In this document: positions 1 through 64,000 of the stretch, piece by piece | How positions within the stretch are numbered: the stretch's first letter is position 1 | Layout: each line of letters starts with the position of its first letter | NCBI RefSeq assembly: GCF_000012985.1 | Contig: NC_007645.1 | Location: 4,176,581-4,240,580, forward strand | Source of the DNA: Hahella chejuensis KCTC 2396 | Lineage (GTDB): Bacteria > Pseudomonadota > Gammaproteobacteria > Pseudomonadales > Oleiphilaceae | Reading direction: 5' to 3' | DNA length: 64,000 bases | Program-made: the position numbers and the translations under genes | Notes under the pieces: model-generated | The model's input: the letters and a program-made list of their open reading frames with translations, nothing else | The model's database searches: none | Told to the model about the DNA's origin: nothing

Positions 1-334
1 TTTCGCGCACGTCCGTCAACGCCTGATCCGGGTCGAAACCGGCCAGGAACTCCAAGGTCACCGAGGCGTAGCCTTCCGCCGCCACCGAGCGCATTTCCTT
101 CAAGCCTTCCAGAGTGCGCAGCTCCTGCTCCAGGGGACGGGCCAGCAGGCGCTCCGCGTCTTCCGGCGCGATGCCTTCATGAGACACAGAGACATAGATT
201 ATGGGAATGGTAATGTCCGGATTGGATTCTTTGGGCATGGTCATAAACGCCCAATAACCGCCAATCCATAACATCAGTAATACGATCACGCTCGCTCGCG
301 AGCGATCCATCGTCGCACGTATGAGCTTATCCAT
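1..334 (-). CDS. RND-family efflux transporter, N-terminal part (cut by window edge)
   Basis: Only about the first 111 residues are inside the window; the gene continues past position 1. The start ATG overlaps the stop of the upstream adaptor gene (ATGA), so the two are translationally coupled. The translation begins with a short cytoplasmic segment, then one transmembrane helix (around residues 14-31), then a periplasmic start with PKESNPDITIPIIYVSV and EGIAPEDAERLLARPLEQEL, which are hallmarks of the inner-membrane pump subunit of AcrB/HAE1-type proton-driven exporters. Paired with the membrane fusion protein it would form a tripartite exporter using an outer-membrane channel encoded elsewhere. 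Substrate cannot be told from the sequence. Confidence 0.9.
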   Translation of the reverse strand, partial: MDKLIRATMDRSRASVIVLLMLWIGGYWAFMTMPKESNPDITIPIIYVSVSHEGIAPEDAERLLARPLEQELRTLEGLKEMRSVAAEGYASVTLEFLAGFDPDQALTDVRE

Positions 335-1497
335 CAGTTCACCGCTTGTTTCATCGCCAGACTGGCGCTATCCGCATCCGGCTCTTCATCTTTGTCCTGA
401 TCGTGTTTCAGCAACTCTTCTTCCGGCGTCGCGTCGACTTTCTCACCCAGTTTGGCGTAGCCGCGTCCCATGGTGATGAGCTTGACGGTTTCCGGCAGGC
501 CGCTGACCCAGAGTTCCGTATTGCTGGCGCGAATGCGCTCAACCGGCGTGCGGGCGACGCGCTGGTCCGCATCCAGATACTCCACACTGAGACGCCCTTT
601 CTCATCCAGGCTCAATAAAGCCGCTGAAATGCGGTGCGCCAAGACATCGCCAACGTCGATGTTCAAGGTCGCAGTGGAGCCGGCCAAACGCAGACGCTGC
701 GGATTATCCAGCTCCGCTTCCACCGTGAAGGAGCGGGTGTTGGGGTCCGCCTGGGCGGCGATATAGGTCACGCTGCCGGTCAGGGTCTCGCCATTCAGCA
801 GATGCGCCGTCACCGGCTGGCCGATGCTGAGCAGTCCGACCTGTTGCTGGGGCGCCTGCCCCATGAGCTTCAACTTGTGGTCATCGATAAGGCGCACCAG
901 GGTAACGCCTTCCTGAACAGTCTGTCCCAGCTCCACCATCCGGTCTTCGATCACACCAGCGAAAGGCGCGTGAATACGGGTGTGCTTCAAGTCCTGCTCC
1001 AATCTGGCGACGGCGGCTTCCGCGCTGGCCAGGGCGGCCTGCTTCGCCTTCAATTCCGTTTCCGCCTGCAGGCCCCGTTGCATCAGAGACTTGGCGGCTT
1101 TCAATTCACTGCGCGCCACATCCACCTGCGCTTTGGCCTGGGCCATTTGCGCGGGCAGATCTTCCTCGCTAAGGGTCAACAAAAGATCGCCTTCACTTAC
1201 ACGCCGGCCGCGCTCCGCAGTGACTTTTTCAACAGTCGAACCCAGGCGCGATTGCAGATTCACTTCGCGCCAGACATCAATCTGGCCCTGAATTTCCAAC
1301 GCTTTCTTGATCGTTTCAGCCTGCGCGACTTTATAAGCCACTTTAGTCGGGGCGCCCTTCTCTTGCTTCGTCGCCTCCGGCGCTTCGGTCTGAGCGGTCT
1401 GTACAGGCCCCGCCATCAACCAGACAGCCAATGCGACAATAATTCCGAATGAAATCCAGTAGGTGGGTATGCGCGTGCGCATCAGTGTCTTCTCCAT
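334..1497 (-). CDS. RND efflux periplasmic adaptor (membrane fusion protein)
   Basis: 387 residues. An N-terminal membrane anchor (about residues 14-30) is followed by the usual adaptor layout: a lipoyl-like half (VNLQSRLGSTVEKV, then RGRRVSEGDLLLTLS), an alpha-helical hairpin rich in Ala/Glu/Lys (about 112-170), the second lipoyl half (THIRAPFAGVI-type, here TRIHAPFAGVIEDRMVELGQ), and beta-barrel and membrane-proximal domains (DPNTRSFTVEAELDNP). It links the inner-membrane pump encoded just downstream to an outer-membrane channel. The stop codon overlaps the start of the transporter gene, so this is the first gene of a two-gene operon in view. The acidic C-terminal tail (DQDKDEEPDADSAS) is unusual but not diagnostic. 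Confidence 0.92.
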   Translation of the reverse strand: MEKTLMRTRIPTYWISFGIIVALAVWLMAGPVQTAQTEAPEATKQEKGAPTKVAYKVAQAETIKKALEIQGQIDVWREVNLQSRLGSTVEKVTAERGRRVSEGDLLLTLSEEDLPAQMAQAKAQVDVARSELKAAKSLMQRGLQAETELKAKQAALASAEAAVARLEQDLKHTRIHAPFAGVIEDRMVELGQTVQEGVTLVRLIDDHKLKLMGQAPQQQVGLLSIGQPVTAHLLNGETLTGSVTYIAAQADPNTRSFTVEAELDNPQRLRLAGSTATLNIDVGDVLAHRISAALLSLDEKGRLSVEYLDADQRVARTPVERIRASNTELWVSGLPETVKLITMGRGYAKLGEKVDATPEEELLKHDQDKDEEPDADSASLAMKQAVN

Positions 1498-1821
1498 TTC
1501 TTGACTCGTGCGGCGCAGAAATACGGCGGACGGGCGCGCCGCGGTGAGACAGCCAGAGAGGCGGCTCTGCGCTTAAAATTTTATAAATGCAAAACAAGGG
1601 CTTAACCTTAGCCCTGCAACGTACTACAGTTTCAGTTTCACCGCGGTCGCTGTAAATCTGAATACGACGTTTTGATACCTTGCATGGCCCGCAAACGGGT
1701 TTTCGGGCGCAACGCCCGCGCCGGTCAGCCTGGTATTAGCGAACTGACAACGCGCCGCCGGGACTAGTCGTTTGCGCCGACTAACACTTTAAATCGATAA
1801 AGGAAAATTTGGAAGTTAACG
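1498..1821. other. Intergenic region between divergent genes
   Basis: This 324-base stretch lies between the start of the adaptor gene (minus) and the start of the small membrane protein (plus), so it must hold both promoters. Two short GC hairpins lie at 1688-1699 (CCCG/CGGG) and 1704-1718 (CGGGCG/CGCCCG). No strong promoter hexamers or operator could be assigned. A clear ribosome binding site, GGAAG at 1811-1815, serves the plus-strand gene. Confidence 0.5.
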
Positions 1822-2181
1822 ATGATAACTTATATATACTGGATCTTCGTTCTTGCGCTCGCCGGAGGAACGCTTTACCTGCTCGGTGTAAAACTTAAGC
1901 AGTGGATTCCCGCAGCGGTGGTCAGCGGCGTTATTCTGGTGGTCTGCGCCTCCTTTTATTATTTTTACCTGCAACAAATGTTCGTGAAACGTTGGGGCGG
2001 CACAATGAGCCTGTCTGTCCCCGAAGGCATGCAGCATGTCGCTGCGACCTGGAAAGACGACAATATGTGGATTGAGAATTACGACCCCAAGACCAACACC
2101 TGTTATTTTCAGGAGTACTCCCGGGGCGCAATGCTGGAAGGCAAAGTGGTTATCAAGAACTGCAATCCGGTTCGTCGCTGA
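1822..2181 (+). CDS. Small membrane protein of unknown function
   Basis: 119 residues. The start ATG follows GGAAG with a six-base spacer. The first half contains two hydrophobic segments (about residues 4-22 and 30-50) joined by a short basic loop, so it is an inner-membrane protein. The second half is soluble (from about residue 55) and contains two cysteines (NTCYF and IKNCNP) that could form a disulfide if the tail is periplasmic. I do not recognise the family. It is followed by a terminator and stands alone, between an efflux operon and a convergent DUF2914 gene. Confidence 0.7.
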   Translation: MITYIYWIFVLALAGGTLYLLGVKLKQWIPAAVVSGVILVVCASFYYFYLQQMFVKRWGGTMSLSVPEGMQHVAATWKDDNMWIENYDPKTNTCYFQEYSRGAMLEGKVVIKNCNPVRR

Positions 2182-2219
2182 GCAACCGCGCGCGTACCGA
2201 ACCGCCGCCGATCCAAACA

Positions 2220-2246
2220 GAAAGCCCGACATTGCATCGGGCTTTC
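2220..2246 (+). terminator. Intrinsic terminator, probably bidirectional
   Basis: A perfect 10-bp stem, GAAAGCCCGA (2220-2229) pairing with TCGGGCTTTC (2237-2246) around a 7-base loop, is followed by TTTCATTCATTT on the plus strand. It lies 39 bases after the plus-strand gene and 34 bases after the stop of the convergent minus-strand gene, so it may serve both. Confidence 0.85.
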
Positions 2247-2279
2247 TTTCATTCATTTGTTCAATCGTTCAATTACAGC

Positions 2280-3281
2280 CTAATTAACCGAAAAGGCTGC
2301 TTCAGCCAATATATTGCCCTCTGGCCCCGTCACTTTGACGGTCCACTGCCCCAGCATATGACGATCGATAAACTTACTGGAGGAGGCGCGCATGGGCGAA
2401 CGATGCGGACGTATTCTTATACGCGCCACCCGTTTATCGTCGCGATACCATTCGTGGTAAAGCGTCTGCCCGGTCATATCCATCATTTCCGTAAACAGAT
2501 AGATGCGCAGTAAACCTTCGTCATTCATGACAATGCTGTCGCGCAAAGCGTTGGTCGGCTCGCTGTCGTCCAGTTCCTGCGTCAATTGCGCGCGACTGAT
2601 GGCGTCTGAGAAGATTTTCACCGGCTCTCCGCCACTGGAGACGGTTTCCAAATGTCTGCGCCTGGTGGGATCGACCGGGTCTTCTTCAAGATCCTGCGCC
2701 GTCTCGACTTCCTCCAGCGTTTCCAGATCAGGCGGAATATCCTGTGCTGTCGCCGAGTCGGAAGAGTTGATCTCTTCTTGCATTTGAACCGGCGCTTCCG
2801 GCTCTGGGGCAGTCAACAGGCTGTCGGATGCGGAGGACTCAGCAATGGAGACGCTATCTTCAACCTTGCTTTCCTGTGCGACAGACTCCGGCGCTATAAC
2901 CGGTTCCGCCGGTGTCTCTGCCGTGGCGTCCGCCACAGCGGACTCATCTATCGATGATTCTGCACGGCCTTCAACGCCATCATCACGCCCCACTTCTACG
3001 GCCGTCGAGGTCAATGTCAACTCAGCCGCTTGCCCAGGCGGTTCCTCCACTCTGTCCGAAGTCGCGCTTTGTGCGACGAAGTCTGTCTGCGGGGCGTCCG
3101 CCGACGCGGGGAGCGCCCAACGATACACACCCCAAACCGCCCCGGCAAATAGCGCGAATGCTATGCAACTGACGGCGATAATGCGATTCCAATGGTAAAC
3201 AGTAACAGTTTGCGGCGGCTTAGCGGAGGCATCCGCCAACGACTCCGCATTTTTGACTCGGATGACTAATTTTTGCGACAT
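2280..3281 (-). CDS. DUF2914 domain membrane-anchored protein
   Basis: 333 residues. A cytoplasmic start of about 30 residues precedes one transmembrane helix (about residues 33-55, ending GVYRWALP). A long low-complexity acidic Ser/Ala/Glu/Pro linker follows (about 56-225). The C-terminal 100 residues fit the DUF2914 family: an aromatic-rich strand (YHEWYRDDKR), RIRIRPHRSPMRASSSK, and LGQWTVKVTGPEGNIL. The family is common in Proteobacteria and has no agreed function; the domain should face the periplasm. The gene is monocistronic and shares a terminator with the convergent upstream gene. The linker composition suggests a spacer that holds the C-terminal domain away from the inner membrane. 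Confidence 0.8.
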   Translation of the reverse strand: MSQKLVIRVKNAESLADASAKPPQTVTVYHWNRIIAVSCIAFALFAGAVWGVYRWALPASADAPQTDFVAQSATSDRVEEPPGQAAELTLTSTAVEVGRDDGVEGRAESSIDESAVADATAETPAEPVIAPESVAQESKVEDSVSIAESSASDSLLTAPEPEAPVQMQEEINSSDSATAQDIPPDLETLEEVETAQDLEEDPVDPTRRRHLETVSSGGEPVKIFSDAISRAQLTQELDDSEPTNALRDSIVMNDEGLLRIYLFTEMMDMTGQTLYHEWYRDDKRVARIRIRPHRSPMRASSSKFIDRHMLGQWTVKVTGPEGNILAEAAFSVN

Positions 3282-3757
3282 GTAAGGGTCCGACCTAAGG
3301 TTGTGTTCTTTTTTAATATGGCCACAGGCGGTTGATTATTTTGCGCTCGGATTCTACTCCCCGGCCGCCGAATTTGACACCATTGTCACCTGCGATTGGC
3401 GAGCTTTCGATCTAACCTATCGCTTTTTTAATGAATAACGCCGCCGGCTTCTCCATCGTCAGGCATCCCCCCATACATCCGGCCTAGCCTGACTGCATCA
3501 ATGCAGGGGGATCGCATAGGTTGATGCAAGTCCGCCGGTATGGGCTTTGTAAAAAATTTTTAACAGTTTACAGACCGTAATCAGACTCGGGCGCTTTTTT
3601 TGAGGAACGTCACACTCCGTCTTTGTCGCTTTACATATGGTTACGATGGTTACAAAATCTGACTGTAGCAACCGGAGGCCAGCTTCTACACTGGGAGCCT
3701 TAAGAGTAGGCCCGCAGTAGGTTACCGGATGGAACCTGGATACAGAGAAGCAGATAC
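3282..3757. other. Long divergent intergenic region upstream of the c-di-GMP gene
   Basis: This 476-base region separates the DUF2914 gene (minus) from the GGDEF-EAL gene (plus). It contains an inverted repeat, TGCATCAA (3494-3501) and TTGATGCA (3521-3528), with a 19-base spacer that could be an operator or a hairpin. A weak promoter-like pair, TTTACA (3630-3635) and TACAAA (3651-3656), has only a 15-base spacer. The 3' end (3690-3740) is GC-rich and could fold, but I could not match it to a known riboswitch. Confidence 0.4.
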
Positions 3758-5671
3758 ATGCGAAAACATGGTGAGTTTTGGGACGTACTACCTATCTCGT
3801 TGCTTATGCTGGGAAGCGTCGCAACCATCCACTTGGCTTCGCTGTATTACTTTGAGGGGGAAAGCCTGTCCTGGCCGATTCTGACCACCCTCAGCATCGC
3901 CGTTATCTTCGCTTTTTTATCCCTGATTCAAATCCGTCTCAACCGTCAGCTCGCCGCCAAGGTCAAAGCGCTGCATGAGCGCGACTTCAAGTTAAAAAAG
4001 CTGAGCAGCGCGGTCACCAACAGCGGCTGTTCGATCATCATCACAGACCGTCTTGGCCGCATCGAATTCGTCAACAACAAGTTCGTCAACGTCACCGGCT
4101 ACGGCCAGGAAGAAGCCCGCGGCCGCTTCCTCGACATCCTTAATCCCAAAGACATGGACGCGGAAAAGCCGCAGGAGCAAATCTGGGAAAGCGACATTCT
4201 GTACGATGGCTGGGAAGGCGAGGTATTGAGCCGCCGGCGGGACGGCTATGATTTCTGGTGGGCGGTGACCGTATCCACCGTCTGCGACAGCGACAACACC
4301 GTCACCAACTATGTGATTTCCGGGGTGGATGTCAGTGAGTTGAAAGAAGCCAACCGCAAGATGCAGCAAATGGCGTTATACGACTCCCTCACCGGCCTCG
4401 CCAACCGTCGCCTGTTCGTGGACCGCTTGGAGCAGGCGGTGAAGGCGGCCAGCCGCGATCGTAAACAAATCGCCCTGCTGTTTCTGGACCTGGACCAGTT
4501 CAAACGCATCAACGACACGCTGGGACATGACGCCGGCGACAGCCTGTTGCAAACCGTAGCGCAACGCCTGAAAAACTGCGTGCGCGCGAAAGACACCGTC
4601 GCCCGCTTGGGCGGCGACGAGTTCACCGTGCTGTTAACCGACATCGTCGATACTTTTTCCGTCACCCCCGTCGCCACCCAAATCCTGAAAGCGCTCAAGG
4701 AACCCATCAAACTCAAAAAGCATGAGGTGATTGTTTCCACCAGCATCGGCGTGACCCTGGCCCCCACTGACGGAGCCAACGCAGACGTATTGATGAAAAA
4801 CGCGGACCTGGCGCTGTACCGGGCCAAGGAACATGGCCGCGACCGTTATCACTTCTATACGGAAGAGCTGAACGCCCATGCCCTCAAGCAGTTGCTGATG
4901 GAGCAGGAGTTGCGCCATGCGCTGCAGTTTGAAGAGTTCACCCTCGGCTTCCAGCCCCAGGTCAATCTGACCACTGGCAAAATCGTCAGCGTGGAGGCGC
5001 TTATCCGCTGGCACCACCCCAGCAAGGGTTTGGTGATGCCGGACAGCTTCATCAGTGTGGCGGAGGAAACCGGCCTCATTAATCCGATTGGCCGCTGGGT
5101 GCTGAAAAACGCCTGCATGCAGATGAAAATGCTACAGGACCTCACCGGCTCCGCCATCAAAATCGCCGTCAACCTGTCCGCGCGTCAGTTCGATGATCCG
5201 AAACTGGAGCAAAGTATTGAAGAAGCGCTCAACGAAACCGGCCTGGAGCCGGAATGGCTCGAGCTGGAAGTGACGGAAAGTATGTTGATGGGCGACATTC
5301 AAGCCGTCACCAACAAGTTGAAGCGCCTCAGGCAAACCGGAGTGAGTCTGGCCATCGACGACTTCGGTTCAGGCTATTCCTCACTGAGTTATCTGAAGAA
5401 ACTGCCGGTCAATGCGCTGAAGGTAGACCGGGAGTTCGTGCGCGATATTCCTGAGGACAGCAATGACATGGAAATCACCTCAGCGATTATCGCCGTCGCC
5501 CACAAACTGCAACTGAAAGTCGTGGCGGAAGGCGTGGAGACCGCCGAGCAGAAAGAGTACCTGCTCGCCAATCAGTGCGATTTCGCCCAAGGCTACTTCT
5601 TCAGCAAACCTCTGTCCTTTGAAGACCTCTACATCTATCTGAACGAACATAAGTTCAAGCAGACCGCCTGA
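3758..5671 (+). CDS. Membrane PAS-GGDEF-EAL c-di-GMP turnover protein
   Basis: 637 residues. Two N-terminal transmembrane helices (about 10-30 and 38-58) precede a PAS sensor (about 80-195; IIITDRLGRIEFVNNKF, GYGQEEARG). A GGDEF domain follows (about 205-370) with an intact catalytic motif RLGGDEF and an intact inhibitory site RAKD five residues before it. The EAL domain (about 385-630) keeps VEALIRW, the NLSARQF segment, DDFGSGYSSL, KVDREFV and AEGVET. All catalytic signatures are therefore present and the protein could both make and break c-di-GMP; which activity dominates cannot be read from sequence. It is anchored in the inner membrane and stands alone. It could affect motility, biofilm or secretion genes in the same genome. 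Confidence 0.93.
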   Translation: MRKHGEFWDVLPISLLMLGSVATIHLASLYYFEGESLSWPILTTLSIAVIFAFLSLIQIRLNRQLAAKVKALHERDFKLKKLSSAVTNSGCSIIITDRLGRIEFVNNKFVNVTGYGQEEARGRFLDILNPKDMDAEKPQEQIWESDILYDGWEGEVLSRRRDGYDFWWAVTVSTVCDSDNTVTNYVISGVDVSELKEANRKMQQMALYDSLTGLANRRLFVDRLEQAVKAASRDRKQIALLFLDLDQFKRINDTLGHDAGDSLLQTVAQRLKNCVRAKDTVARLGGDEFTVLLTDIVDTFSVTPVATQILKALKEPIKLKKHEVIVSTSIGVTLAPTDGANADVLMKNADLALYRAKEHGRDRYHFYTEELNAHALKQLLMEQELRHALQFEEFTLGFQPQVNLTTGKIVSVEALIRWHHPSKGLVMPDSFISVAEETGLINPIGRWVLKNACMQMKMLQDLTGSAIKIAVNLSARQFDDPKLEQSIEEALNETGLEPEWLELEVTESMLMGDIQAVTNKLKRLRQTGVSLAIDDFGSGYSSLSYLKKLPVNALKVDREFVRDIPEDSNDMEITSAIIAVAHKLQLKVVAEGVETAEQKEYLLANQCDFAQGYFFSKPLSFEDLYIYLNEHKFKQTA

Positions 5672-6036
5672 GCCGTCAATCTCTTCTTATTTTCTTCTCT
5701 ACTCTTCTACTCTTCTACTCTGAGCGCGCAGACAGCTTGTCTTGCGCGCCGATAAGTCGTTCTGGTTAACGTATCGCGCATGCGGTTCTTCACAGTTTCA
5801 GCCTAATCCTTTCGACTTAAAACAAAATGTCACCTGGATCACAGGCGCATCGATGCAATTCGTATAACTTGATTCCCAGCAGTTATATGCATGCGTTGCT
5901 GAAATCAGGCAGAACTTGGACGCCGCACGAGCAAGGACAAAACGCTGACAAGTCAAAGCAGTAAAAGAAACGGAAACTAGAAAATAACCCTGCGCGCCTA
6001 AGCGCCAGTGAGTCTTTTAATAGGGATACTTCATTT
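5672..6036. other. Intergenic region with microsatellite and hairpin
   Basis: This 365-base stretch starts with a CT-rich 8-base microsatellite (ACTCTTCT repeated about 2.6 times, 5701-5721). Just after it, a hairpin at 5724-5749 pairs GCGCGCAGACA with TGTC-T-TGCGCGC (one bulged T). It lies 53 bases after the GGDEF-EAL stop and may help termination, although no T-run follows. The rest should hold the promoter of the next gene; none was clear. AGGGA at 6021-6026 is a plausible ribosome binding site for the gene at 6037. Confidence 0.4.
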
Positions 6037-6591
6037 ATGCAATGGCTGATCCACGGGATGGAGGTAATACTGTTCGGTCTTATTGTCCGCCTGATCTACA
6101 GTCTGACTGAAGCTATGAAAAAGGACGCGGATGAACACGTCGTCCTCGGCAATCTCAGCGTCAACTCCGTGCGCAAAGATCCGCGCTGTTCCTGCGCGCC
6201 GTCCGAATCCATCAAGCAACTACAAATGTTCTGGTCCACCCAGGTGCTGGAAATGCGCCTGAACGGCTTCGCGCCGGACATTCTGCTGCATCCTTCTCTT
6301 TTCGAGCACACGCTGGACTATCTGCAGGGCGCCGCGGATGCGACGGCGGAGTTTTTTCAGTGCAGCGACCGACAACGCTTACAAATGCAGTGTTATCTCA
6401 TCGTCAAAGGACTGGGAGCGCCAAGTCATGAGGATAACGATGTGAGCTTGATTGAGCGGGCGCAATCTCACCGTCACACGGAGATGTATGTCGCCGGCCA
6501 TTGCGCCGCTGAGCAGTGGCTATACAGTCAGGAGTTTCCCAAAGAGTGCAGTCTGTTTAACAGTATTAACGCCTGGGGATTAGTGGCCTGA
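6037..6591 (+). CDS. Hypothetical protein
   Basis: 184 residues that I do not recognise. The first 26 residues are hydrophobic and may form a membrane segment (IHGMEVILFGLIVRLIYSL). The rest is soluble, with several cysteines (RCSCAP near residue 51, CSDRQRLQMQCYL, CAAEQW, ECSLF) and an alpha-helical middle. The stop lies one base from the end of the convergent gene at 6593. Codon usage and GC content look like the neighbours, so it is likely a real resident gene, but no function can be proposed. Confidence 0.65.
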   Translation: MQWLIHGMEVILFGLIVRLIYSLTEAMKKDADEHVVLGNLSVNSVRKDPRCSCAPSESIKQLQMFWSTQVLEMRLNGFAPDILLHPSLFEHTLDYLQGAADATAEFFQCSDRQRLQMQCYLIVKGLGAPSHEDNDVSLIERAQSHRHTEMYVAGHCAAEQWLYSQEFPKECSLFNSINAWGLVA

Positions 6592-6592
6592 A

Positions 6593-6895
6593 TCAACACA
6601 GCTCCCATTGTGATGGAATCAGTCTGGGGGAAGCTTTCTCGCTTTCCCCGCCGTCCAGCCTGATCGCGGTGACGCAAGGCTTCCCCCACTCGCCGTTATC
6701 CAGGCGTTGCATAGAGTTCAGATCCACGGACTGCACCAGATAAACGCCGCCTTCGAACTTGATTTGGGTGCGATGGGAAATACCGTACATGAACCGGCAG
6801 TAGTCCATCTTCAGTTGTTGCAGTTCTCTTTCCGCCTTAACAATCTTACGAACCAGAAATTCTCTCAGACTATCCGCATACTGGGTTGTGCTCAT
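6593..6895 (-). CDS. Hypothetical protein
   Basis: 100 residues from the chosen start MSTTQYADSL. The frame stays open 75 bases further upstream, but that extension is Arg/Gly-rich and unlikely; GGGGAG lies nine bases before the chosen ATG. The protein begins with a helical, probably coiled-coil segment (LREFLVRKIVKAERELQQL) and ends with a beta-rich half (QIKFEGGVYLVQSV, KPCVTAIRLDG). I do not recognise the family. It converges on the gene at 6037 with a one-base gap. Confidence 0.6.
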   Translation of the reverse strand: MSTTQYADSLREFLVRKIVKAERELQQLKMDYCRFMYGISHRTQIKFEGGVYLVQSVDLNSMQRLDNGEWGKPCVTAIRLDGGESEKASPRLIPSQWELC

Positions 6896-7188
6896 CCCCT
6901 TGAACTCCCCATAGCGCCGGACTCCCAGGCCCCGGCGGAAACCCTGTGGCGCGCGCCTGAACGCACGCATTTAAAGAAGATTACAGACAAACCCGCCATT
7001 ACGCCACTGCGTACGCGGCCTTAGCCACGGCTTGGGTGATCGGCGACGACGAAACGCGTAAATTGGCTTGGCGCAAGGCTGGAAACGCCACTAGAATCGA
7101 AACTGCCGGACCGCGCCAGGCGCCGTACTTTTACTGACGCCGACACAGCCGGAAAGCAGCCGTCCAACAAGAGGAACTCACAGAGTCT

Positions 7189-8481
7189 ATGCCGTCCAAT
7201 CAAATGGGAGAGTCGTACCTCCAAACCTTGAAATCGCTCTCTGATCGCATCGTGGAGGCGCAAAAGCCTATCCGCATCCTGGACGCCATCAAATGGTCGC
7301 CGTCGATTCGTCAGCAGTTTTTTGATTCCGGTTTCAAAAAAGCGCCCCAGGTGGACATTGAGTACTATCAGAAAAACTGTCCGCTGGGATTCGACCCCGC
7401 CGCCAAAAAAGCCGAGTTCTACGAAATAGAGCGCGAGATCAGTAAAAAGCTGGGACAAATGAACCCTGTTACGCAGATCATGCGTCGCGTATGCCGGGAA
7501 TATCAGATGGTGGTGCGTATGCTGGAAGCGCGGGGCACGCCAGAATTCAGCTACATCTCCCAGGAACTTTACGGCTCCCCCAGCGACGCGTTCCATGCCG
7601 GTGACCCCACTCTGGCGGAGCTCGGCGAAATGATGGAAATGACCCTGGCCAACCTGCTTAAAGACAGCTCCATGCAGGAGTCTGAAAAAAGCTTACCGGC
7701 GCAGTACGTGGTGGACGAATTGAACGCCCGCCTTTCTAACTTTTTCGTCGGCGCCGGCATTCGCGTCATGATTTCCGACGGCATCGCCGCCGATGCGGCG
7801 GCGGGCACGGATTACATCAAAATCCGCAACGACGCTCTCTTCAATCAACAAGACGTTGATGTACTGGAAGTTCACGAGGGCTGGGTGCATCTCGGCACCA
7901 CCCTCAACGGCGGCAGCCAGCCCTACTGCACCTTTCTGAGTAAGGGGCCGCCCTCCGCGACGATCACCCAGGAAGGCCTTGCCGTACTGAGTGAAATCCT
8001 CACCCTGCGCTCCGGTCCGACGCGCCTGTTCAAGCTCATCAACCGGGTGCGCGCGGTGACGCTCGCCGAGGACGGGGCCACCTTTAACGACGTGTTTCAT
8101 TACTTGTGTGAGAAAGGCATCAGCGAGGATGAAAGTTTCACCCTGGCCGCCAGGGTGTTTCGCGGCAGCACTCCCAATCTGGGCCCTTTCGCTAAAGACA
8201 TCACCTACATCAAAGGCTTTGTGCTGACTTACAACTTCCTGCGACTGGCGTTCGCACGAGGCAAGATTGACCGCCTGCCTATGCTGTTCTGCGGCAAGAT
8301 TGTATTGGACGACCTGGCCAGCCTGCATGATCTGGAGGAACAGGGCGTCATTACCGCGCCCCGCTATGTGCCGCCGTTCTTTCAGGACCTGAAAGGGCTG
8401 GCGGCCTGGATGAGTTTCTCCCGCTTTATTGGCCAGCTCAACTTCAACCAATTGGAAGCTGATTACAAACACCTGTTGTAA
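7189..8481 (+). CDS. DUF1704 (QEGLA-motif) metallopeptidase-like protein
   Basis: 430 residues. The sequence contains HEGWVHLGTTLNGG (about residue 228), an HExxxH zinc-binding pattern, and TQEGLAVLSE (about 265), the motif that gave the bacterial family its name (flavohemoglobin expression-modulating QEGLA motif protein, DUF1704). Eukaryotic relatives in this family act as tyrosine carboxypeptidases, so a zinc carboxypeptidase-like activity is a reasonable family-level inference. The bacterial substrate is unknown. There is no signal peptide or transmembrane helix, so it should be cytoplasmic. The gene is monocistronic and convergent with the GNAT-nitrilase gene. Confidence 0.85.
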   Translation: MPSNQMGESYLQTLKSLSDRIVEAQKPIRILDAIKWSPSIRQQFFDSGFKKAPQVDIEYYQKNCPLGFDPAAKKAEFYEIEREISKKLGQMNPVTQIMRRVCREYQMVVRMLEARGTPEFSYISQELYGSPSDAFHAGDPTLAELGEMMEMTLANLLKDSSMQESEKSLPAQYVVDELNARLSNFFVGAGIRVMISDGIAADAAAGTDYIKIRNDALFNQQDVDVLEVHEGWVHLGTTLNGGSQPYCTFLSKGPPSATITQEGLAVLSEILTLRSGPTRLFKLINRVRAVTLAEDGATFNDVFHYLCEKGISEDESFTLAARVFRGSTPNLGPFAKDITYIKGFVLTYNFLRLAFARGKIDRLPMLFCGKIVLDDLASLHDLEEQGVITAPRYVPPFFQDLKGLAAWMSFSRFIGQLNFNQLEADYKHLL

Positions 8482-8500
8482 TCAGTCCTCTCGGTTAACG

Positions 8501-8522
8501 GGAGTAGCCCGACGGCTACTCC
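8501..8522. terminator. Hairpin between convergent genes
   Basis: A perfect 9-bp stem, GGAGTAGCC (8501-8509) and GGCTACTCC (8514-8522), has a 4-base loop and lies 20 bases after the DUF1704 stop. It overlaps the last codons of the convergent minus-strand gene. No T-run follows on either strand, so termination would be weak or factor-assisted. Confidence 0.4.
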
Positions 8523-10081
8523 TCCTGCTCGCCCTGCCATTGGATACGGTACAGATCGCGACGACGGTCCAGATAGTTACGCACTGAGCCTTCGTTCTGC
8601 AGTTCCTGCAGCTTGTTCAAGTCCAGATCCACGATCAGCGTCATTTCCGTATTCGGCGTGGTTTCCGCCATGATGGCGTCATGCGGGAATGCGAAGTCTG
8701 AAGGCGAAAAGACCGCTGACTGGGCGTACTGGATATCCACGCTGTCCACCTGCGGCAGGTTGCCCACCGAACCGGCGATGGCCACATAGCACTCATTCTC
8801 AATCGCCCGCGCCTGGGCGCAGCGGCGCACGCGCAGATAGCCGTTCTTGGTGTCGGTCCAGAACGGCACCAACAAAATCTCCACTTCCTGATCCGACAAC
8901 AGACGCGCCAGTTCCGGGAACTCCACGTCGTAGCAGATCAGAATGCCCACTTTGCCGAAATCCGTGTTGAATACGGTCAACTCGTCGCCGCCCTGCATGG
9001 TCCACTCTTTCTTTTCATGAGGAGTGGGGTGCAACTTGTACTGCGCCTCAACGCCGCCATCGCGGCGACACATATAAGCCACGTTATACAGTTCGCCGTC
9101 CTCAATCACCGGCATGCTGCCGGCCACCACGTTGATGTTGTAACTCACCGCCAGGCGGGAGATCTCCTCCACCATCTTGTCTGTAAAGCCAGCCAGATAT
9201 TTGATGGCGTCAATGGAGTTGGCGTGACGCTCCAACCCCATGAGCGGCGCATTGAAGAACTCGGGGAACAACGCCACGTCACACTTATAGTCCGACAGCG
9301 CGTCAATGAAATACTCCACCTGTTGCAACACTTCTTCCGCGCTGCGCATCTGACGCATCTGCCACTGTACGCAGCCGACGCGGGCGGTGGTCTTGGCGGC
9401 GCCGATCAGTTGCTTGGCGCCAGGCTCGTAGTTCAGGTTATCCCATTGCAACAGAGTGGCGTAGCCTTTGGACTCTTTGTCCTCCGGCAGGTACCCCGTA
9501 ATGATTTTTTTCACCATGAAGTCGTTGGACAGCTGGAACGTCAGAATCGGGTCGTAAACTTCTTTGCGACTAACCGCTTCGAGGTACTCCTCCGGCGTCA
9601 TGCTTTTCGCGTAGGACTGATAATTGGGGATGCGCCCCCCGGCCACGATGGCGCGCAGGTTCAGGTTACGGCACAGCTCTTTGCGGCCTTCATACAAACG
9701 ACGTCCCAGGCGCATGTCGCGGTAATCCGGATCAACGAATACATCCACGCCGTACAGCACATCGCCATTGGGGTCGTGGGTGGTGAGATAGGCGTCGCCG
9801 GTGACTTCGTCATAGGTGTGCTGATCGCCGAATTTGTGATAATCGATGATTACCGAGAAAGCCGCAGCGACCACCTTGCCGTTGTCTTCAATACAGATCT
9901 GGCCTTCCGGGAAAGTTTTCAGTTGCGCGCGAAATTTACGCTTGGTCCAGGCGCCGCCCAGGTTGTGATAGACCTTGTCCATCACCGCCTTGATGTCGTT
10001 GTAATCAGCCAATAACAGATGGCGCAGTATCAAGTGATGATCAAGACTTTCCTCTTTAACTTTGTCGTCTTTCATATCCAT
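8516..10081 (-). CDS. GNAT acetyltransferase-nitrilase (carbon-nitrogen hydrolase) fusion
   Basis: 521 residues with two enzyme domains. The N-terminal part (about 15-190) is GNAT-like, with a central VLYGVDVFVDPDYRDMRLGRRLYEGRKEL segment in which the R-x-x-x-L-G-R-R-L stretch fits the acetyl-CoA-binding loop. The C-terminal part (about 230-510) is a nitrilase-superfamily amidohydrolase with the full Glu-Lys-Cys triad in view: FPEFF, then KLHPTPHEKKEW, then ILICYDVEFPE. This fusion is a known bacterial arrangement whose substrate is not established. Cytoplasmic, monocistronic. Two Met codons lie close together at the start (10081 and 10075); the first is used here. Confidence 0.9.
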   Translation of the reverse strand: MDMKDDKVKEESLDHHLILRHLLLADYNDIKAVMDKVYHNLGGAWTKRKFRAQLKTFPEGQICIEDNGKVVAAAFSVIIDYHKFGDQHTYDEVTGDAYLTTHDPNGDVLYGVDVFVDPDYRDMRLGRRLYEGRKELCRNLNLRAIVAGGRIPNYQSYAKSMTPEEYLEAVSRKEVYDPILTFQLSNDFMVKKIITGYLPEDKESKGYATLLQWDNLNYEPGAKQLIGAAKTTARVGCVQWQMRQMRSAEEVLQQVEYFIDALSDYKCDVALFPEFFNAPLMGLERHANSIDAIKYLAGFTDKMVEEISRLAVSYNINVVAGSMPVIEDGELYNVAYMCRRDGGVEAQYKLHPTPHEKKEWTMQGGDELTVFNTDFGKVGILICYDVEFPELARLLSDQEVEILLVPFWTDTKNGYLRVRRCAQARAIENECYVAIAGSVGNLPQVDSVDIQYAQSAVFSPSDFAFPHDAIMAETTPNTEMTLIVDLDLNKLQELQNEGSVRNYLDRRRDLYRIQWQGEQEE

Positions 10082-10586
10082 TCCCAGTTTCTAGTTATTT
10101 CGACTTCCCTGCCTCTACACGACGATGCGCGTCTAGATACAAGGAAAGCGCTTTGGATGAAAATTAGCCTTATTTAAACAAGCACTTATAAAGTTGTCCA
10201 AACATTCAGATTAATATACGTTAAGCTCCTGGCGCACGTCGTCGCATTTCAGTCGCGCTTTTCCAAACCTATACTTATACGCGTAGGCGCTGTGTTTTTG
10301 ATCAAAACCTGCAACAAATATCGATGACTTTTATTCATTTGAATAACTGGAGTCTATCGCCATACAAGAGAACGACGGCGTCCGAAAAATGGCGGATGCA
10401 AATTTAATCCGACAGCGATTTCATATCGTGATAATGTCTAAAGGTAGCCGACTTTTTCGTCTATCGTTTTAGTTACACGTTTTTTATAATGAGCGCCTTA
10501 GCTCTGTTGAGATTTGCGAGTGTTTTGGGAATTTACGCCCGGTCGGCTCGAACAAGGATCAACAAGGAAGACTGCGAGGTGATACT
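10082..10586. other. Long intergenic region upstream of gacA
   Basis: This 505-base region separates the GNAT-nitrilase gene (minus) from the response regulator gene (plus). It is noticeably AT-rich compared with the flanking genes. It contains the TATAAT at 10485-10490 listed separately. No other gene, repeat or RNA structure could be supported. Confidence 0.45.
10485..10490 (+). promoter_or_regulatory. Candidate -10 box of gacA
   Basis: A perfect TATAAT sits about 96 bases upstream of the gacA start in an AT-rich stretch. A matching -35 box at the usual distance (TATCGT, 10462-10467) is poor, so the promoter may need an activator. The implied leader is about 90 bases. Confidence 0.45.
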
Positions 10587-11246
10587 TTGATCAGGGTGTT
10601 AATTGTTGATGACCACGAGCTGGTGCGCGCCGGCTTGTCCAGAATGTTAAAAGATGAAGACGGTATTGAAGTAGTCGCAGAAGCCCGGTCGGGTGAGGAA
10701 GCAGTCAGTATTGTCCGCCAGCATCCAATCGATATTATTCTCATGGATATTCGTATGCCCGGCATTGGCGGGCTGGAAGCCATGCGTCGCATTCATCGTA
10801 TCGATGAGAGCGTCAAAGTGGTGGCGGTGACCGCCTGTGAAGACGACCCATTTCCTTCACGGGTCATGAAAGCCGGCGCTTCCGCCTATATCACCAAGGG
10901 CGCGGACATCACCGAGATGGTCAAAGCCATCCGCGTGGTGCACGCCGGGCAACGCTACATCAGCCCGGACATTGCGCAGAAAATGGCGTTGCGCCCGTTT
11001 GACGCGGAGGAAGGCGATGTATTTGAGAGCTTGTCCGAACGGGAGATGCAAATCGCCATGATGATCGTGAATTGCCACAAGGTGCAGGAGATTTCCGACA
11101 AGCTCTGCCTGAGCCCGAAAACGGTCAACAGCTACCGCTATCGTATTTTCGAGAAACTGAACATCAACAGTGACGTTGAACTCACCCTTCTCGCCATTCG
11201 GCATGGTATGCTCGACGCCAATCAGGTCGGCAGCCTGAAAACCTGA
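10587..11246 (+). CDS. gacA: GacA/UvrY-type response regulator
   Basis: 219 residues. The start is a TTG, six bases after GAGGT (10576-10580), which gives the canonical family N-terminus MIRVLIVDDHELVRAGL. The receiver domain (about 1-120) has the acidic pair D8-D9, the phospho-acceptor D54 in ILMDIRMPG and the conserved Lys in ITKG. A LuxR-type helix-turn-helix follows (about 148-210; LSEREMQIAMM, LCLSPKTVNSYRYRIFEKL). The protein is the regulator half of the BarA/GacS two-component system, which drives Csr/Rsm small RNAs. The order gacA-uvrC-pgsA is conserved in many Gammaproteobacteria and supports the assignment. About 104 bases separate it from uvrC. Confidence 0.93.
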   Translation: MIRVLIVDDHELVRAGLSRMLKDEDGIEVVAEARSGEEAVSIVRQHPIDIILMDIRMPGIGGLEAMRRIHRIDESVKVVAVTACEDDPFPSRVMKAGASAYITKGADITEMVKAIRVVHAGQRYISPDIAQKMALRPFDAEEGDVFESLSEREMQIAMMIVNCHKVQEISDKLCLSPKTVNSYRYRIFEKLNINSDVELTLLAIRHGMLDANQVGSLKT

Positions 11247-11350
11247 ACTCAGGGTCTGCGGCGACACTGAAATATCGCCCGCCCCCAGCGCCGATTCGAC
11301 CACGACGGAATCGGCGCAATTAACAATAACCCGACAAAAAATCCTGATCG

Positions 11351-13189
11351 GTGGAATCACAGTCCATTTTCGACGCTAAATCATTTCTCAAACAACTCAC
11401 CACGCGTCCCGGCGTCTATCGCATGATGGACGCCCGCGGCGAGGTGTTGTACGTCGGCAAGGCGCGCAATCTGAAAAACCGCGTCAGCAGTTATTTCCGC
11501 AACACCGGCGTCAGCATCAAGACCCGTGCGTTGGTGGAGAAAATCGCCGACATTGAAATCACCATCACCCACAGCGAAACCGAAGCGCTGCTGCTTGAAC
11601 AGAATCTGATCAAGACGCTAAAGCCGCCCTATAACATTCTGCTGCGGGATGATAAATCCTATCCCTATATCTATCTGTCGTCCCATGACGAATATCCCTC
11701 GCTGACGTTTCGGCGGGTGCGCCAGAAAAAGACAGGCAAGGGCCGCTTCTTCGGCCCCTACACCAGCGCCGCCGCCGTACGCGAAAGCCTGGCGCTGCTA
11801 CAGAAGATTTTCCGCATCCGCCAGTGTGAGGACAGTTTTTTCAGTAACCGCTCCCGTCCCTGCCTGCAACATCAGATTGGGCGCTGCAGCGCGCCCTGCG
11901 TGGGGTTGATCGATCCGCAGAGCTATGCGGAAGATATGTCACACGCCACCATGTTTCTGGAGGGGCGTAACCCGGAAATCATTAACGAAACCATCCAGCA
12001 GATGGAGGTCGCTTCGGCGCAATTGGATTTTGAGCGGGCGGCGGTGCTGCGCGATCAGGTGGACTATCTGCGCCGCGTGCAGGAGCAGCAGGCGATTGAA
12101 GGCGTGGCTCGCGACATCGACGCCTTCGCACTCTCGTCATCATTGGAATTAGTAGTGGTGCATGGCCTGTTTATCCGCGCCGGTCGCGTGGTCGGCAGCA
12201 AATCTTTCTATTTGTCGGAGAGACTGGAAAGCGATGACGGCGACCTGTTGTCCTCCTTCCTCAACCAATACTACTTCGGCGAGCATGCTATCTATGGTCT
12301 GCCCCAGGAAATCACTACTACCGTCGGACTGACGGATAAGGACGCGCTGAAAGCCGCCTTCAAAGAAGTTTTCAACCGTAACGTCCGGATCGAGCACAAT
12401 GTGCGCAGCAACCGGGCGGAATGGCTGCATCTGGCGCAGACCAACGCCAATCAGGCGCTGAGTACGCGCATGCAGTCGCAGGACGCGCAGCTGCAACGCT
12501 GGCAGTCATTCTGCGACGCGCTGAACCTGGAAGCTTCCGTGAAGCGGGTGGAATGCTTTGACGTCAGCCACACCTTCGGCGAAGCCACCGTCGCGTCCTG
12601 CGTGGTGTTCGGCCCGGAAGGGGCGATCAAGGACCTGTACCGCCGATACAATATCAAGGATGTGCCCGCCGGCGACGATTATCACGCCATGGAGCAGGCG
12701 CTGACGCGACGCTACAGCAAGCTGAAAGACAGCGACGTCGGCCTGCCGGACATCATTCTGATCGACGGCGGCAAGGGGCAGCTCGGCATCGCCCATCAAG
12801 TCTTTGACGAACTGCAGATCACCGGCGTGACGCTGATTGGCGTCGCCAAAGGCGTAACGCGGAAACCCGGCATGGAAACCTTGTTCATTTCCGCGGATAA
12901 TTCGATCCTGAATCTGCCGGGCGACTCCACCGCCCTGCATCTGATTCAGCAGATCAGGGATGAGGCTCACCGGTTTGCGATCACTGGACACCGGAACCAG
13001 CGCAATAAAAAGCGAACGCAATCGGTTTTAGACGCCGTGCCCGGCATCGGTCCCAAACGCAGACGGGACCTGCTCAACTATTTCGGCAGCGTGCGCAACA
13101 TAGAACGAGCCAGCCTCGAAGAAATCAAGCGCGTGCCTGGCATTAGTGAAGTGATAGCTCAAACAATTTATGCAGCCTTCCATGAATAA
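11351..13189 (+). CDS. uvrC: UvrABC excision nuclease subunit C
   Basis: 612 residues, full family length. GTG start with a weak ribosome binding site. Domains in order: GIY-YIG nuclease (about 15-95; RPGVYRMMDARGEVLYVGKARNLKNRV), a cysteine cluster of four (QCEDSFF, RPCLQ, GRCSAPC, about 155-180) at the position of the reported iron-sulfur site, UvrB-interacting UVR segment (about 205-240), the C-terminal RNase H-like endonuclease (ECFDVSHTFGEATVAS) and a double helix-hairpin-helix (VPGIGPKRRRDLLNYFGS, KRVPGISEVIAQTIY). It makes both incisions in nucleotide excision repair. Its last codons overlap the pgsA start. Confidence 0.97.
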   Translation: MESQSIFDAKSFLKQLTTRPGVYRMMDARGEVLYVGKARNLKNRVSSYFRNTGVSIKTRALVEKIADIEITITHSETEALLLEQNLIKTLKPPYNILLRDDKSYPYIYLSSHDEYPSLTFRRVRQKKTGKGRFFGPYTSAAAVRESLALLQKIFRIRQCEDSFFSNRSRPCLQHQIGRCSAPCVGLIDPQSYAEDMSHATMFLEGRNPEIINETIQQMEVASAQLDFERAAVLRDQVDYLRRVQEQQAIEGVARDIDAFALSSSLELVVVHGLFIRAGRVVGSKSFYLSERLESDDGDLLSSFLNQYYFGEHAIYGLPQEITTTVGLTDKDALKAAFKEVFNRNVRIEHNVRSNRAEWLHLAQTNANQALSTRMQSQDAQLQRWQSFCDALNLEASVKRVECFDVSHTFGEATVASCVVFGPEGAIKDLYRRYNIKDVPAGDDYHAMEQALTRRYSKLKDSDVGLPDIILIDGGKGQLGIAHQVFDELQITGVTLIGVAKGVTRKPGMETLFISADNSILNLPGDSTALHLIQQIRDEAHRFAITGHRNQRNKKRTQSVLDAVPGIGPKRRRDLLNYFGSVRNIERASLEEIKRVPGISEVIAQTIYAAFHE

Positions 13190-13760
13190 ACGCTCAAGAA
13201 AGTCGGTTTTTCTCAATTTTCCCAACATCCTGACCTTGGGCAGACTCGTCCTGATTCCGGTCATCGTCGTCATTTATTACCTTCCCTTTCAGGGCAATTA
13301 TGTTGTGGCGGCTGCGATTTTCGCCCTGGCGGCGGCGACGGACTGGCTGGACGGCTACCTGGCCCGACGCTGGAATCAAATGACGCCCTTTGGCGCGTTT
13401 CTCGACCCGGTGGCGGATAAAGTGATCGTGGCGGTAGCGCTGGCCATGCTGGTGGAAGCTCACCACAATCTGATCCTTACCGCTCCCGCCATTGTTATTA
13501 TTGGACGGGAAATCGTCATTTCCGCCCTGCGGGAATGGATGGCGGAAATGGGCAAACGCGCCAGCATCGCGGTGAACTTTATCGGCAAAGTCAAAACCAG
13601 CTGCCAGATGCTCGCCATCACTGCCCTGCTCGCGTTCCCCCCGGAGATGAAAGAAGCCTGGGCGGGCTTGGCGCTGCTCTATATCGCCGCCCTGCTCACA
13701 CTCTGGTCCATGTTCGTGTATCTGCGGGCGGCCTGGCCGGAGCTGACCCGGGATTCCTGA
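13182..13760 (+). CDS. pgsA: CDP-diacylglycerol-glycerol-3-phosphate 3-phosphatidyltransferase
   Basis: 192 residues from ATG 13182, which overlaps the uvrC stop; an upstream in-frame ATG at 13170 would add four residues. The catalytic CDP-alcohol phosphotransferase motif is complete: DGYLARRWNQMTPFGAFLD followed by PVAD, matching DGx2ARx8Gx3Dx3D. Several hydrophobic helices place it in the inner membrane, where it makes phosphatidylglycerol phosphate. Translational coupling with uvrC follows the usual gammaproteobacterial arrangement. Confidence 0.95.
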   Translation: MNKRSRKSVFLNFPNILTLGRLVLIPVIVVIYYLPFQGNYVVAAAIFALAAATDWLDGYLARRWNQMTPFGAFLDPVADKVIVAVALAMLVEAHHNLILTAPAIVIIGREIVISALREWMAEMGKRASIAVNFIGKVKTSCQMLAITALLAFPPEMKEAWAGLALLYIAALLTLWSMFVYLRAAWPELTRDS

Positions 13761-14027
13761 TTCCCCGCACTGTCTGAAGGTCTACTGGCGTATTGCCTGA
13801 AGGTATATTGACGCCCTGCGCCAGACCTTCGCGGCGACCTGAAGTTACCCACTGGTTACTTGGTCGTCGCTCCCGCTGCACAATGAAACACCTGACCGCG
13901 AAACCGCAACAGGCTGATAACAAAGCGCCTGGTCGCCAATCTGATGTAACAAAAATATTACCGGGAAAACTGGCGAAACCTCACTCCTTGGCCAAGACTT
14001 GATTGTAAGGGTGTAGAGGTGGCGAAT

Positions 14028-14324
14028 ATGAAGGATGCAATAAGTAAACTAAAACCCGCCAAAGCCAAGGCGGTCATTGACAGCTTCGAAAACTCATGGA
14101 TGATCTGGGAAATGGTCAGGGAGGCCAAGGCTCACGGTAGATGCGAACGCAAAATAGTCGTCGACCGCGATTTTTCCCCTCTTGAACTTGAACAGGCGTT
14201 TCGTTGCCTGGGCCTGAGTTTCGGATCTTTCGTGGACAAGAAAGTGGATATGGCCGAGTGGTTTTTATGGCTGGTCTGCCCCGAAACCATCGTTTCCTAC
14301 GCAGAGCCGGACCCGCCTTATTGA
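14028..14324 (+). CDS. Hypothetical protein
   Basis: 98 residues from ATG 14028, seven bases after GAGGTG; an in-frame GTG at 14019 is an alternative start. The sequence is helical and basic at the start (MKDAISKLKPAKAKAVIDSF), with a Trp-rich middle (NSWMIWEMV) and AEWFLWLVCPETIVSY near the end. I do not recognise the family and see no signal peptide. The 267 bases between pgsA and this gene contain a 17-base imperfect direct repeat with a 23-base period (13774-13790 and 13797-13813). It is convergent with the L,D-transpeptidase gene. Confidence 0.65.
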   Translation: MKDAISKLKPAKAKAVIDSFENSWMIWEMVREAKAHGRCERKIVVDRDFSPLELEQAFRCLGLSFGSFVDKKVDMAEWFLWLVCPETIVSYAEPDPPY

Positions 14325-14358
14325 AGCGTCTGGCGACGCTCCATGTAACATTGAAATC

Positions 14359-15105
14359 TTAACTGGATTTGACGTCGCTGACGGCGAAAGGCCGCAGTGA
14401 CTGCTCAATATCCTGATACAGCTCTGGCAACCAGGCGGGCGCGCTCTGTGGCGTCGCCTCCGGGGCGCGCATGCGGAAGTCATGAGGAGCGATGATCACG
14501 TCAATATTAGTCACTCCCACTCGGTTAGCCAGAATAAACAAATCCTCCACCGCCGGGTCGCCCATCGCGAGACAGCCCACGGATGACGCCTTGCCATGTA
14601 TAAAGATATCTCCGCCCGGCGACGTACGCCCTTCCGCCTGAGCATGTTTGAGGTCAAACGGACTGGGATAGTTCAGTTTCATGGAAAGATGGAAGCTGCT
14701 GTTGGGATTGAAGCCTTCAATCCGGTAAAAACCCTCCGGCACCTGCCGATCCCCTTCCCGTAACTTGGGACCGGCGACGCCGCTGGCGGCTTGAATGGGA
14801 TAGGCGCTGACCAGAACCTGTACGCCGTCCTGCTCCGCCCATAACTCCAAGCGCTTCTCTTCCTTAAACGCCAACAGGGTAATACGCTGCGGCGGATAGG
14901 TTACGCCCGCCCTGGCGAAAGCGTCCTGCAAGCCAGGCTCCACCACTGGTCCGATATTGCGCATCACATCATCGACTGTCCGTCGTCCTTTCAGATCCAG
15001 ATACAGAGGAACCCAGACCGAGCGTCCAAACTTATAAAAACAGGTCAGGGCCAATGTCGCCGCCAGCGATACGCCCACCATTACAAATTTGAACTTCTTC
15101 GACAT
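14359..15105 (-). CDS. L,D-transpeptidase (YkuD family)
   Basis: 248 residues from the ATG at 15105, which follows GGAG by eight bases; the frame stays open to 15144 but that extension lacks a ribosome binding site. An N-terminal hydrophobic segment (about residues 6-24) is a signal peptide or membrane anchor. The YkuD catalytic motif is in view as IFIHGKASSVGCLAMGD, with the conserved His, Ser, Gly and nucleophilic Cys. The layout resembles the YafK-like subgroup with a preceding region that contains VPEGFYRIEGFNPNSSFHLS. It should act on peptidoglycan in the periplasm, by cross-linking or lipoprotein attachment. Confidence 0.88.
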   Translation of the reverse strand: MSKKFKFVMVGVSLAATLALTCFYKFGRSVWVPLYLDLKGRRTVDDVMRNIGPVVEPGLQDAFARAGVTYPPQRITLLAFKEEKRLELWAEQDGVQVLVSAYPIQAASGVAGPKLREGDRQVPEGFYRIEGFNPNSSFHLSMKLNYPSPFDLKHAQAEGRTSPGGDIFIHGKASSVGCLAMGDPAVEDLFILANRVGVTNIDVIIAPHDFRMRAPEATPQSAPAWLPELYQDIEQSLRPFAVSDVKSS

Positions 15106-15419
15106 ATCGCCCACTCCGCTCAACGCCCCATTGGACCCAACCATGACATTTACGCCGCCAGATCATAATGACTCGCGACATTCACCTCAACTCATTAGCC
15201 TCGCCTCATTCTTCTCGCCTCAACTTTATGCGCGCCGTTAACCCCGAAATCTTCTACGCGCTGCTATATTCAAAGTGAGGGACGGTCGCGTTTACTGGAG
15301 CCTGGTGAAACAGCGGCTGGCGCGCCCGCTATGAGTGGCCACAAGATGCGGTGCGTCAAAGCGGCGGAAATCTCTCTCGATATGATGAGCAACTGAATCA
15401 GTGAGTTAACGGACAGCGC
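15106..15419. other. Divergent intergenic region upstream of the FtsH-type gene
   Basis: About 314 bases between the L,D-transpeptidase start (minus) and the FtsH-type start (plus). A 20-codon frame opens at ATG 15331, close to the FtsH-type start, but has no good ribosome binding site and is not called. I see no heat-shock sigma consensus or other recognisable site. Confidence 0.4.
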
Positions 15420-17279
15420 ATGAGCAATACTGATCCTCAACCACCACAGAAGCTGCCTTTGAACTGGGTTGTCTGGACGCTGGCGGTCGCTTTGATGCTG
15501 TATTATCTGCCCGCCATGCGCGACCGCCCGGAGCCCGCCATCAAGCTACCCTATAGCGAATTCAGAATGCTGTTGCGAGAAGGGCAAATCAGTAGCGTCA
15601 CCCTGCGCGGCAGTGAACTTGACGGCAAATTCATCACTCCCCGCATGTTCCCGGAGCAACGCCGTCAATACTCCCGATTTTTGACGCAACTGCCGGATTT
15701 TGGCAATGAAGCCATATTGGCGGAGCTAGAGGAGCAGAATATTCCGCTGGAGGTGAAAGAAGGCCATGACGCCAGCAGTTCCAAGGTGATTTTGCTGTCC
15801 TATCTGCCCTGGATCATGTTCATGATCATCCTGTTCTGGCTGTCCCGGCGCACCTTTCGCAACTTTTCCGGCCGGGGCGGCGCTTTTGATTTTGACAAAC
15901 GCCTGGAGACCCAGTTTGAGTGTCAAAAGCCGGACACCACTTTCGACGAGGTCGCCGGCCAGACGAACGCCAAACGGGAAGTGCAGGAGTTGGTGGAATA
16001 CCTGCGCGACCCTGACCGCTTTCACCGCGTCGGCGCTCTGGCTCCGCGGGGCGTATTGCTGATGGGCCCGCCCGGAACCGGCAAGACCCTGCTGGCCCGC
16101 GCCCTGGCAGGAGAGGCTGGCGTCAATTTCTACCCCATGTCCGCGTCTGAATTTATTGAAGTTTTCGTCGGCGTCGGCGCATCACGAGTGCGCCAGCTAT
16201 TCAAAATCGCCAAGGAGAACTCCCCCAGCATCATTTTCATTGATGAACTCGACAGCGTCGGCCGCACGCGCGGCGCAGGCTACGGCGGAGGCCATGACGA
16301 AAGAGAGCAAACCCTGAACCAGATACTCGCAGAAATGGATGGTTTCGCCGGCCACGATGCAGTCATCGTATTGGCCGCCACCAATCGCCCGGACGTACTG
16401 GACCCGGCGCTGATGCGCCCAGGCCGGTTCGATCGCCACGTCACCCTGGATTTACCGGACCAGGAGGGCCGCGTCGCCATTCTCAAAGTACACGCCAGAC
16501 ACATTCCACTGGCGGACGACGTCAACCTCAATCAGGTGGCGGCGGGAACGCCGGGATTCTCTGGCGCTGACCTGAAAAACCTGATTAACGAAGCCGCCAT
16601 CCAGGCCGCGCGGGAAAATCGGGATCACGTGCACAGTCTGGATTTCGATATCGCCCGGGATAAGATCATCATGGGCGCAGAGCGCACTCTGATTATTCCT
16701 CCAGATGAGAAGCATCGTCTCGCCGTGCATGAATCCGGACACACGCTGGTCGCCTATTACCTGCCCAACACCGATCCTCTGTACAAAGTCTCCATCGTCC
16801 CGCATGGACGCAGCTTGGGCGGCACCCACCAACTACCGCTGCAGGAACGACATACTTATCCTGAAGAGTATCTGCGCGACAAGCTGGCGGTGATGCTGGC
16901 GGGCCGTATCGCCGAGCGTGAACTGCTGGGCAGCGTCAGCACCGGCGCTGACGACGATATCCATCAGGCGACGGGGCTCGCCCGCGCCATGGTCAGCCGC
17001 TGGGGCATGTCGAAAGAAGTGGGCCCAGTGGATTTGCGCGACAGCGAAGAACACCCTTTCCTCGGCCGCGAAATGGCCCAGCCGCACCACCACAGCGAGT
17101 TCTCAGCGGAAATCATCGACAAGGCCGTACGCGAGCTGCTGGTGGCGGCGGAAACCACCGCCGCCGACCTGATCAGCACGCATAGAGAAAAGCTGGACAG
17201 ACTGGTGGCGTTGCTGGAGCGGTCGGAAACGCTGCATAAGGCGCAGATAGATGAGTGCCTGCAAACCGGGGCGTCGTAA
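15420..17279 (+). CDS. ftsH: FtsH-type membrane AAA+ zinc metalloprotease
   Basis: 619 residues. A membrane helix (about 13-31), a short periplasmic domain (about 40-120) and a second helix (about 122-142) precede the AAA+ module. Walker A GPPGTGKT, pore loop FVGVGASR, Walker [12 protein letters not shown] and the second region of homology ([20 protein letters not shown]) are all present. The protease domain has HESGH instead of the commoner HEAGH, still an HExxH zinc site, and a downstream acidic segment [12 protein letters not shown] that can supply the third ligand. It degrades membrane and cytosolic proteins. It is probably an accessory paralogue, because the usual neighbours rlmE and folP are absent and an Hsp20 gene lies next to it. 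Confidence 0.9.
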
Positions 17280-17286
17280 CGCCCCG
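17267..17286 (+). terminator. Hairpin at the end of the FtsH-type gene
   Basis: A perfect 7-bp GC stem, CGGGGCG (17267-17273) and CGCCCCG (17280-17286), overlaps the stop codon and is followed by ATTTAATC. It is a plausible weak intrinsic terminator between convergent genes. Confidence 0.5.
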
Positions 17287-17310
17287 ATTTAATCCATCCT
17301 CAGGAAAGCG

Positions 17311-17850
17311 TCAATCGCCTTTGATTTCCACTTCCCTGCCCTTCACCGCCACTTCACCGGACTTGGGCACTTTCAAGGTCAACACGCCGTTTTTGAAACT
17401 TGCGAGCAAACGTTCGCCATCGGCGTTATCGGGCAAAGTGAGGATACGCATAAAACTGCCGTAGCTACGCTCCACGCAGTGATAATCCTCTCTCTTTTCT
17501 TCCGACTCATGCTTCTTTTCACCGCTGATTGTTAACCGCTGGCCATCCAGGCTGACTTTCACATCCTCCTTGGAAACGCCAGGCAGTTCAACGCTGATAC
17601 TGTATGACTCTTTTCCTTCGGAAATATCCAGATTGGGCTTCAGTAATCCCGCCCATTCCCGTCTCAAGCCGAACTCCGGCAGCTCGGGGTATTTAAAGGA
17701 GTGCAGCATATCATCAAAAAGGCGATCCATTTCCTGACGGAACCTCGCCATGGGATAGTTACTGGATTGACGAGAACTGACGGGGACTTCACTCGCTGTT
17801 TTTCCTTCCTGGTGCAGCCAGTTCCAGGGAGACCATTTCTTCAGATTCAT
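17311..17850 (-). CDS. Small heat shock protein, Hsp20 family
   Basis: 179 residues with a strong ribosome binding site (AGGAGG, five bases before ATG). The N-terminal arm (about 1-70) is aromatic-rich and variable. The alpha-crystallin domain (about 70-165) has KPNLDISEGKESYSISVELP, GVSKEDVKVSLDGQRLTISG and the conserved A-x-F-x-N-G-V-L-T-L-x-V-P motif (ASFKNGVLTLKVP). It is an ATP-independent holdase in the cytoplasm. Its pairing with an FtsH-type protease recalls stress-tolerance gene sets that combine Hsp20 and FtsH. A perfect ANR/FNR-type site lies about 125 bases upstream. Confidence 0.93.
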   Translation of the reverse strand: MNLKKWSPWNWLHQEGKTASEVPVSSRQSSNYPMARFRQEMDRLFDDMLHSFKYPELPEFGLRREWAGLLKPNLDISEGKESYSISVELPGVSKEDVKVSLDGQRLTISGEKKHESEEKREDYHCVERSYGSFMRILTLPDNADGERLLASFKNGVLTLKVPKSGEVAVKGREVEIKGD

Positions 17851-17974
17851 ATTGACCTCCTCGCTTCTTTTTCTATGGATAAATGCGTGGCCGACGCATA
17901 TCTATATGCAGACGCCGACACAAAAACAGTGTAGCGCTGCAAGGTATCTTGATGGGAAGGAGTCAGGTTGAATT

Positions 17975-17988
17975 TTGATGGAGATCAA
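17975..17988 (-). promoter_or_regulatory. ANR/FNR-type binding site upstream of hsp20
   Basis: TTGATGGAGATCAA is a perfect match to the FNR/ANR consensus TTGAT-N4-ATCAA. It sits upstream of hsp20 on the minus strand. If its centre is at -41.5, a hexamer CAAGAT lies at the expected -10 position about 23 bases after the site. The nearest other gene ends here, so hsp20 is the likely target. The same site is part of a 7-bp hairpin ATCAACT/AGTTGAT at 17984-18004. Confidence 0.55.
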
Positions 17989-18093
17989 CTGATTTTTAGT
18001 TGATTAATCCATATCAAACTCTGTGCTGAGCGCATTCTTTTATAACGCCAAAGCAAGAAATATTTCCATCGTTATCAAGGCATTATAAGCAGT

Positions 18094-18116
18094 CCCGCAA
18101 ACCTGGCGCTTGCGGG
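18094..18116 (-). terminator. Hairpin after the triad-protein gene
   Basis: A 7-bp stem, CCCGCAA (18094-18100) and TTGCGGG (18110-18116), has a 9-base loop and lies 18 bases after the stop at 18134 in the direction of transcription. The following bases are only moderately T-rich (ACTGCTTAT), so it is a weak candidate. Confidence 0.4.
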
Positions 18117-18133
18117 AGAGACCTCGTCGCTGT

Positions 18134-18820
18134 TTATACGAAGGTGTCCGCCACCAATGTGGGTTTGGCGGGATCAAAGCGCACGACGCCCGTATGGGCG
18201 TCCATGGCGGTGGCGTGACTGACCACCACCCAGCCGCTGTTGCGGTAGTACAAAAAGTTAAACGCCACCGGAAGATTAAGGCCAGGCAGATTGTCATTGC
18301 CATACTGACTGAAATCAAAGACCGAAATGACGTTGGGCGTCACGGCGCTGATCAGGTTATTGACCCCGACATTACCGGGATGCTGGTGGTGATAGACGCG
18401 AAAGTAAGCGCCGCCCAGGGGCGATTCTGTAATGAAGAAGGCGCAACCGTTCATCGCTGCAGTAAACACAAATCGGTGCTGAGGATTATGCCTTGGCGCG
18501 TCGACAAATCCCGGCAGTCCCGCGCCGTTGACATAGGGACACCAGTAACCGGTCAGCGCGCTGTCATTCGCAGGGTGATCGTGGATCACCGCAAACCTTG
18601 ATTGACGTCGACCACCCACTGGCGTCGCCGCGGGCTGCAAGTCGAAACTTCCCATCTTCGTGTACGGCAACAGGTCCACTGCGGCCCTTTCAGCCATGGA
18701 TACGCTCTGCGGGTTGTTATTGCGTCTCTGGATATGCTCATCGAACCAGCGATGATTGATCGTATTGTTATTCAAAAACGCAATGGGATCGCTTATGAAC
18801 TGGGTATTGCGGTTATCCAC
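18134..18820 (-). CDS. Unknown protein with possible CheD/CNF-like Thr-Cys-His triad
   Basis: 228 residues from a GTG at 18820, seven bases after AAGGAG; the frame is open further upstream but without a ribosome binding site. No signal peptide or membrane helix. I do not recognise a family by name. In the middle, FTAAMNGCAFFITESPL then YFRVYHHQHPGN places Thr120 six residues before Cys126 and His144/145 18-19 residues after it. This is close to the triad spacing in CheD (Thr21, Cys27, His44) and the BLF1/CNF glutamine deamidases (Thr88, Cys94, His106 in BLF1). That could make it a glutamine deamidase, possibly a toxin effector; this is inference from spacing only. Confidence 0.6.
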   Translation of the reverse strand: MDNRNTQFISDPIAFLNNNTINHRWFDEHIQRRNNNPQSVSMAERAAVDLLPYTKMGSFDLQPAATPVGGRRQSRFAVIHDHPANDSALTGYWCPYVNGAGLPGFVDAPRHNPQHRFVFTAAMNGCAFFITESPLGGAYFRVYHHQHPGNVGVNNLISAVTPNVISVFDFSQYGNDNLPGLNLPVAFNFLYYRNSGWVVVSHATAMDAHTGVVRFDPAKPTLVADTFV

Positions 18821-19019
18821 GTTACAACTCCTTGATATGGCTGAATATAAGCTCACTGCACAATACAAGTCCAAGCGCCTGGACGCCATCAAACCCGCCA
18901 TTAAAAATTCATCATGTCGCCGTCATTTTTGGAGACTTAGATCACGCTACTGCAGCCTCTACTATACGACCATAAGTAAGACGCACGGGAGAGGAATGTA
19001 GACGATCAGCCTGACCAAG

Positions 19020-19373
19020 TCACCCCGGATTTCCACTTGGCATATTCTCCAGATCCTTGGCGCGTTTCAGGTGCTCCAGTAAGGCGGACAGCTTTTGATT
19101 GACCGCTTTCTCCAGCACCCAGCGTTGCCCGCCGTATAAAATCACGGGACAGCTGTCCGACCAGTCGTAGACATGACCACAGTGGGAACAGGCGTGAGGC
19201 CAGCGCACGTGAAAAATGGACTCGGGCATCTGAGTCAGATAGTCCCGAATTTCCGGGTGGTCGTCAGTGGCCCGCAATACACCCAGCCAGCACTTCTTAC
19301 AGCGCCACTCTTCCAACTCAGCTCTGATGGGTTTGGTCTTTCTCATGCGAAATACTGTATATAAATACAGCAT
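19020..19373 (-). CDS. Small zinc-ribbon protein of unknown function
   Basis: 117 residues from ATG 19373 (AAGGA ten bases upstream); an in-frame ATG at 19346 would give 108 residues. Two CxxC pairs, WRCKKCW near residue 24 and HACSHCGHVYDW near residue 61, should bind one zinc ion in a ribbon fold. The C-terminal third is helical and basic (EKAVNQKLSALLEHLKRAKDL). No family was recognised. It lies just upstream, in transcription order, of nothing obvious on the same strand, and could be a single-gene unit. Confidence 0.6.
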   Translation of the reverse strand: MLYLYTVFRMRKTKPIRAELEEWRCKKCWLGVLRATDDHPEIRDYLTQMPESIFHVRWPHACSHCGHVYDWSDSCPVILYGGQRWVLEKAVNQKLSALLEHLKRAKDLENMPSGNPG

Positions 19374-19409
19374 TAAAGAAAAGTCCTTTTCACTTCCGCA
19401 GTGTGTTTT

Positions 19410-20033
19410 CTATTGCAGAATGGCGATCGTATCCCGGCAACGACGAATGATGTCGAGCTGCATTAGACTGGCCAAGCGCCCTTCGCTGTCCCGTATCTGT
19501 TTGCGCAGAAAGAATGGCGCCACCAAAGAAATGAGCACGCCAACCGAAGAAACCGCCGGAAAGATCAGTGCGATTTTGTAGGCGGCGGTGTCGCCGGAGA
19601 AATGCTGAACGGATTCCGCCAGGGCCCACGCCACCAGAAAGAAAGCGAAGAAACACAGAGGCAGCGCCCAGCGCGCGGTTTTGTCCCGTTTGATATCCTC
19701 TTTAATGCTCTGGGTGTGCTGATCAAACATCTTGAGCAGGCTCTGCCAGATGTCTCTGGCGATGGCCTCCGTATTCACCCGGTTTTGCTGGATGGAGCCG
19801 ATGCGAAACAGCAGCGGACGCTCAGGTTTGACCTTTTCCAGCGCATAGACATCCAGATATTCCAGCCGCCCGCTTTCCGGACTCACCAGATCAATCTCGC
19901 CTCCCGCCAGGTTCAATCTGCAGATCACCTGCCCTTTTTGCACTGTTTGCCCAATTGCGGCGATGGGATAGATAGAGCGTACGCGTAACATATCAAGCAG
20001 CGTTACATCCGGCAGATGAACGGCTATCTCCAT
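19410..20033 (-). CDS. Membrane protein with N-terminal lipoyl-like domain
   Basis: 207 residues. Residues about 20-75 read like a degenerate biotinyl/lipoyl half: YPIAAIGQTVQKGQVICRLN, DLVSPESGRLEYLDV and VKPERPLLFRIG. This resembles the hammerhead fold found in adaptor proteins, without the modifiable Lys motif. A helical linker (about 85-118) precedes two transmembrane helices (about 122-142 and 153-172) and a basic cytoplasmic tail. Function unknown; a membrane-anchored regulator or a small adaptor are possible. It precedes the zinc-ribbon gene on the same strand by 36 bases, so the two may be cotranscribed. Confidence 0.6.
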   Translation of the reverse strand: MEIAVHLPDVTLLDMLRVRSIYPIAAIGQTVQKGQVICRLNLAGGEIDLVSPESGRLEYLDVYALEKVKPERPLLFRIGSIQQNRVNTEAIARDIWQSLLKMFDQHTQSIKEDIKRDKTARWALPLCFFAFFLVAWALAESVQHFSGDTAAYKIALIFPAVSSVGVLISLVAPFFLRKQIRDSEGRLASLMQLDIIRRCRDTIAILQ

Positions 20034-20177
20034 GAACTGGCCTCATTTATAAACAGCGCTGCGGCAGCGTTTCTTTTGTCAACGATTCAAATATAGCCCT
20101 ATTCCCGGGTTCGGGCGAAATGGTGATAATATGGCCTCGCCGGGCGTCCTGCCTCATTGTTCAGAGACTCCATCATT

Positions 20178-20480
20178 ATGCGCCTCAGAGACCTTAAAGG
20201 GCTTGGACCCAAGTCAGAAAAAGACCTCGTCGACATTGGCGTCGATACGCCGGAAAAGCTCAGGGAAATTGGTCCGGTCAGAGCGTTCCTGCGACTAAAA
20301 CAAGCAAGCGCTAGAAAGCCCAGCCTTAACTTTTTATACGCCATGGTCGGCGCCGTGGAAGACCGTCACTGGATGGAAATCGCCAAATCGGAAAAAACAC
20401 GTTTGCTAACGGAGCTTGAGGGCTACCGTGAGCTGGAGGAAATACTGCGTGCGGAAGGATTGAGCCTGGAGCAGGATTAA
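20178..20480 (+). CDS. TfoX C-terminal domain protein
   Basis: 100 residues from ATG 20178; an in-frame TTG at 20157 could extend it by seven. It begins MRLRDLKGLGPKSEKDLVDIG, a helix-hairpin-helix-like start, and continues TPEKLREIGPVRAFLRLKQ and NFLYAMVGAVEDRHW, which is the stand-alone TfoX/Sxy C-terminal domain. Full TfoX/Sxy proteins regulate competence genes together with CRP. Proteins with only this domain are common in marine bacteria and have no proven role, so regulation of competence is only a family-level suggestion. Confidence 0.85.
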   Translation: MRLRDLKGLGPKSEKDLVDIGVDTPEKLREIGPVRAFLRLKQASARKPSLNFLYAMVGAVEDRHWMEIAKSEKTRLLTELEGYRELEEILRAEGLSLEQD

Positions 20481-20571
20481 CCGGCGGCGCGGATGGAGAG
20501 GGGCAAGCGATCCCACGCGCATCCATGCGCCAGGGAGCTGACATGACGATACAGCCGCCACGTAAATACCT

Positions 20572-21063
20572 TCATTCGTAACCGGCCAGCCTGGAAATTT
20601 CTGACGCATTGAGGCTGAATATGCGCCAGTTATCCTCACATTTGGCGCCTTGAGAACGATAGAACATCGCCGCCGGTTCGTTCGTGGCCAGGACATCCCA
20701 GCGGATCTTGCGTCCCCCCTCGCGCAGACACTCCCGCGCCAACGCCGCCATCAGTTTTCCGCCAAGTCCCAGGTAGCGATATGGCGGCTCGATAAACAGC
20801 TCCTTAACGTAAACCCAGGGCGTCAGGTCGTAGGTGAACGGCAGGTAGTAGTACACCAGCATGCCCACCGCCTGGCCATCCGACTCTGCCACGTAGACGC
20901 CGAAATCGCGATTGACGAATAAGCGTCGCTCCAGCTCCTCCAGCGTGACCGCAAAGTCCTCGGCGTAGCCTTCAAACTCGGCCAGCTGCCGCATCATGCT
21001 CAGCAGGCGCGGTCCGTCTTCCGGTCGCGCCGGGCGTATGACGCAGGGATTGTCGCTAGGCAT
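20572..21063 (-). CDS. GNAT acetyltransferase, diamine acetyltransferase-like
   Basis: 163 residues from ATG 21063, which overlaps the stop of the rhodanese gene by eight bases; an ATG at 21069 is almost as good. The GNAT fold is clear: IRPARPEDGPRLLSMM, the strand WVYVKELFIEPPYRYLG and the acetyl-CoA loop R-Y-L-G-L-G-G-K-L, then WDVLATNEPAAMFYRSQGA. The AEFEGYAEDF segment and the helix layout resemble spermidine/spermine (diamine) acetyltransferases. Substrate not provable from sequence. Translational coupling to the rhodanese gene suggests a two-gene operon. Confidence 0.87.
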   Translation of the reverse strand: MPSDNPCVIRPARPEDGPRLLSMMRQLAEFEGYAEDFAVTLEELERRLFVNRDFGVYVAESDGQAVGMLVYYYLPFTYDLTPWVYVKELFIEPPYRYLGLGGKLMAALARECLREGGRKIRWDVLATNEPAAMFYRSQGAKCEDNWRIFSLNASEISRLAGYE

Positions 21064-21460
21064 CCGCATCCGTCTCCAAAGTGAAGCCTTCATCAATCCA
21101 TCCCGTCACGCCGCCGATCATTTTCTTGACCGGACGTTGCAGACTCGCCAGCTTGATCGCCGCCTTCTCCGTCGCATTACAGTGCGGGCCGGCGCAATAC
21201 ACCACAAACAGAGTATCCGCAGGATACGCCGCCAGATTCTGCTCGTTCAGACGCGTATACGGCAGGCTGATGGAGCCGGCGATATGGCCTTTGCGATAGG
21301 CTTCATCGCCTCTCACGTCCAGCAACACAAAGTCCTGTCGCTTATTACTGATCGCATGATGAACGTCCCAACAGTCGGTTTCAAACTGTAATAGCGCCTG
21401 AAAATGCGCCAACGCGGTTTGGCTGTCTGCGGCGGGAATTCTGGATACAACAGATGACAT
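21056..21460 (-). CDS. Single-domain rhodanese (sulfurtransferase)
   Basis: 134 residues, strong AAGGAG ribosome binding site. A single rhodanese domain has the CDC25-like strand DFVLLDVRGDEAYRKGHIAGSISLP and the catalytic loop VVYCAGPHCNATEKAA with its active-site Cys. It should transfer sulfane sulfur in the cytoplasm. It is divergent from the ftrA regulator gene, with repeated ATTGGCTT motifs between the two starts, so ftrA probably controls it. Confidence 0.92.
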   Translation of the reverse strand: MSSVVSRIPAADSQTALAHFQALLQFETDCWDVHHAISNKRQDFVLLDVRGDEAYRKGHIAGSISLPYTRLNEQNLAAYPADTLFVVYCAGPHCNATEKAAIKLASLQRPVKKMIGGVTGWIDEGFTLETDADA

Positions 21461-21492
21461 AGAGTTCTCCTTTGGGTTAGTGCGTGATCATT

Positions 21493-21556
21493 ATTGGCTT
21501 TCCCACGACAAGTCGCCATTGGCTTGAAAGACATTGTTCGTTAATATCAAGCCAAT
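21493..21556. promoter_or_regulatory. Three ATTGGCTT repeats in the rhodanese/ftrA promoter region
   Basis: ATTGGCTT occurs as direct copies at 21493-21500 and 21518-21525 and as the inverted copy AAGCCAAT at 21549-21556. The first two are 25 bases apart. The second and third extend to ATTGGCTTGA. Placement between divergent starts of a rhodanese gene and an AraC-type regulator gene suggests an operator for FtrA autoregulation. Confidence 0.5.
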
Positions 21557-21587
21557 ATCTATTGAGGAGTGGAAGGGAAGATAGTCG

Positions 21588-22559
21588 ATGCATAACGTGG
21601 CCATTCTGGCGTTTGAAGACGTGGCGTTTTTTGAGCTGGGCTGCGCGGTGGAACTGTTCGCCCTGCCCCGTCCTGGCGTCGAAGACTGGTATCAATGCGA
21701 TCTCGTCTCCTTCACTCCCGGACCATTGACCACCACCTCAGGGTTTCAGATCTGCGCCCGTCAGGTGGACAATCTCGATGCCTTCAGCACCTTGGTCATT
21801 CCCAGCTGGCCCACCCAGCTCACTGACATCCCCGTCCCCATCGCCGCCGCCGTCACGCGCTTTTACGAACAGGGCAAACGCGTGCTGTCTCTCTGCTCCG
21901 GGGCCTTTCTGCTGGCGGAACTCGGATTGCTCGAAGGACGTCAGGCGACAACCCACTGGCGTTACGGCGAAAAGTTTAAAAGCCGCTATCCCGGCGTCGA
22001 CTATCAGGATGACGTGCTCTATGTATACGACGGACAAATAGGCTGCTCAGCGGGTAGTTCCGCTGCGATAGACCTTTGTCTGGAGGTGATTCGCGACGAT
22101 TATGGCTATAAAGTCGCCAACCGTATGGCGCGGGGCATGGTGCTGTCCGCTCACCGCAAAGGCGGTCAGGCCCAGTTCGCGGAAACGCCGGTGCCGGAAA
22201 ACAACAGCCAATTTAACAACGCCATCGATTGGGCGCTGCAAAACCTGGACAAGACTATCGACATCAATCTGTTCGCTCAAAAAGCCAGTATGTCCCGCCG
22301 CACTTTCGACCGTAAATTCAGGGCGGATTTTAATATCACGCCCAAAGAGTGGCTGACGCACCAGCGCCTGAATCTGGCCAAAGAAATTCTGGAAAATCAA
22401 AACTACAGCATCGAAAAAGTCGCCGCACTCTCCGGCTTTGACAACGCCGCCACCATGCGCCACCACTTCCGCAAAGAATTCGGCATCACGCCGACATTGC
22501 ACAGGAAGAACTTTAGTCCGCTGGTGAATGGGATCATGGTCGGTGACAGTACTCCGTAG
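21588..22559 (+). CDS. ftrA: GlxA/FtrA-family transcriptional regulator
   Basis: 323 residues. An N-terminal DJ-1/PfpI-like domain (about 1-180) has a nucleophile-elbow-like VLSLCSGAFLLAELGLLEG. The C-terminal part (about 215-315) is an AraC-type double helix-turn-helix, DINLFAQKASMSRRTFDRKF and SIEKVAALSGFDNAATMRHHF. The architecture is that of the GlxA/FtrA regulator family. It is divergent from a rhodanese gene, an arrangement commonly seen with ftrA. Start follows GGGAAG by seven bases. Confidence 0.9.
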   Translation: MHNVAILAFEDVAFFELGCAVELFALPRPGVEDWYQCDLVSFTPGPLTTTSGFQICARQVDNLDAFSTLVIPSWPTQLTDIPVPIAAAVTRFYEQGKRVLSLCSGAFLLAELGLLEGRQATTHWRYGEKFKSRYPGVDYQDDVLYVYDGQIGCSAGSSAAIDLCLEVIRDDYGYKVANRMARGMVLSAHRKGGQAQFAETPVPENNSQFNNAIDWALQNLDKTIDINLFAQKASMSRRTFDRKFRADFNITPKEWLTHQRLNLAKEILENQNYSIEKVAALSGFDNAATMRHHFRKEFGITPTLHRKNFSPLVNGIMVGDSTP

Positions 22560-22703
22560 TATTACCTAGAACATACTGACTTTTTCGGTAACCCTACGAA
22601 TACGCTCAAGCCGTTATTCGGCTTACTCTATTTGGACACCCCGTTCCTGCTCGCACGCGGATCAACATAGAAATTTTGACGTTTTCAATGGGGAACCTTC
22701 GTT

Positions 22704-23057
22704 TTGATAAAAAGCTTCATCACCAAACTGACGGTCGCCAACACGGAGCAGTTCACCGCATTTACCCCTTCAGAGGAACGCTCTCGGCTTAGCGCTTATC
22801 TCTACATCATGTCAGGAAAAATTATTGAGACAGCGGGGAGACATAACCAAATCTCCATCGCCAAAAAAGCCGTTGAGCTACATCGCTGGTATGGGATGGC
22901 TCTGAACAACGCGGATATCAGCGCAATGCAGCAGTTTATTGAGCAGCAGATGGCGTCGAACGACTACCCTGAGAACAGTCTGTTCCGCAAGTGGGCCACT
23001 TATTACTACAAACATTTCAATATCACCGAGCCCCAGGAAGATATTCCGCAAAGATAA
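22704..23057 (+). CDS. Hypothetical protein
   Basis: 117 residues from a TTG at 22704, nine bases after GGGGAA. The protein is mostly helical and soluble, with a Tyr/His-rich middle (KAVELHRWYGMALNN) and a helix pair at the end (FRKWATYYYKHFN). I recognise no family. It converges on the binding-protein gene at 23075 with a 17-base gap. Confidence is limited by the unusual start codon. Confidence 0.5.
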   Translation: MIKSFITKLTVANTEQFTAFTPSEERSRLSAYLYIMSGKIIETAGRHNQISIAKKAVELHRWYGMALNNADISAMQQFIEQQMASNDYPENSLFRKWATYYYKHFNITEPQEDIPQR

Positions 23058-23074
23058 AGGCTTGCGCAGTAGCG

Positions 23075-23848
23075 TCACTCCAGGGGGAATTGCCCCAGGA
23101 AACGTTTGAAGACGTCCGCTACAAAGCCGGACTCCTCCAGTTTCTTGAGCGACGGGTCATAGCCGGCCTGCAGCTTCGCCATGTCCGGATGCACGGAGGC
23201 TTTCACGAATACGTTGTAGTAAGGACGGCTGACAAGGGGTTTGGGCAGGTAGGTAATGAGCTTATCCAAACCTCTCTGGCGCAAATCGTATAGCGCTTCC
23301 TGAGTGTTCATCGGCGCGGCTTCTATACGCCGGTTCAGCAGCATCTCCACCAGCAACGTATGACGGCTCACCTTGACGATATTCAAATCTGAATTCCAGA
23401 ATTCCGGCGTGTAGGCCCACTCGTTCACAGCGCCGATACGGAGGTTTTTCAGGTCTTCCAGCGTGTTGAAGGTGATATAAGGTTGATTGTCTGTGAGGAC
23501 AAAGAAGTGCCAGCTCAAGTCTTTGTACGCCACCTGAGGGTAATTCAAATACTCCGCACGCTCTTCCTTAAAAGAAAAGCTCATCACCAAGTCCACTCGG
23601 CCCTGATGGGCCTCACGGATAATCCGGGCGCCGGACTCTATCAACTGAAACTCGTGTTCAATCGACAGATCGTTGAGAATGGCTCTGACAATCTCAACAT
23701 CAATGCCCGTGTATACGCCATTCAGCTCCATTCGATAACGCAGTTCAGGCGTTCCTACCACGATAAGCGGCCTGGCTCCCGCCCCCAACGCAAGCGACAG
23801 CAGGACAACAACCGCCAATCCCCTGAACCACCTTAGGAATACCGCCAT
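23075..23848 (-). CDS. Periplasmic solute-binding protein (family 3-like)
   Basis: 257 residues with a strong AAGGAG ribosome binding site. A signal peptide (about 1-25, LSLALGAGARP) leads to a small periplasmic binding-protein fold: YTGIDVEIVRAILND, GRVDLVMSFSFKEERAEYLNYPQ, RIGAVNEWAYTPEFW and FVADVFKRFLGQFP. The family binds amino acids or related small molecules for ABC import or signalling. No transporter genes lie near, so it may be a solitary sensor or feed a transporter elsewhere. Confidence 0.85.
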   Translation of the reverse strand: MAVFLRWFRGLAVVVLLSLALGAGARPLIVVGTPELRYRMELNGVYTGIDVEIVRAILNDLSIEHEFQLIESGARIIREAHQGRVDLVMSFSFKEERAEYLNYPQVAYKDLSWHFFVLTDNQPYITFNTLEDLKNLRIGAVNEWAYTPEFWNSDLNIVKVSRHTLLVEMLLNRRIEAAPMNTQEALYDLRQRGLDKLITYLPKPLVSRPYYNVFVKASVHPDMAKLQAGYDPSLKKLEESGFVADVFKRFLGQFPLE

Positions 23849-24000
23849 AAGACTCCTTCATTCAGAGAAGCACTGGTCTGTATAGATAAGCTTAGACGGT
23901 CGACGAGGAGGCGGCAATGAACCCGGGGATATGCCGCCGCTTAGTCGAAAAGTAGTCGTCCACACGGATAACCATCGGGCGGCCTGTTGTGAGGCGGACG

Positions 24001-24285
24001 CTAAAAATCGTCCGGCATGGCGTTTTCCATCCAGTCTCGGTCAATGTCCGAACCGTCCCACCTCGCAGCGACCTGATCGATCAACTCCTGAACCGTACCA
24101 CCCTGAATATCAACCTCCGTTCCCATACCGAAAAAAGAGTACAACACGTCTTCATAGAAGTTTTCCGGGTCCACGTCGTATTCATTCGGATCAAAGGCCA
24201 GGATTTCCTCGTCCGACTTATCGTCATCATAGTTATCGCGGTAGATCTCCAGGATATGCTGGGTCGCTTTTTCTTTCAGCGTCAT
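24001..24285 (-). CDS. Small acidic hypothetical protein
   Basis: 94 residues with GAGGAG seven to eight bases before ATG. It is strongly acidic (YRDNYDDDKSDEEILAFDPNEYD, DGSDIDRDW). No family was recognised; an acidic binding or inhibitor-type protein is possible but unsupported. It is on the same strand as the binding-protein gene that follows it at 23848, about 150 bases downstream. Confidence 0.6.
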   Translation of the reverse strand: MTLKEKATQHILEIYRDNYDDDKSDEEILAFDPNEYDVDPENFYEDVLYSFFGMGTEVDIQGGTVQELIDQVAARWDGSDIDRDWMENAMPDDF

Positions 24286-24390
24286 TCTCTTTCTCCTCTG
24301 TGGAAACGTATTTCAAAGGCATAATGGCAAGGTTCTGGCGCAGGGGCAATTGAATGGCTATGAGCTGTATAGATGATGTGTCTCGCCCCG

Positions 24391-24705
24391 TTAACTTTCA
24401 CTCAAAGCATCGTCAACACTGACGACCTTGATACGCCGCCCCACTCTTGCGTACGAAATCAGCCACAGCCCGGCAAAAAACGCGGTTGCGTCCATATGCT
24501 CAAAAGGCGTCTGAAACGGCTCTATAAACTCACTCACAAAATATATCACTACGCCGACGGCTCCCAGCAGATTATAAAATAGCGATAACCGACGCGAGAC
24601 CAATGGCGCAGGGGCTTTATTTTTCGCCAAAGAAGCGGGGGTCACCAGCAGCGCAATAAGTAGTGGCAGCGTAGTCAAAAATGCAGAATCATAAAAATCG
24701 AGCAT
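24391..24705 (-). CDS. Small inner-membrane protein
   Basis: 104 residues with GAGGGAG seven bases before ATG. Three hydrophobic segments are visible (about 10-28, 43-62, and 72-90), so it is an integral inner-membrane protein. The C-terminus is basic then acidic (RRIKVVSVDDALSES). No family recognised. Confidence 0.6.
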   Translation of the reverse strand: MLDFYDSAFLTTLPLLIALLVTPASLAKNKAPAPLVSRRLSLFYNLLGAVGVVIYFVSEFIEPFQTPFEHMDATAFFAGLWLISYARVGRRIKVVSVDDALSES

Positions 24706-25091
24706 GCTTTCTCCCTCTTTATAGCGCCATTGAAGGCCAAAAAATGAGCGCCTGACACAAATACGGTTGTGTCTTTAGCAACGCCTTCCCAACAACCCAA
24801 TAACAAGCGTCAGACGTGGCGCGCCTGTATAAAAATAACACTGATCATAAATTGTAAAAATTCCCGGAAGCCCTACGGAATAAAGGGAAGCCAGCGTTTT
24901 CCAAAGAGATATCCACAGGTTGTGTGGATATCCAGAGCCGTAAAACAGGTCAAATAGCAGGCAATATCGAAAAAGTTAACCGCCCGAGCGCGGAATTTGA
25001 ACAGTCATTGGATAATCCCGTCGCCTTAAGCTATCTATTTCTATACTTACAGCAAAGAAAACAACTCGCTACTTTTCAACATGGACCGGCT
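24706..25091. other. Divergent intergenic region with a perfect inverted repeat
   Basis: This 386-base AT-rich stretch lies between the small membrane gene (minus) and the binding-protein gene (plus). GATATCCACA (24908-24917) and TGTGGATATC (24923-24932) form a perfect 10-bp inverted repeat with a 5-base spacer, about 160 bases before the ATG at 25092. No T-run follows, so an operator is more likely than a terminator. The reading frame upstream of 25092 is open to 24924 but has no ribosome binding site. Confidence 0.45.
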
Positions 25092-25835
25092 ATGAAAAAA
25101 CTTTATTTGGCGTTAATCAGCCTCGTCATGATGTCAGGCATAGTTAAAGCAGAGACGGTAGAACTCGTCACCCTGCAATACCCTCCTTATCAGTATCAGG
25201 AAGAAGATGAGGTTCAAGGTCTGGTTGTGGATATTGTATATGAAGCCTTTCGCCGTGTGGGCATGGACACCAACATCCGCCTGAACGCCTGGCCCCGCTC
25301 ATTGGAGATGGTGAGAAGCGGACAGGCCGACGCCATCTTCACCGCGTACAAAACTCCCGAACGCGAAGAGTTTCTGTATTACTCCAACGTCATATTAATG
25401 CCCCAGGAAATCGTCCTGTTCGCCAAAAAAGACAGCAACATCAGCTTCAATGGCGACCTGACCGCCCTCGCCAACGTAAAAATCGGTGTGGTGCGCGACA
25501 TCAGCTACGGCAGCACCTTCGACGAAGCCCGTAAAAACGGCATGTTCAAACAAATCTCCGAAACCACTAACCTAGAGCAGAGCGTTAAAAAACTCGAATC
25601 CGGACGCATCGACCTGCTCATCAGCAACAAATACACCGCCCTGGCGATGTTCAAAAACCTCGGCTTCGCCGGTCAGTTCAAAGAACTCACCCCCTCCATC
25701 CAAAGCGTCCCCAGCTACATCGCCTTCTCAAAAAAGAAAGACCTCGCCGGCCTACGGGACAAATTCGACGCTGCGTTGAAAGAGATGATGTCGGACGGGA
25801 GTTATGACAAGTATTTGAGTGCTTATTCTGATTAG
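25092..25835 (+). CDS. Periplasmic solute-binding protein (family 3)
   Basis: 247 residues from ATG 25092, chosen because it begins a clear signal peptide (MKKLYLALISLVMMSGIVKA). The mature part fits the extracellular solute-binding protein family 3: TLQYPPYQYQEEDEVQGL, VDIVYEAFRRVGMD, AWPRSLEMVRSGQADAIFTA and NVKIGVVRDISYGS. The family typically binds amino acids. No ABC permease or ATPase genes are adjacent; it is a solitary gene. The second such orphan in 2 kb, after the one at 23075. Confidence 0.85.
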   Translation: MKKLYLALISLVMMSGIVKAETVELVTLQYPPYQYQEEDEVQGLVVDIVYEAFRRVGMDTNIRLNAWPRSLEMVRSGQADAIFTAYKTPEREEFLYYSNVILMPQEIVLFAKKDSNISFNGDLTALANVKIGVVRDISYGSTFDEARKNGMFKQISETTNLEQSVKKLESGRIDLLISNKYTALAMFKNLGFAGQFKELTPSIQSVPSYIAFSKKKDLAGLRDKFDAALKEMMSDGSYDKYLSAYSD

Positions 25836-26404
25836 GGGGCTCTACAAAATTGAGATAACGGGAGATAAGTAAGTACCCAATAGTGATCAAGCACTAGCGC
25901 GGCAAGTGGCGGTCACTCTCGACGTACTTCATGCATCCTGATTATGTGCGAGCCGCCATTTATACCACCAACACAGTAGAGGCGGCGCAGCGGCAATTTC
26001 TCAAATTCGCTTCTTTCGACATCCTATTCTAGACTCCCTCGCGGGAGTCCTGCCTTACGGAACAGAATAGGGTTCCTAGGCTCCTTTACACTGGTGACAC
26101 GCCACCCATGATGCACTATCTGGAGAGAACAGCTTGGTCACATATCGTTTTGGTTGGAGCTTATCAGCCTCTTTAGCTCCTTAAAATTTACGATGCTTGC
26201 AGAGATTCACCTGCGCTGACCACAGCCTTCCTTAACCCAGTCACCGCCTTGAGGCTTACAATTTCAATGGTTGCTTCACGGCTCTCACTACGGAGTTCCT
26301 CGGCTACATTGTCCTCAACGCTTTGCAGTATTGCGTCGATGCCATATTAAACTCTAAGCCAGATTTTTCCATGGAGTAAAACCAACACTGTCTAGAACAA
26401 CATG
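25836..26404. other. Decayed region between chromosomal genes and the RHS locus
   Basis: This 569-base stretch holds no intact gene. It contains the IS256-type transposase remnant listed below, and a 52-codon open stretch on the minus strand (26188-26346, ending SAGESLQAS) that looks like a gene remnant of unknown origin. A hairpin GACTCCC/GGGAGTC (26032-26049) sits inside an inverted pair CCTATTCT (26023-26030) and AGAATAGG (26064-26071), and an imperfect stem follows to about 26083. These features mark a scar of past insertion or deletion. Confidence 0.5.
25898..26032 (+). pseudogene. IS256-family transposase remnant
   Basis: The 44-codon frame reads KWRSLSTYFMHPDYVRAAIY and then TTNTVEAAQRQFLKFA. 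The YxTTNxxEAxxRQxxK pattern is the conserved C-terminal segment of IS256 (mutator) transposases, usually IYTTNAIES. The frame is closed by a TAG 15 bases upstream and a TAG at 26030. No start, no upstream catalytic part and no terminal inverted repeats were found, so it is a short internal fragment. Confidence 0.65.
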
Positions 26405-26815
26405 TTAAACATCACTGAACTCAACAATCCCTCTAGAAACATGCCATCCCATCAGACTACATTCTTCAAATATGTAGTTGACTGATCTTATAACATGCTC
26501 AGTCAACTCTACTTCGACAATATCGACTATTTTACTGTCCTCAATAGTTATCAATGCACAGTTATAGGGCTTGTCGCAAGAAGGACATTCCCAAGCTTCG
26601 ATTAACTTTAACGAATTCCCCCTATGTTCCATATAACATCGATAACCACTTGACTCCACATCTGAATCAAGCTTCACTTCATCACCTATACCAAGATTCC
26701 TCATATCGGAATATCGTTGAATCTTGGTTTGCATACCTGTAGTCTCATCTGCGGGAGATACCTCTCCGCATTTAGGACATTTAAGATTTCCAACGAAATA
26801 ATCAAACGAACTCAC
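26405..26815 (-). CDS. Putative immunity protein of the giant RHS toxin
   Basis: 136 residues from a GTG that lies one base after the RHS stop codon, with AAGGA seven bases upstream inside the end of the RHS gene. This gives tight translational coupling, as is typical of toxin-immunity pairs. Two CxxC pairs (LKCPKCGEV near residue 13 and WECPSCDKPY near residue 77) suggest a zinc ribbon. The gene is AT-rich compared with the rest of the window, as often seen for exchangeable toxin-immunity ends. No family was recognised; the immunity role is inferred from position only. Confidence 0.6.
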   Translation of the reverse strand: MSSFDYFVGNLKCPKCGEVSPADETTGMQTKIQRYSDMRNLGIGDEVKLDSDVESSGYRCYMEHRGNSLKLIEAWECPSCDKPYNCALITIEDSKIVDIVEVELTEHVIRSVNYIFEECSLMGWHVSRGIVEFSDV

Positions 26816-26816
26816 A

Positions 26817-29800
26817 CTATTTTCCTTTTATAGGTAGTACCAGAATACTCTTTCCATTAACAGTTACATTAAAGCCATTTGGGAATGCATTAGGAACAGA
26901 TACTCCTAGCTTTGCCGGATTGTGTCCGGCCAAAACCGCTAATGGGCTAAATACACCTTGATCCGCCGTCACCAAGGTAGCTTGTCCTCCTCTAGCGAAA
27001 AATGCTTCAGCCACAATCATCTGATCTTTCGCTCCTTTATTGCGGCCAACTGGTAAAGGGTCGCCATTAGGACCTTTAAGATTTTTCAAAGTATCCAGCA
27101 TTTGCTGAAATTCAGGACTGTCTCTACTAACAGTAAGTTCTATTCCTTTATTTAAGGACCCCAAGTTTGAAAAACTATCTAGAGCTTCCGATGCACCAGT
27201 ATCTGTTAATCTAATATCAGCATTTAGTTTACTATCCAAGAAAAGCAGTGAATTTCTTTCCGCTTTATTAAGAGCTGATATATCCACACCATTTTCCCGC
27301 TTTAATATAGCACTAGTTATATTGTTGTCTACCACTAACGAATTGCTGGTTATAGGGCTTCTATTTAAGTTAGCGATATCTGTAATTTTGTTTAAAACAA
27401 CAACATAATCCCGCTTTTGCCCGCCAAGCTGATATTTTCCAGAACCACGTTGAGAGAGAGGGATTTCACTCTTTGACTCAACATATATTACGCCTTTGGG
27501 AAGGGTCTTAATAAACGTTCCCACGCTCGCCCCAAGCAAAACAGCTCCTACAGCACCTTCAGTATAATACCTTCCAGCGCCAACATAGTCCTTTTCAGCC
27601 CAGTACCCATCCGCTTTATCAAAGGTGTCTTTATACTTTTGAGCAGCATCTTTAGGTAGCCTATCTATATTTTTGAGAAAATCAATGAACCCTTGAAAAT
27701 CATTCCTAAACGACTTAGCTCCTTCTTGAAAGGCTCTATTTCCCTTTGTGATTTCATAAAGGGCATAATCAATTGCGCCTACACCAAACTTAACCGCCAT
27801 CTCAGCGGTATTAAAAGTATCTGCAACCGTGTCTGAGGTTATAGATCCAACTGCGAGGAATGCACCGACGCCGAGACCTGCCATAGGCTTTGCTTCCTCA
27901 GGAATATAAGGCTCCAAGCTTTTATATATTATCTCTATCTCAGCTGAATCGCCTGCATTCATAGCTAGAAAGTAACTATCTACAATTTTTCTTACTGAGT
28001 GATCGACATTTGCATCAGCCATCGTTTGCTTATATGCATTGATAGGATCTAATTCCTCGTCAGTTATAATACGGAGTGACGGTCCGACTCCTCTCATTCC
28101 ATTTGAACCGCTGCCAAAGCTATCAAAGAGCCCCATTACAGAGCCTGGAAGCGATCCGACATTACCACCAGCAGCTCCGCTAGAGCCGTATCCTTGGCCG
28201 TAAACACTACAACTTTCCGCAGCTCCCTCCGTCTCACTTGTAGCTATTTGCCATGCGCCTTTCCGGCCTTCCGCCCCTGCCAGCCCATCGACAGCCAAAC
28301 TCCCCAACGTACTACCAACAACCCCCGCGATCATCCCCACATAGTCAGGACGATAGTCTTCGCTGTCATAGACTGCTACGCGAACGGCTTCGGATACTGC
28401 GCCGGCGGTGAAGCCCTGGATGGCATTGCGGGCGATGTCATTGTTCCTAATACTGCCTGGGAGAAAACCATCGACGTAGCTGCTTAGTCCTTGGTTGTAA
28501 AACGCATTTTCATCCCCTATGCCAATTCCGCTCATCAGTGAATTAGCGGCGAAGCTAGTGGCGACGTCTCTCCAGCGGAAGGTGGCGGGGAGTTTTGTGG
28601 CTTTGCCTGCGAGATAATTTGCCCCGACGCCAGTTACGGCTGTAGCCGCGTTTTTAGCCCATTTAGGTAAATCTTTCGCCCATTTAGCTGTGTTTGCATA
28701 CGCTGCGACACCCGCTGTCGCAGCGGCAGTAAGCCCTGACCTTAATACGCCACGAAGAGAGAAGTGCTCTTGAACTCCCAACTCTTTCGCCGCCCATTGA
28801 GATGCTGCGCTGCCTATCGCTCCACTGACAAATGCGCCTGCAGCGACGGCAGCATAACCGCTAGCGCCTGCAACAATACCCGTAGTCGCTCCCAGTGTGC
28901 CTATCCCTGTTGTACCAGCTATTAAGGTGACGCCACTTCCAACTGCGCCAGTGGTAGCGCCAAATAAGCTGACAGCTCCTTGAATCGCATACGGCGCTAT
29001 TACTGCCGCAACAGCGATAGCAATGACCATGACAATAAAGGTAGCGCCACATTTGCCTTTCTTAGGCGGCGGAGGCTCGGGCAACGATGGCGTCGTGTCG
29101 CCAAGGCCCAGTCCCGGGTCATAGGGTCGGAATGTGCTGGCGTTATTGTGTATGTTGGTGACCACGTTTGGGATCACCAGACTTAAACCGGCTTTCAGGT
29201 CCTGATCGCCGGAAAGGCCGTTGGCGTCCGCCAACAGATACCACAGGCTCGCGTCTCCCCACATACTGGCGGCGATCGAAGACAGTTTGTCCCCTTGATT
29301 CACCTCGTAGAAAGAGGATGCCTTGCTGGGATAATCGTAGTTAATCGGCTGAAAGTTCTGGTCGAAGTCCGCAGAAGTCACAGGCGTCATTCTGTAATAA
29401 CTGGAATACCCTACTTTCTTTTTGATATCCCTGGTTCTGGTCTCTACCAGGCTGCGATTGTCATCCCGCCCTGCATATCTGGTAACAGAGTACGACTCCT
29501 GCCCGACAACAACGCTGTGGTCGCCATTTTCAGCTAACTGCTGAACGTAGTCCGTCCTTGAAGGAACGCCATCGTTGCCAATGTCGCCACGCACAATGCC
29601 GTCCAAATAGTAGAACTTACGACGGATGGATTTCTCCTGACCGGTTTTGTTCCAGTCTATTTCGTTACGCTGAATGGCCTGACCGCGCTGATTGTTAACA
29701 TAGGAAATAGTCCGCTTATCCTGATGATCATAGACCCAGCGAGTGTGGCCGTTCGCATCATAGATGTAATAGGACGCGCCAGCGCCAACAGAAGCGGATA

Positions 29801-32800
29801 CGGTGACCTTGCTGGCTTTATAGCTATCCCAGCGGTCACGCGCCAAATAGTGATATGTAGTCGTGACATCTCCTTTATTATTTGCCAAATCATCAAAAAA
29901 CGTTTGTTTGAGTGTTTGTCCATCATTCAGATAGGTGTAAGTCAAAATGGACTTACGGCTGCTATCACTCATAGAGGCGTCTTTATAGGCTGTGTCCTTC
30001 AACACCTGATTATTAGCGTTGTAGTCATAATGATGCAGACTTTCCAAGCGCTCTTTTACAGCTCCGGCGGCATCAAGGTAATGAGAATACTGTGAATGTG
30101 TGGTTGTACGCCCCAGCTCATCCGTCTCACGCACCGCTACCCGTGCATAACCATCCGCCCTCACGCCTTCGCCGGTCTTGCCATTAAGCCTCGCATCTTT
30201 CAACCAGACTGCGCGCACTCGCCCATAAGCGTCATACTCAAACTTCTGGTGGCTCTCGACAGGAGCGCCGTCTTTGTTCAGTAACGCGCTGTTATCCATG
30301 ATGCGGCGTCCGCCCTGATCATAGCCAATTTCATGCCCCGTATTGCCGGCATATATGCTTTGCGTCGCCCCAGCGCTCAACGCCCCCATCGTTACGATGA
30401 AGCGGTTTTCCTTATCGTAAAGGTAATAGAAGTCCTGGGTCTTAATATCCTCGCCTTTATTCTTATCGGTGATGAGATAGTCGTCATAGATGGACTTCAT
30501 ATGGCGCCGATTACCCACAGCGTCATAAGAGTATGTCAGGTCGTAGTCGTCATCGCGGATGCTGACCACGCGGTTCAACGCATCATAGGTCGCTCTGACG
30601 TTTTGATATGGCAGCGAGTTCTGTTCCAGCCCAGCGCCAACAATGCTATCCAGTTCCGTAAAGGGGGAACGACGGTAGGTTTCTTCTTCCACATTCCCGT
30701 TCGCATCATACTTGAACTCCGAATAACTCCCCGCGCCTTTGTCGCTGATACGACGCACGCGGCCATTCGCGTAGTATTCATATTGAATATCCTGCAACCC
30801 TCTCGTGGGATGCGAGTCATCCGACAGCAGTTCTGCAGGAATATCCCCGTCCGTATAGGTATAAGCGCTGTTTGAGGTGCTCTGTCTCTGCAGCCAGCCC
30901 GCCCGATTATATTCATATACAAACTGATGCCCACCCAAGTCCTGGTGAGTGCGAATCCGGCCAAAGTAATCCGTCTCATCAGTCAGGTTAGACGTCGTTT
31001 TATAGTTGGCGTCAGTTTCTGTGGACAAGCCGTTTGTCGTGACCTTTTTATAACCGCCTATGCCGCCAATGCTACTGACATAGCGATATTCGTATGAGGT
31101 CTCATTAGCCCCGCCTCCCTGGCTTCCGTCATTAAACCCAATATGTTTAACGATGCGCCCTTCGCCGTCGTAGACATATTTTTCAACATGACCTCGTGCA
31201 TTGGTATGCGTCACTCTGTTGCCAAGCTCATCATAAGAGTACTTGTCAGAGGTATAACTATCGCCAGCATTGTACTTCGCCAGGTTTTCGAAACGTCTGA
31301 CTTCCGTTAGCCTGCCCACGCTGTCATACACAAAGCTGTGATATTGATCCAGCTCATCAATCACCAGGCGTTTATTGCCAAGCTGGTCATACCGGTAGGT
31401 TTTGCCGTGCCCCAGCGCATTGGTTTCGCTTGCAACCATGCCCGCCGAATAAGTCTGGCCCCGATAGAAGGCGGCGTTGTTACTGATGGAATAGCCTGCT
31501 TTCTTTTCCGCCAGATAACTGTTCGCATCCTGATTGGCCACCAAATTCCCTGAGGCATCATAGAAATAACGAGTGATAGGGTGGGCATTCAGCGACTTTA
31601 AGACGCCATTGACGGCGTGATCCTGACTCACTTCTACCTTAGGATCGATTTTATGAGTCAGACGGCCTTGTGCGTCATACGCCAGATGGGTCGCGTTCCC
31701 CCGGCCATCCACTTCCTGCACCACTTCGCCAAAGGCGTTGTAACGCTGCTGGCGATGGATTTGATAAGTAGTCTGACCACCCAACGTCCACATCGTCCTG
31801 TAGCTCTGGAAAATACGCTGCTGCTGATCATTTTCCTGGACGAGTGGTTCTAAAGCGTTTTGATTTGAGCTCGTAGGTGTGGCGGTAGCCTTATAGACTA
31901 GTTGTCTATGAGTCGTCGTCTTTAGCGCTTTAAAATAAATATTCGTATTTCTAACCGTCTTCATATCGGTTAAGTTAATGAACGTTTTAACCTCATTCAG
32001 CTTCCTTGTGGAATCCCATGTAGCATAAGACAAATCATATTGTCCATTGCTGAGACGAACCAAAAATCGATTGTTACCTAAGCGTTGGGCAGTAGATAAG
32101 TCTACACCACCAATACTTCCTGTTAGCCTTTCAACATAAGGATTAGCATCTTCAATAATCAAAAATGCTTTGTTTGTCAGGCCAGAAAGGCTCTTATTGA
32201 ACGTGCCGTGATTATCCCCTCTGTTAGTAATATAATTTGTATAGAATATTTCTTCGCCGGAAAGGCTAGGAATAGTGACCTTAAATTTATATTTATATGA
32301 GTCCCAATCGCTATTTTTCTCATGATCATCATTTGTCCTCCAGTAAGCAGTCGAACGAAATTCAGGCATCATTTCAGGCGTCAATGGATCCCATTTTCCA
32401 TCAAATGCACGATTATATTGATCATAGAATGTAACCCTTACCGGCATACCAAGCTTCCCGAGCTCTTCAGGTATATTCACTTTGAAACTGAAGCTTCCCT
32501 GCCCTCCAGGATGCCCTCCACGAATAACTTCTTTCGCATCAATTGTAATTTTTGACTGCTTAACCGCCTGGATAATTCCAGGCCCCACAGAACTTAAGTC
32601 GCTATAACGCGTCTCAACCTGGTTTTCTAATCTGAACCTGCCTGCATCGTGATTGGAGGTTCGATAGCCTGTTACTTTAATTTCACCATCGCGGGTTTTT
32701 ATCGTATTTACCTGGTAGCCGTCTTCATCCGCCACGTTGATGGAAACGATTTGCTCCGCACCGACTTCTGTATTCGAGGTCAGAATATACCGCTGTGTTT

Positions 32801-35800
32801 CTACATCCCGATAGATATAAGTAATCCCGTTCTCATTACGATTCCAAATCCGAATAATCGTTTTTTCAAACGCGCCATTTACTTTCTCTAACGGCCCCTC
32901 ACCCTTCCATGCACTGGCGTAGCTATTGGTCGCGGCATTTAGGGTGATTGCGCCATAAGACGAGCCCGACTTGCTCCACGCCTCAGGACTGATGCCCAGG
33001 TGTCCCATGAGTCCGCTCAAATTAGCGCCGAGGTCAGTGACATTACTTTTTTGCGTGACCGGTCCTGGCTTGCCGCCACTGACAGTAACTTCTTCAGTGT
33101 GAGGCGGCTGCGTCAAAGAAGTATTAATTGCAGAGTCTGCGCCTGTCACTGCAGGCCCTACGCTGTCTTCAAAACGTATCTTTTCGACATCGCCGACGCC
33201 CAATTGCCAATCGGCATCGGATTTCCAATCCGTGATCGACTCGTTACTTTTTAAAATATCCGCTTCCAACTGGCTATAATCATGGGGCGCCTCAAAGGTG
33301 TCCGTATGGCGGTTGCGTTCGTCATACACGCTGACTTTCATTTGCGTCTGCAGTACGCCCAGGGCCTTCACCTGTTCCGGCGACGTCAGCGTCGCCAGGT
33401 CGATCGCCTTGCCTGACGCGTCCTTCAGGTCGTCCACCAGAATGAACTCCGCCGAGGCGTTGCCGTTCTTGTCGTACAGGTAAAGCTGCGGCGCGCCGGT
33501 TTCCTTGTTGGTGCTGAACAGGCGGCCCAGGCGGTCGTACTTGAACTGCTCCTGATATTGCCCGTTCATGCCTTTCGCCGTGATGTCGCCGTAGCCGTTA
33601 TAACGCGTCTCGTGGCTCAGGCCGGTGGTGTCCACGCGCTTGATTTCACGGCCGGCGCCGTCATACCAGTAACGGTTCCAATAGCTCTGGCTCCCGCCTT
33701 CCGCCTGCCGCTGGCTCCAGCTTTTCTCCGCCACCGCGCCGAACGCGTCCGTCGCGTAATCCGTCCGCGCGCTGCTGGCGTCAATGTCCGCCACCGCAAA
33801 GCCCAGCGCGTTCACCAGCGTGCGGGTGGTCTGGTTGGCGCCCGCCTCCAGCGCCACTCGCGTCTGCGTCACCTGACGTCCTAACGCGTCATAACCATAG
33901 GTCACGGTCGCGCGCGCCATACGGCCTTTGTAGTCCGTAAAGCTCTGTCCTTTCTCCGTCGTCTTGCGGCCCAGGGCGTCGTAGGTCGTCTCCAGCGTGC
34001 GCAGCGTCTCCGCGCCTTCTCCCGGCGCAATCGTGCGTTGCAGGCGGTTCAGGTTGTCGTAGTCGTAGCGGGTGCTGCGGCTGCTCGCCGTGGTCTTCTT
34101 TGGCGCCCCGTTCACGAACTGGTAGTCCTCCACCCCGTGCACGGTTTCCGTGATGCGGCGTCCCAGGCGGTCATAGTCGTATGTCTGTCTGCGGTCGCCC
34201 CGCACCAGTTTCTGCGCCACTTCCGCGTCGCTCAGGTCCGCCAGGTCCGCCAGGTCGCGCCCGGCCAGCTTCGCCGCGTCGCTCTCCGCCGCCGCCCGCT
34301 GCGCCGCCACGTTCGCCAGCAGCTCCGCCAGGGTCGCCGTTTCTGCCGGGTTTTTCGCCTCATAGGCGTACTGGACCTGCTCCCGGATCTGGCCCAGCGC
34401 GTCCGTCGTCCATTGCGTCAGGGCGTGACGACGGGTCACCGTCACCGCTCCCCCTTCGCGCTGGTAATCCGTGACGCCCGCCGCCAGCGTCGCCTGCAGG
34501 TCGCCCTGCGCCGTATAGAAGTGACGCGTCACGCCGCCGCGACCGTCCCGCTCCGCGATCACGTCGCCGTTACGGTTGTAGAGCGTTTGCGTCACCACCT
34601 CCTCCTGGCTGTACGCGGAGCTGTAGAAGCCCTTGCTCACTGCGCTTTCGCCCTGGGTCAGCGCCGCCAGTTGCTGATTGCTCAGCGCCAGATCAAAGTG
34701 GGTCTCGCCCCGGGTGCGTGTCTCCACCTGGCGGTTGTTCAGGTCGAATGTGTAACGCAGTTCCCGGTAATCGTCCGTATCTTTGCTCAGCAACGCCGCC
34801 AGCGCGGCATTGCCGGGATTGCTCAAGGCCTCGCCGTAACGTCGCTCCAGGATGCGGTTGCCGCTGGGGTCGTAGTCGTAGGCGGTCACGCCGCCGGCCG
34901 CGTCCACCGCCGCCTTCACCCGACTCAGGTTATCGTATTCGAACAGTTGCGTGCGCTGCGCGCCCACCGCCGTGGTGGGCCGGTTGGCGCCGTCCACCTG
35001 AAACGCCTGCACGGTCTCTTTCAGTTGGTTGCCCAAGGCGTCGTATTCGCGCTGGGTCACCTGCCGCACCCGGTTATAGCGTCGGATCTCGCCCGCGTCG
35101 TTGGCGAAGCCGATGTCGATGAGGTCCGACCACACCTGAACTTCCCGGTTCAGTTTGTCGTAAACGTATTCCGTCGCGCGCGTCTGCCCGCTGATGGTTT
35201 TGTAGGAGCCGTCCGCATCGCGATAGCCGCCTTCCACCACGCGAATGCGGTTGCCCAGTGCGTCGTAACTGTTGCGGTCGCTCAGACGCCGCTCTCCCGT
35301 CAGGCTCGCATCGGCGTTGAAGGTCACCCGCACGCTGGGTTTGATGGTCTCCAGCAGGCGTCCCTGCGCGTCGTAACGGTAGGCGTAAACATGGCCGCCA
35401 CGGTCGGTCCAGCTGATCCGGTTGCCCTGCGCGTCATAGCTGTAGCTTTCACTGACCTGTTGCGCAGACGTCGCTTGCGCCGTCTGCGTCTTCAGTCGGC
35501 CCAGGCTGTCGAAGTCGCTGCGGGTGAACTGGTCATGCGCCGCGTCCACCGTCAGCATCGCCCGCGCCTGCGCCTCGGTTTTGCCCGCCAGGGACGCCGC
35601 GTTGATCCGGTTGGCCCAGCTGCGCTGGGCGATCACCTGTCCCGCCGCGTTGTAGGTGAAGTCCTTCGCCGCGCCGCCGGCGCTGACCTGCAGCGTCTGG
35701 CGGTTGAGGGCGTCATAGAAGAAGTAGCCGGTGGCGCCGTTCGGGTCGGTCACCGAGGTGATGTTGCCGAACGCGTCGTATTGCGTGTGCGTCGTATAGC

Positions 35801-38800
35801 CTTCGCCGTTGGTTTCCGAGGTTTTCAGGCCCCGCGCGTCGAACGTCTGCGATTTGCTGTAAATCTGCAGCAGCAACGCCCGGTGCTCGCCCTCCGGCAG
35901 GTGCTCCCGGCTCAGGAAGCTCAGCAATAACGCATTGTCCTTTAGCCACTGCGCCTGCTGAGACTGCCACAGTCCCGCAGGGTTGGCCTGATAGTTTTCC
36001 GCCAGCAGGCGCAACCGCGCCCGCTCCCCTTTGGCCCAGTCGCTTTGACTGTCGAGAATCTCGTAGGCGCGCGGATCGATCACCCGCTCCACCTGGCCGA
36101 AGGCGTCGTAAACATAGCCCGTGCTGCTGGCGTTCGCCGTGCCGAACGCTTTGGTTTCTTTCACCACCCGGTTCAGGTCGTCGAATTCGTAACGCGTGGT
36201 GCGCTCCAGAGCGGAGCCTTCCGCTTCGATCAAGGCCGTGACGTTGCCGTAGCGGTCGTATTCCTTGCGCGTCAGTGTGGAGACGCCATTCAGCTCCGGC
36301 GTGCGGATGCGCTCCTGACGGTTGAGCGCGTCGTATTCGTAGCGGGTATGCCGGTCTCCGCTGACCGGATCGTTATTGGCCGGGACGTTCGCCGTGGCGT
36401 AATCCGCCGCCGTGCGTTCATGGATCGATACTTCGGTGACGTACTGGCTTTCCTGGATCAGGTTGTCGAAGCCGTCGTACTGGTAGCGCGTCACCGCGCC
36501 TTTGCGCGCGCTGGCGCTGATGTCCGCATCGTCGATAGCGTCTTTCGGCGTCAGCTTGGCGATCAGGCGGTTGTCCGCATCGTAGGCGAAGCTGGTGACG
36601 TTGCCCCGCGCGTCGGTCACCGCCGTGCGGTTGCCGTGGGCGTCGTAGGCGTAGCTTTCAGTAATCCAGGTCTCCGCGCCGCCGGTCATCAGCCGCTGCG
36701 ACTGGCTGATCTTGCGGCCGGCGTCGTCATAGGCGTAGCGGGTGATGCGGGTCTCGGCGTCCGGGTGCAGCCCCGTCAGGGCGCTCAGGGTCGCCGCCTG
36801 GGTCCAGGGGGCGGCGTAACGGCGTTCTTCCGTCACCTGCCCCTGTCCGTTGTACAGGGTTTCCGAGACGTAATTCTCGCCGTCCAGGCTGTAGCGCAGA
36901 CGTCCCAGGGCGTCGTAGACCAGACGGCTGTGCTGGTTCGCCGCCACGCTGCGATGGGCGTCCGCCGCCTGCGTCACTTGCGTCAGGGTCGCGGCGGTCC
37001 CGAGATTCAGGCTGGCGGCGTAGCGCACGCGGTGGGTCAGACGGCCTGCGTGGTCATATTCCTGTGCGGTGAGGCGTCCGCCAGCGTCTATCCGGTAGAT
37101 TTCCAGGCCGCGGGCGTCGTAGAAGACCTGCTCCACCCGGTCCCCGGCTGAAGCGTGGCCTTGCACATAAGTTTCCAGCGCCGCCGCCGTCAGCGGCTGG
37201 CTCAGGTCATAGGCCGCGACGTAACTCAGCGTGCGCGTCACCTGACCGTTGTGATCGTATTCCAGTTCGGTGATATGGCCCTGGTGGTCCAGCTTGAAGC
37301 GCGCCTGACCCAGGCTGTCGTACACCATGTAGGCATGTTGCGCCCGGGTCTCGCCCGCGACGAACTGCGCCAGCGCCGCCTCACTGTAATCGGCGCCGCT
37401 GTAGGCGGTCTCATAGCGCAGCGTCTGCGTCGCTCTGCCCGCCGCATCGTAACGGGTCTCCGTCACCTGCCCCAGGGCGTTCAGGCTGAAGCGCGCCAGA
37501 CCGCGCGCGTCGTACACCGTGCGCTGCGTGTGTCTACCACCGGCGGCGGACAGCTTACTCTCTATTCCGGCTTCGTCGTAAACAAGGCCCGCCAGCGATA
37601 AGGGGTTGAGGTATTTGTGCGTCGCCGTCACCCGCCCCGCCGCGTCGTATTCCCGCTCCGTCACATGGCCCAGCGCGTCGATCTCAAACCGCGCCTGGCC
37701 TTTGGCGTCATACACCAGGCACCCGCTGCGCGGCTGACTTTGTGCGTTGGCGAACTGGGTCAGCGCCGCTTCGCTAAAATCCGGGCCGACGTAGGCGCGG
37801 TCATAGCTGAGTTTTTCCGCCACCTGTCCCAGGGCGTCGTAACGGTTCTCCGTCACCTGGCCCAGGGCGTCAAGGGTGAAGCGCGCCTGGCCTTTGGCGT
37901 CATAGACGTAGCGCGTCTTGATCCCCTCCGGCGTCAGCGCCACATTGCGTAGCTCCGCGCCGGCGTCATGGAAGGAGGCATCCACAAAATACGCCTTATC
38001 CGCCTCCGGCAGGCGCTCTGACACATACGCTTCCTGATACTCGCTCTGCCCCGCCTGTCGCACGTAGTAATGCACGCGCCCGTTTTTCATCACGATGCGA
38101 TAACGGTTGTCCGGGTGCTGCGTCACCCCCTCCAGGTTCTGCTTCCAGACCCCTTCTTCCCGGATCTGGATTTCTCCGCTGCTGTTGAACAGCAGTCCGT
38201 AGTCAATGTCCTGATACGACTTCATCGTGTCCGCGCTGTTCAGACCGACGATTACCCGCTGCTGCGGCGGCGCAGCGCTGAACTCCACATAGCCCTCGCC
38301 CCGGATCACCTGCGCCGAGCGCGCGCCTTCCGTCCAGTCGCTCAGGCTCGCCAGACTCTTTACGCCGCTGCCGTTCACTTCCAGACGACTGGACACATCC
38401 GTCCAGATCACCTGTCCCAGCGCCACCACCAGCTCCGACTCGCTCCACGCCCGGTTTACATCCACCGTCACCTCATGACGCGATGTTTCCGTGACACGAC
38501 CGAGGGCGTCGTAACGGTTCTCCGTCACCTGCCCCAAAGCGTCAATGGTAAAGCGCGCCTGGCCTTTAACGTCGTAGACCAATCGCTCACGGCTGCGCTC
38601 GCTGTTCTGCGTCGCTGTTCCGCTCATCCAGACGTCGCCAATCGCCGAGCCCTGCGCGTACAGGTTCGCCTGCGCCACATAAGTCTGCGACGCGTCTACC
38701 GCATCCTTCAGGGTATGAATCAGGACGTAGTTATCCTGCCCCTTGCGTTGCAGCAGGATGCGCGCGTCGCCGTCCTTCAGCTCAATCCGGAAACGGTCTC

Positions 38801-41800
38801 CCGCCTCCACGAACTGCATCGTCGCCGGCGCGATCTGCGTCCCCTTGTATTGAATCAGAACGCTGTGTTTCTCCGCCGCCGCGCCGTCCCGGTCGCGAAT
38901 AAACACGCCCAGGTCGATTTCCTTAAAGTAGTCGTTCCCCGACAACCGTTCTTCCGGGTTCAGGTTGAAGCCCACCACGCCCAGGGATTGCCCGTTGACC
39001 AGTTGGTCTACGGTGAATTCCAGGACGCCTTCGCCACCACTGAGGCCGCTCCCCGCAACCGCGCGGCCGGCGGTCAAACTCGCCGGTCCGGTTCGCGTCA
39101 GGCGCCCTCCCTGCAGGGACACCTCCGCATCCGCTCCCCAATTCAGTAACTGAGGCAGGCGCGACGCCAGATCCGCCGTGGCGACGTCAATCGGCTGCTC
39201 ATAGCGGCTCTTGTTAACCGCCCGCCCTTGCGCGTCATACTCGAATTCCGTGACGTACCCCAGGGCGTCGACCTCAAAGCGCACCTGGCCTCTGGCGTCA
39301 TAGACCAAACGAGAATGGGAAGCCGGAGTTGCGCCGTTCGCGAACGTCTGCAAGGCGCTTTCAGTGAAGACGCCGCCCGTATAAGCATGGCTGTAGCTGA
39401 GTTTTTCGGTTACCCCACCCAGGGCGTCGTAACGGTTCTCCGTCACCTGGCCCAGGACGTCAAGGGTGAAGCGCACCTGGCCTTTGGCGTCGTAGACGTA
39501 GCGCGTCTTGATCCCCTCCGGCGTCAGCGCCACATTGCGTAGCTCCGCGCCGGCGTCAAAGAAGGAGGCATCCACAAAATACGCCTTATCCGCCTCCGGC
39601 AGGCGCTCTGACACATACGCTTCCTGATACTCGCTCTGCCCCGCCGGTCGCACGTAGTAATGCACGCGCCCGTCTTTCATCACAATGCGATAACGGTTGT
39701 CCGGGTGCTGCGTCACCCCCTCCAGGTTCTGCTTCCAGACCCCTTCTTCCCGGATCTGGATTTCTCCGCTGATGTTGAACAGCAGTCCGTAGTCAATGTC
39801 CTGATACGACTTCATCGTGTCCGCGCTGTTCAGACCGACGATTACCCGCTGCTGCGGCGGCGCAGCGCTGAACTCCACATAGCCCTCGCCCCGGATCACC
39901 TGCGCCGAGCGCGCGCCTTCCGTCCAGTCGCTCAGGCTCGCCAGACTCTTTACGCCGCTGCCGTTCACTTCCAGGCGACTGGACACGTCCGTCCAGATCA
40001 CCTGTCCCAACGCCACCACCAGCTCCGATTCGCTCCACGCCCGGTTTACATCCACCGTCACCTCATGACGCGATGTTTCCGTGACACGACCGAGGGCGTC
40101 GTAACGGTTCTCCGTCACCTGCCCCAAAGCGTCAATGGTGAAGCGCGCCTGGCCTTTGGCGTCGTAAACCACACGTTCGCGGCTGCGCTCGCTGTTCTGC
40201 GTCGCTGTTCCGCTCATCCAGACGTCGCCGATCGCCGCGCCCTGCGCGTACAGGTTCGCCTGCGCCACATAGGTCTGCGTGGCGTCCACCGCATCTTCCA
40301 AGGTATGAATCAGGACGTACTTATCCTGTCCCTTGCGTTGCAACAGGATGCGGGCGTCGCCATCCTTCAGCTCAATCCGGAAACGGTCTCCCGCCTCCAC
40401 GAACTGCATCGTCGGCGGCGCGATCTGCGTCCCCTTGTATTGAATCAGAACGCTGTGCTTCTCCGCCGCCGCGCCGTCCCGGTCGCGGATAAACACGCCC
40501 AGGTCGATTTCCTTAAAGTAGTCGTTCCCCGACAACCGTTCTTCCGGGTTCAGGTTAAAGCCCACCACGCCCAGGGATTGCCCGTTGACCAGTTGGTCTA
40601 CGGTGAATTCCAGGACGCCTTCGCCGCCCGTCAGGCCACTCCCCGCGATCGCGCGCCCGGCGGTCAGACTCGCCGGTCCGGTTCGCGTCAGGCGGCCTCC
40701 CTGCAGGGACACTTCCGCATCCGCTCCCCAATTCAGTAACTGAGGCAGGCGCGACGCCAAATCCGCCGTGGCGACGTCAATCGGCTGCTCATAGCGGCTC
40801 TTGTTAACCACCCGCCCTTGCGCGTCGTACTCGAATTCCGTGACGTAACCCAGGGCGTCGACCTCAAAGCGCACCTGACCTCTCGCGTCATACACCAAAC
40901 GAGAGTGAGAAGCCGGGGCTTCGCCGTTCGCGAACGTCTGCAAGGCGCTTTCAGTGAAAACGCCGCCCGTGTAGGCGTGGCTGTAGCTGAGTTTTTCGGT
41001 TACCCGACCCAGGGCGTCGTAGCGGTTCTCCGTGACGTAGCCTTGCGCGTCCACCTCAAAGCGCGCCTGGCCCTTGGCGTCATAGACGTAGCGGGTGGAG
41101 ACGCCCGCGCTGTGGTAGTCCGCATCGCCGCTGAGCGCCACGCCCTCAATGGCCGCGCCGGCGCCGTACAGGTTGGTTTGCGCCGTGTAATTCGCGTTCG
41201 CATCCACCACGCCCGTCAGGGTCTGTATCAATGTGAAGCCGTGCTGGCCAGGACGCTGAAGCAGGATGCGCGCGTCCGCGCCCCGCATTTCGATGCGCAG
41301 GCGGTCGCCGACCTGAATCGGCGTCGCCGAGGTTGGCTCCGTGCGCACGCCGTTCACCTGGATCATCAGGCTGTGGCCCTGCGAACCCGCCCCGTCCGGG
41401 TCGCGGATGAAAACGCCCAGGTCCACTTCATTCAGATAATCGTTTCCGGTCAGAACGGTCTCCGGGTTCTTGTTGAAGCCCACCGCGCCCAGGGAAGCCC
41501 CGGTCGGCAGCGCCGCCACGGTAAACTCCAGCGCGCCGCGGCCTTGTCGCAGCGTTTCGTTCGCCACCGCCCGGCCTCCGCTGAGTCCGGTGGCGGCGGT
41601 CTTGATAATCCGTCCCGCGTCGATCTGCACGACGCCATCGCCGCGCCAGCTCGGCGCATGCGCCGCCAGCGACGCCAGGTTGGCGGCGTTCAGGTCCGCC
41701 GCCTTGTCGTAGCGGGTCTTCTTCGCAACGCGCCCTTGTCCGTCGTACTCGTAGCCGGTGACATAACCCTGGGCGTCGATTTCGAAACGCATCTGGCCCG

Positions 41801-43952
41801 CCGCGTCATAGAAGCGTCGCGTCGTGATCGCGCTCTGGCCCGCGGCGAACGTTTCCAGCGCCGTCAGGTTCACGTCGGCGCCGCCATAGGCGGCCTCGTA
41901 GCGACGCGTTTGCGTCACCCGGCCCAGGGCGTCATAGCGGTTCTCCGTGACGTAGCCCAGGGCGTCGATTTCAAAACGCACCCGGTCCTGGCCGTCATAG
42001 ACGTAGCGGGTCTGCGCGCCCTGCGCGTCCACACTGCGGATCACCCGGCCCTGGGCGTCGTAGTACTGTTGCGCCTTGCCCAGCTGGGCGCCGCCGGCGT
42101 CGCGCTCCACCACGTCGATCAGCGCGCCGGCGCTGTTGTATGTCTTCACGCTTTGCAGACCCGCCGCGTCGCGGCTCAGGATGGTCGCGCCCTGGTATTC
42201 GGTCTGCGTGGTCACCGCGCCCAGCGCGTCCTTCACCGACAGCAGCCGGCCCAGGCCGTCGTAGACGTACAGCGTTTCTCCCGTGCGATGGCCCAGGCTC
42301 TCCGGGGCGGTTCCCGCGTTCTCCGTCGGCGCCGCCTGCTCGGGGTTGACCTGTTTCAGCAGGCGTCCTTCCGCGTCGTAGATAAAGTGCGTCGTCGCCG
42401 CGCCGATTCCCGCGCCCGTGGCGTCAGTCTTGCTGTAGCGGGTCTGACGGCTCAGCTGGCCGCGGAAGTCGTAGGCGTATTCCGTGAGGCTGGTTCCCTG
42501 CGCCCGGGCGCCGGGCGCCCACGTATTAAGAGGTCCTTCGCTCAGCGCTTGATTGGAACTCAGGCCGCTCAGGTCGTAGCGCGCCAGGTACCCCTGGGTC
42601 GCCGTCAGCTGGCCCAGGTGGTTGTAGCGGAATTCGGTGACCCCGCCCTCGGCGTCCACGCGGTAACGCAAACGGTGCGCGCTGTCGTAAACGTAGCGCT
42701 GGGTGGCGCCGTCCGTGGTCTCCGTCAGGGTCTGGTTGTGGGCGTTATAGGTGTAGTCGGTGGCGCCCCCCAAACGGTCGGTATGGGTCAGCAGATTGCC
42801 CATGGCGTCGTAGCGGTAGGTCTCGCTGTGGCCGTCGGCGTCCGTGCTTTGGATGAGATTGTCGTCGGCGTCGTAGGCGTAGCGGCGCACGCTCTGGGTT
42901 CCGTCCTGCTGCGGCAGACGCATTTCCACCAGACGCGTGCGCTCGTCGTAGCGCAGCACCGTCTGCAGGCCGCTCAGCGTCACGGGGTCCAGCACCCGCG
43001 TCACCGTCGCGGTGCGCTGCGCCAGATCGTAGGCGTAAGTGGTGACGATAGCGTCCGCGCCGTCGCCCTGGGTCACCCGGGTCACCCGGTATTCGCCGCC
43101 GATGTCCTGGTACTGGAAGCTCACCGACACGCCGTCGCTGGCCTGCATCTTCGCCACCCGTTTGCTGTCGCCGTCGTAGCTGTAACGCGTCACGAAGGTG
43201 CGGCCGTCGCCGATGCTGTTGTCCGCCGGGGTCAGGTCCACCGTCACCGTCGTCAGACGGCCCTGGGCGTCATAGCCGTAATAGGTCTGGTTGCGTTGCG
43301 CGCCGTCCGCGCCCACCGTCTTCACCAGCACCGCCCGGCCGGCGCCGTCGTACTGAATCTCCAGTTTCTCCCCCGACGCCGTCGTCAGGGTCGTTGCGGC
43401 CGCGCTGCGGCTGATGGTCACTCGTCCCGGTTCGTCGCGATGGGCCAGCGCGCTCAGTTTGCCCTGCCAGCTGTACACTTCCTGCGCGCCGCTCTCGCCT
43501 TCCGTCCACAGGAACGCGTCAGAACCGGTGCCGCCGCGGAACTCCAGGGTGTCGTGGGCCCCTTCGCCGACGCTGGAGACATACAGCCCGCGGCTCTCGT
43601 CATAATGATAGTCCGTGCGGCTGCCGTCGCCGGCGATCCGCGTGATCAGACTGCCGGCTTTGTTCAGATTGCCGCCGTTGAATTCCAGACGCTGGTTGAA
43701 GCTGAAGTAGAAGTTGTCGCCGTTGTCGTCGGTGAAGCGGCCCTGGCTGTTGTAGGTGCGGATCAGACTGGCGTCGCGCCCCGCGCCTAACAGCAGTTCA
43801 TCGCGGCGCTGCAACACCAGGTTGCCCGTGGCCGCATTGACGTAGACCCGCTCGCCGCTCTGCCCGACGCCCGCTTGCGATAACCCCGCGCCCGCGCCTG
43901 ACAAGGACGCGCCAAACAATCCCAGACCTTCCCCTGAAACGACCGCAACCAT
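26817..43952 (-). CDS. Giant YD-repeat (RHS-like) polymorphic toxin with LysM and PIN-like C-terminus
   Basis: 5711 residues. The start follows AGGAG by seven bases. The N-terminus (residues 1-50) is Gly/Ser/Ala-rich with no signal peptide or PAAR domain. From about residue 50 to 4850 the chain is made of YD repeats (YDAxGRL, RYxYDAxG) that would form an RHS shell. Three beta-rich inserts share DLGVFIRDxDGA and ARILLQR, and two further inserts share WTEGARSAQVIRGEGYVEF. A LysM domain follows (about 4880-4935; VNQGDKLSSIAASMWGD), then a Pro-rich linker and hydrophobic segments. The last 175 residues have a PIN-like acidic set: D5542, E5589, D5643, D5664. No canonical RHS DPxGL end motif was seen. 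The gene follows the flagellar-type cluster. Confidence 0.85.
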   Translation of the reverse strand: MVAVVSGEGLGLFGASLSGAGAGLSQAGVGQSGERVYVNAATGNLVLQRRDELLLGAGRDASLIRTYNSQGRFTDDNGDNFYFSFNQRLEFNGGNLNKAGSLITRIAGDGSRTDYHYDESRGLYVSSVGEGAHDTLEFRGGTGSDAFLWTEGESGAQEVYSWQGKLSALAHRDEPGRVTISRSAAATTLTTASGEKLEIQYDGAGRAVLVKTVGADGAQRNQTYYGYDAQGRLTTVTVDLTPADNSIGDGRTFVTRYSYDGDSKRVAKMQASDGVSVSFQYQDIGGEYRVTRVTQGDGADAIVTTYAYDLAQRTATVTRVLDPVTLSGLQTVLRYDERTRLVEMRLPQQDGTQSVRRYAYDADDNLIQSTDADGHSETYRYDAMGNLLTHTDRLGGATDYTYNAHNQTLTETTDGATQRYVYDSAHRLRYRVDAEGGVTEFRYNHLGQLTATQGYLARYDLSGLSSNQALSEGPLNTWAPGARAQGTSLTEYAYDFRGQLSRQTRYSKTDATGAGIGAATTHFIYDAEGRLLKQVNPEQAAPTENAGTAPESLGHRTGETLYVYDGLGRLLSVKDALGAVTTQTEYQGATILSRDAAGLQSVKTYNSAGALIDVVERDAGGAQLGKAQQYYDAQGRVIRSVDAQGAQTRYVYDGQDRVRFEIDALGYVTENRYDALGRVTQTRRYEAAYGGADVNLTALETFAAGQSAITTRRFYDAAGQMRFEIDAQGYVTGYEYDGQGRVAKKTRYDKAADLNAANLASLAAHAPSWRGDGVVQIDAGRIIKTAATGLSGGRAVANETLRQGRGALEFTVAALPTGASLGAVGFNKNPETVLTGNDYLNEVDLGVFIRDPDGAGSQGHSLMIQVNGVRTEPTSATPIQVGDRLRIEMRGADARILLQRPGQHGFTLIQTLTGVVDANANYTAQTNLYGAGAAIEGVALSGDADYHSAGVSTRYVYDAKGQARFEVDAQGYVTENRYDALGRVTEKLSYSHAYTGGVFTESALQTFANGEAPASHSRLVYDARGQVRFEVDALGYVTEFEYDAQGRVVNKSRYEQPIDVATADLASRLPQLLNWGADAEVSLQGGRLTRTGPASLTAGRAIAGSGLTGGEGVLEFTVDQLVNGQSLGVVGFNLNPEERLSGNDYFKEIDLGVFIRDRDGAAAEKHSVLIQYKGTQIAPPTMQFVEAGDRFRIELKDGDARILLQRKGQDKYVLIHTLEDAVDATQTYVAQANLYAQGAAIGDVWMSGTATQNSERSRERVVYDAKGQARFTIDALGQVTENRYDALGRVTETSRHEVTVDVNRAWSESELVVALGQVIWTDVSSRLEVNGSGVKSLASLSDWTEGARSAQVIRGEGYVEFSAAPPQQRVIVGLNSADTMKSYQDIDYGLLFNISGEIQIREEGVWKQNLEGVTQHPDNRYRIVMKDGRVHYYVRPAGQSEYQEAYVSERLPEADKAYFVDASFFDAGAELRNVALTPEGIKTRYVYDAKGQVRFTLDVLGQVTENRYDALGGVTEKLSYSHAYTGGVFTESALQTFANGATPASHSRLVYDARGQVRFEVDALGYVTEFEYDAQGRAVNKSRYEQPIDVATADLASRLPQLLNWGADAEVSLQGGRLTRTGPASLTAGRAVAGSGLSGGEGVLEFTVDQLVNGQSLGVVGFNLNPEERLSGNDYFKEIDLGVFIRDRDGAAAEKHSVLIQYKGTQIAPATMQFVEAGDRFRIELKDGDARILLQRKGQDNYVLIHTLKDAVDASQTYVAQANLYAQGSAIGDVWMSGTATQNSERSRERLVYDVKGQARFTIDALGQVTENRYDALGRVTETSRHEVTVDVNRAWSESELVVALGQVIWTDVSSRLEVNGSGVKSLASLSDWTEGARSAQVIRGEGYVEFSAAPPQQRVIVGLNSADTMKSYQDIDYGLLFNSSGEIQIREEGVWKQNLEGVTQHPDNRYRIVMKNGRVHYYVRQAGQSEYQEAYVSERLPEADKAYFVDASFHDAGAELRNVALTPEGIKTRYVYDAKGQARFTLDALGQVTENRYDALGQVAEKLSYDRAYVGPDFSEAALTQFANAQSQPRSGCLVYDAKGQARFEIDALGHVTEREYDAAGRVTATHKYLNPLSLAGLVYDEAGIESKLSAAGGRHTQRTVYDARGLARFSLNALGQVTETRYDAAGRATQTLRYETAYSGADYSEAALAQFVAGETRAQHAYMVYDSLGQARFKLDHQGHITELEYDHNGQVTRTLSYVAAYDLSQPLTAAALETYVQGHASAGDRVEQVFYDARGLEIYRIDAGGRLTAQEYDHAGRLTHRVRYAASLNLGTAATLTQVTQAADAHRSVAANQHSRLVYDALGRLRYSLDGENYVSETLYNGQGQVTEERRYAAPWTQAATLSALTGLHPDAETRITRYAYDDAGRKISQSQRLMTGGAETWITESYAYDAHGNRTAVTDARGNVTSFAYDADNRLIAKLTPKDAIDDADISASARKGAVTRYQYDGFDNLIQESQYVTEVSIHERTAADYATANVPANNDPVSGDRHTRYEYDALNRQERIRTPELNGVSTLTRKEYDRYGNVTALIEAEGSALERTTRYEFDDLNRVVKETKAFGTANASSTGYVYDAFGQVERVIDPRAYEILDSQSDWAKGERARLRLLAENYQANPAGLWQSQQAQWLKDNALLLSFLSREHLPEGEHRALLLQIYSKSQTFDARGLKTSETNGEGYTTHTQYDAFGNITSVTDPNGATGYFFYDALNRQTLQVSAGGAAKDFTYNAAGQVIAQRSWANRINAASLAGKTEAQARAMLTVDAAHDQFTRSDFDSLGRLKTQTAQATSAQQVSESYSYDAQGNRISWTDRGGHVYAYRYDAQGRLLETIKPSVRVTFNADASLTGERRLSDRNSYDALGNRIRVVEGGYRDADGSYKTISGQTRATEYVYDKLNREVQVWSDLIDIGFANDAGEIRRYNRVRQVTQREYDALGNQLKETVQAFQVDGANRPTTAVGAQRTQLFEYDNLSRVKAAVDAAGGVTAYDYDPSGNRILERRYGEALSNPGNAALAALLSKDTDDYRELRYTFDLNNRQVETRTRGETHFDLALSNQQLAALTQGESAVSKGFYSSAYSQEEVVTQTLYNRNGDVIAERDGRGGVTRHFYTAQGDLQATLAAGVTDYQREGGAVTVTRRHALTQWTTDALGQIREQVQYAYEAKNPAETATLAELLANVAAQRAAAESDAAKLAGRDLADLADLSDAEVAQKLVRGDRRQTYDYDRLGRRITETVHGVEDYQFVNGAPKKTTASSRSTRYDYDNLNRLQRTIAPGEGAETLRTLETTYDALGRKTTEKGQSFTDYKGRMARATVTYGYDALGRQVTQTRVALEAGANQTTRTLVNALGFAVADIDASSARTDYATDAFGAVAEKSWSQRQAEGGSQSYWNRYWYDGAGREIKRVDTTGLSHETRYNGYGDITAKGMNGQYQEQFKYDRLGRLFSTNKETGAPQLYLYDKNGNASAEFILVDDLKDASGKAIDLATLTSPEQVKALGVLQTQMKVSVYDERNRHTDTFEAPHDYSQLEADILKSNESITDWKSDADWQLGVGDVEKIRFEDSVGPAVTGADSAINTSLTQPPHTEEVTVSGGKPGPVTQKSNVTDLGANLSGLMGHLGISPEAWSKSGSSYGAITLNAATNSYASAWKGEGPLEKVNGAFEKTIIRIWNRNENGITYIYRDVETQRYILTSNTEVGAEQIVSINVADEDGYQVNTIKTRDGEIKVTGYRTSNHDAGRFRLENQVETRYSDLSSVGPGIIQAVKQSKITIDAKEVIRGGHPGGQGSFSFKVNIPEELGKLGMPVRVTFYDQYNRAFDGKWDPLTPEMMPEFRSTAYWRTNDDHEKNSDWDSYKYKFKVTIPSLSGEEIFYTNYITNRGDNHGTFNKSLSGLTNKAFLIIEDANPYVERLTGSIGGVDLSTAQRLGNNRFLVRLSNGQYDLSYATWDSTRKLNEVKTFINLTDMKTVRNTNIYFKALKTTTHRQLVYKATATPTSSNQNALEPLVQENDQQQRIFQSYRTMWTLGGQTTYQIHRQQRYNAFGEVVQEVDGRGNATHLAYDAQGRLTHKIDPKVEVSQDHAVNGVLKSLNAHPITRYFYDASGNLVANQDANSYLAEKKAGYSISNNAAFYRGQTYSAGMVASETNALGHGKTYRYDQLGNKRLVIDELDQYHSFVYDSVGRLTEVRRFENLAKYNAGDSYTSDKYSYDELGNRVTHTNARGHVEKYVYDGEGRIVKHIGFNDGSQGGGANETSYEYRYVSSIGGIGGYKKVTTNGLSTETDANYKTTSNLTDETDYFGRIRTHQDLGGHQFVYEYNRAGWLQRQSTSNSAYTYTDGDIPAELLSDDSHPTRGLQDIQYEYYANGRVRRISDKGAGSYSEFKYDANGNVEEETYRRSPFTELDSIVGAGLEQNSLPYQNVRATYDALNRVVSIRDDDYDLTYSYDAVGNRRHMKSIYDDYLITDKNKGEDIKTQDFYYLYDKENRFIVTMGALSAGATQSIYAGNTGHEIGYDQGGRRIMDNSALLNKDGAPVESHQKFEYDAYGRVRAVWLKDARLNGKTGEGVRADGYARVAVRETDELGRTTTHSQYSHYLDAAGAVKERLESLHHYDYNANNQVLKDTAYKDASMSDSSRKSILTYTYLNDGQTLKQTFFDDLANNKGDVTTTYHYLARDRWDSYKASKVTVSASVGAGASYYIYDANGHTRWVYDHQDKRTISYVNNQRGQAIQRNEIDWNKTGQEKSIRRKFYYLDGIVRGDIGNDGVPSRTDYVQQLAENGDHSVVVGQESYSVTRYAGRDDNRSLVETRTRDIKKKVGYSSYYRMTPVTSADFDQNFQPINYDYPSKASSFYEVNQGDKLSSIAASMWGDASLWYLLADANGLSGDQDLKAGLSLVIPNVVTNIHNNASTFRPYDPGLGLGDTTPSLPEPPPPKKGKCGATFIVMVIAIAVAAVIAPYAIQGAVSLFGATTGAVGSGVTLIAGTTGIGTLGATTGIVAGASGYAAVAAGAFVSGAIGSAASQWAAKELGVQEHFSLRGVLRSGLTAAATAGVAAYANTAKWAKDLPKWAKNAATAVTGVGANYLAGKATKLPATFRWRDVATSFAANSLMSGIGIGDENAFYNQGLSSYVDGFLPGSIRNNDIARNAIQGFTAGAVSEAVRVAVYDSEDYRPDYVGMIAGVVGSTLGSLAVDGLAGAEGRKGAWQIATSETEGAAESCSVYGQGYGSSGAAGGNVGSLPGSVMGLFDSFGSGSNGMRGVGPSLRIITDEELDPINAYKQTMADANVDHSVRKIVDSYFLAMNAGDSAEIEIIYKSLEPYIPEEAKPMAGLGVGAFLAVGSITSDTVADTFNTAEMAVKFGVGAIDYALYEITKGNRAFQEGAKSFRNDFQGFIDFLKNIDRLPKDAAQKYKDTFDKADGYWAEKDYVGAGRYYTEGAVGAVLLGASVGTFIKTLPKGVIYVESKSEIPLSQRGSGKYQLGGQKRDYVVVLNKITDIANLNRSPITSNSLVVDNNITSAILKRENGVDISALNKAERNSLLFLDSKLNADIRLTDTGASEALDSFSNLGSLNKGIELTVSRDSPEFQQMLDTLKNLKGPNGDPLPVGRNKGAKDQMIVAEAFFARGGQATLVTADQGVFSPLAVLAGHNPAKLGVSVPNAFPNGFNVTVNGKSILVLPIKGK
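37831..41010 (-). repeat. 1590-bp in-frame tandem duplication inside the RHS gene
   Basis: Two adjacent near-identical copies span 37831-39420 and 39421-41010. Anchors such as AGGGCGTCGT (37831, 39421, 41011) and TGCACGCGCC (38071, 39661) repeat at exactly 1590 bases, which is 530 codons. Differences are scattered point changes, so the duplication is fairly recent or kept similar by gene conversion. Each unit carries one insert of each type plus the YD repeats between them. Confidence 0.93.
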
Positions 43953-43994
43953 TCGATGACTCCTGAAATACTTCGACTGACTTTTTTAACGCAT

Positions 43995-44037
43995 AAAAAA
44001 GCCGCTGACGGCAGACTTTGCGCCTGTCGTCAGCGGC
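43995..44037 (-). terminator. Strong intrinsic terminator between flagellar-type cluster and RHS gene
   Basis: On the minus strand a 14-bp stem (44024-44037 with 44001-44014, one G-T wobble, 9-base loop) is followed directly by TTTTTT. It lies about 80 bases after the TPR gene and about 40 bases before the RHS start. It should end the flagellar-type transcript, so RHS expression needs read-through or a promoter overlapping this short gap. Confidence 0.93.
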
Positions 44038-44118
44038 CTAAACCCAAAATAGAAACCAACAGAGGCGCAGAGAACTGCGCCAAACTGCAATACTTATGTC
44101 CAAGCGTACAAAGCAACA

Positions 44119-44709
44119 TTATTGTTTAGTCTTGTTCTTATACGCCGATAAAAATAAGTGGTTGAGGCTATCTTCCGCTGTAACATTCTCATCTTTACGA
44201 GTGTGTTGCGGTGTTTGCTCCCCGTGATTTGCTTTTAGAAGCTCAAGCAGCCTCTTCATATCTTCATTGAGAGCAGGATTGGAGTTATTAACCTCCAAGC
44301 CTTGCAGAATCAATGTTTCGCCACTCTCAAGGTCTCCATCCAGACACTGAATAATACCGTTTTTAAAAACTCGCAACGGATTACTCTCGGGCAGCGCATC
44401 CAATTTTGACCAAGCTTCCCGAGCAGTTTCCGTATCTCCTACCGAAAACTTAATCAGCCCCGCCTGAAAGTGGGCGGTCCAGAGCTGCGGGTCCAGATCC
44501 ACCGCTTTCTGCATTGTTTCATATGCCCGCTCGTACATACCGATTTCCGCGTACTCGGCCGCTAACAAGTATGTATTTCGAGCATTACAGTCCAATGAAA
44601 TAGACCGTTTAAAAAGCAGAATGGCCTTTTCATGATCGCCTTTACCGCTGGCCTGCAGACCAAGATAAAATAGCTCTTCCGAATCCAGGTTATCCATTAA
44701 GTCACTCAT
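44119..44709 (-). CDS. TPR protein, possible secretion chaperone
   Basis: 196 residues from ATG 44709, six bases after a strong AAGGAG; the open frame extends nine codons further. After an acidic start (MSDLMDNLDSEELF) three or more tetratricopeptide repeats are visible, for example EKAILLFKRSISLD, YERAYETMQKAVDLDP and TAREAWSKLDALPESNP. The tail is Lys/Asn-rich. It is the last gene before the terminator and immediately follows fliP with a 10-base gap. TPR proteins of this size include type III secretion chaperones (SycD/LcrH type), so a chaperone for a substrate of this system is a reasonable guess, not a recognised family. Confidence 0.75.
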   Translation of the reverse strand: MSDLMDNLDSEELFYLGLQASGKGDHEKAILLFKRSISLDCNARNTYLLAAEYAEIGMYERAYETMQKAVDLDPQLWTAHFQAGLIKFSVGDTETAREAWSKLDALPESNPLRVFKNGIIQCLDGDLESGETLILQGLEVNNSNPALNEDMKRLLELLKANHGEQTPQHTRKDENVTAEDSLNHLFLSAYKNKTKQ

Positions 44710-44719
44710 ATCCAACTCC

Positions 44720-45466
44720 TTAATTAAAACTTCCAACTAATGCCTGAGCCACCAGAGTCCAACCTTCAATAAGCACAAACATTAGAATTTTAACGGGTAG
44801 CGATATTGTCAATGGCGGCACCATTATCATCCCCATTGACATCAGCACACTGGCTGAAACCAGATCAATCAATAAAAACGGCAGGAAAATGACAAATCCA
44901 ATTTGAAAAGCCGTTTGCAGTTCGCTGAGCATAAACGCCGTTATAAGCGACGTATTGGAGATATCGTTTAATGTTTCCGGCGACTCTTCTCCGGCCATTT
45001 CAATGGCAAGAGCGAGGTCTTTCTCCCTGGTTTGCCTGACCATAAACTCCCGCATCGGCGCCAACCCCGCGTTCACGGCTTCCGTAAAAACAAGCTCTCC
45101 AGCCAAATAAGGCTGCACCGCCTGCTGGTCAATCTTATTGAACACAGGCGCCATCGTAAAAAGAGTCAAAAATAGAGAAAGCGCAATAATCACGGTATTA
45201 GGCGGCGTTTGTTGCATACCAAACGCATATCGCAGCATGGAAAGCACAATGACTATGCGAGTAAACGACGTCAGGGCGATTAACAATGCTGGGGCCAAAC
45301 TTAGTACGGTCAAAACCGCTAAGACTTGAAGCGCGCTGGCGACTTCATCAGGAGATGACTTATCCAGTCCGGATAAGTCAACGCCAAATGAAGCCGTAGA
45401 CGCGTCCGCCCAGCTCAATGATGGAAATAAAAGTAATCCCAATAAAGGCAATAAATACCTAATCAC
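44720..45466 (-). CDS. fliP: Export gate protein FliP
   Basis: 248 residues, normal length. A signal peptide (about 1-20, LFPSLSWADA) is followed by the highly conserved FliP/SctR core: SFTRIVIVLSMLRYAFGMQQ, PPNTVIIALSLFLTLFTMAP, then FMLSELQTAFQIGFVIFLPF and LVSASVLMSMGMIMVPP. It forms the type III export gate with FliQ and FliR in the inner membrane. Its last-but-one position in the cluster, far from fliR, departs from the usual fliPQR order. The start overlaps the fliO stop by eight bases. Confidence 0.96.
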   Translation of the reverse strand: MIRYLLPLLGLLLFPSLSWADASTASFGVDLSGLDKSSPDEVASALQVLAVLTVLSLAPALLIALTSFTRIVIVLSMLRYAFGMQQTPPNTVIIALSLFLTLFTMAPVFNKIDQQAVQPYLAGELVFTEAVNAGLAPMREFMVRQTREKDLALAIEMAGEESPETLNDISNTSLITAFMLSELQTAFQIGFVIFLPFLLIDLVSASVLMSMGMIMVPPLTISLPVKILMFVLIEGWTLVAQALVGSFN

Positions 45467-46004
45467 TACCTTGCTCTCTTTTTTCTTCGCTCGTTGCAGG
45501 CAAGGTCAATGTCTGCATTGCAACGCTTTGTCCGTTATCAACAATCAGCACTTTTCGTCCTTCAACTTCCACCAAGTAGGCCTGAGTTTTAGCGTTTAAA
45601 CGCTTGGTTTCGATATATCGTATCTGCCCAGCCTGAACAGGGAGCGCGCCTTTTTTTGCAAGTAAGCGACGCACGCCCCATAAAGCCAGGGCGAGTAAAA
45701 CTAGAATAAAAAGCAGTAGCGTATAAACGCCACTAAACTCATGAGAGGGTTGACCGCCTTTGTCTTTGAAAGGCAACTCATTGAGAGGAACTGTTTCAAT
45801 TCCTCCTTGAACGCCTTTATTTACTGAAGCCGGTTCAGCGCTACGGGACGGATTCTCCACTGTTGTCGCAGAACTCGCTGCCGCCTCCGTCACCAGTGAA
45901 AAAGCAGTAGCATCGTCCAACCCTTCGGGAGACGCCCCCAGTGCAGATGGAGGCGTAAATCCTATCGCCGCCAAAAGGCAATATATAGAAATCAAGCGTC
46001 GCAT
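45459..46004 (-). CDS. fliO: FliO-like membrane protein
   Basis: 181 residues. An N-terminal hydrophobic segment with ALGAS-type cleavage precedes a Ser/Ala/Glu-rich stretch, a transmembrane helix (about 92-110; VYTLLLFILVLLALALWGV) and a cytoplasmic domain (GQIRYIETKRLNAKTQAYLVEVEGRKVLIVDNGQSV), the layout of FliO, which helps assemble FliP. Sequence is poorly conserved in this family, so position just before fliP is a main argument. Stop of fliO overlaps the fliP start. Confidence 0.85.
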   Translation of the reverse strand: MRRLISIYCLLAAIGFTPPSALGASPEGLDDATAFSLVTEAAASSATTVENPSRSAEPASVNKGVQGGIETVPLNELPFKDKGGQPSHEFSGVYTLLLFILVLLALALWGVRRLLAKKGALPVQAGQIRYIETKRLNAKTQAYLVEVEGRKVLIVDNGQSVAMQTLTLPATSEEKREQGSD

Positions 46005-46006
46005 TT

Positions 46007-46342
46007 TTAACGACTGGTCTCAGTGATCTGAATACCGAACACATCATCGACCGCCACCAGCTTTCCTCTAGCGACGACTTTACCATCCAGCAACAACTCA
46101 ATTGGATCATTCAGCTGTTTATTCATCTTTACCACGGATTCACTCGTCAGCGCTGTCAGCTCAGCAACGGTCAGATTGGCGTCGCCGAGATATACATCCA
46201 GTGTCACCTTCACGTTTTTAACCAGATCCAATGGGTCGCTTTTAAGCTTATCGCCAGCGCCGCCCTCGTTCATTGGCTCCAGAATAACTTCTTCCACAAT
46301 CGCGTCAGAATTAGTTTCTTTCACGTCTTTTTCTTGAGACAT
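46007..46342 (-). CDS. fliN: FliN-like C-ring protein
   Basis: 111 residues from ATG 46342 (AAGGG upstream); a TTG at 46351 would add three residues. An acidic start leads to a single SpoA domain (about 40-110; VKVTLDVYLGDANLTVAELTALTSESVVKMNKQLNDPIELLLDG, then GIQITET). FliN and SctQ-C proteins share this domain and form the base of the C-ring or sorting platform, where they recruit FliH and the ATPase. The gene starts a few bases after the fliM-like stop. Confidence 0.93.
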   Translation of the reverse strand: MSQEKDVKETNSDAIVEEVILEPMNEGGAGDKLKSDPLDLVKNVKVTLDVYLGDANLTVAELTALTSESVVKMNKQLNDPIELLLDGKVVARGKLVAVDDVFGIQITETSR

Positions 46343-46347
46343 TAATA

Positions 46348-47106
46348 TCAACCCTTAATATTCAAAAACTTAACTGATTTACGACCTTCGCACTCACCCA
46401 GGCTGGCTCTAAAACGTAATGCGCCGTCTTGAGTAAACACCAGCGCAGGTTCAGTTAATTTATGGTCCAGTTTAATAACGTCCCCGGCCTGTAGACTCGT
46501 CACTTCGTTAATAGTGAGCTCCACTGAGTTCAGCCGTACAGACAGCTTCGCCGATAGTTCCCCGCAAGAACGCAATAGTGATTCTAGAGGCTTCAGGGCG
46601 CCCCTATTAAACTCCGCGCCAGCTGGGAAATGCTTTTCGACCACCTTTGGAGACCATAATAGAACGATGCTGGCGGAAGGCCACGCTATGCTCACTTGAA
46701 TCCAACCAGACGCATACTCTTGCGCATACGCCAAGGATTCCATTTCGACTGGGTCCGCCGCTCCCCAGGACTCCGCCAGCTCACTTAGCGCCTGATTGAC
46801 GAGTCTGGCAACCAGCTTATGGCTGACATCTTCGTCGACCAACTTTTCTTTCAGTAAAAGAGAGGACCACTCACCATGATCTGCTTGCAACACGAACACG
46901 CCAGGTATGCTCAATGATTGCTCGCCAGCGGATGTCGCACGCTGAAGCAGCTGACTGTCGATATCCTGACTCTGCGCCAGACTCACATTGACAGCAACAT
47001 CCTCTCCTACCCACTCTCCGTACCAGGCTTTAGCGCATGCAACCACTTCCGCTTCTATCCGCTTCAATAATGAAGCGCCCCAAAGGCTATAAGGCCTGAC
47101 CGGCAT
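46348..47106 (-). CDS. fliM: Short FliM/SctQ-like protein without CheY-binding N-terminus
   Basis: 252 residues against about 330 in typical FliM. The C-terminus is a SpoA domain (about 185-245; LSVRLNSVELTINEVTSLQAGDVIKLDHK), preceding a FliN gene as in fliMN. The N-terminus (MPVRPYSLWGASLLKRIEAEV) does not have the LSQxEIDxLL motif that binds phospho-CheY, and I see no GGPG-type FliG contact motif. This makes it closer in layout to SctQ/YscQ of injectisomes. A C-ring made from it should not switch in response to chemotaxis. It overlaps the hook gene stop by one base. Confidence 0.8.
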   Translation of the reverse strand: MPVRPYSLWGASLLKRIEAEVVACAKAWYGEWVGEDVAVNVSLAQSQDIDSQLLQRATSAGEQSLSIPGVFVLQADHGEWSSLLLKEKLVDEDVSHKLVARLVNQALSELAESWGAADPVEMESLAYAQEYASGWIQVSIAWPSASIVLLWSPKVVEKHFPAGAEFNRGALKPLESLLRSCGELSAKLSVRLNSVELTINEVTSLQAGDVIKLDHKLTEPALVFTQDGALRFRASLGECEGRKSVKFLNIKG

Positions 47107-49088
47107 TACCGTCCCCTTACGCTGTTGTATAAGTTCTCTATCATCTCATTGGAGACGTTCATAACCTGAGAGCTGGCCTGATATCCACGCTGGATAATGA
47201 TAATTTCCGCAAACTCTCTGGAAAGCTCTACGTTGGAAAGTTCTATGCTCTCGCCTTTTACTTTTCCAAATCCGCCGGAGTTAGCTGCGCCGACAGTTAT
47301 TCCAGCGTCTTCGCCAGCACTGAATAAAGAACCGCCTTCTGAAGTCAGGGCATTAACATTCAAGAAATTGGCCATCGCCACTTGAGGGCCCGTTTTTTCT
47401 TGTCCATTGGAATATTTGAATGCGATGACGCCGTCTTCCTGAAACGAAAACTCCGTCACCCGACCTGCCTCAAAGCCATCAACATCAGAAACTTCAACTG
47501 AGTTGACGCCACTTAAAGACGTCAGTCCGCTTAAGGACAAGTCAAAATTGGCGGAGGCTTCTGTTCCCCTATCAACCAAGGCGATTCTCGGCCCTTCAGC
47601 AGTATTGCCATTTGAATAGGAAAGGTGCGCTACGCCTTTTTCGTCGAAGGTCACCTTTTCTAACAAGCCTTTTTCTTTACCATCAGCCACGGGAGATACG
47701 CCGTCAGTCACATCGACTTTCTGCGTCAGGCTCTTACTATCCGACTCATAAAGTTTTAGTTCCACACTAAGCGCGGTATCGTCACTGTCCGGTATTGATG
47801 CAGAAAAAGTTCTACTTTCCGCCGCCAAGATTCCGTTAGAGTCAAAATTGAGCGAATAAGGGCCAGACACTAATTCGCCCTCTGTATCTCTCAGCGTTAC
47901 ATTCCATACGTTCGCTGCTTGCTTAGTAAACTCCATGTTGATCTGCAGCTTTTCCCCGTTGCTTTGCATGACTTCAAAGGAAATCGGGTCCTCTCCTTCC
48001 GCCGGAAAGTTGGCGAAATCAGCAAGTTCGGGATTCAAGTTGCCAAACGCCTGCACTTTAGCGGTAGGCTTCGCAGGATTCTCTTTCAGATCTTTAAGAC
48101 TAAAGTCCGCAATTACTCCCTCGGAGTTAACTCCAGCTACTCGCTTGTCACTGCCGGTGACAACCAAATTACCGTCAACGTCAAAAGAAAACTCGCCGCC
48201 ATTAATATAGTCCGGCTCGCCCCCTTCATTGTTTCTGGCCATAAATAAAACTTCATCATCTAGGTTGAAGACCAACGCAGGAGCAGAAGTGAAGTCACCA
48301 TCTGTAAAGGCGTATTCGCCATCTTGCTTGAAAACGTCCTTGGCTTTTTCCGCACTCAATACTGAAAAAGGTAGATAATTTATTGAAAGATTGGCGTCTT
48401 CAGCGCGAATCGAGCCATCAGCGCCAAAAGAGACAATAGTCTCAGGCGCGACAAAATTGCCTTGTTGATCCTTCAGCTGCATCGCCCATTGCGAGCCAAA
48501 TTTCTTGACGAAGGAGACACGAACGTTACGCTTAACCCCCTGGTTATCAATAACGTCAATAGTTAGCGGAGTATCCGAGCCAGCACTGACAACACCACCC
48601 TCAGAAGTCCCCGCGTCGATGTTTCCTTTTATGGTGGCCTTAGTCGTAGCGGACGCTTCTGTGAACATATTCGCTTTTATGTTCAGGTCCGACAGCTTAT
48701 TCCCCCCGGTTAAAGCAGCGACTCGACGATTGGAGTTTTGGTCAACGAGATAACCATCATTATCCAGACGAAACTGGCCTGCTCTGGTGTACAGATTTTC
48801 CCCTTCTCCCCGTAAAATAAAAAAGCCGGCTCCATCAATCGCAAGGTCAGTGTTGTTGCCAGTCGTCGTAAGATCGCCAGCGCTGAACCGTATCCCGCTA
48901 CCGTTTACTTTGACACCGTCATAATGAGAGCCCTGTCCATCGCTGTATGGATTCAACTCTTGAAAGAATACGTCCCTTCCTTTGAATCCAGGCGTATTCA
49001 GATTTGACACATTATTGCTTGAATTTTCCAACCCCTTTGAAAACCCCAGCATCCCGCTCAAACTGGAATATATTGAACTCATGCTCAT
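47106..49088 (-). CDS. flgE: Extended flagellar hook protein FlgE
   Basis: 660 residues, against about 400 in enteric FlgE. The N-terminal rod/hook signature SIYSSLSGMLGFSKGL and NNVSNLNTPGFKG and the C-terminal coiled part (EFAEIIIIQRGYQASSQVMN, NEMIENLYNSVRGR) are intact. The surface-exposed middle is enlarged and contains beta-rich segments, including two related stretches VTFDEKGVAHLSYSNGNTAEGP and EFSFQEDGVIAFKYSNGQEKTGP, a repeat typical of longer hooks. It would form the extracellular curved tube. It is next to flgD as usual. Confidence 0.93.
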   Translation of the reverse strand: MSMSSIYSSLSGMLGFSKGLENSSNNVSNLNTPGFKGRDVFFQELNPYSDGQGSHYDGVKVNGSGIRFSAGDLTTTGNNTDLAIDGAGFFILRGEGENLYTRAGQFRLDNDGYLVDQNSNRRVAALTGGNKLSDLNIKANMFTEASATTKATIKGNIDAGTSEGGVVSAGSDTPLTIDVIDNQGVKRNVRVSFVKKFGSQWAMQLKDQQGNFVAPETIVSFGADGSIRAEDANLSINYLPFSVLSAEKAKDVFKQDGEYAFTDGDFTSAPALVFNLDDEVLFMARNNEGGEPDYINGGEFSFDVDGNLVVTGSDKRVAGVNSEGVIADFSLKDLKENPAKPTAKVQAFGNLNPELADFANFPAEGEDPISFEVMQSNGEKLQINMEFTKQAANVWNVTLRDTEGELVSGPYSLNFDSNGILAAESRTFSASIPDSDDTALSVELKLYESDSKSLTQKVDVTDGVSPVADGKEKGLLEKVTFDEKGVAHLSYSNGNTAEGPRIALVDRGTEASANFDLSLSGLTSLSGVNSVEVSDVDGFEAGRVTEFSFQEDGVIAFKYSNGQEKTGPQVAMANFLNVNALTSEGGSLFSAGEDAGITVGAANSGGFGKVKGESIELSNVELSREFAEIIIIQRGYQASSQVMNVSNEMIENLYNSVRGR

Positions 49089-49100
49089 AAACGCACCTTC

Positions 49101-49511
49101 CTATTCACGCACCAGGGAAATTCTGGAGGGACTGATTCCCACAATGGGAGTCCCATCTTCCTGAACCAGGGTTATTTCGGGCTTTCCATTATTAAAGGTA
49201 ATGGTTGAGACTTTGCCGACAGCAAATCCCTGATCATCATTCACTTGAACTGTTTTCCCTATCAAGCCGACTGTTTGAGCAACAGACTGCACATCCAACA
49301 GCCCTTCGATGTTCTCATTTGTTCTGGTCGCCGTTTCCAATGAAGAGAACTGCGCCAACTGAGCGATAAACTCTCTGTTATCCACTGGCTCCAGCGGGTC
49401 CTGAAAGGTTAACTGAGTCAGGAATATTTGCAGGAAATCTTCAATTCCTACCGTGTTCTGCTTTAACCCGCCAGCTTCGGCGCTCACTCGCGCTATAGAA
49501 TCTATCGCCAT
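49101..49511 (-). CDS. flgD: Short hook-capping protein FlgD
   Basis: 136 residues, against about 230 in typical FlgD. The conserved N-terminal half is present: EDFLQIFLTQLTFQDPLEPVD and NREFIAQLAQFSSLETATR, then a VGLIGKTV strand start. The FlgD Ig-like and Tudor-like domain that usually follows is mostly missing; only about 50 residues remain (VSTITFNNGKPEITLVQEDG). It still has the cap-forming signature needed to polymerise FlgE. Placed between the FliK-position gene and flgE. Confidence 0.92.
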   Translation of the reverse strand: MAIDSIARVSAEAGGLKQNTVGIEDFLQIFLTQLTFQDPLEPVDNREFIAQLAQFSSLETATRTNENIEGLLDVQSVAQTVGLIGKTVQVNDDQGFAVGKVSTITFNNGKPEITLVQEDGTPIVGISPSRISLVRE

Positions 49512-49516
49512 ACAAC

Positions 49517-50215
49517 TTATTCCTGATTAAAAGTGTTTCTAGCCGTCACCGCTGACAAGCTGTCCTTGTCTTCATGAAGCGGTTTACCGTTAAACATAAA
49601 GCTGAGCTGATCTTCATCGCACCCAAGCGTCTCTACAATCACTTTGCTCAAATCCAGTAACGCTTGTTTATGCTGTTGTTTGTAATCCCTTATCCATACC
49701 ACCAGCTTTTCTCCGTTTTTAGTGATATGGATATTGGTTGCGGGATAGAGTTCTCCCAGCAATTGGGAGACGTACTCCTTAGCGCGCGCCATCACTAACC
49801 GATTTTCCCTGCCAGCGCTTTGTCGCTCGTCCAGATTGGGTAGTTGTCTCATACCCGTCACTATTTCAGCAGTCTTGGCCCTAATCCCTGTATCCCCCCT
49901 GTCGACTGGGAGCTGCATAACAGGTGCATGACTGATAATGGAAGTACTTGTAGCCCAAGACGCTGGCGCAATCGCCTCTTTTGCAAGGCCTGAGTGAAGC
50001 TGGCTTATGCTTGGCGGCACTGACTCATTCGACATCGGGGCTATATTCGCCTCCCCTTTCATTGCAGTTTTCGCATGTGAGCCATCGTCAGGCGTCAAAT
50101 CGATATCCGCTTCCAATGTGGACAACCATTTAGCTTTTATATCCGCCCCGTTGCCGCTGGACTTATCTTTCCAGTCACTTAAAAGCTTCTCGACTATTCC
50201 GGCATTAAGCTCCAT
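49517..50215 (-). CDS. FliK-position protein (possible hook-length regulator)
   Basis: 232 residues from ATG 50215, eight bases after GGAG and overlapping the fliJ stop by 11 bases. No clear family signature; the first 130 residues are low in structure and the end is helical (IVETLGCDEDQLSFMFNGKPL). The name rests on its place between fliJ and flgD, where fliK normally lies. Its length is short for FliK, which is often 350-600 residues. A ruler or substrate-switch protein is therefore possible but not shown. Confidence 0.6.
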   Translation of the reverse strand: MELNAGIVEKLLSDWKDKSSGNGADIKAKWLSTLEADIDLTPDDGSHAKTAMKGEANIAPMSNESVPPSISQLHSGLAKEAIAPASWATSTSIISHAPVMQLPVDRGDTGIRAKTAEIVTGMRQLPNLDERQSAGRENRLVMARAKEYVSQLLGELYPATNIHITKNGEKLVVWIRDYKQQHKQALLDLSKVIVETLGCDEDQLSFMFNGKPLHEDKDSLSAVTARNTFNQE

Positions 50216-50678
50216 ATGACAACTCCATGGATTGTGCGTTTTTAGCATTGGTTAACTCGGATAAATCGCGCTCTGCCCGACTTTCCAACTCCGCCCATTT
50301 TAAAGCGCGCTCATCCAACAACTTCTGTTTAATCACCTCTTGAGCCGCCTCAAGTCGCGCCAGCTTTTCAAGTTGCGTCCGCAAAGCGGACTCCATGTCG
50401 TCAATGCTCATGTCAAGCGCTTTCAGATCCTCCCCAGCCGAACTTAGCCAAGCTCCAATTTCAATAAATCGGTGCAGATCCAACAGCGCTCCAGGTTGTT
50501 GCATTGCCCTGAACTCTGATTCCTGTGAATGAATCCGGCCCAGCAATTTTTTTCTGGACTTACTGAGCTCACTCAAAGCATTGTCAATGCTGATAAACTC
50601 CTGGCGGGTTTGAATCATTTCCAGCTTATTTTGGCTATTGATTATGCTGATTGCTCGCTCGCGCTTCGACATCTTCAT
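50205..50678 (-). CDS. fliJ: FliJ-like coiled-coil export chaperone
   Basis: 157 residues from ATG 50678, with AAGGG five bases upstream; a GTG at 50684 is also in frame. The chain is almost all helical and charged, forming a long antiparallel coiled coil (TRQEFISIDNALSELSKSRK, ALRTQLEKLARLEAAQEVI). This, with its place directly after fliI, fits FliJ, the stalk that links ATPase and FlhA. Primary sequence conservation in FliJ is low, so the call depends on size, fold and position. Confidence 0.83.
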   Translation of the reverse strand: MKMSKRERAISIINSQNKLEMIQTRQEFISIDNALSELSKSRKKLLGRIHSQESEFRAMQQPGALLDLHRFIEIGAWLSSAGEDLKALDMSIDDMESALRTQLEKLARLEAAQEVIKQKLLDERALKWAELESRAERDLSELTNAKNAQSMELSYGA

Positions 50679-50725
50679 AAGCACCCTTGATTATTCCCTT
50701 AGCTTAATGGGGAAAGTCCAATTAA

Positions 50726-52054
50726 TTACTTTCCTGATAAAACTTGCTTCAAGGCGGTGACAATATCCCTATTCGACCCGCTTTCGCCTTCAGACTGAGA
50801 GATGAACTTGTTGAGGGCTTTATGTACCCGGATAGCCTGGTCTATTTCAGGATCTCCGCCCTGTTTATACGCCCCTAATTCAATCAGCTCCTTTGACTCC
50901 TGATATAGACTCTCAAGGCGGATCAGCTCTCTCACGGCCATTTGCTGCTCTTTTCCTGTAACACGCGGGAAAAGACGACTCATGCTTTCGCGAATATCAA
51001 TGGCGGGAAATATCCCTTGATGAGCCAGCTGCCGCTTGAGCATGATATGACCATCCAAGATGGACCGTACTGTATCCGAAACCGGCTCATTAAAATCATC
51101 GCCTTCAACCAATACTGTATACAACGCAGAGATAGAGCCGCCGCTTTTGAATATTCCCGCTCGCTCCGTCAACCTTGGCAACAAGGAGAAAGTTGAGGGC
51201 GTATAACCTCTTGATGTGGGAGGCTCCCCAATCGCAAGGCCTATTTCACGTTGCGCAGTCGCCAGCCGGGTAATTGAATCCATATACAGCATGACGTGCT
51301 TGCCTTTGTCTTTGAAGTATTCAGCAATAGCTGTCGCGACAAATGCAGCATGAACGCGCACCAATGCAGGTTCGTCCGCAGTCGCCGCAACAACAACGCT
51401 TTTCTTCAAACCATCAGAACCCAGGTTATCCTGGATAAACTCACTGACTTCTCTACCCCGTTCGCCTATCAGCGCGATGACATTCACCTCGGCGTCGCAT
51501 TGCTTGGCGATCATGCCCAGCAGGGTGCTTTTACCTACACCGCTACCAGCAAATATACCCACTCGCTGACCTTTGGCCATTGCACAGAATGCGTCAATAA
51601 CCCTAACACCCAAGTTCAACGGCTCATCGCAGGGTGCTCTTTCCATGGGGTTAATCGGCTCTCGATAAAGCGGATAGCTCTTCCCCGGGCTCGACAGGAC
51701 TCCTCCATCAAGTGGCGTACCGAAAGCATTCACCACCTTACCTAACATGCCATCATTGACAGTAACGCTGGCTGGTAAGCCAGTCGCCACTACTTCACTC
51801 CCCACATGAATGCCAGTGACGCGACCTAATGGCATCAACAGAACGCGACCATGACGAAATCCGACCACTTCTGCGGCTATTGACGTTAACTGTCCAGGTG
51901 AAAAGACCTCGCATACTTCGCCCAAAAAGGCGTCGGGACCAGCGCATTCCAGCACCGAACCATAAAACTGCTCCACCCGTCCGACCCGACGAACTGTCTC
52001 GCACTCTCTGATCGCATCGATCAGTCGCGCAAGTTGGTTAGCGTTTTCTTTCAA
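50726..52054 (-). CDS. fliI: Flagellar-type secretion ATPase FliI
   Basis: 442 residues. Walker A GSGVGKST, ALIGERGREVSEF (the family signature), ADEPALVR, HVMLYMDSITRLA (Walker B) and PTSRGYTPSTFSLLPRLTERAG are all present. The C-terminal VRELIRLESLYQESKELIELGAY fits the stalk-proximal region. It supplies unfolding and delivery of substrates to the export gate. It starts about 20 bases after the fliH stop. Confidence 0.97.
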   Translation of the reverse strand: MKENANQLARLIDAIRECETVRRVGRVEQFYGSVLECAGPDAFLGEVCEVFSPGQLTSIAAEVVGFRHGRVLLMPLGRVTGIHVGSEVVATGLPASVTVNDGMLGKVVNAFGTPLDGGVLSSPGKSYPLYREPINPMERAPCDEPLNLGVRVIDAFCAMAKGQRVGIFAGSGVGKSTLLGMIAKQCDAEVNVIALIGERGREVSEFIQDNLGSDGLKKSVVVAATADEPALVRVHAAFVATAIAEYFKDKGKHVMLYMDSITRLATAQREIGLAIGEPPTSRGYTPSTFSLLPRLTERAGIFKSGGSISALYTVLVEGDDFNEPVSDTVRSILDGHIMLKRQLAHQGIFPAIDIRESMSRLFPRVTGKEQQMAVRELIRLESLYQESKELIELGAYKQGGDPEIDQAIRVHKALNKFISQSEGESGSNRDIVTALKQVLSGK

Positions 52055-52074
52055 AAGACCTCCACAGCAACAAA

Positions 52075-52869
52075 CTAGCTTTTCTCACTGTCGGAGAGCT
52101 CTTCCAACTTCTGGCGCAGAATTCTAAGTTGCGACTCCAGACGACCATCCCATGAACCCGTATTGGCTTCCACTCTACAGCCGCCTATGTTTATTCTCGG
52201 GTCGATAACTAACTCAACCTTGCCGGAGCCGCCCGCCAACTCACCATCCACGACCTGACTCAGCAATGCATAATCTCGTTTACTCAGGTATACCTTAAGG
52301 TGGCTTGCATCACGGATGGCGCCTAATACAGCATTGGCCGACGCTAAAACCGCCTCGCGCGTAATCAGCTTCTCTCCAAGTATTTTACAAACCACCGCAA
52401 AACCAATGTCGGTAGAAATGGACTCAAGCTGACTAAAGGCGTTATCCGTTTGGACCTGGATACTCTTCAGCAATTCACCGAACTGATCTAATGCCTCTTC
52501 AATTTCTTTCTGGCTTTGGGTACGCCCTTCTTCAACTCCAGCCGCATATCCTTTTGCTTTAGCGTCATCATATGTCTCTTGCGTCGCTTCTTTTAACTGT
52601 CGTTCATTGTCAGCGAGCCGTCGCTCCAGGCTCTCTTTTTCCCGTGACAACTCATCCAACTTCCTCTGCATCGCAACAAGTTGACGAGTTGATTCAGCCT
52701 CTAGTGGATTATCCGCTCTTTCGCCATTCAACACAGGCGCATTACCGTCCGCATCCTGACCGGGATCGGCTACTTTATGAGAAGCTGAGTTTTGCGCTTT
52801 AACGCTTGCCGGTCGATAGGACAGCCTACGCGAGCCTGCAACCGGCGATGAGCGTAATATTTTATCCAC
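52075..52869 (-). CDS. fliH: FliH-like ATPase regulator
   Basis: 264 residues from a GTG at 52869, nine bases after GGAGG; this overlaps the upstream gene stop by eight bases. The frame is open further back but that part (MRHWRRRLQV) belongs to the preceding gene end. After a variable start the middle is a long coiled coil (RKLDELSREKESLERRLADN), followed by the conserved C-terminal half (ALDQFGELLKSIQVQ, VCKILGEKLITREAVLASA, KVELVIDPRINIGGCRVE). It tethers the ATPase to the FliN ring. Just upstream of fliI as usual. Confidence 0.9.
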   Translation of the reverse strand: MDKILRSSPVAGSRRLSYRPASVKAQNSASHKVADPGQDADGNAPVLNGERADNPLEAESTRQLVAMQRKLDELSREKESLERRLADNERQLKEATQETYDDAKAKGYAAGVEEGRTQSQKEIEEALDQFGELLKSIQVQTDNAFSQLESISTDIGFAVVCKILGEKLITREAVLASANAVLGAIRDASHLKVYLSKRDYALLSQVVDGELAGGSGKVELVIDPRINIGGCRVEANTGSWDGRLESQLRILRQKLEELSDSEKS

Positions 52870-53338
52870 GACTTGCAACCTCCGGCGCCAATGGCGCATC
52901 AGCCGACAACTGATGTAGCAGCTCCCTTCTTACTCGTTCAGATAGATGAGCGGGAGAGACTGACTTTTGCTGAAGAGAGTGTTTGGTTTTCTTGTCAAGG
53001 AAACTATTCAGGCGATCTCTTTTCACATCGTTCATCGCACAGTAGACAAGGGCTTGCAGCGGCAAGCTCAAGTTTAGAAAAGTCGAAACCTCCGCAGAGC
53101 CAATAGCCTCCTCGGCGTCTGACGATTCCTTGCTTTCATCTTGCTCAGACAACGCTGCATAAACATCGTCAAACTCAAGTTTGCGCCTGGCGCGCTTCAT
53201 CAGCTTGAGATGTTCTATAGCGGCTTGCGCTTTTTTTCTTTGCTCAGGCGCAAGCTGCGCCAGTATCCAGTTTCGGTCGGAACTGGCCAGCCCCATAAGG
53301 CGTAAAGCGATCAGCTTTTCAGGTGAGGCCATGTTCAT
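52862..53338 (-). CDS. Small protein in the FliG position
   Basis: 158 residues, less than half of FliG (about 330). It starts at an ATGA overlap with fliF and overlaps fliH. It is helical and begins PEKLIALRLMGLASSDRNWI, then APEQRKKAQAAIEHLKL. The end (LSLPLQALVYCAMNDVKRDR, then NSFLDKKTKHSLQQ) has a weak resemblance to the last helices of FliG, but the conserved torque charges and the middle domain are not visible. It could be a degenerate FliG or an unrelated adapter that links FliF to the FliM/FliN ring. Homology to FliG is uncertain. Confidence 0.65.
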   Translation of the reverse strand: MNMASPEKLIALRLMGLASSDRNWILAQLAPEQRKKAQAAIEHLKLMKRARRKLEFDDVYAALSEQDESKESSDAEEAIGSAEVSTFLNLSLPLQALVYCAMNDVKRDRLNSFLDKKTKHSLQQKSVSPAHLSERVRRELLHQLSADAPLAPEVASRG

Positions 53339-54723
53339 GCGCGATCAACCGAGTTTAGCCAGGTCTTTATTTCCGCCAGAGTCTCTTCTCTCTCCGCAGC
53401 CGTCAGCTTTGGCTTGCGACGCCCGGAAGACGCCATTAATAATATGAGCAGCAGCATAGCGACAACAACCAACAACACTACCGCCAGTTGAAGGTATTTC
53501 ATATTTTCCCATGGTGCTTGCGCCGCCATGGGCACAGCGGTTTTCACAGGCTCCGCTTCCACCACCTCATTCAGAGTAGCCGGCGCAAGGCTGCCTATAC
53601 CCATCGCCGCAACATTGACGAGATCCCCACGCTCAAAATCCAAGCCTATGGCTGAAGCAATCAAAGATTTTATTACTTCGATTTGCTCGCCAGAGGCATT
53701 CGCAGGAATGACGACGCTAACAGTGATTCTTTCTACCTCACCGCCAGCGTCCGACAGAGTCTCCACCTGTTTTCCATAGGCGTACTCTTCTTCTTTGACA
53801 TCAGAACTGATGACGGAAGATGGCTTCTTTCTACCATCCTGGTCGGGGAGTTCGTATTGGCGATTGGCGCTGGATTTTATTACCGCGCCTTTATCCGTAT
53901 CGCCAAAGGGAACCAGAGTTTCTCGAACTCTCTCAACCCGCTTATGGTTTAGCGCCACGTCAACTCTGACAGCAGTGGTTCCTTCGTCAAAAATCTGATT
54001 GAGGATGACCACAATCTTCTGCTGCAGAAACGCCTCCATTGAGCTTTTGCCCTTCAGCTGGGCGCTAACAGTGGCTTGATCACCTGTTTCCACCTGCGTT
54101 AGCGCCACTCCTTTATGGTTCAGCAATGTCACTGTTTCGGGCTTCAGCCCTTCTACTGACGCAGCCACCAAATTCTGAATACCATTTATCTGGTCCAATG
54201 AAAGATACTTGCCGTCTTCCATTACTATCGTCACAGACGCTTTGGGCTGCTTGTTGTCTTTCTTGAACAAAGACGACTCAGGCAACACCAGATGCACGCG
54301 GGCAAATTTAATCTCATCGAATGCCATGATCGTTCTGGCCAGTTCCCCCTGCAAAGCGCGCTGGTAATTTATTTTCTGAGCAAACTCAGTCATTCCGTAA
54401 TCAGCTTCATCAAAAAGCTCAAAGCCTACGCCGCCATTCAAGGCGTACCCTGATGACGCCAACTTAAGTTTGGCGTTATACAAATCATCTTGAGACACCA
54501 AAACCTGGGAGCCTTGTGCGCCAAGTTGGTATGGTATTTTCAACTCGTTCAGTTTCTCGGTCAGTTTGGCCGCCTGCTCCGTGTCCAAGTCTTTATACAG
54601 GACTTGATAGTTATGTGAGGTTAACATCATGTATAAGGCCACCCCAGCGCCGACTACAATCAACGCAGCCAATACAAACGTCACGCGTCTGCCGCCGGAC
54701 CATTCTGACCAAAAACCCGCCAT
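53335..54723 (-). CDS. fliF: MS-ring protein FliF
   Basis: 462 residues, against about 550 in motile bacteria. N-terminal helix (about 13-33), then the ring-building motif region: NYQVLYKDLDTEQAAKLTEKL, SQVLVSQDDLYNAKLKLASS, YQRALQGELARTI, KFARVHLVLPESSLF. The second transmembrane helix is near 415-435, and the cytoplasmic tail is short (ERE-ETLAEIKTWLNSVDRA). The tail ends with a WL-type motif like the FliG-binding helix of FliF. The shorter length is due to a reduced middle and tail. It starts the second part of the cluster and overlaps the small FliG-position gene. Confidence 0.95.
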   Translation of the reverse strand: MAGFWSEWSGGRRVTFVLAALIVVGAGVALYMMLTSHNYQVLYKDLDTEQAAKLTEKLNELKIPYQLGAQGSQVLVSQDDLYNAKLKLASSGYALNGGVGFELFDEADYGMTEFAQKINYQRALQGELARTIMAFDEIKFARVHLVLPESSLFKKDNKQPKASVTIVMEDGKYLSLDQINGIQNLVAASVEGLKPETVTLLNHKGVALTQVETGDQATVSAQLKGKSSMEAFLQQKIVVILNQIFDEGTTAVRVDVALNHKRVERVRETLVPFGDTDKGAVIKSSANRQYELPDQDGRKKPSSVISSDVKEEEYAYGKQVETLSDAGGEVERITVSVVIPANASGEQIEVIKSLIASAIGLDFERGDLVNVAAMGIGSLAPATLNEVVEAEPVKTAVPMAAQAPWENMKYLQLAVVLLVVVAMLLLILLMASSGRRKPKLTAAEREETLAEIKTWLNSVDRA

Positions 54724-54740
54724 CAGTTACTACCTTTAAA

Positions 54741-55037
54741 TTAAATAGACATTCTCATCACTTCTTGATAACTCTCAAGAAGGCGATTTCTAACTTCCAC
54801 CATCAGGCTCATGGATAACTGCGCTTTGTCCAAAGCAATCATTACCTGATGCAGGTTTTCAGCCTCCCCCGTAGCCAGAGTTCTCGCAGCGCTGTCTGCG
54901 GCGGCTAGTTGCTGATTAACCTGGTTTACTTCTCCGCCAAGCCAGTCAGCAAAAGAAACGCCGCTCGCCTTGGCGGACTTATGAATAGCTGAACTCTCTC
55001 CAATTACGCCAACGCCAAGTAATGCTTCAACTGTCAT
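54741..55037 (-). CDS. fliE: FliE rod/export-gate junction protein
   Basis: 98 residues, normal size. The C-terminal half is clearly FliE: LHQVMIALDKAQLSMSLMVEVRNRLL and ESYQEVMRMSI. It joins the export gate to the proximal rod in the periplasm. It is placed between flgC and fliF as in many clusters. Confidence 0.95.
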   Translation of the reverse strand: MTVEALLGVGVIGESSAIHKSAKASGVSFADWLGGEVNQVNQQLAAADSAARTLATGEAENLHQVMIALDKAQLSMSLMVEVRNRLLESYQEVMRMSI

Positions 55038-55040
55038 TTA

Positions 55041-55442
55041 TTAACTCCCTATTTCCAGTGCTTTCAAGGCCATGGTTTTAGCCGCGCTTAATACACTGAC
55101 ATTGGCTTCGTATGCACGGGTCGCCAGCATCATGGAGGTCATTTCATCAACGGGGTTTATCGCCGGCATCTCCACGTAGCCATCGGCATTCGCATGTGGG
55201 TGAGCAGGATCGTACTTCAACCGGGGCTCGACATCCCTTTCCACTAACTGCATATCTCCCACTCCTCTTAAAGAGCCGCCACTCTGTTCTGCAGTCGCCA
55301 CCGCCATCAAAGGCTTAAATGCAGCGCCTGCTTTAGATGATGTGGAATATACATTGGCCAAGTTTGTCGCAACCGCCTGTAGCCGGAGCTTTTGGAAGTC
55401 CAGCCCAGAGCCGCTAATATCAAAAACCTGCAAATAATCCAT
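55041..55442 (-). CDS. flgC: Proximal rod protein FlgC
   Basis: 133 residues, normal size. The conserved start DISGSGLDFQKLRLQAVATNLANV and end NPVDEMTSMMLATRAYEANV, then LSAAKTMALKALEIGS are complete. It has the family central YDPAHPHANADGYVEMP segment. It forms the rod with FlgB and FlgF. Four bases before fliE and two after flgB. Confidence 0.97.
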   Translation of the reverse strand: MDYLQVFDISGSGLDFQKLRLQAVATNLANVYSTSSKAGAAFKPLMAVATAEQSGGSLRGVGDMQLVERDVEPRLKYDPAHPHANADGYVEMPAINPVDEMTSMMLATRAYEANVSVLSAAKTMALKALEIGS

Positions 55443-55444
55443 AA

Positions 55445-55822
55445 TTAACGCCCGCCATTGATTGCTGATTTCATGATTCCGCCCAACTTAGACTTAGCGG
55501 TCAAAAGCGCTTGATAATTAATGACATTCTTATTCAGCGCCAGAATTTGCTCATCCAGTTCAATCTTCACCGCCGCTTCCTCAAGCGAGATAAACTGGTC
55601 GAGATTCACGTTGTTAATTCGGTCTACTTTGTCAGCGTCGTTCAAACTACTATTGGCGACCGAGTCAATATGCTGAAGAGCCGCTTTAAAATTCAGCGAC
55701 ATGGCTCTATAGCCTTCGGTAGAAGCATTAGCCACGTTCTGGGCGATTAAGCGCTGCTGCAGCTGAGCCGCATCCAGTGATTTGTTCAATAAAGTCGATG
55801 TGACTGAAGTTAAAAGATCCAT
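55445..55822 (-). CDS. flgB: Proximal rod protein FlgB
   Basis: 125 residues, normal size. It has the rod signature QQRLIAQNVANASTEGYRA and a C-terminal helix (LDEQILALNKNVINYQALLTAKS). It is the first rod gene after the 39-base gap behind flgI. Next gene flgC follows after two bases. Confidence 0.96.
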   Translation of the reverse strand: MDLLTSVTSTLLNKSLDAAQLQQRLIAQNVANASTEGYRAMSLNFKAALQHIDSVANSSLNDADKVDRINNVNLDQFISLEEAAVKIELDEQILALNKNVINYQALLTAKSKLGGIMKSAINGGR

Positions 55823-55861
55823 AAATGATTACACTTTCTAGTTCTAGGCAGCACGGCCGCT

Positions 55862-56986
55862 TTATTGGATGACTAGCTGCGCATGGAGTGCGCCAGCCGT
55901 TTTAATAAGTTGCAATATCGTAATTACGTCTCGAGTGCTGGTCTTTATTTGTCGCAAGGCCGTAACCAGATCAGCAATTGAAGCGCCGGAAGATAATCGA
56001 ACGGGTTCCGCGACCGATTCCTCTATATCAATGGATGTGTCAGGCACTACCACGGTCGACACTCCCCTGCCGGGCTCCCTTACAAAGACAGGCTGCGAAA
56101 CTTGATAATCAGTGGAAATCACCACTTTGATATTACCGTGGGAAATAGTGACATTGTCGATGGTGACATCGCCTCCAGCCACCACTGTTCCAGTACGCTC
56201 ATTGACCACCACCGTCGCAATACGGTCAGGCTCGATGACCGAATTTTCAATCCGGGTCAAATAATCAACGAGGTCATATTCACCAGCCGGGGCCACGACT
56301 GATATTTTCCCAGCATGAACCGCTCTGGCTTTTCCCGGGCCCAGCGTTTTATTTATCGCGTTCTTAATTCGGCTGGCGGTAGTAAAGTCCGGCTGATTCA
56401 GAATGACGTTAATGTGCCCATCCGCCCCCACCAAGTCTGTAGAGAGCCCTCTCTCGACAGACGCGCCTGAAGGGATGACGCCTACTGTTGGGTGGTTTTT
56501 CTGTACAACATTACCATTCAAGTCATAACTGAAGCCGCCAACAGACACTTGACCTTGCGCAACCGCATAGATCTTTCCGTTTACTGCTTTCAGTGGCGCT
56601 AACAAAAGCGTACCGCCAACCAGGCTCCTTGCATCTCCCATGGATGAAACGTTCACGTCGATCATATCGCCGCTGTTTGCAAAAGGCGGCAGCTTCGCGG
56701 TCAACGTCACAGCCGCCACATTGCGACTGGCGATCTCATCAGAGTCCAGACTGATGCCAAACTGCTGGAGTGTATTTGCGATACTTTGCAGAGTCGCCTT
56801 ACTTCTGTGGGTATCGCCCGTGCCGGCCAATCCAACCACCAGCCCGTAGCCAAACAGAGAGTTTTCCCTCACGCCTTCGATGCGGGCCAGTTCCTTCAAA
56901 CGCACGGAAGATGCTTCAACAATGGGCGCAAAGGCGAAACATATCAGCACTAACGACCAATATAGTCGGCTAATTCCCCTCATCAT
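55862..56986 (-). CDS. flgI: P-ring protein FlgI
   Basis: 374 residues, normal size. A signal peptide (about 1-25, IVEASS) leads to the conserved start VRLKELARIEGVRENSLFGYG and LVVGLAGTGDTHRSKATLQSIA, then NVAAVTLTAKLPPF and VVVNERTGTVVAGGDVTI. It forms the periplasmic ring around the rod, in contact with peptidoglycan. Its start overlaps the flgH stop. Confidence 0.96.
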   Translation of the reverse strand: MMRGISRLYWSLVLICFAFAPIVEASSVRLKELARIEGVRENSLFGYGLVVGLAGTGDTHRSKATLQSIANTLQQFGISLDSDEIASRNVAAVTLTAKLPPFANSGDMIDVNVSSMGDARSLVGGTLLLAPLKAVNGKIYAVAQGQVSVGGFSYDLNGNVVQKNHPTVGVIPSGASVERGLSTDLVGADGHINVILNQPDFTTASRIKNAINKTLGPGKARAVHAGKISVVAPAGEYDLVDYLTRIENSVIEPDRIATVVVNERTGTVVAGGDVTIDNVTISHGNIKVVISTDYQVSQPVFVREPGRGVSTVVVPDTSIDIEESVAEPVRLSSGASIADLVTALRQIKTSTRDVITILQLIKTAGALHAQLVIQ

Positions 56987-57579
56987 ATTAGGCCCACCTT
57001 GGTAAGAAACCAGTGAATAAAACCTCTGTCATCGGAATCCCCCAAGATACCTTTCCCGTTGTATTCGATTTGCGCGTCGGAAATTCTGGTGGAGAGAATA
57101 GTGTTCTGAGCAGTAATATCCTCTTCCCTTACCCAACCAGTTAGCTTGATCGTTTGCTTCTCGCCATTAACCGTAATTTTCTGCTCGCCAGAGATCAGCA
57201 GTCTGCCTACGTCATCTTTATCAATAACATCAACGCTAACGCGCGCCCTCAACTCACCTTCACGCTGTGTACTGGCGCCGCTGTTTCTGCCTAAACCAAG
57301 CTCAAGGCTACCCACTTCGGTACGATTGGTTTGCCCAAAGGAACCGGAAGCCTCAAGTGACTGATTAACCTTCGAATCGCTGCTCGCGCCGGCTTTAGAT
57401 ACCTCAACGATCAGAACCGTCAGGTTATCGCCTACTCGGTAGGCTTTTTTATCTGACGTCAAAGGCCGGAAGCTGGCCTCGTCGAACAGACTCTCGGCAA
57501 ATACCAAATTCGGCAGCGCCAAAACGCCCAACAGACAAAATGCTCGTATTAACCACTTCACAATTAACTTCCTATCCAA
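56983..57579 (-). CDS. flgH: L-ring protein FlgH without visible lipobox
   Basis: 198 residues, short for the family (about 230). The mature part has the FlgH signature: RVGDNLTVLIVEVSKAGASS, GELRARVSVDVIDKDDVGRL, ISGEQKITVNGEKQTIKLTG and WVREEDITAQNTILSTRISDA. The N-terminus is a signal peptide ending in VFAES, and I see no [LVI][AS][GA]C lipobox, whereas FlgH is usually a lipoprotein. It would still make an outer-membrane ring. Stop overlaps flgI, start overlaps flgA. Confidence 0.93.
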   Translation of the reverse strand: MDRKLIVKWLIRAFCLLGVLALPNLVFAESLFDEASFRPLTSDKKAYRVGDNLTVLIVEVSKAGASSDSKVNQSLEASGSFGQTNRTEVGSLELGLGRNSGASTQREGELRARVSVDVIDKDDVGRLLISGEQKITVNGEKQTIKLTGWVREEDITAQNTILSTRISDAQIEYNGKGILGDSDDRGFIHWFLTKVGLI

Positions 57580-58550
57580 ACTCGACCAGCAGACAAAACC
57601 ACACCCAACATGGTCTCCCCACTGCTAACTGACTTTAATTTGATGCGATCGCCTATATACGCATCGTGCATCGCTTCTGCTCGGCTCCGCAGAAACACAG
57701 TTCCAACGCGGACTTCTACGAATACTATGTCGCCGTTTTTAATTTCCGGAATCGCTCGTAACACATCTTTTGTAATCGGTTGACCCGACTCAACTCTTCT
57801 TGAGAATTCTTTTCCTTCAATCTCTCTCCTGCTCGCAGGCTCAATCCCGGCTGCAGCGACATCAATGAACTCCCTTTTCAGAGGATGAACATCAACCGCC
57901 GTTCCCTTTTCAGCATCCGTAGAGGGAGTCCAGACTTCCCCCATGGCCGACACGTCAAACCATACCGGAGCGCTGTTAAGCAGCACTCCTGAGGCATCGA
58001 CGATGTCGGCCCAGATGCATAAACGGCGAGATAGCGCGCTCACTTCCAGCGGGCGAATTCGTATCTCCGCCACGCGCCTGGAAACCAACACGCTTCTTCT
58101 CTTTGTGCTAACTGGCTTTACTTTGATTTCTTGAAAGCCTGCATCGACAAGCCAGTTATTCAAGTACTCGCCAGCCTTGGCTTCAAGCGCCGCAAGGTCG
58201 ACCTTTTCGGCAGCTAGATTCAGCGTTACGTAGTCCGGTCCCTCCACCTTCCATGAGGACATACTGGACTCTAACGCCCACTGAGCCAGTTGCTTGTCGA
58301 CTTCCAATTTAGAAATAGAGCCTGCTCTTAGTTGACGAGGAGAAAGCACAATCATAGGTAGCGCGCTCCCCTTCTGAGCTCCATCCAGCCGCACAGCGCC
58401 CAGACGCTTGAGCTCAATGCGTATCTCCTCTTTGCCCTTCCCATGCTCGTTCGTGCTTATCAAGGTTACATACGGGCTTAATGTCAGGTGATTTTCAGCC
58501 CAACAAGAAAGACTTAACGCATATATGACCAAGCACAAAAAGTAACGCAT
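57564..58550 (-). CDS. flgA: P-ring assembly chaperone FlgA
   Basis: 328 residues, longer than the usual about 220. Signal peptide (about 1-18). The C-terminal SAF-type part (about 235-328) has the FlgA pattern: EFSRRVESGQPITKDVLRAI, NGDIVFVEVRVGTVFLRSRA, and GDRIKLKSVSSGETMLGVVLSAGRV. The N-terminal 100 residues are not clear in other FlgA. It helps assemble FlgI in the periplasm and sits upstream of flgH, overlapping it by 16 bases. Confidence 0.9.
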   Translation of the reverse strand: MRYFLCLVIYALSLSCWAENHLTLSPYVTLISTNEHGKGKEEIRIELKRLGAVRLDGAQKGSALPMIVLSPRQLRAGSISKLEVDKQLAQWALESSMSSWKVEGPDYVTLNLAAEKVDLAALEAKAGEYLNNWLVDAGFQEIKVKPVSTKRRSVLVSRRVAEIRIRPLEVSALSRRLCIWADIVDASGVLLNSAPVWFDVSAMGEVWTPSTDAEKGTAVDVHPLKREFIDVAAAGIEPASRREIEGKEFSRRVESGQPITKDVLRAIPEIKNGDIVFVEVRVGTVFLRSRAEAMHDAYIGDRIKLKSVSSGETMLGVVLSAGRVWIGS

Positions 58551-58580
58551 ACAACCTAACTTCAGAGCTAACGTTTATTA

Positions 58581-59345
58581 TTAACCCCGGAGGTCGTTGG
58601 TAATCTGCATAATTTCATCAGCCGCCCTGATGACGTGGGAATTAGCTTGATATCCACGCTGGGCTGTCACCAGTTCGACCAGTTCTTTCACGAGATCCAC
58701 GTTAGAACTTTCAAGAAATCCTTGCTGGATCATACCCAGGCCATTGACGCCCGCCTGGGAATATAAAGGGGCGCCCGCGTCATCCGCAGGGATATATAAA
58801 CCCTGTCCTGCGGACTCTAACGCTTGGTCATTGACGAATTTAGCCAGTTGTATTTCGCCAACCTCAAGAACATCCTCACCTATCAACACCTTCACCACTC
58901 CATCTGTTGAAATCTGCATCTTTGACGCATCGGGGGGAATCTGTATCTGATCAGACAGGCGCAATCCCGTAAGTGTTGAAAGATAGCCGTCCTCATCAAT
59001 TTTGAGAGCGCCGTTTCGGGTATAGCCATACTCACCGTTCTCTAGTAACACCTCAAAAAAACCATCCCCACGAATCGCCAGATCCAATTGGTTTTCAGTC
59101 GCTTTAAGGTCCCCTGAGTCAAACTGCATAGAAACCTCAGCGACTTTTGTCCCCATTCCGACAGACCCTATTCCTTTTCCTTCTGCCGCCGAGGCTGCAG
59201 GCTGCCGGCTAACCAGGTCGCCAAACGCCACCCGACTTTTCTTATATGCGACGGTGTTAAGGTTCGCCATATTATTAGAGATGGTTTCGATCTGCTTTTG
59301 TCCGGCTTGCAAACCTGTTTCAGCAACATATAACGCATCAATCAT
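58581..59345 (-). CDS. flgG: Distal rod protein FlgG
   Basis: 254 residues, normal size. The conserved start IDALYVAETGLQAGQKQIETI and NNMANLNTVAYKKSRVAF, the NQLDLAIRGDGFFEV segment and the end LVKELVELVTAQRGYQAN with IRAADEIMQITNDLRG are present. It makes the distal rod that crosses the L and P rings. Twelve bases after flgF. Confidence 0.97.
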   Translation of the reverse strand: MIDALYVAETGLQAGQKQIETISNNMANLNTVAYKKSRVAFGDLVSRQPAASAAEGKGIGSVGMGTKVAEVSMQFDSGDLKATENQLDLAIRGDGFFEVLLENGEYGYTRNGALKIDEDGYLSTLTGLRLSDQIQIPPDASKMQISTDGVVKVLIGEDVLEVGEIQLAKFVNDQALESAGQGLYIPADDAGAPLYSQAGVNGLGMIQQGFLESSNVDLVKELVELVTAQRGYQANSHVIRAADEIMQITNDLRG

Positions 59346-59357
59346 GAACCTAATCTC

Positions 59358-60065
59358 CTAAAATTTTCCTAAAGTGCTAATGGCGCTGTCTATCGAGCCG
59401 TCATAGGCTTTGAGAACATTATGCGAAAGTTGATAATGGCGGGTAAGCTCTACTAGTCTCACTATTTCTTCCATTGTATTGACGTTGGACATTTCTAAAT
59501 AAGACTGCATAACCTGGGCGCCTGTCGCCTCGGTAGGGGCTTGCTTCGTGGGATTTTCAAAAAGCCCGGCGCCAGCATAGCTCAACTGTTCAGGGTGTTG
59601 AAAAGTCACCACCGCCAATTTATCCAAAACAACGCCGTCCTGAACAACAGATCCATCTGGTTGCACTACAAAATCAGCGTCATTCAATGCAATAGGTCCA
59701 CTACGCCCCAGTAGTCGCTCACCAGTCACCAATCCCAGATAACCGTCAGGGTTAAGGCGCATTTGCCCTTTGCGGGTGAAAAAGGTCTTATCGCTTGATG
59801 AAGCCATCAGAAAGCCCTCTCCATCCAAAGCGATGTCCATAGCGTTCCCTGTCAACTTAAAAGCGCCTTGCGTGAAATCTTTCTGCAGCGAAAATTCCGG
59901 CTCCAGTTTCGCCCCGCTCAGATACGCCGCCTGGAACTTCTCCACTATCATCTGGTCACGCTTGTAAGCCGGGGCGCCCTGATTAGATAGGTTTTGACTA
60001 ATGGTCCGCAGACGTTCGAGATCTGCATTCAATGTGAGCTGAATTGCACTAATTACGTCAGCCAT
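59358..60065 (-). CDS. flgF: Proximal rod protein FlgF
   Basis: 235 residues from ATG 60065, seven bases after AAGGAAAG, one base after the flhA stop; the open frame upstream overlaps flhA and is rejected. It has the rod/hook family start DVISAIQLTLNADLERLRTIS, NLSNQGAPAYKRD, the NAMDIALDGEGFLM segment and the end MEEIVRLVELTRHYQLSHNV. The order flgF-flgG is normal. Confidence 0.93.
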   Translation of the reverse strand: MADVISAIQLTLNADLERLRTISQNLSNQGAPAYKRDQMIVEKFQAAYLSGAKLEPEFSLQKDFTQGAFKLTGNAMDIALDGEGFLMASSSDKTFFTRKGQMRLNPDGYLGLVTGERLLGRSGPIALNDADFVVQPDGSVVQDGVVLDKLAVVTFQHPEQLSYAGAGLFENPTKQAPTEATGAQVMQSYLEMSNVNTMEEIVRLVELTRHYQLSHNVLKAYDGSIDSAISTLGKF

Positions 60066-60066
60066 A

Positions 60067-62160
60067 CTAGCTTTCCTTCTTTTCTCTGGTCGTTGCGCGG
60101 TTAACAAGGCCACGATCAACTTCCACTATGGAAAATGACTTGATATTCATGCCGACGGGCACCTCGGTTAGCGCCAACACGGTCAGATGTGGAAGCAGTC
60201 TTCCAGACAGCTTTCTAATATGACGGCGAACTCCAGGTGAAGTAATCAACACAGGCTTCAATCCCACCGCCATCATTTTCTCTACCTGCCGCGCAAGACT
60301 GCTCAGCACCTGTTCGGTCAACTTCGGGTCAACATATAGAGACGCCCCCTGTTCCGTCACTCTAATGCCGGACTGCATAAGTTGCTCAATTCCCGGGTCC
60401 ATACTCATGACGTGGAGGTAACGATCCTGCGCCACTAAATCCTGACATATTTCAGCGCCAAGCTTTTGTCGCACCTGATCCGCCAATTGCTCGTGGTCCT
60501 TACTTACTTTGCCGGCGTCGACTAACGCTTCCGCGATAAGCTCAATGTTTCTGATGGACACTTTTTCCTGCAACAGTTGCTGCAGCACTTTTTGAATATC
60601 AGAGAGCGTCAACGTGTTGGGAACCAGCTCTTCATACAGAGAAGACTGCGCCGTACGCACTCTTCCCATCAGTTTTTCTGTTTCTGACCGAGTTAAAAGG
60701 GCCGGCGCTTGTAACCTGACTGTTTCGTTTACATGAGTCAGCATCACTGTTAACGGGTCAACCAGGGTACAGTTAAATTGCCGCGCTTTTTCTTTTAAAT
60801 TCTCTTCTATCCAGACCGCCGGTAGCCCATAGGTAGGGTCTTTCACTGAGACCCCAGGTAATTTATCCGTCAAGTCCTGCGCACTGATCGCCAATATTCG
60901 ATCTGAGTACAACTCGCCTTCAGCAACTTGAGCGCCATGCACACAGACTTTATATTCGCGTTCACTATTGCGATCTGTCTGATATATTTTCACATTCGGT
61001 AAAACGAATCCCAGCTCAAGCGCCAGCTGTTTACGGAGCCTTTTGATCTCATCCATCAAGGCCCCTTCACTAGCCCCTAGATATCCGGCGATCGAAGGTC
61101 CAAGCGAGATCTCCAACGGTTCAACTTTCAGCTCCTCATAGATGTCCTTTTCCGCATCTTCCTGATCTTCGACGTTATCCTCAGCTTCCTGATACTTGTT
61201 CTGTTTGAAGGCATACACCACCAGCGCAGCCATCAGTGAAGCGACAATAAAAATTGGAAGTGCAGGGATGCCAGGAAGCAGCAGCAGTGAGAGCAACCCC
61301 AGGGTAACTATTACAAGGCTCTTAGGATAACGAGTAACCTGCCTGGAAATTTCATCCCCCAAAAATGCATCTGTCGCCGCACGGGTAATGATAATTCCCG
61401 TTGCAGTAGAAATAACCAGCGCAGGAATCTGAGTCACAATGCCGTCGCCAACTGTCAGCAATGTATAGCTATGTAGCGCTTCACCCCAGCTAAGGCCTCG
61501 TTGTGCAATTCCAACGGTCAATCCACCAATAATATCAATTAGTATGATTAAAATGCCGGCGATGGCGTCGCCTTTTACAAACTTACTGGCCCCGTCCATA
61601 GCGCCGTAAAAGCTGGCTTCGCGCTCGATGTTCTGACGCCTTTCGCGGGCCTCTTTTTCATCAATGAGGCCCATGTTCATGTCAGCGTCAATGCTCATTT
61701 GTTTACCCGGCATGCTATCCAGAGTAAACCTGGCGGCTACTTCCGCCACCCTCTGAGCGCCATTGGTGACAACCACATACTGAACGACAATCAATATGAG
61801 AAAAACGACAAGTCCTATCACGTAGTTACCGCCAACGACATAAGTACCGATAGCGTTAATTACTTCACCTGCGTCTCCATCAGACAAAATCAGTCTGGTG
61901 GCGGCGATATTCAGTGATAACCGGAATAATGTCGCGATAAGTAACAATGAAGGGAACGTCGAGAACCCAAGCGGCTTATCGACAAAGAAGGTTAATAGGA
62001 GAATTAACAGCCCAAAGCTGAAATTAATGATTAGCAGCACATCCAGCAGCTGTGAGGGTATAGGTGTAAAAAGCACCAACAGTATGCCCACCATACCCAG
62101 GACAAGAGCCAACTCACTGCGTGTTCCCAGCAGTGAAGCCATTGATGGTCTACTCATCAT
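60067..62160 (-). CDS. flhA: Export gate protein FlhA
   Basis: 697 residues, normal size. Eight transmembrane helices lie in the first half (about 15-330). The conserved FHIPEP region reads RFTLDSMPGKQMSIDADMNM with AGLID-type continuation, and the charged segment GAMDGASKFVKGDAIAGI is intact. The C-terminal half is the cytoplasmic substrate-binding domain with SRTETEKL-type and IRNIELIAEALVD segments. Start overlaps the flhB stop (ATGA). Confidence 0.97.
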   Translation of the reverse strand: MMSRPSMASLLGTRSELALVLGMVGILLVLFTPIPSQLLDVLLIINFSFGLLILLLTFFVDKPLGFSTFPSLLLIATLFRLSLNIAATRLILSDGDAGEVINAIGTYVVGGNYVIGLVVFLILIVVQYVVVTNGAQRVAEVAARFTLDSMPGKQMSIDADMNMGLIDEKEARERRQNIEREASFYGAMDGASKFVKGDAIAGILIILIDIIGGLTVGIAQRGLSWGEALHSYTLLTVGDGIVTQIPALVISTATGIIITRAATDAFLGDEISRQVTRYPKSLVIVTLGLLSLLLLPGIPALPIFIVASLMAALVVYAFKQNKYQEAEDNVEDQEDAEKDIYEELKVEPLEISLGPSIAGYLGASEGALMDEIKRLRKQLALELGFVLPNVKIYQTDRNSEREYKVCVHGAQVAEGELYSDRILAISAQDLTDKLPGVSVKDPTYGLPAVWIEENLKEKARQFNCTLVDPLTVMLTHVNETVRLQAPALLTRSETEKLMGRVRTAQSSLYEELVPNTLTLSDIQKVLQQLLQEKVSIRNIELIAEALVDAGKVSKDHEQLADQVRQKLGAEICQDLVAQDRYLHVMSMDPGIEQLMQSGIRVTEQGASLYVDPKLTEQVLSSLARQVEKMMAVGLKPVLITSPGVRRHIRKLSGRLLPHLTVLALTEVPVGMNIKSFSIVEVDRGLVNRATTREKKES

Positions 62161-63269
62161 GTGGCGGCCCCTTTCATACTGAATTGATCTCTCCCCTGCC
62201 GTTCTCTTTTGATTTGATAAGCGCGGCGTAAAGCCCTTGCCACGCCCACAAACGCATCCTCTGGAATCATTGAGCCAATCTCAGTTTTCTTGAATAAATA
62301 ACGGGCCAACGGAGGGTCCTGAATAATTGGCACCTGATGTTGGCGCGCCAAGTCCCGCAGATGTTTCGCCATGGCGTCCCCCCCTTTCCCGGTCACTGTC
62401 GGCGCGGCCATTTTTTTTGCGTCATACTTTACAACCACCGCATAGTGTTCCGGATTAGTGATAATCAGGTCTGCTTCAGGAACGCTGGCTGCAGAGCCAC
62501 TGCGTTTACGCAGCTCCCTTTCCAGCTCTTTTCTTTTCGCCCTGATGTGGGGATCTCCCTCGCGCCTTTTAATCTCGTCTTTAACTTCTTTCTTAGTCAT
62601 GCGCATGTTGCGCATAAACTCCCAGCGGGTGAACAACATATCAATGAGCGCAATCAATAATAGCGCCGCCGTCAGTTTGAATATAATTCCCGCAGCGTAT
62701 CCAATGAATACAGGCAATGCCGTCGCCGCTGACTTGGCGGTTAACCCGAAGAGATCTGGCATCAGGCCAGCCAAAGCCCAGTACAAAACGCTCCCCAGCA
62801 AAGCAAGCTTTATCAGGTTCTTCACTAGCTCAAACAATATCTTGATGGAGAATAAGCGCTTAAAACCTGTGATTGGATTGATCCGCTTAATATCAGGTTT
62901 AATGGGGTGAAAAGAAAATACAGGGCCCGTCTGAACTATTGAGCACAAAACGCCAATCACCATCATTACAACCAGTAACGGACTCAATATCCAACTTACC
63001 TCCGATACAATCCAGATTCCCCAGGCTTTTGCCGTTATGATGTCAAAGTCAACAGACGCTGCGTCTGCGAATAGTTTTTGGCACAGGCTGAAGAAACGTG
63101 TGGCGAGATCCTGTGATACTGACCACAAAAGCAACGCACCAGCGGCGAGAGCGAAGACATGACTGACTTCCTGACTCTTCGCCACACTACCCTTCTTCTT
63201 CGCCTCTTGGAGTTTAAAAGGCGAAGGGGGTTCGGTCTTTTCAGACTTATCTGGTTGCGACTCTGCCAT
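62157..63269 (-). CDS. flhB: Export switch protein FlhB with NPEH motif
   Basis: 370 residues, normal size. The start SEKTEPPSPFKLQEAKKKGSV and four transmembrane helices (about 32-215) are typical. The cytoplasmic autocleavage motif reads NPEH instead of the commoner NPTH (ADLIITNPEHYAVVVKYD), still with the cleavable Asn-Pro. The C-terminal VPIIQDPPLARYLFKKTEIG is conserved. It controls the switch from rod/hook to later substrates. Confidence 0.96.
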   Translation of the reverse strand: MAESQPDKSEKTEPPSPFKLQEAKKKGSVAKSQEVSHVFALAAGALLLWSVSQDLATRFFSLCQKLFADAASVDFDIITAKAWGIWIVSEVSWILSPLLVVMMVIGVLCSIVQTGPVFSFHPIKPDIKRINPITGFKRLFSIKILFELVKNLIKLALLGSVLYWALAGLMPDLFGLTAKSAATALPVFIGYAAGIIFKLTAALLLIALIDMLFTRWEFMRNMRMTKKEVKDEIKRREGDPHIRAKRKELERELRKRSGSAASVPEADLIITNPEHYAVVVKYDAKKMAAPTVTGKGGDAMAKHLRDLARQHQVPIIQDPPLARYLFKKTEIGSMIPEDAFVGVARALRRAYQIKRERQGRDQFSMKGAAT

Positions 63270-63276
63270 AACTGCT

Positions 63277-64000
63277 TCAAATGACTGTCAGCATTCCACT
63301 CCAGTAGCGGAATATAGAGTTAAACACTTCTCCAATAAGTGGAGTCAGGTATTTGAGTGAGAGCGCCGTCACGATGATCCCTAACGCCACTTTTAATGGC
63401 AGAAATAGAAAGTAAACATTCATTTGCGGCATCGTCCTCGCCATCACCGCCACGCCCACATCCAATAAAAACAACACCGCCAGGACTGGCGCCGCCAGCA
63501 CCATCGCGAATGAAAACATCAAGCCAAACTGTTTCATGGCGCCAGGAAAATCCATTCTCACCAGTCCTGAGCCCGGGGGAACCTGAGCAACGCTATAAGC
63601 AAGCCCTTTAATCACCATATGATGCGCATCCATGCTAAAAAAAACGAAGGTGGCGAAAAACAGCAATATTGTTCCCATCAACGGCTCCGCCGAGTTTGTT
63701 GCGGGATTCATTATATTCGCCGCGCCGAAGCCTGATTGAAAATCAATCAGCCTGCCGGCTATCTGAAATACGGTAAAGGCGGCGTGCAAACCTAAAGCCA
63801 TCGCCAACCCCAGCACCAACTCATTCGCACAGGCCAACGCCATATCAACGACTGAAGATGGTAATTGCACACCCGTGGCGGGCGAGAAACGCACCATCAA
63901 CAACGCCAGGGCGCAAACCAAGAAAAACCTAATGCGCCCAGGCAAACGTCCAAACATATCAAAAGGAGAAGCCATCACCACTAACGCCAGTCGTATGGAC
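63277..64000 (-). CDS. fliR: Export gate protein FliR, 5' end outside window
   Basis: The frame is open to the window edge and the reading is SIRLALVVMASPFDMFGRLP, which continues as GRIRFFLVCALALLMV, so the gene starts beyond 64000 and the ATG at 63981 is internal. Six hydrophobic helices and the FQIAGRLIDFQSGFGAANIMNP segment are typical of FliR/SctT. It forms the export gate with FliP and FliQ. It precedes flhB by seven bases; fliQ, if present, should lie upstream out of view, because fliP is 19 kb downstream. Confidence 0.93.
   Translation of the reverse strand, partial: SIRLALVVMASPFDMFGRLPGRIRFFLVCALALLMVRFSPATGVQLPSSVVDMALACANELVLGLAMALGLHAAFTVFQIAGRLIDFQSGFGAANIMNPATNSAEPLMGTILLFFATFVFFSMDAHHMVIKGLAYSVAQVPPGSGLVRMDFPGAMKQFGLMFSFAMVLAAPVLAVLFLLDVGVAVMARTMPQMNVYFLFLPLKVALGIIVTALSLKYLTPLIGEVFNSIFRYWSGMLTVI

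Follow-up and report, generated by a model that had tools for sequence, protein, structure and literature searches.

The window analysed here is a 64,000-nucleotide stretch of the Hahella chejuensis KCTC 2396 genome (NC_007645.1, positions 4,176,581 to 4,240,580), which carries from position 44,119 to its edge a run of flagellum-type genes, adjoined by a gene for a giant RHS protein. All features lie on the minus strand:

26405..26815, minus: 136-aa ORF, candidate immunity or partner gene (position, starting directly after the giant's stop codon)
26817..43952, minus: giant RHS/YD-repeat protein of 5711 aa, proposed export substrate (Pfam RHS_repeat and LysM; leader family A5)
44119..44736, minus: TPR protein, 205 aa, possible chaperone (Pfam TPR; homologue in all 5 other Hahella clusters compared)
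44720..45466, minus: fliP, export gate (Pfam FliP, 1.4e-74)
45459..46004, minus: fliO-like (Pfam FliO, 3.7e-4, slightly below the cut-off)
46007..46351, minus: fliN (Pfam FliMN_C, 5.9e-17)
46348..47106, minus: FliM-like protein, 252 aa (Pfam, C-terminal SPOA (FliMN_C) domain only)
47106..49088, minus: flgE, hook (Pfam FlgE D1/D2)
49101..49511, minus: flgD, hook cap (Pfam FlgD, 8.3e-18)
49517..50248, minus: fliK slot, 243 aa (position alone, without Pfam match)
50205..50684, minus: fliJ slot, 159 aa (position alone)
50726..52054, minus: fliI, export ATPase (Pfam ATP-synt_ab and T3SS_ATPase_C)
52075..52899, minus: fliH (Pfam FliH, 1.2e-11)
52862..53338, minus: X in the fliG slot, a reduced FliG of 158 aa (profile alignment, held-out HMM, PDB search, AF2 model)
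53335..54723, minus: fliF, MS ring, 462 aa (Pfam YscJ_FliF and FliF_C)
54741..55037, minus: fliE (Pfam, 1.1e-27)
55041..55442, minus: flgC (Pfam rod C-terminal domain and position)
55445..55822, minus: flgB (Pfam rod domain and position)
55862..56986, minus: flgI, P ring (Pfam, 4.2e-122)
56983..57579, minus: flgH, L ring (Pfam, 2.2e-41)
57564..58550, minus: flgA, P-ring chaperone (Pfam ChapFlgA)
58581..59345, minus: flgG, distal rod (Pfam)
59358..60119, minus: flgF, rod (Pfam)
60067..62160, minus: flhA, export gate (Pfam, 1.6e-239; in trees a member of the rotorless clade)
62157..63269, minus: flhB (Pfam, 4.6e-110)
63277..64000, minus: fliR, running on to window-equivalent 64,047 (Pfam and the genome stretch beyond the window)

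Pfam identifies a hook-basal-body set at the locus and places the export gate, FliH and FliI, the MS, P and L rings, rod, hook cap and hook on one strand, as a sequence-only reading made without database searches had proposed. For FliJ, named in the same reading, there is an ORF in the expected slot, and neither the fliJ nor the fliK slot gave a match in Pfam or NCBIfam. Past the window edge the rest of fliR is followed by fliQ and two TPR genes (TPR378 and TPR179), and the cluster ends at a transposase fragment at approximately window-equivalent 66,030. Neither MotA/MotB nor a secretin was found among the cluster proteins scanned with Pfam. A flagellin gene in the same operon would count against a role in secretion; a Flagellin_N search found none within 300 kb of the cluster, in keeping with the reported lack of flagellin genes inside the window.

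The fliG slot does hold a protein of 158 residues, here called X, which had no Pfam match above the cut-off (three matches at chance level came up, the lowest E-value being 0.06, and no FliG family appeared up to E 10) and no match in NCBIfam. Profile alignment with hhalign nevertheless matched X to FliG residues 10-191 with a probability of 93.6 % (E 2.1e-7), against ≤ 1.0 % for seven other cluster families and ≤ 0.4 % for 20 column shuffles. An HMM built from 58 non-Hahella X sequences and searched against 636 ORFs returned the genome's own X (3.6e-12), then its own canonical FliG (1.4e-6), and nothing further with an E-value under 0.19. In a PDB profile search all 13 matches with E < 0.01 were FliG, including one fused to FliF, and the AF2 model of X resembles FliG. 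The FliF-binding N and FliM-binding middle armadillo domains are present; the C domain with its charged torque helix is absent, FliG_C being silent at the locus and the X-FliG sequence alignments stopping before that domain. X is thus a FliG cut to its N and middle domains, without the torque-generating C domain. The profile alignment, the held-out HMM with its controls and the PDB search rule out an unrelated filler protein; the reduced rotor of the earlier reading stands, the slot protein being a shortened FliG.

Other parts of the rotor are reduced as well. The FliM-like protein of 252 aa lacks the CheY-binding start when judged by eye; FliMN_C was found in all 16 of its homologues examined, and no FliM middle-domain family occurred among their matches at E up to 1. 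FliF is short, with 462 aa where the genome's canonical copy has 572, and by eye keeps a short C-terminal helix (..EIKTWLNSV).

Core gene order is kept in six of seven Hahella genomes, and relatives of the cluster are patchily spread over many families of Beta- and Gammaproteobacteria, also on plasmids. Of 80 loci 67 cover fliF; slot ORFs were picked in 65 of the loci, and with four wrong-frame picks dropped 61 were kept (110-256 aa). Loci too short to span the fliG slot were assigned to the clade by FlhA alone. The held-out HMM matches 65 of the 80 loci, from which its 58 training rows were themselves drawn. X occupies a fixed position across loci and is under purifying selection, with a dN/dS of 0.030 between two Hahella; all 13 genes computed of 17 gave values ≤ 0.395, with dS high for several. 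In two quick FlhA trees without bootstrap, the first flagged for long branches meeting and the second thinned of near-duplicates, FlhA of the rotorless clusters forms one clade apart from canonical flagella (SH-aLRT 100). Nesting of this clade inside Bacillota-like flagella had a branch support of 89, and a single flagellar clade was not rejected (AU p 0.252). The selection on X, the kept gene order and the spread of relatives within one supported FlhA clade show that the cluster is not decaying.

The 5711-aa giant adjoining the cluster has a conserved leaderless N-terminus, RHS/YD repeats and a LysM domain close to its C-terminus. Leaderless RHS frames of this kind reach 15,898 aa and share the conserved N-terminus, a segment of approximately 35 residues in which no Sec-like hydrophobic stretch was found; by eye, the C-terminal parts differ among the three giant paralogues of H. 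chejuensis. Giants with the leader (E ≤ 1e-5) occur in 71 of the 79 genomes besides H. chejuensis that carry a clade locus, or 64 of 72 once the seven genomes that donated rows to the leader profile are removed. In 369 sampled class genomes a strong leader coincides with X in 4/4 vs 0/365 (p 1.3e-9); the X profile includes rows from the window's genome and one other of these (G221), and the coincidence is 3/3 vs 0/365 (p 1.2e-7) without the window's own genome and 2/2 vs 0/365 (p 1.5e-5) when only the two that contributed rows to no profile are kept. The X match in G221, considered as a weak chance match, is a true orthologue that shares its contig with a cluster locus (L094), and a short-ORF match in another genome (G187, E 6e-6) was excluded from the counts. 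Within Hahella the giant follows the presence or absence of the cluster, with no giant with the leader found in the one Hahella lacking it and a single exception at a contig end (G405). Among 15 FliG-less genomes with a leader match, drafts included, there are eight in which a giant lies no more than 39 kb from the cluster on the same contig. A sigma28-like motif, defined after sight of the sequences, has six matches in 2.93 Mb, four of them within 200 bp upstream of one of 16 giants, while no such promoter was established before the giants of H. chejuensis. Nine of 24 cluster-bearing genomes have a FliA-type sigma factor at a distance of 15-19 kb from flhA.

We consider the cluster to be a flagellum-derived, non-rotating hook-basal body dedicated to the export of RHS giants, with a probability of roughly three in four. 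The secretion role proposed earlier is supported and amended, the likely cargo being the adjoining giant RHS gene, which that reading did not include. FliF would form the ring and, through the C-terminal helix it has kept, dock the N domain of X; the middle domain of X would carry the reduced FliM/FliN platform together with FliH-FliI. The FlhA/FlhB/FliPQR gate would then feed the rod through the FlgI/FlgH rings to the FlgE hook, providing a channel to the outside; lacking the FliG C domain, stator and filament, such a machine would be unable to turn or propel. The late cargo, in place of flagellin, may be a single giant leaderless RHS/YD protein or several, with the conserved N-terminal segment as a putative export signal, and the small gene 3′ of the giant copy at the cluster is a candidate immunity gene. 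The sigma factor and sigma28-like promoters seen in part of the family suggest that the cargo is made once the channel is ready.

An unlikely alternative is a secretion device for other cargo (hook or rod proteins, or unknown effectors), or a role in adhesion or twitching control, the RHS giants merely travelling along. Two of the three H. chejuensis giants are indeed unlinked to the cluster, and published passages on the non-flagellated Lysobacter enzymogenes OH11 describe a retained flagellar T3SS whose genes are tied to twitching and to secretion of heterologous FliC and of FlgD (Fulano et al. 2020, PMC7277350; PMC9927559), the term Rhs being absent from the main text of both papers. Against this, the association of giant and cluster holds in trans across genomes (the 71/79 and 4/4 vs 0/365 above) and within Hahella, and the giants' N-termini are not Sec-like. 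Lysobacter bears on giant export in another way, as a genus which has this system (Lysobacter sp. ISL-50 carries the rotorless cluster, L162) and in one non-flagellated species of which secretion via flagellar export genes is reported in the passages cited. The genes published as lost in 15 Lysobacter (fliC, fliD, flgK, flgL, flgB, fliE, fliG, fliM, motA and motB) come close to those that BLAST would miss in a rotorless cluster. As published, OH11 is similarly a flagellin-less bacterium with flagellar export genes; however, these are described as not one operon, and the passages concerned mention no reduced FliG, FliM-like, FliE or FlgB homologues and no RHS giants.

A second or relic motility flagellum, decaying or borrowing FliG, stator and flagellin from a canonical set, is most improbable. 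The H. chejuensis genome does contain such a set, so the cluster is not the strain's only flagellum: its sole FliG_C lies at 5.337 Mb in a separate locus whose fli/flh genes were labelled by HMM and whose chemotaxis and Mot genes were identified by visual inspection, and its four Flagellin_N matches lie at 4.60 Mb, 4.96 Mb (two of them) and 7.08 Mb, the rotorless cluster being at approximately 4.22-4.24 Mb. FliG_C is likewise found somewhere in 61 of the 79 other clade-locus genomes. In the remaining 18, half of which are MAGs and most drafts, FliG_C was not found, and 17 of these also gave no Flagellin_N match, which suggests that the machine does not need either and supports a non-rotating secretion role despite the host's own copies; for hosts truly lacking FliG the motility reading is refuted. 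Ten of the 18 have a single FHIPEP protein, and strains of Kangiella, Caenimonas, Variovorax and Lysobacter are among the cluster bearers in which FliG or flagellin genes were not found. The fixed position and purifying selection of X and the separate FlhA clade also argue against a relic. An injectisome (NF-T3SS), or a direct flagellum-injectisome intermediate, is scarcely credible, for although reduced FliM and FliG resemble the SctQ/SctK platform and the cluster FlhA is approximately 36-38 % identical to the SctV-like proteins of its own genome, the quick trees place FlhA with the flagellar proteins and apart from SctV (SH-aLRT 100) and the cluster has rod, P/L-ring and hook proteins and no secretin match.

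Beyond the export of giants by a non-rotating hook-basal body, we lean towards a third self-standing type III class beside flagellum and injectisome. It would have left the flagellar lineage independently by deleting the filament and FliG's torque domain, retained the outer rings and hook as a way through the outer membrane, taken over the sigma28-type control of flagellin in part of the family, become dedicated to giant RHS export and spread among Beta- and Gammaproteobacteria, including on plasmids, while being mistaken for leftover flagellar genes. The system shares with the bacterial flagellum its export gate, ATPase, MS/P/L rings, rod, hook cap and hook, of the same families and in similar gene blocks; it differs in a FliG without C domain, a reduced FliM and many hosts in which FliG_C and flagellin are found nowhere. 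As in injectisomes, flagellum-related export would serve non-flagellar proteins with reduced rotor parts, whereas FliE, FlgB, FlgC, rod, hook and the FlgH/FlgI rings are kept. The flagellar basal bodies of Buchnera, relics in an endosymbiont, are regarded as organelles of secretion and not of motility. Unlike these, the rotorless cluster is a clade of its own, patchy over many families, present on plasmids and associated with a cargo candidate. Hook-basal bodies of Buchnera are cited in a passage of PMC13063649. The giants share YD repeats with RHS polymorphic toxins and resemble them in C-termini that differ by eye among the three paralogues and, judged by position, in a small downstream gene at the copy beside the cluster; they differ in their size and in a conserved leader linked to the rotorless machine, and passages on flagella or T3SS in a 2012 survey of such toxins do not mention this export route (PMC3482391). 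Among the titles and abstracts listed in searches of the open-licence literature, we found no description of a rotorless system with RHS cargo. If correct, this would be a second independent case, beside the injectisome, of a flagellum becoming a dedicated secretion machine, and a single gene would display the evolutionary step behind it, in which FliG lost its torque domain. The reading would give giant leaderless RHS proteins a route out and the flagellar genes of Kangiella, Caenimonas, Variovorax and Lysobacter strains lacking FliG or flagellin genes a non-relic function, and would make the question of a hook-basal body working without a rotor directly testable in environmental strains that are harmless.

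A second FliG in Massilia/Duganella was considered as part of the cluster and rejected: three of four stretches are a separate complete export locus, and the fourth carries FliG with fliE, fliF, fliH and fliI.

The window lies in one 7,215,267-bp contig, and gene identification from TPR205 through fliR bore out the earlier description of the rotorless flagellum-type cluster as encoded on the minus strand. The features concerned are as follows.

44119..64000, minus strand: cluster, in the order TPR205, fliP, fliO, fliN, FliM-like, flgE, flgD, fliK slot, fliJ slot, fliI, fliH, X, fliF, fliE, flgC, flgB, flgI, flgH, flgA, flgG, flgF, flhA, flhB, fliR
52862..53338, minus strand: X, a 158-residue reduced FliG in the fliG slot, with N and middle domains and no torque domain (FliG_C)
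26817..43952, minus strand: 5711-residue RHS/YD protein with LysM, adjoining the cluster

Extension beyond the window added fliQ and two TPR genes, followed by a transposase fragment at which the cluster ends. Its G+C content is 49 % against approximately 54 % in the flanks. A genome search revealed a separate canonical flagellar locus at 5.31-5.34 Mb, in which the fli and flh genes were labelled by HMM and the chemotaxis and Mot genes were recognised by eye, and which contains the sole FliG_C of the genome. None of the four places with a flagellin domain (Flagellin_N) lies less than 300 kb from the cluster. Two Ysc systems of H. chejuensis are mentioned by Abby and Rocha 2012 (PMC3459982).

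The sequence-only reading of the cluster as a non-rotating secretion device is well supported. FliG_C was not found in 18 of the 79 genomes carrying a locus of the same FlhA clade (9/40 and 9/39), and Flagellin_N was not found in 17 of these 18. They comprise nine MAGs and nine isolate assemblies (Kangiella sp. HZ709, Caenimonas koreensis, Variovorax sp. OV700, V. boronicumulans, Variovorax sp. 770b2, Variovorax sp. CF313, Ramlibacter sp. WS9, Lysobacter sp. ISL-50 and Rhodanobacteraceae ZG21-1), and most are drafts, which makes any individual absence less certain than the overall trend. Ten of the 18 encode a single protein of the FlhA family (FHIPEP), which must be the cluster's own. In Kangiella sp. 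HZ709 searches revealed neither a second FlhA nor any flagellin. A second FliG of some Massilia and Duganella genomes was considered as a cluster component and rejected, as it belongs to another flagellar locus. Three stretches of Massilia/Duganella type (L166, L167 and L169) contain a further flagellar-type locus with fliP-flhA and fliE-fliF-fliG-fliH-fliI encoding a full-length FliG, and a Dyella stretch (L168) contains fliE-fliI with FliG.

The trees speak against an injectisome identity, as the cluster FlhA falls with flagella and is split from its injectisome counterpart SctV (support 100). A 73-row FlhA tree placed the 36 cluster sequences in one group (SH-aLRT 100), and both group and split retained 100 in a 68-row tree with added Bacillota, Actinomycetota, Acidobacteriota, Thermomicrobium, alphaproteobacterial, Cupriavidus and E. 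coli sequences. The cluster is thus a separate lineage, either inside flagella or next to them. In the second tree it joined Bacillota, Thermomicrobium and Curtobacterium flagella at support 89, and a single clade of all flagella was not rejected (AU p 0.252); both trees were quick ones, built without bootstrap.

Related observations exist in the literature. In the Lysobacter work, secretion of heterologous FliC by non-flagellated L. enzymogenes OH11 depends on flhB and fliI (PMC7277350), secretion of FlgD by this strain is also mentioned (PMC9927559), and 15 Lysobacter genomes are reported to lack fliC, fliD, flgK, flgL, flgB, fliE, fliG, fliM, motA and motB by BLAST (PMC7277350; PMC9927559). 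Lysobacter sp. ISL-50, a different Lysobacter from OH11, has the rotorless cluster, in which FlgB, FliE and X are diverged, so part of this loss list may reflect detection failure. A 2026 survey places Kangiellales among orders with free-living strains devoid of any flagellar genes (PMC13063649); Kangiella sp. HZ709, however, does carry the cluster.

Clade FlhA is present in six of seven Hahella genomes. Core gene order matches the window in all five other Hahella clusters compared, the most distant of which (G410) has rearranged flanking genes. In a comparison of the window with Hahella sp. HN01, dN/dS was 0.030 for X and ≤ 0.395 across the 13 cluster genes computed. Scanning GTDB species genomes with an FlhA alignment via two peptide patterns yielded 146 relatives, of which the best 80 were carried forward; the family is therefore larger than the set analysed. 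Hosts among these 80 include Hahella, Zooshikella, Kangiella, Pleionea, Dyella, Lysobacter, Nevskia, Variovorax, Caenimonas, Massilia/Duganella, Ramlibacter, Roseateles, Undibacterium, Ralstonia and Burkholderia, together with other genera, a single Novosphingobium and an assembly bearing the label Verrucomicrobia. Clean slot ORFs, 110-256 amino acids long, were obtained from 61 of the 67 loci covering fliF, and a canonical FliG profile (E ≤ 0.01) gave one weak match only, to the 236-residue slot ORF of Ralstonia sp. A12. At least three clade-like FlhA (50-54 % identity, proteobacterial) occur among 40 listed of 453 plasmid records with an FlhA match. Two of these, plasmids of Undibacterium sp. 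YM2 and Burkholderia ubonensis, share the window's cluster layout, their slot gene, annotated 'hypothetical protein', being taken as X by position. The Undibacterium plasmid (L241) has, flanking the cluster, a 38.8-kb gene with the annotation 'tandem-95 repeat protein' (1-14911), and its flgI is annotated in two pieces (25225-26357).

Association strongly suggests the leaderless RHS giants as predicted cargo. The N-terminus of the window giant (MVAVVSGEGLGLF...GQSGERVYVNAATGNLVLQ), hereafter the leader, recurs in cluster-adjoining giants of Kangiella, Rhodanobacteraceae, Burkholderia, Paraburkholderia, Telluria, Pseudoduganella and Duganella. Two more leader-bearing giants lie away from the cluster in the window's genome (G000:C1:1194550 and 1701846; L197-L200); with that starting at window position 43952, the three have identical or near-identical leaders, differing C-termini and approximately 85 bp of common upstream DNA including a terminator-like hairpin. 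A leader profile (E ≤ 1e-5) matched 71 of the 79 genomes with a clade locus (64/72 when genomes contributing rows to the profile were left out) and had no match in the one Hahella without the cluster. Where FliG-less genomes had a leader match, a giant was on the cluster's contig, at most 39 kb away, in 8 of 15. In an even sample of 369 genomes of the class, a strong leader (E below 1e-25) and X (E ≤ 1.1e-19, ORF ≤ 217 amino acids) coincided in the same four (Fisher p 1.3e-9; 1.2e-7 without the window's own genome), with cut-offs chosen after viewing the lists. Nine further genomes of this sample (G004, G024, G029, G092, G100, G143, G175, G282 and G308) gave weak leader-like matches without X, possibly representing another RHS family; these ORFs are mostly thousands of residues long. 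No more than one of the first 12 leader residues is K/R, and strongly hydrophobic stretches are absent: the best 12-mer scores 1.1-1.7, against 2.1-2.9 in the cluster's FlgI, FlgH, FlgA and FliP. Leader-bearing frames differ in length and reach 15,898 amino acids, many being cut by contig ends.

Export of the giants, the leader as a putative signal and sigma control are proposed. In 9 of the 24 cluster-bearing genomes searched, the contig with flhA also has a FliA/WhiG-type sigma gene 15-19 kb away from it; this sigma gene adjoins fliP in the layouts examined, which were those of G410, Kangiella, Caenimonas and the two plasmids. Sites resembling TAAAC-N14-[GC][CT][CG]GAT, a motif defined after inspecting sequences, occur 88-109 nt before the start of 6 of 15 giants; a strict form of the motif was counted six times in 2.93 Mb searched, and four of these sites precede one of 16 giants by at most 200 bp. 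In the window's genome no extra sigma gene is present, and the motif is missing before all three giants. Upstream of the second RHS giant of Hahella sp. HN01 lies a reading frame resembling the C-terminal part of a sigma factor (L041 19596-19895; G393:C72, minus strand). In Hahella G410 a 989-residue protein (L048 3593-6562), which by eye resembles a glycosyltransferase at its start and a glycoside hydrolase in a later part, adjoins the cluster sigma gene, and a gene resembling its start lies nearby.
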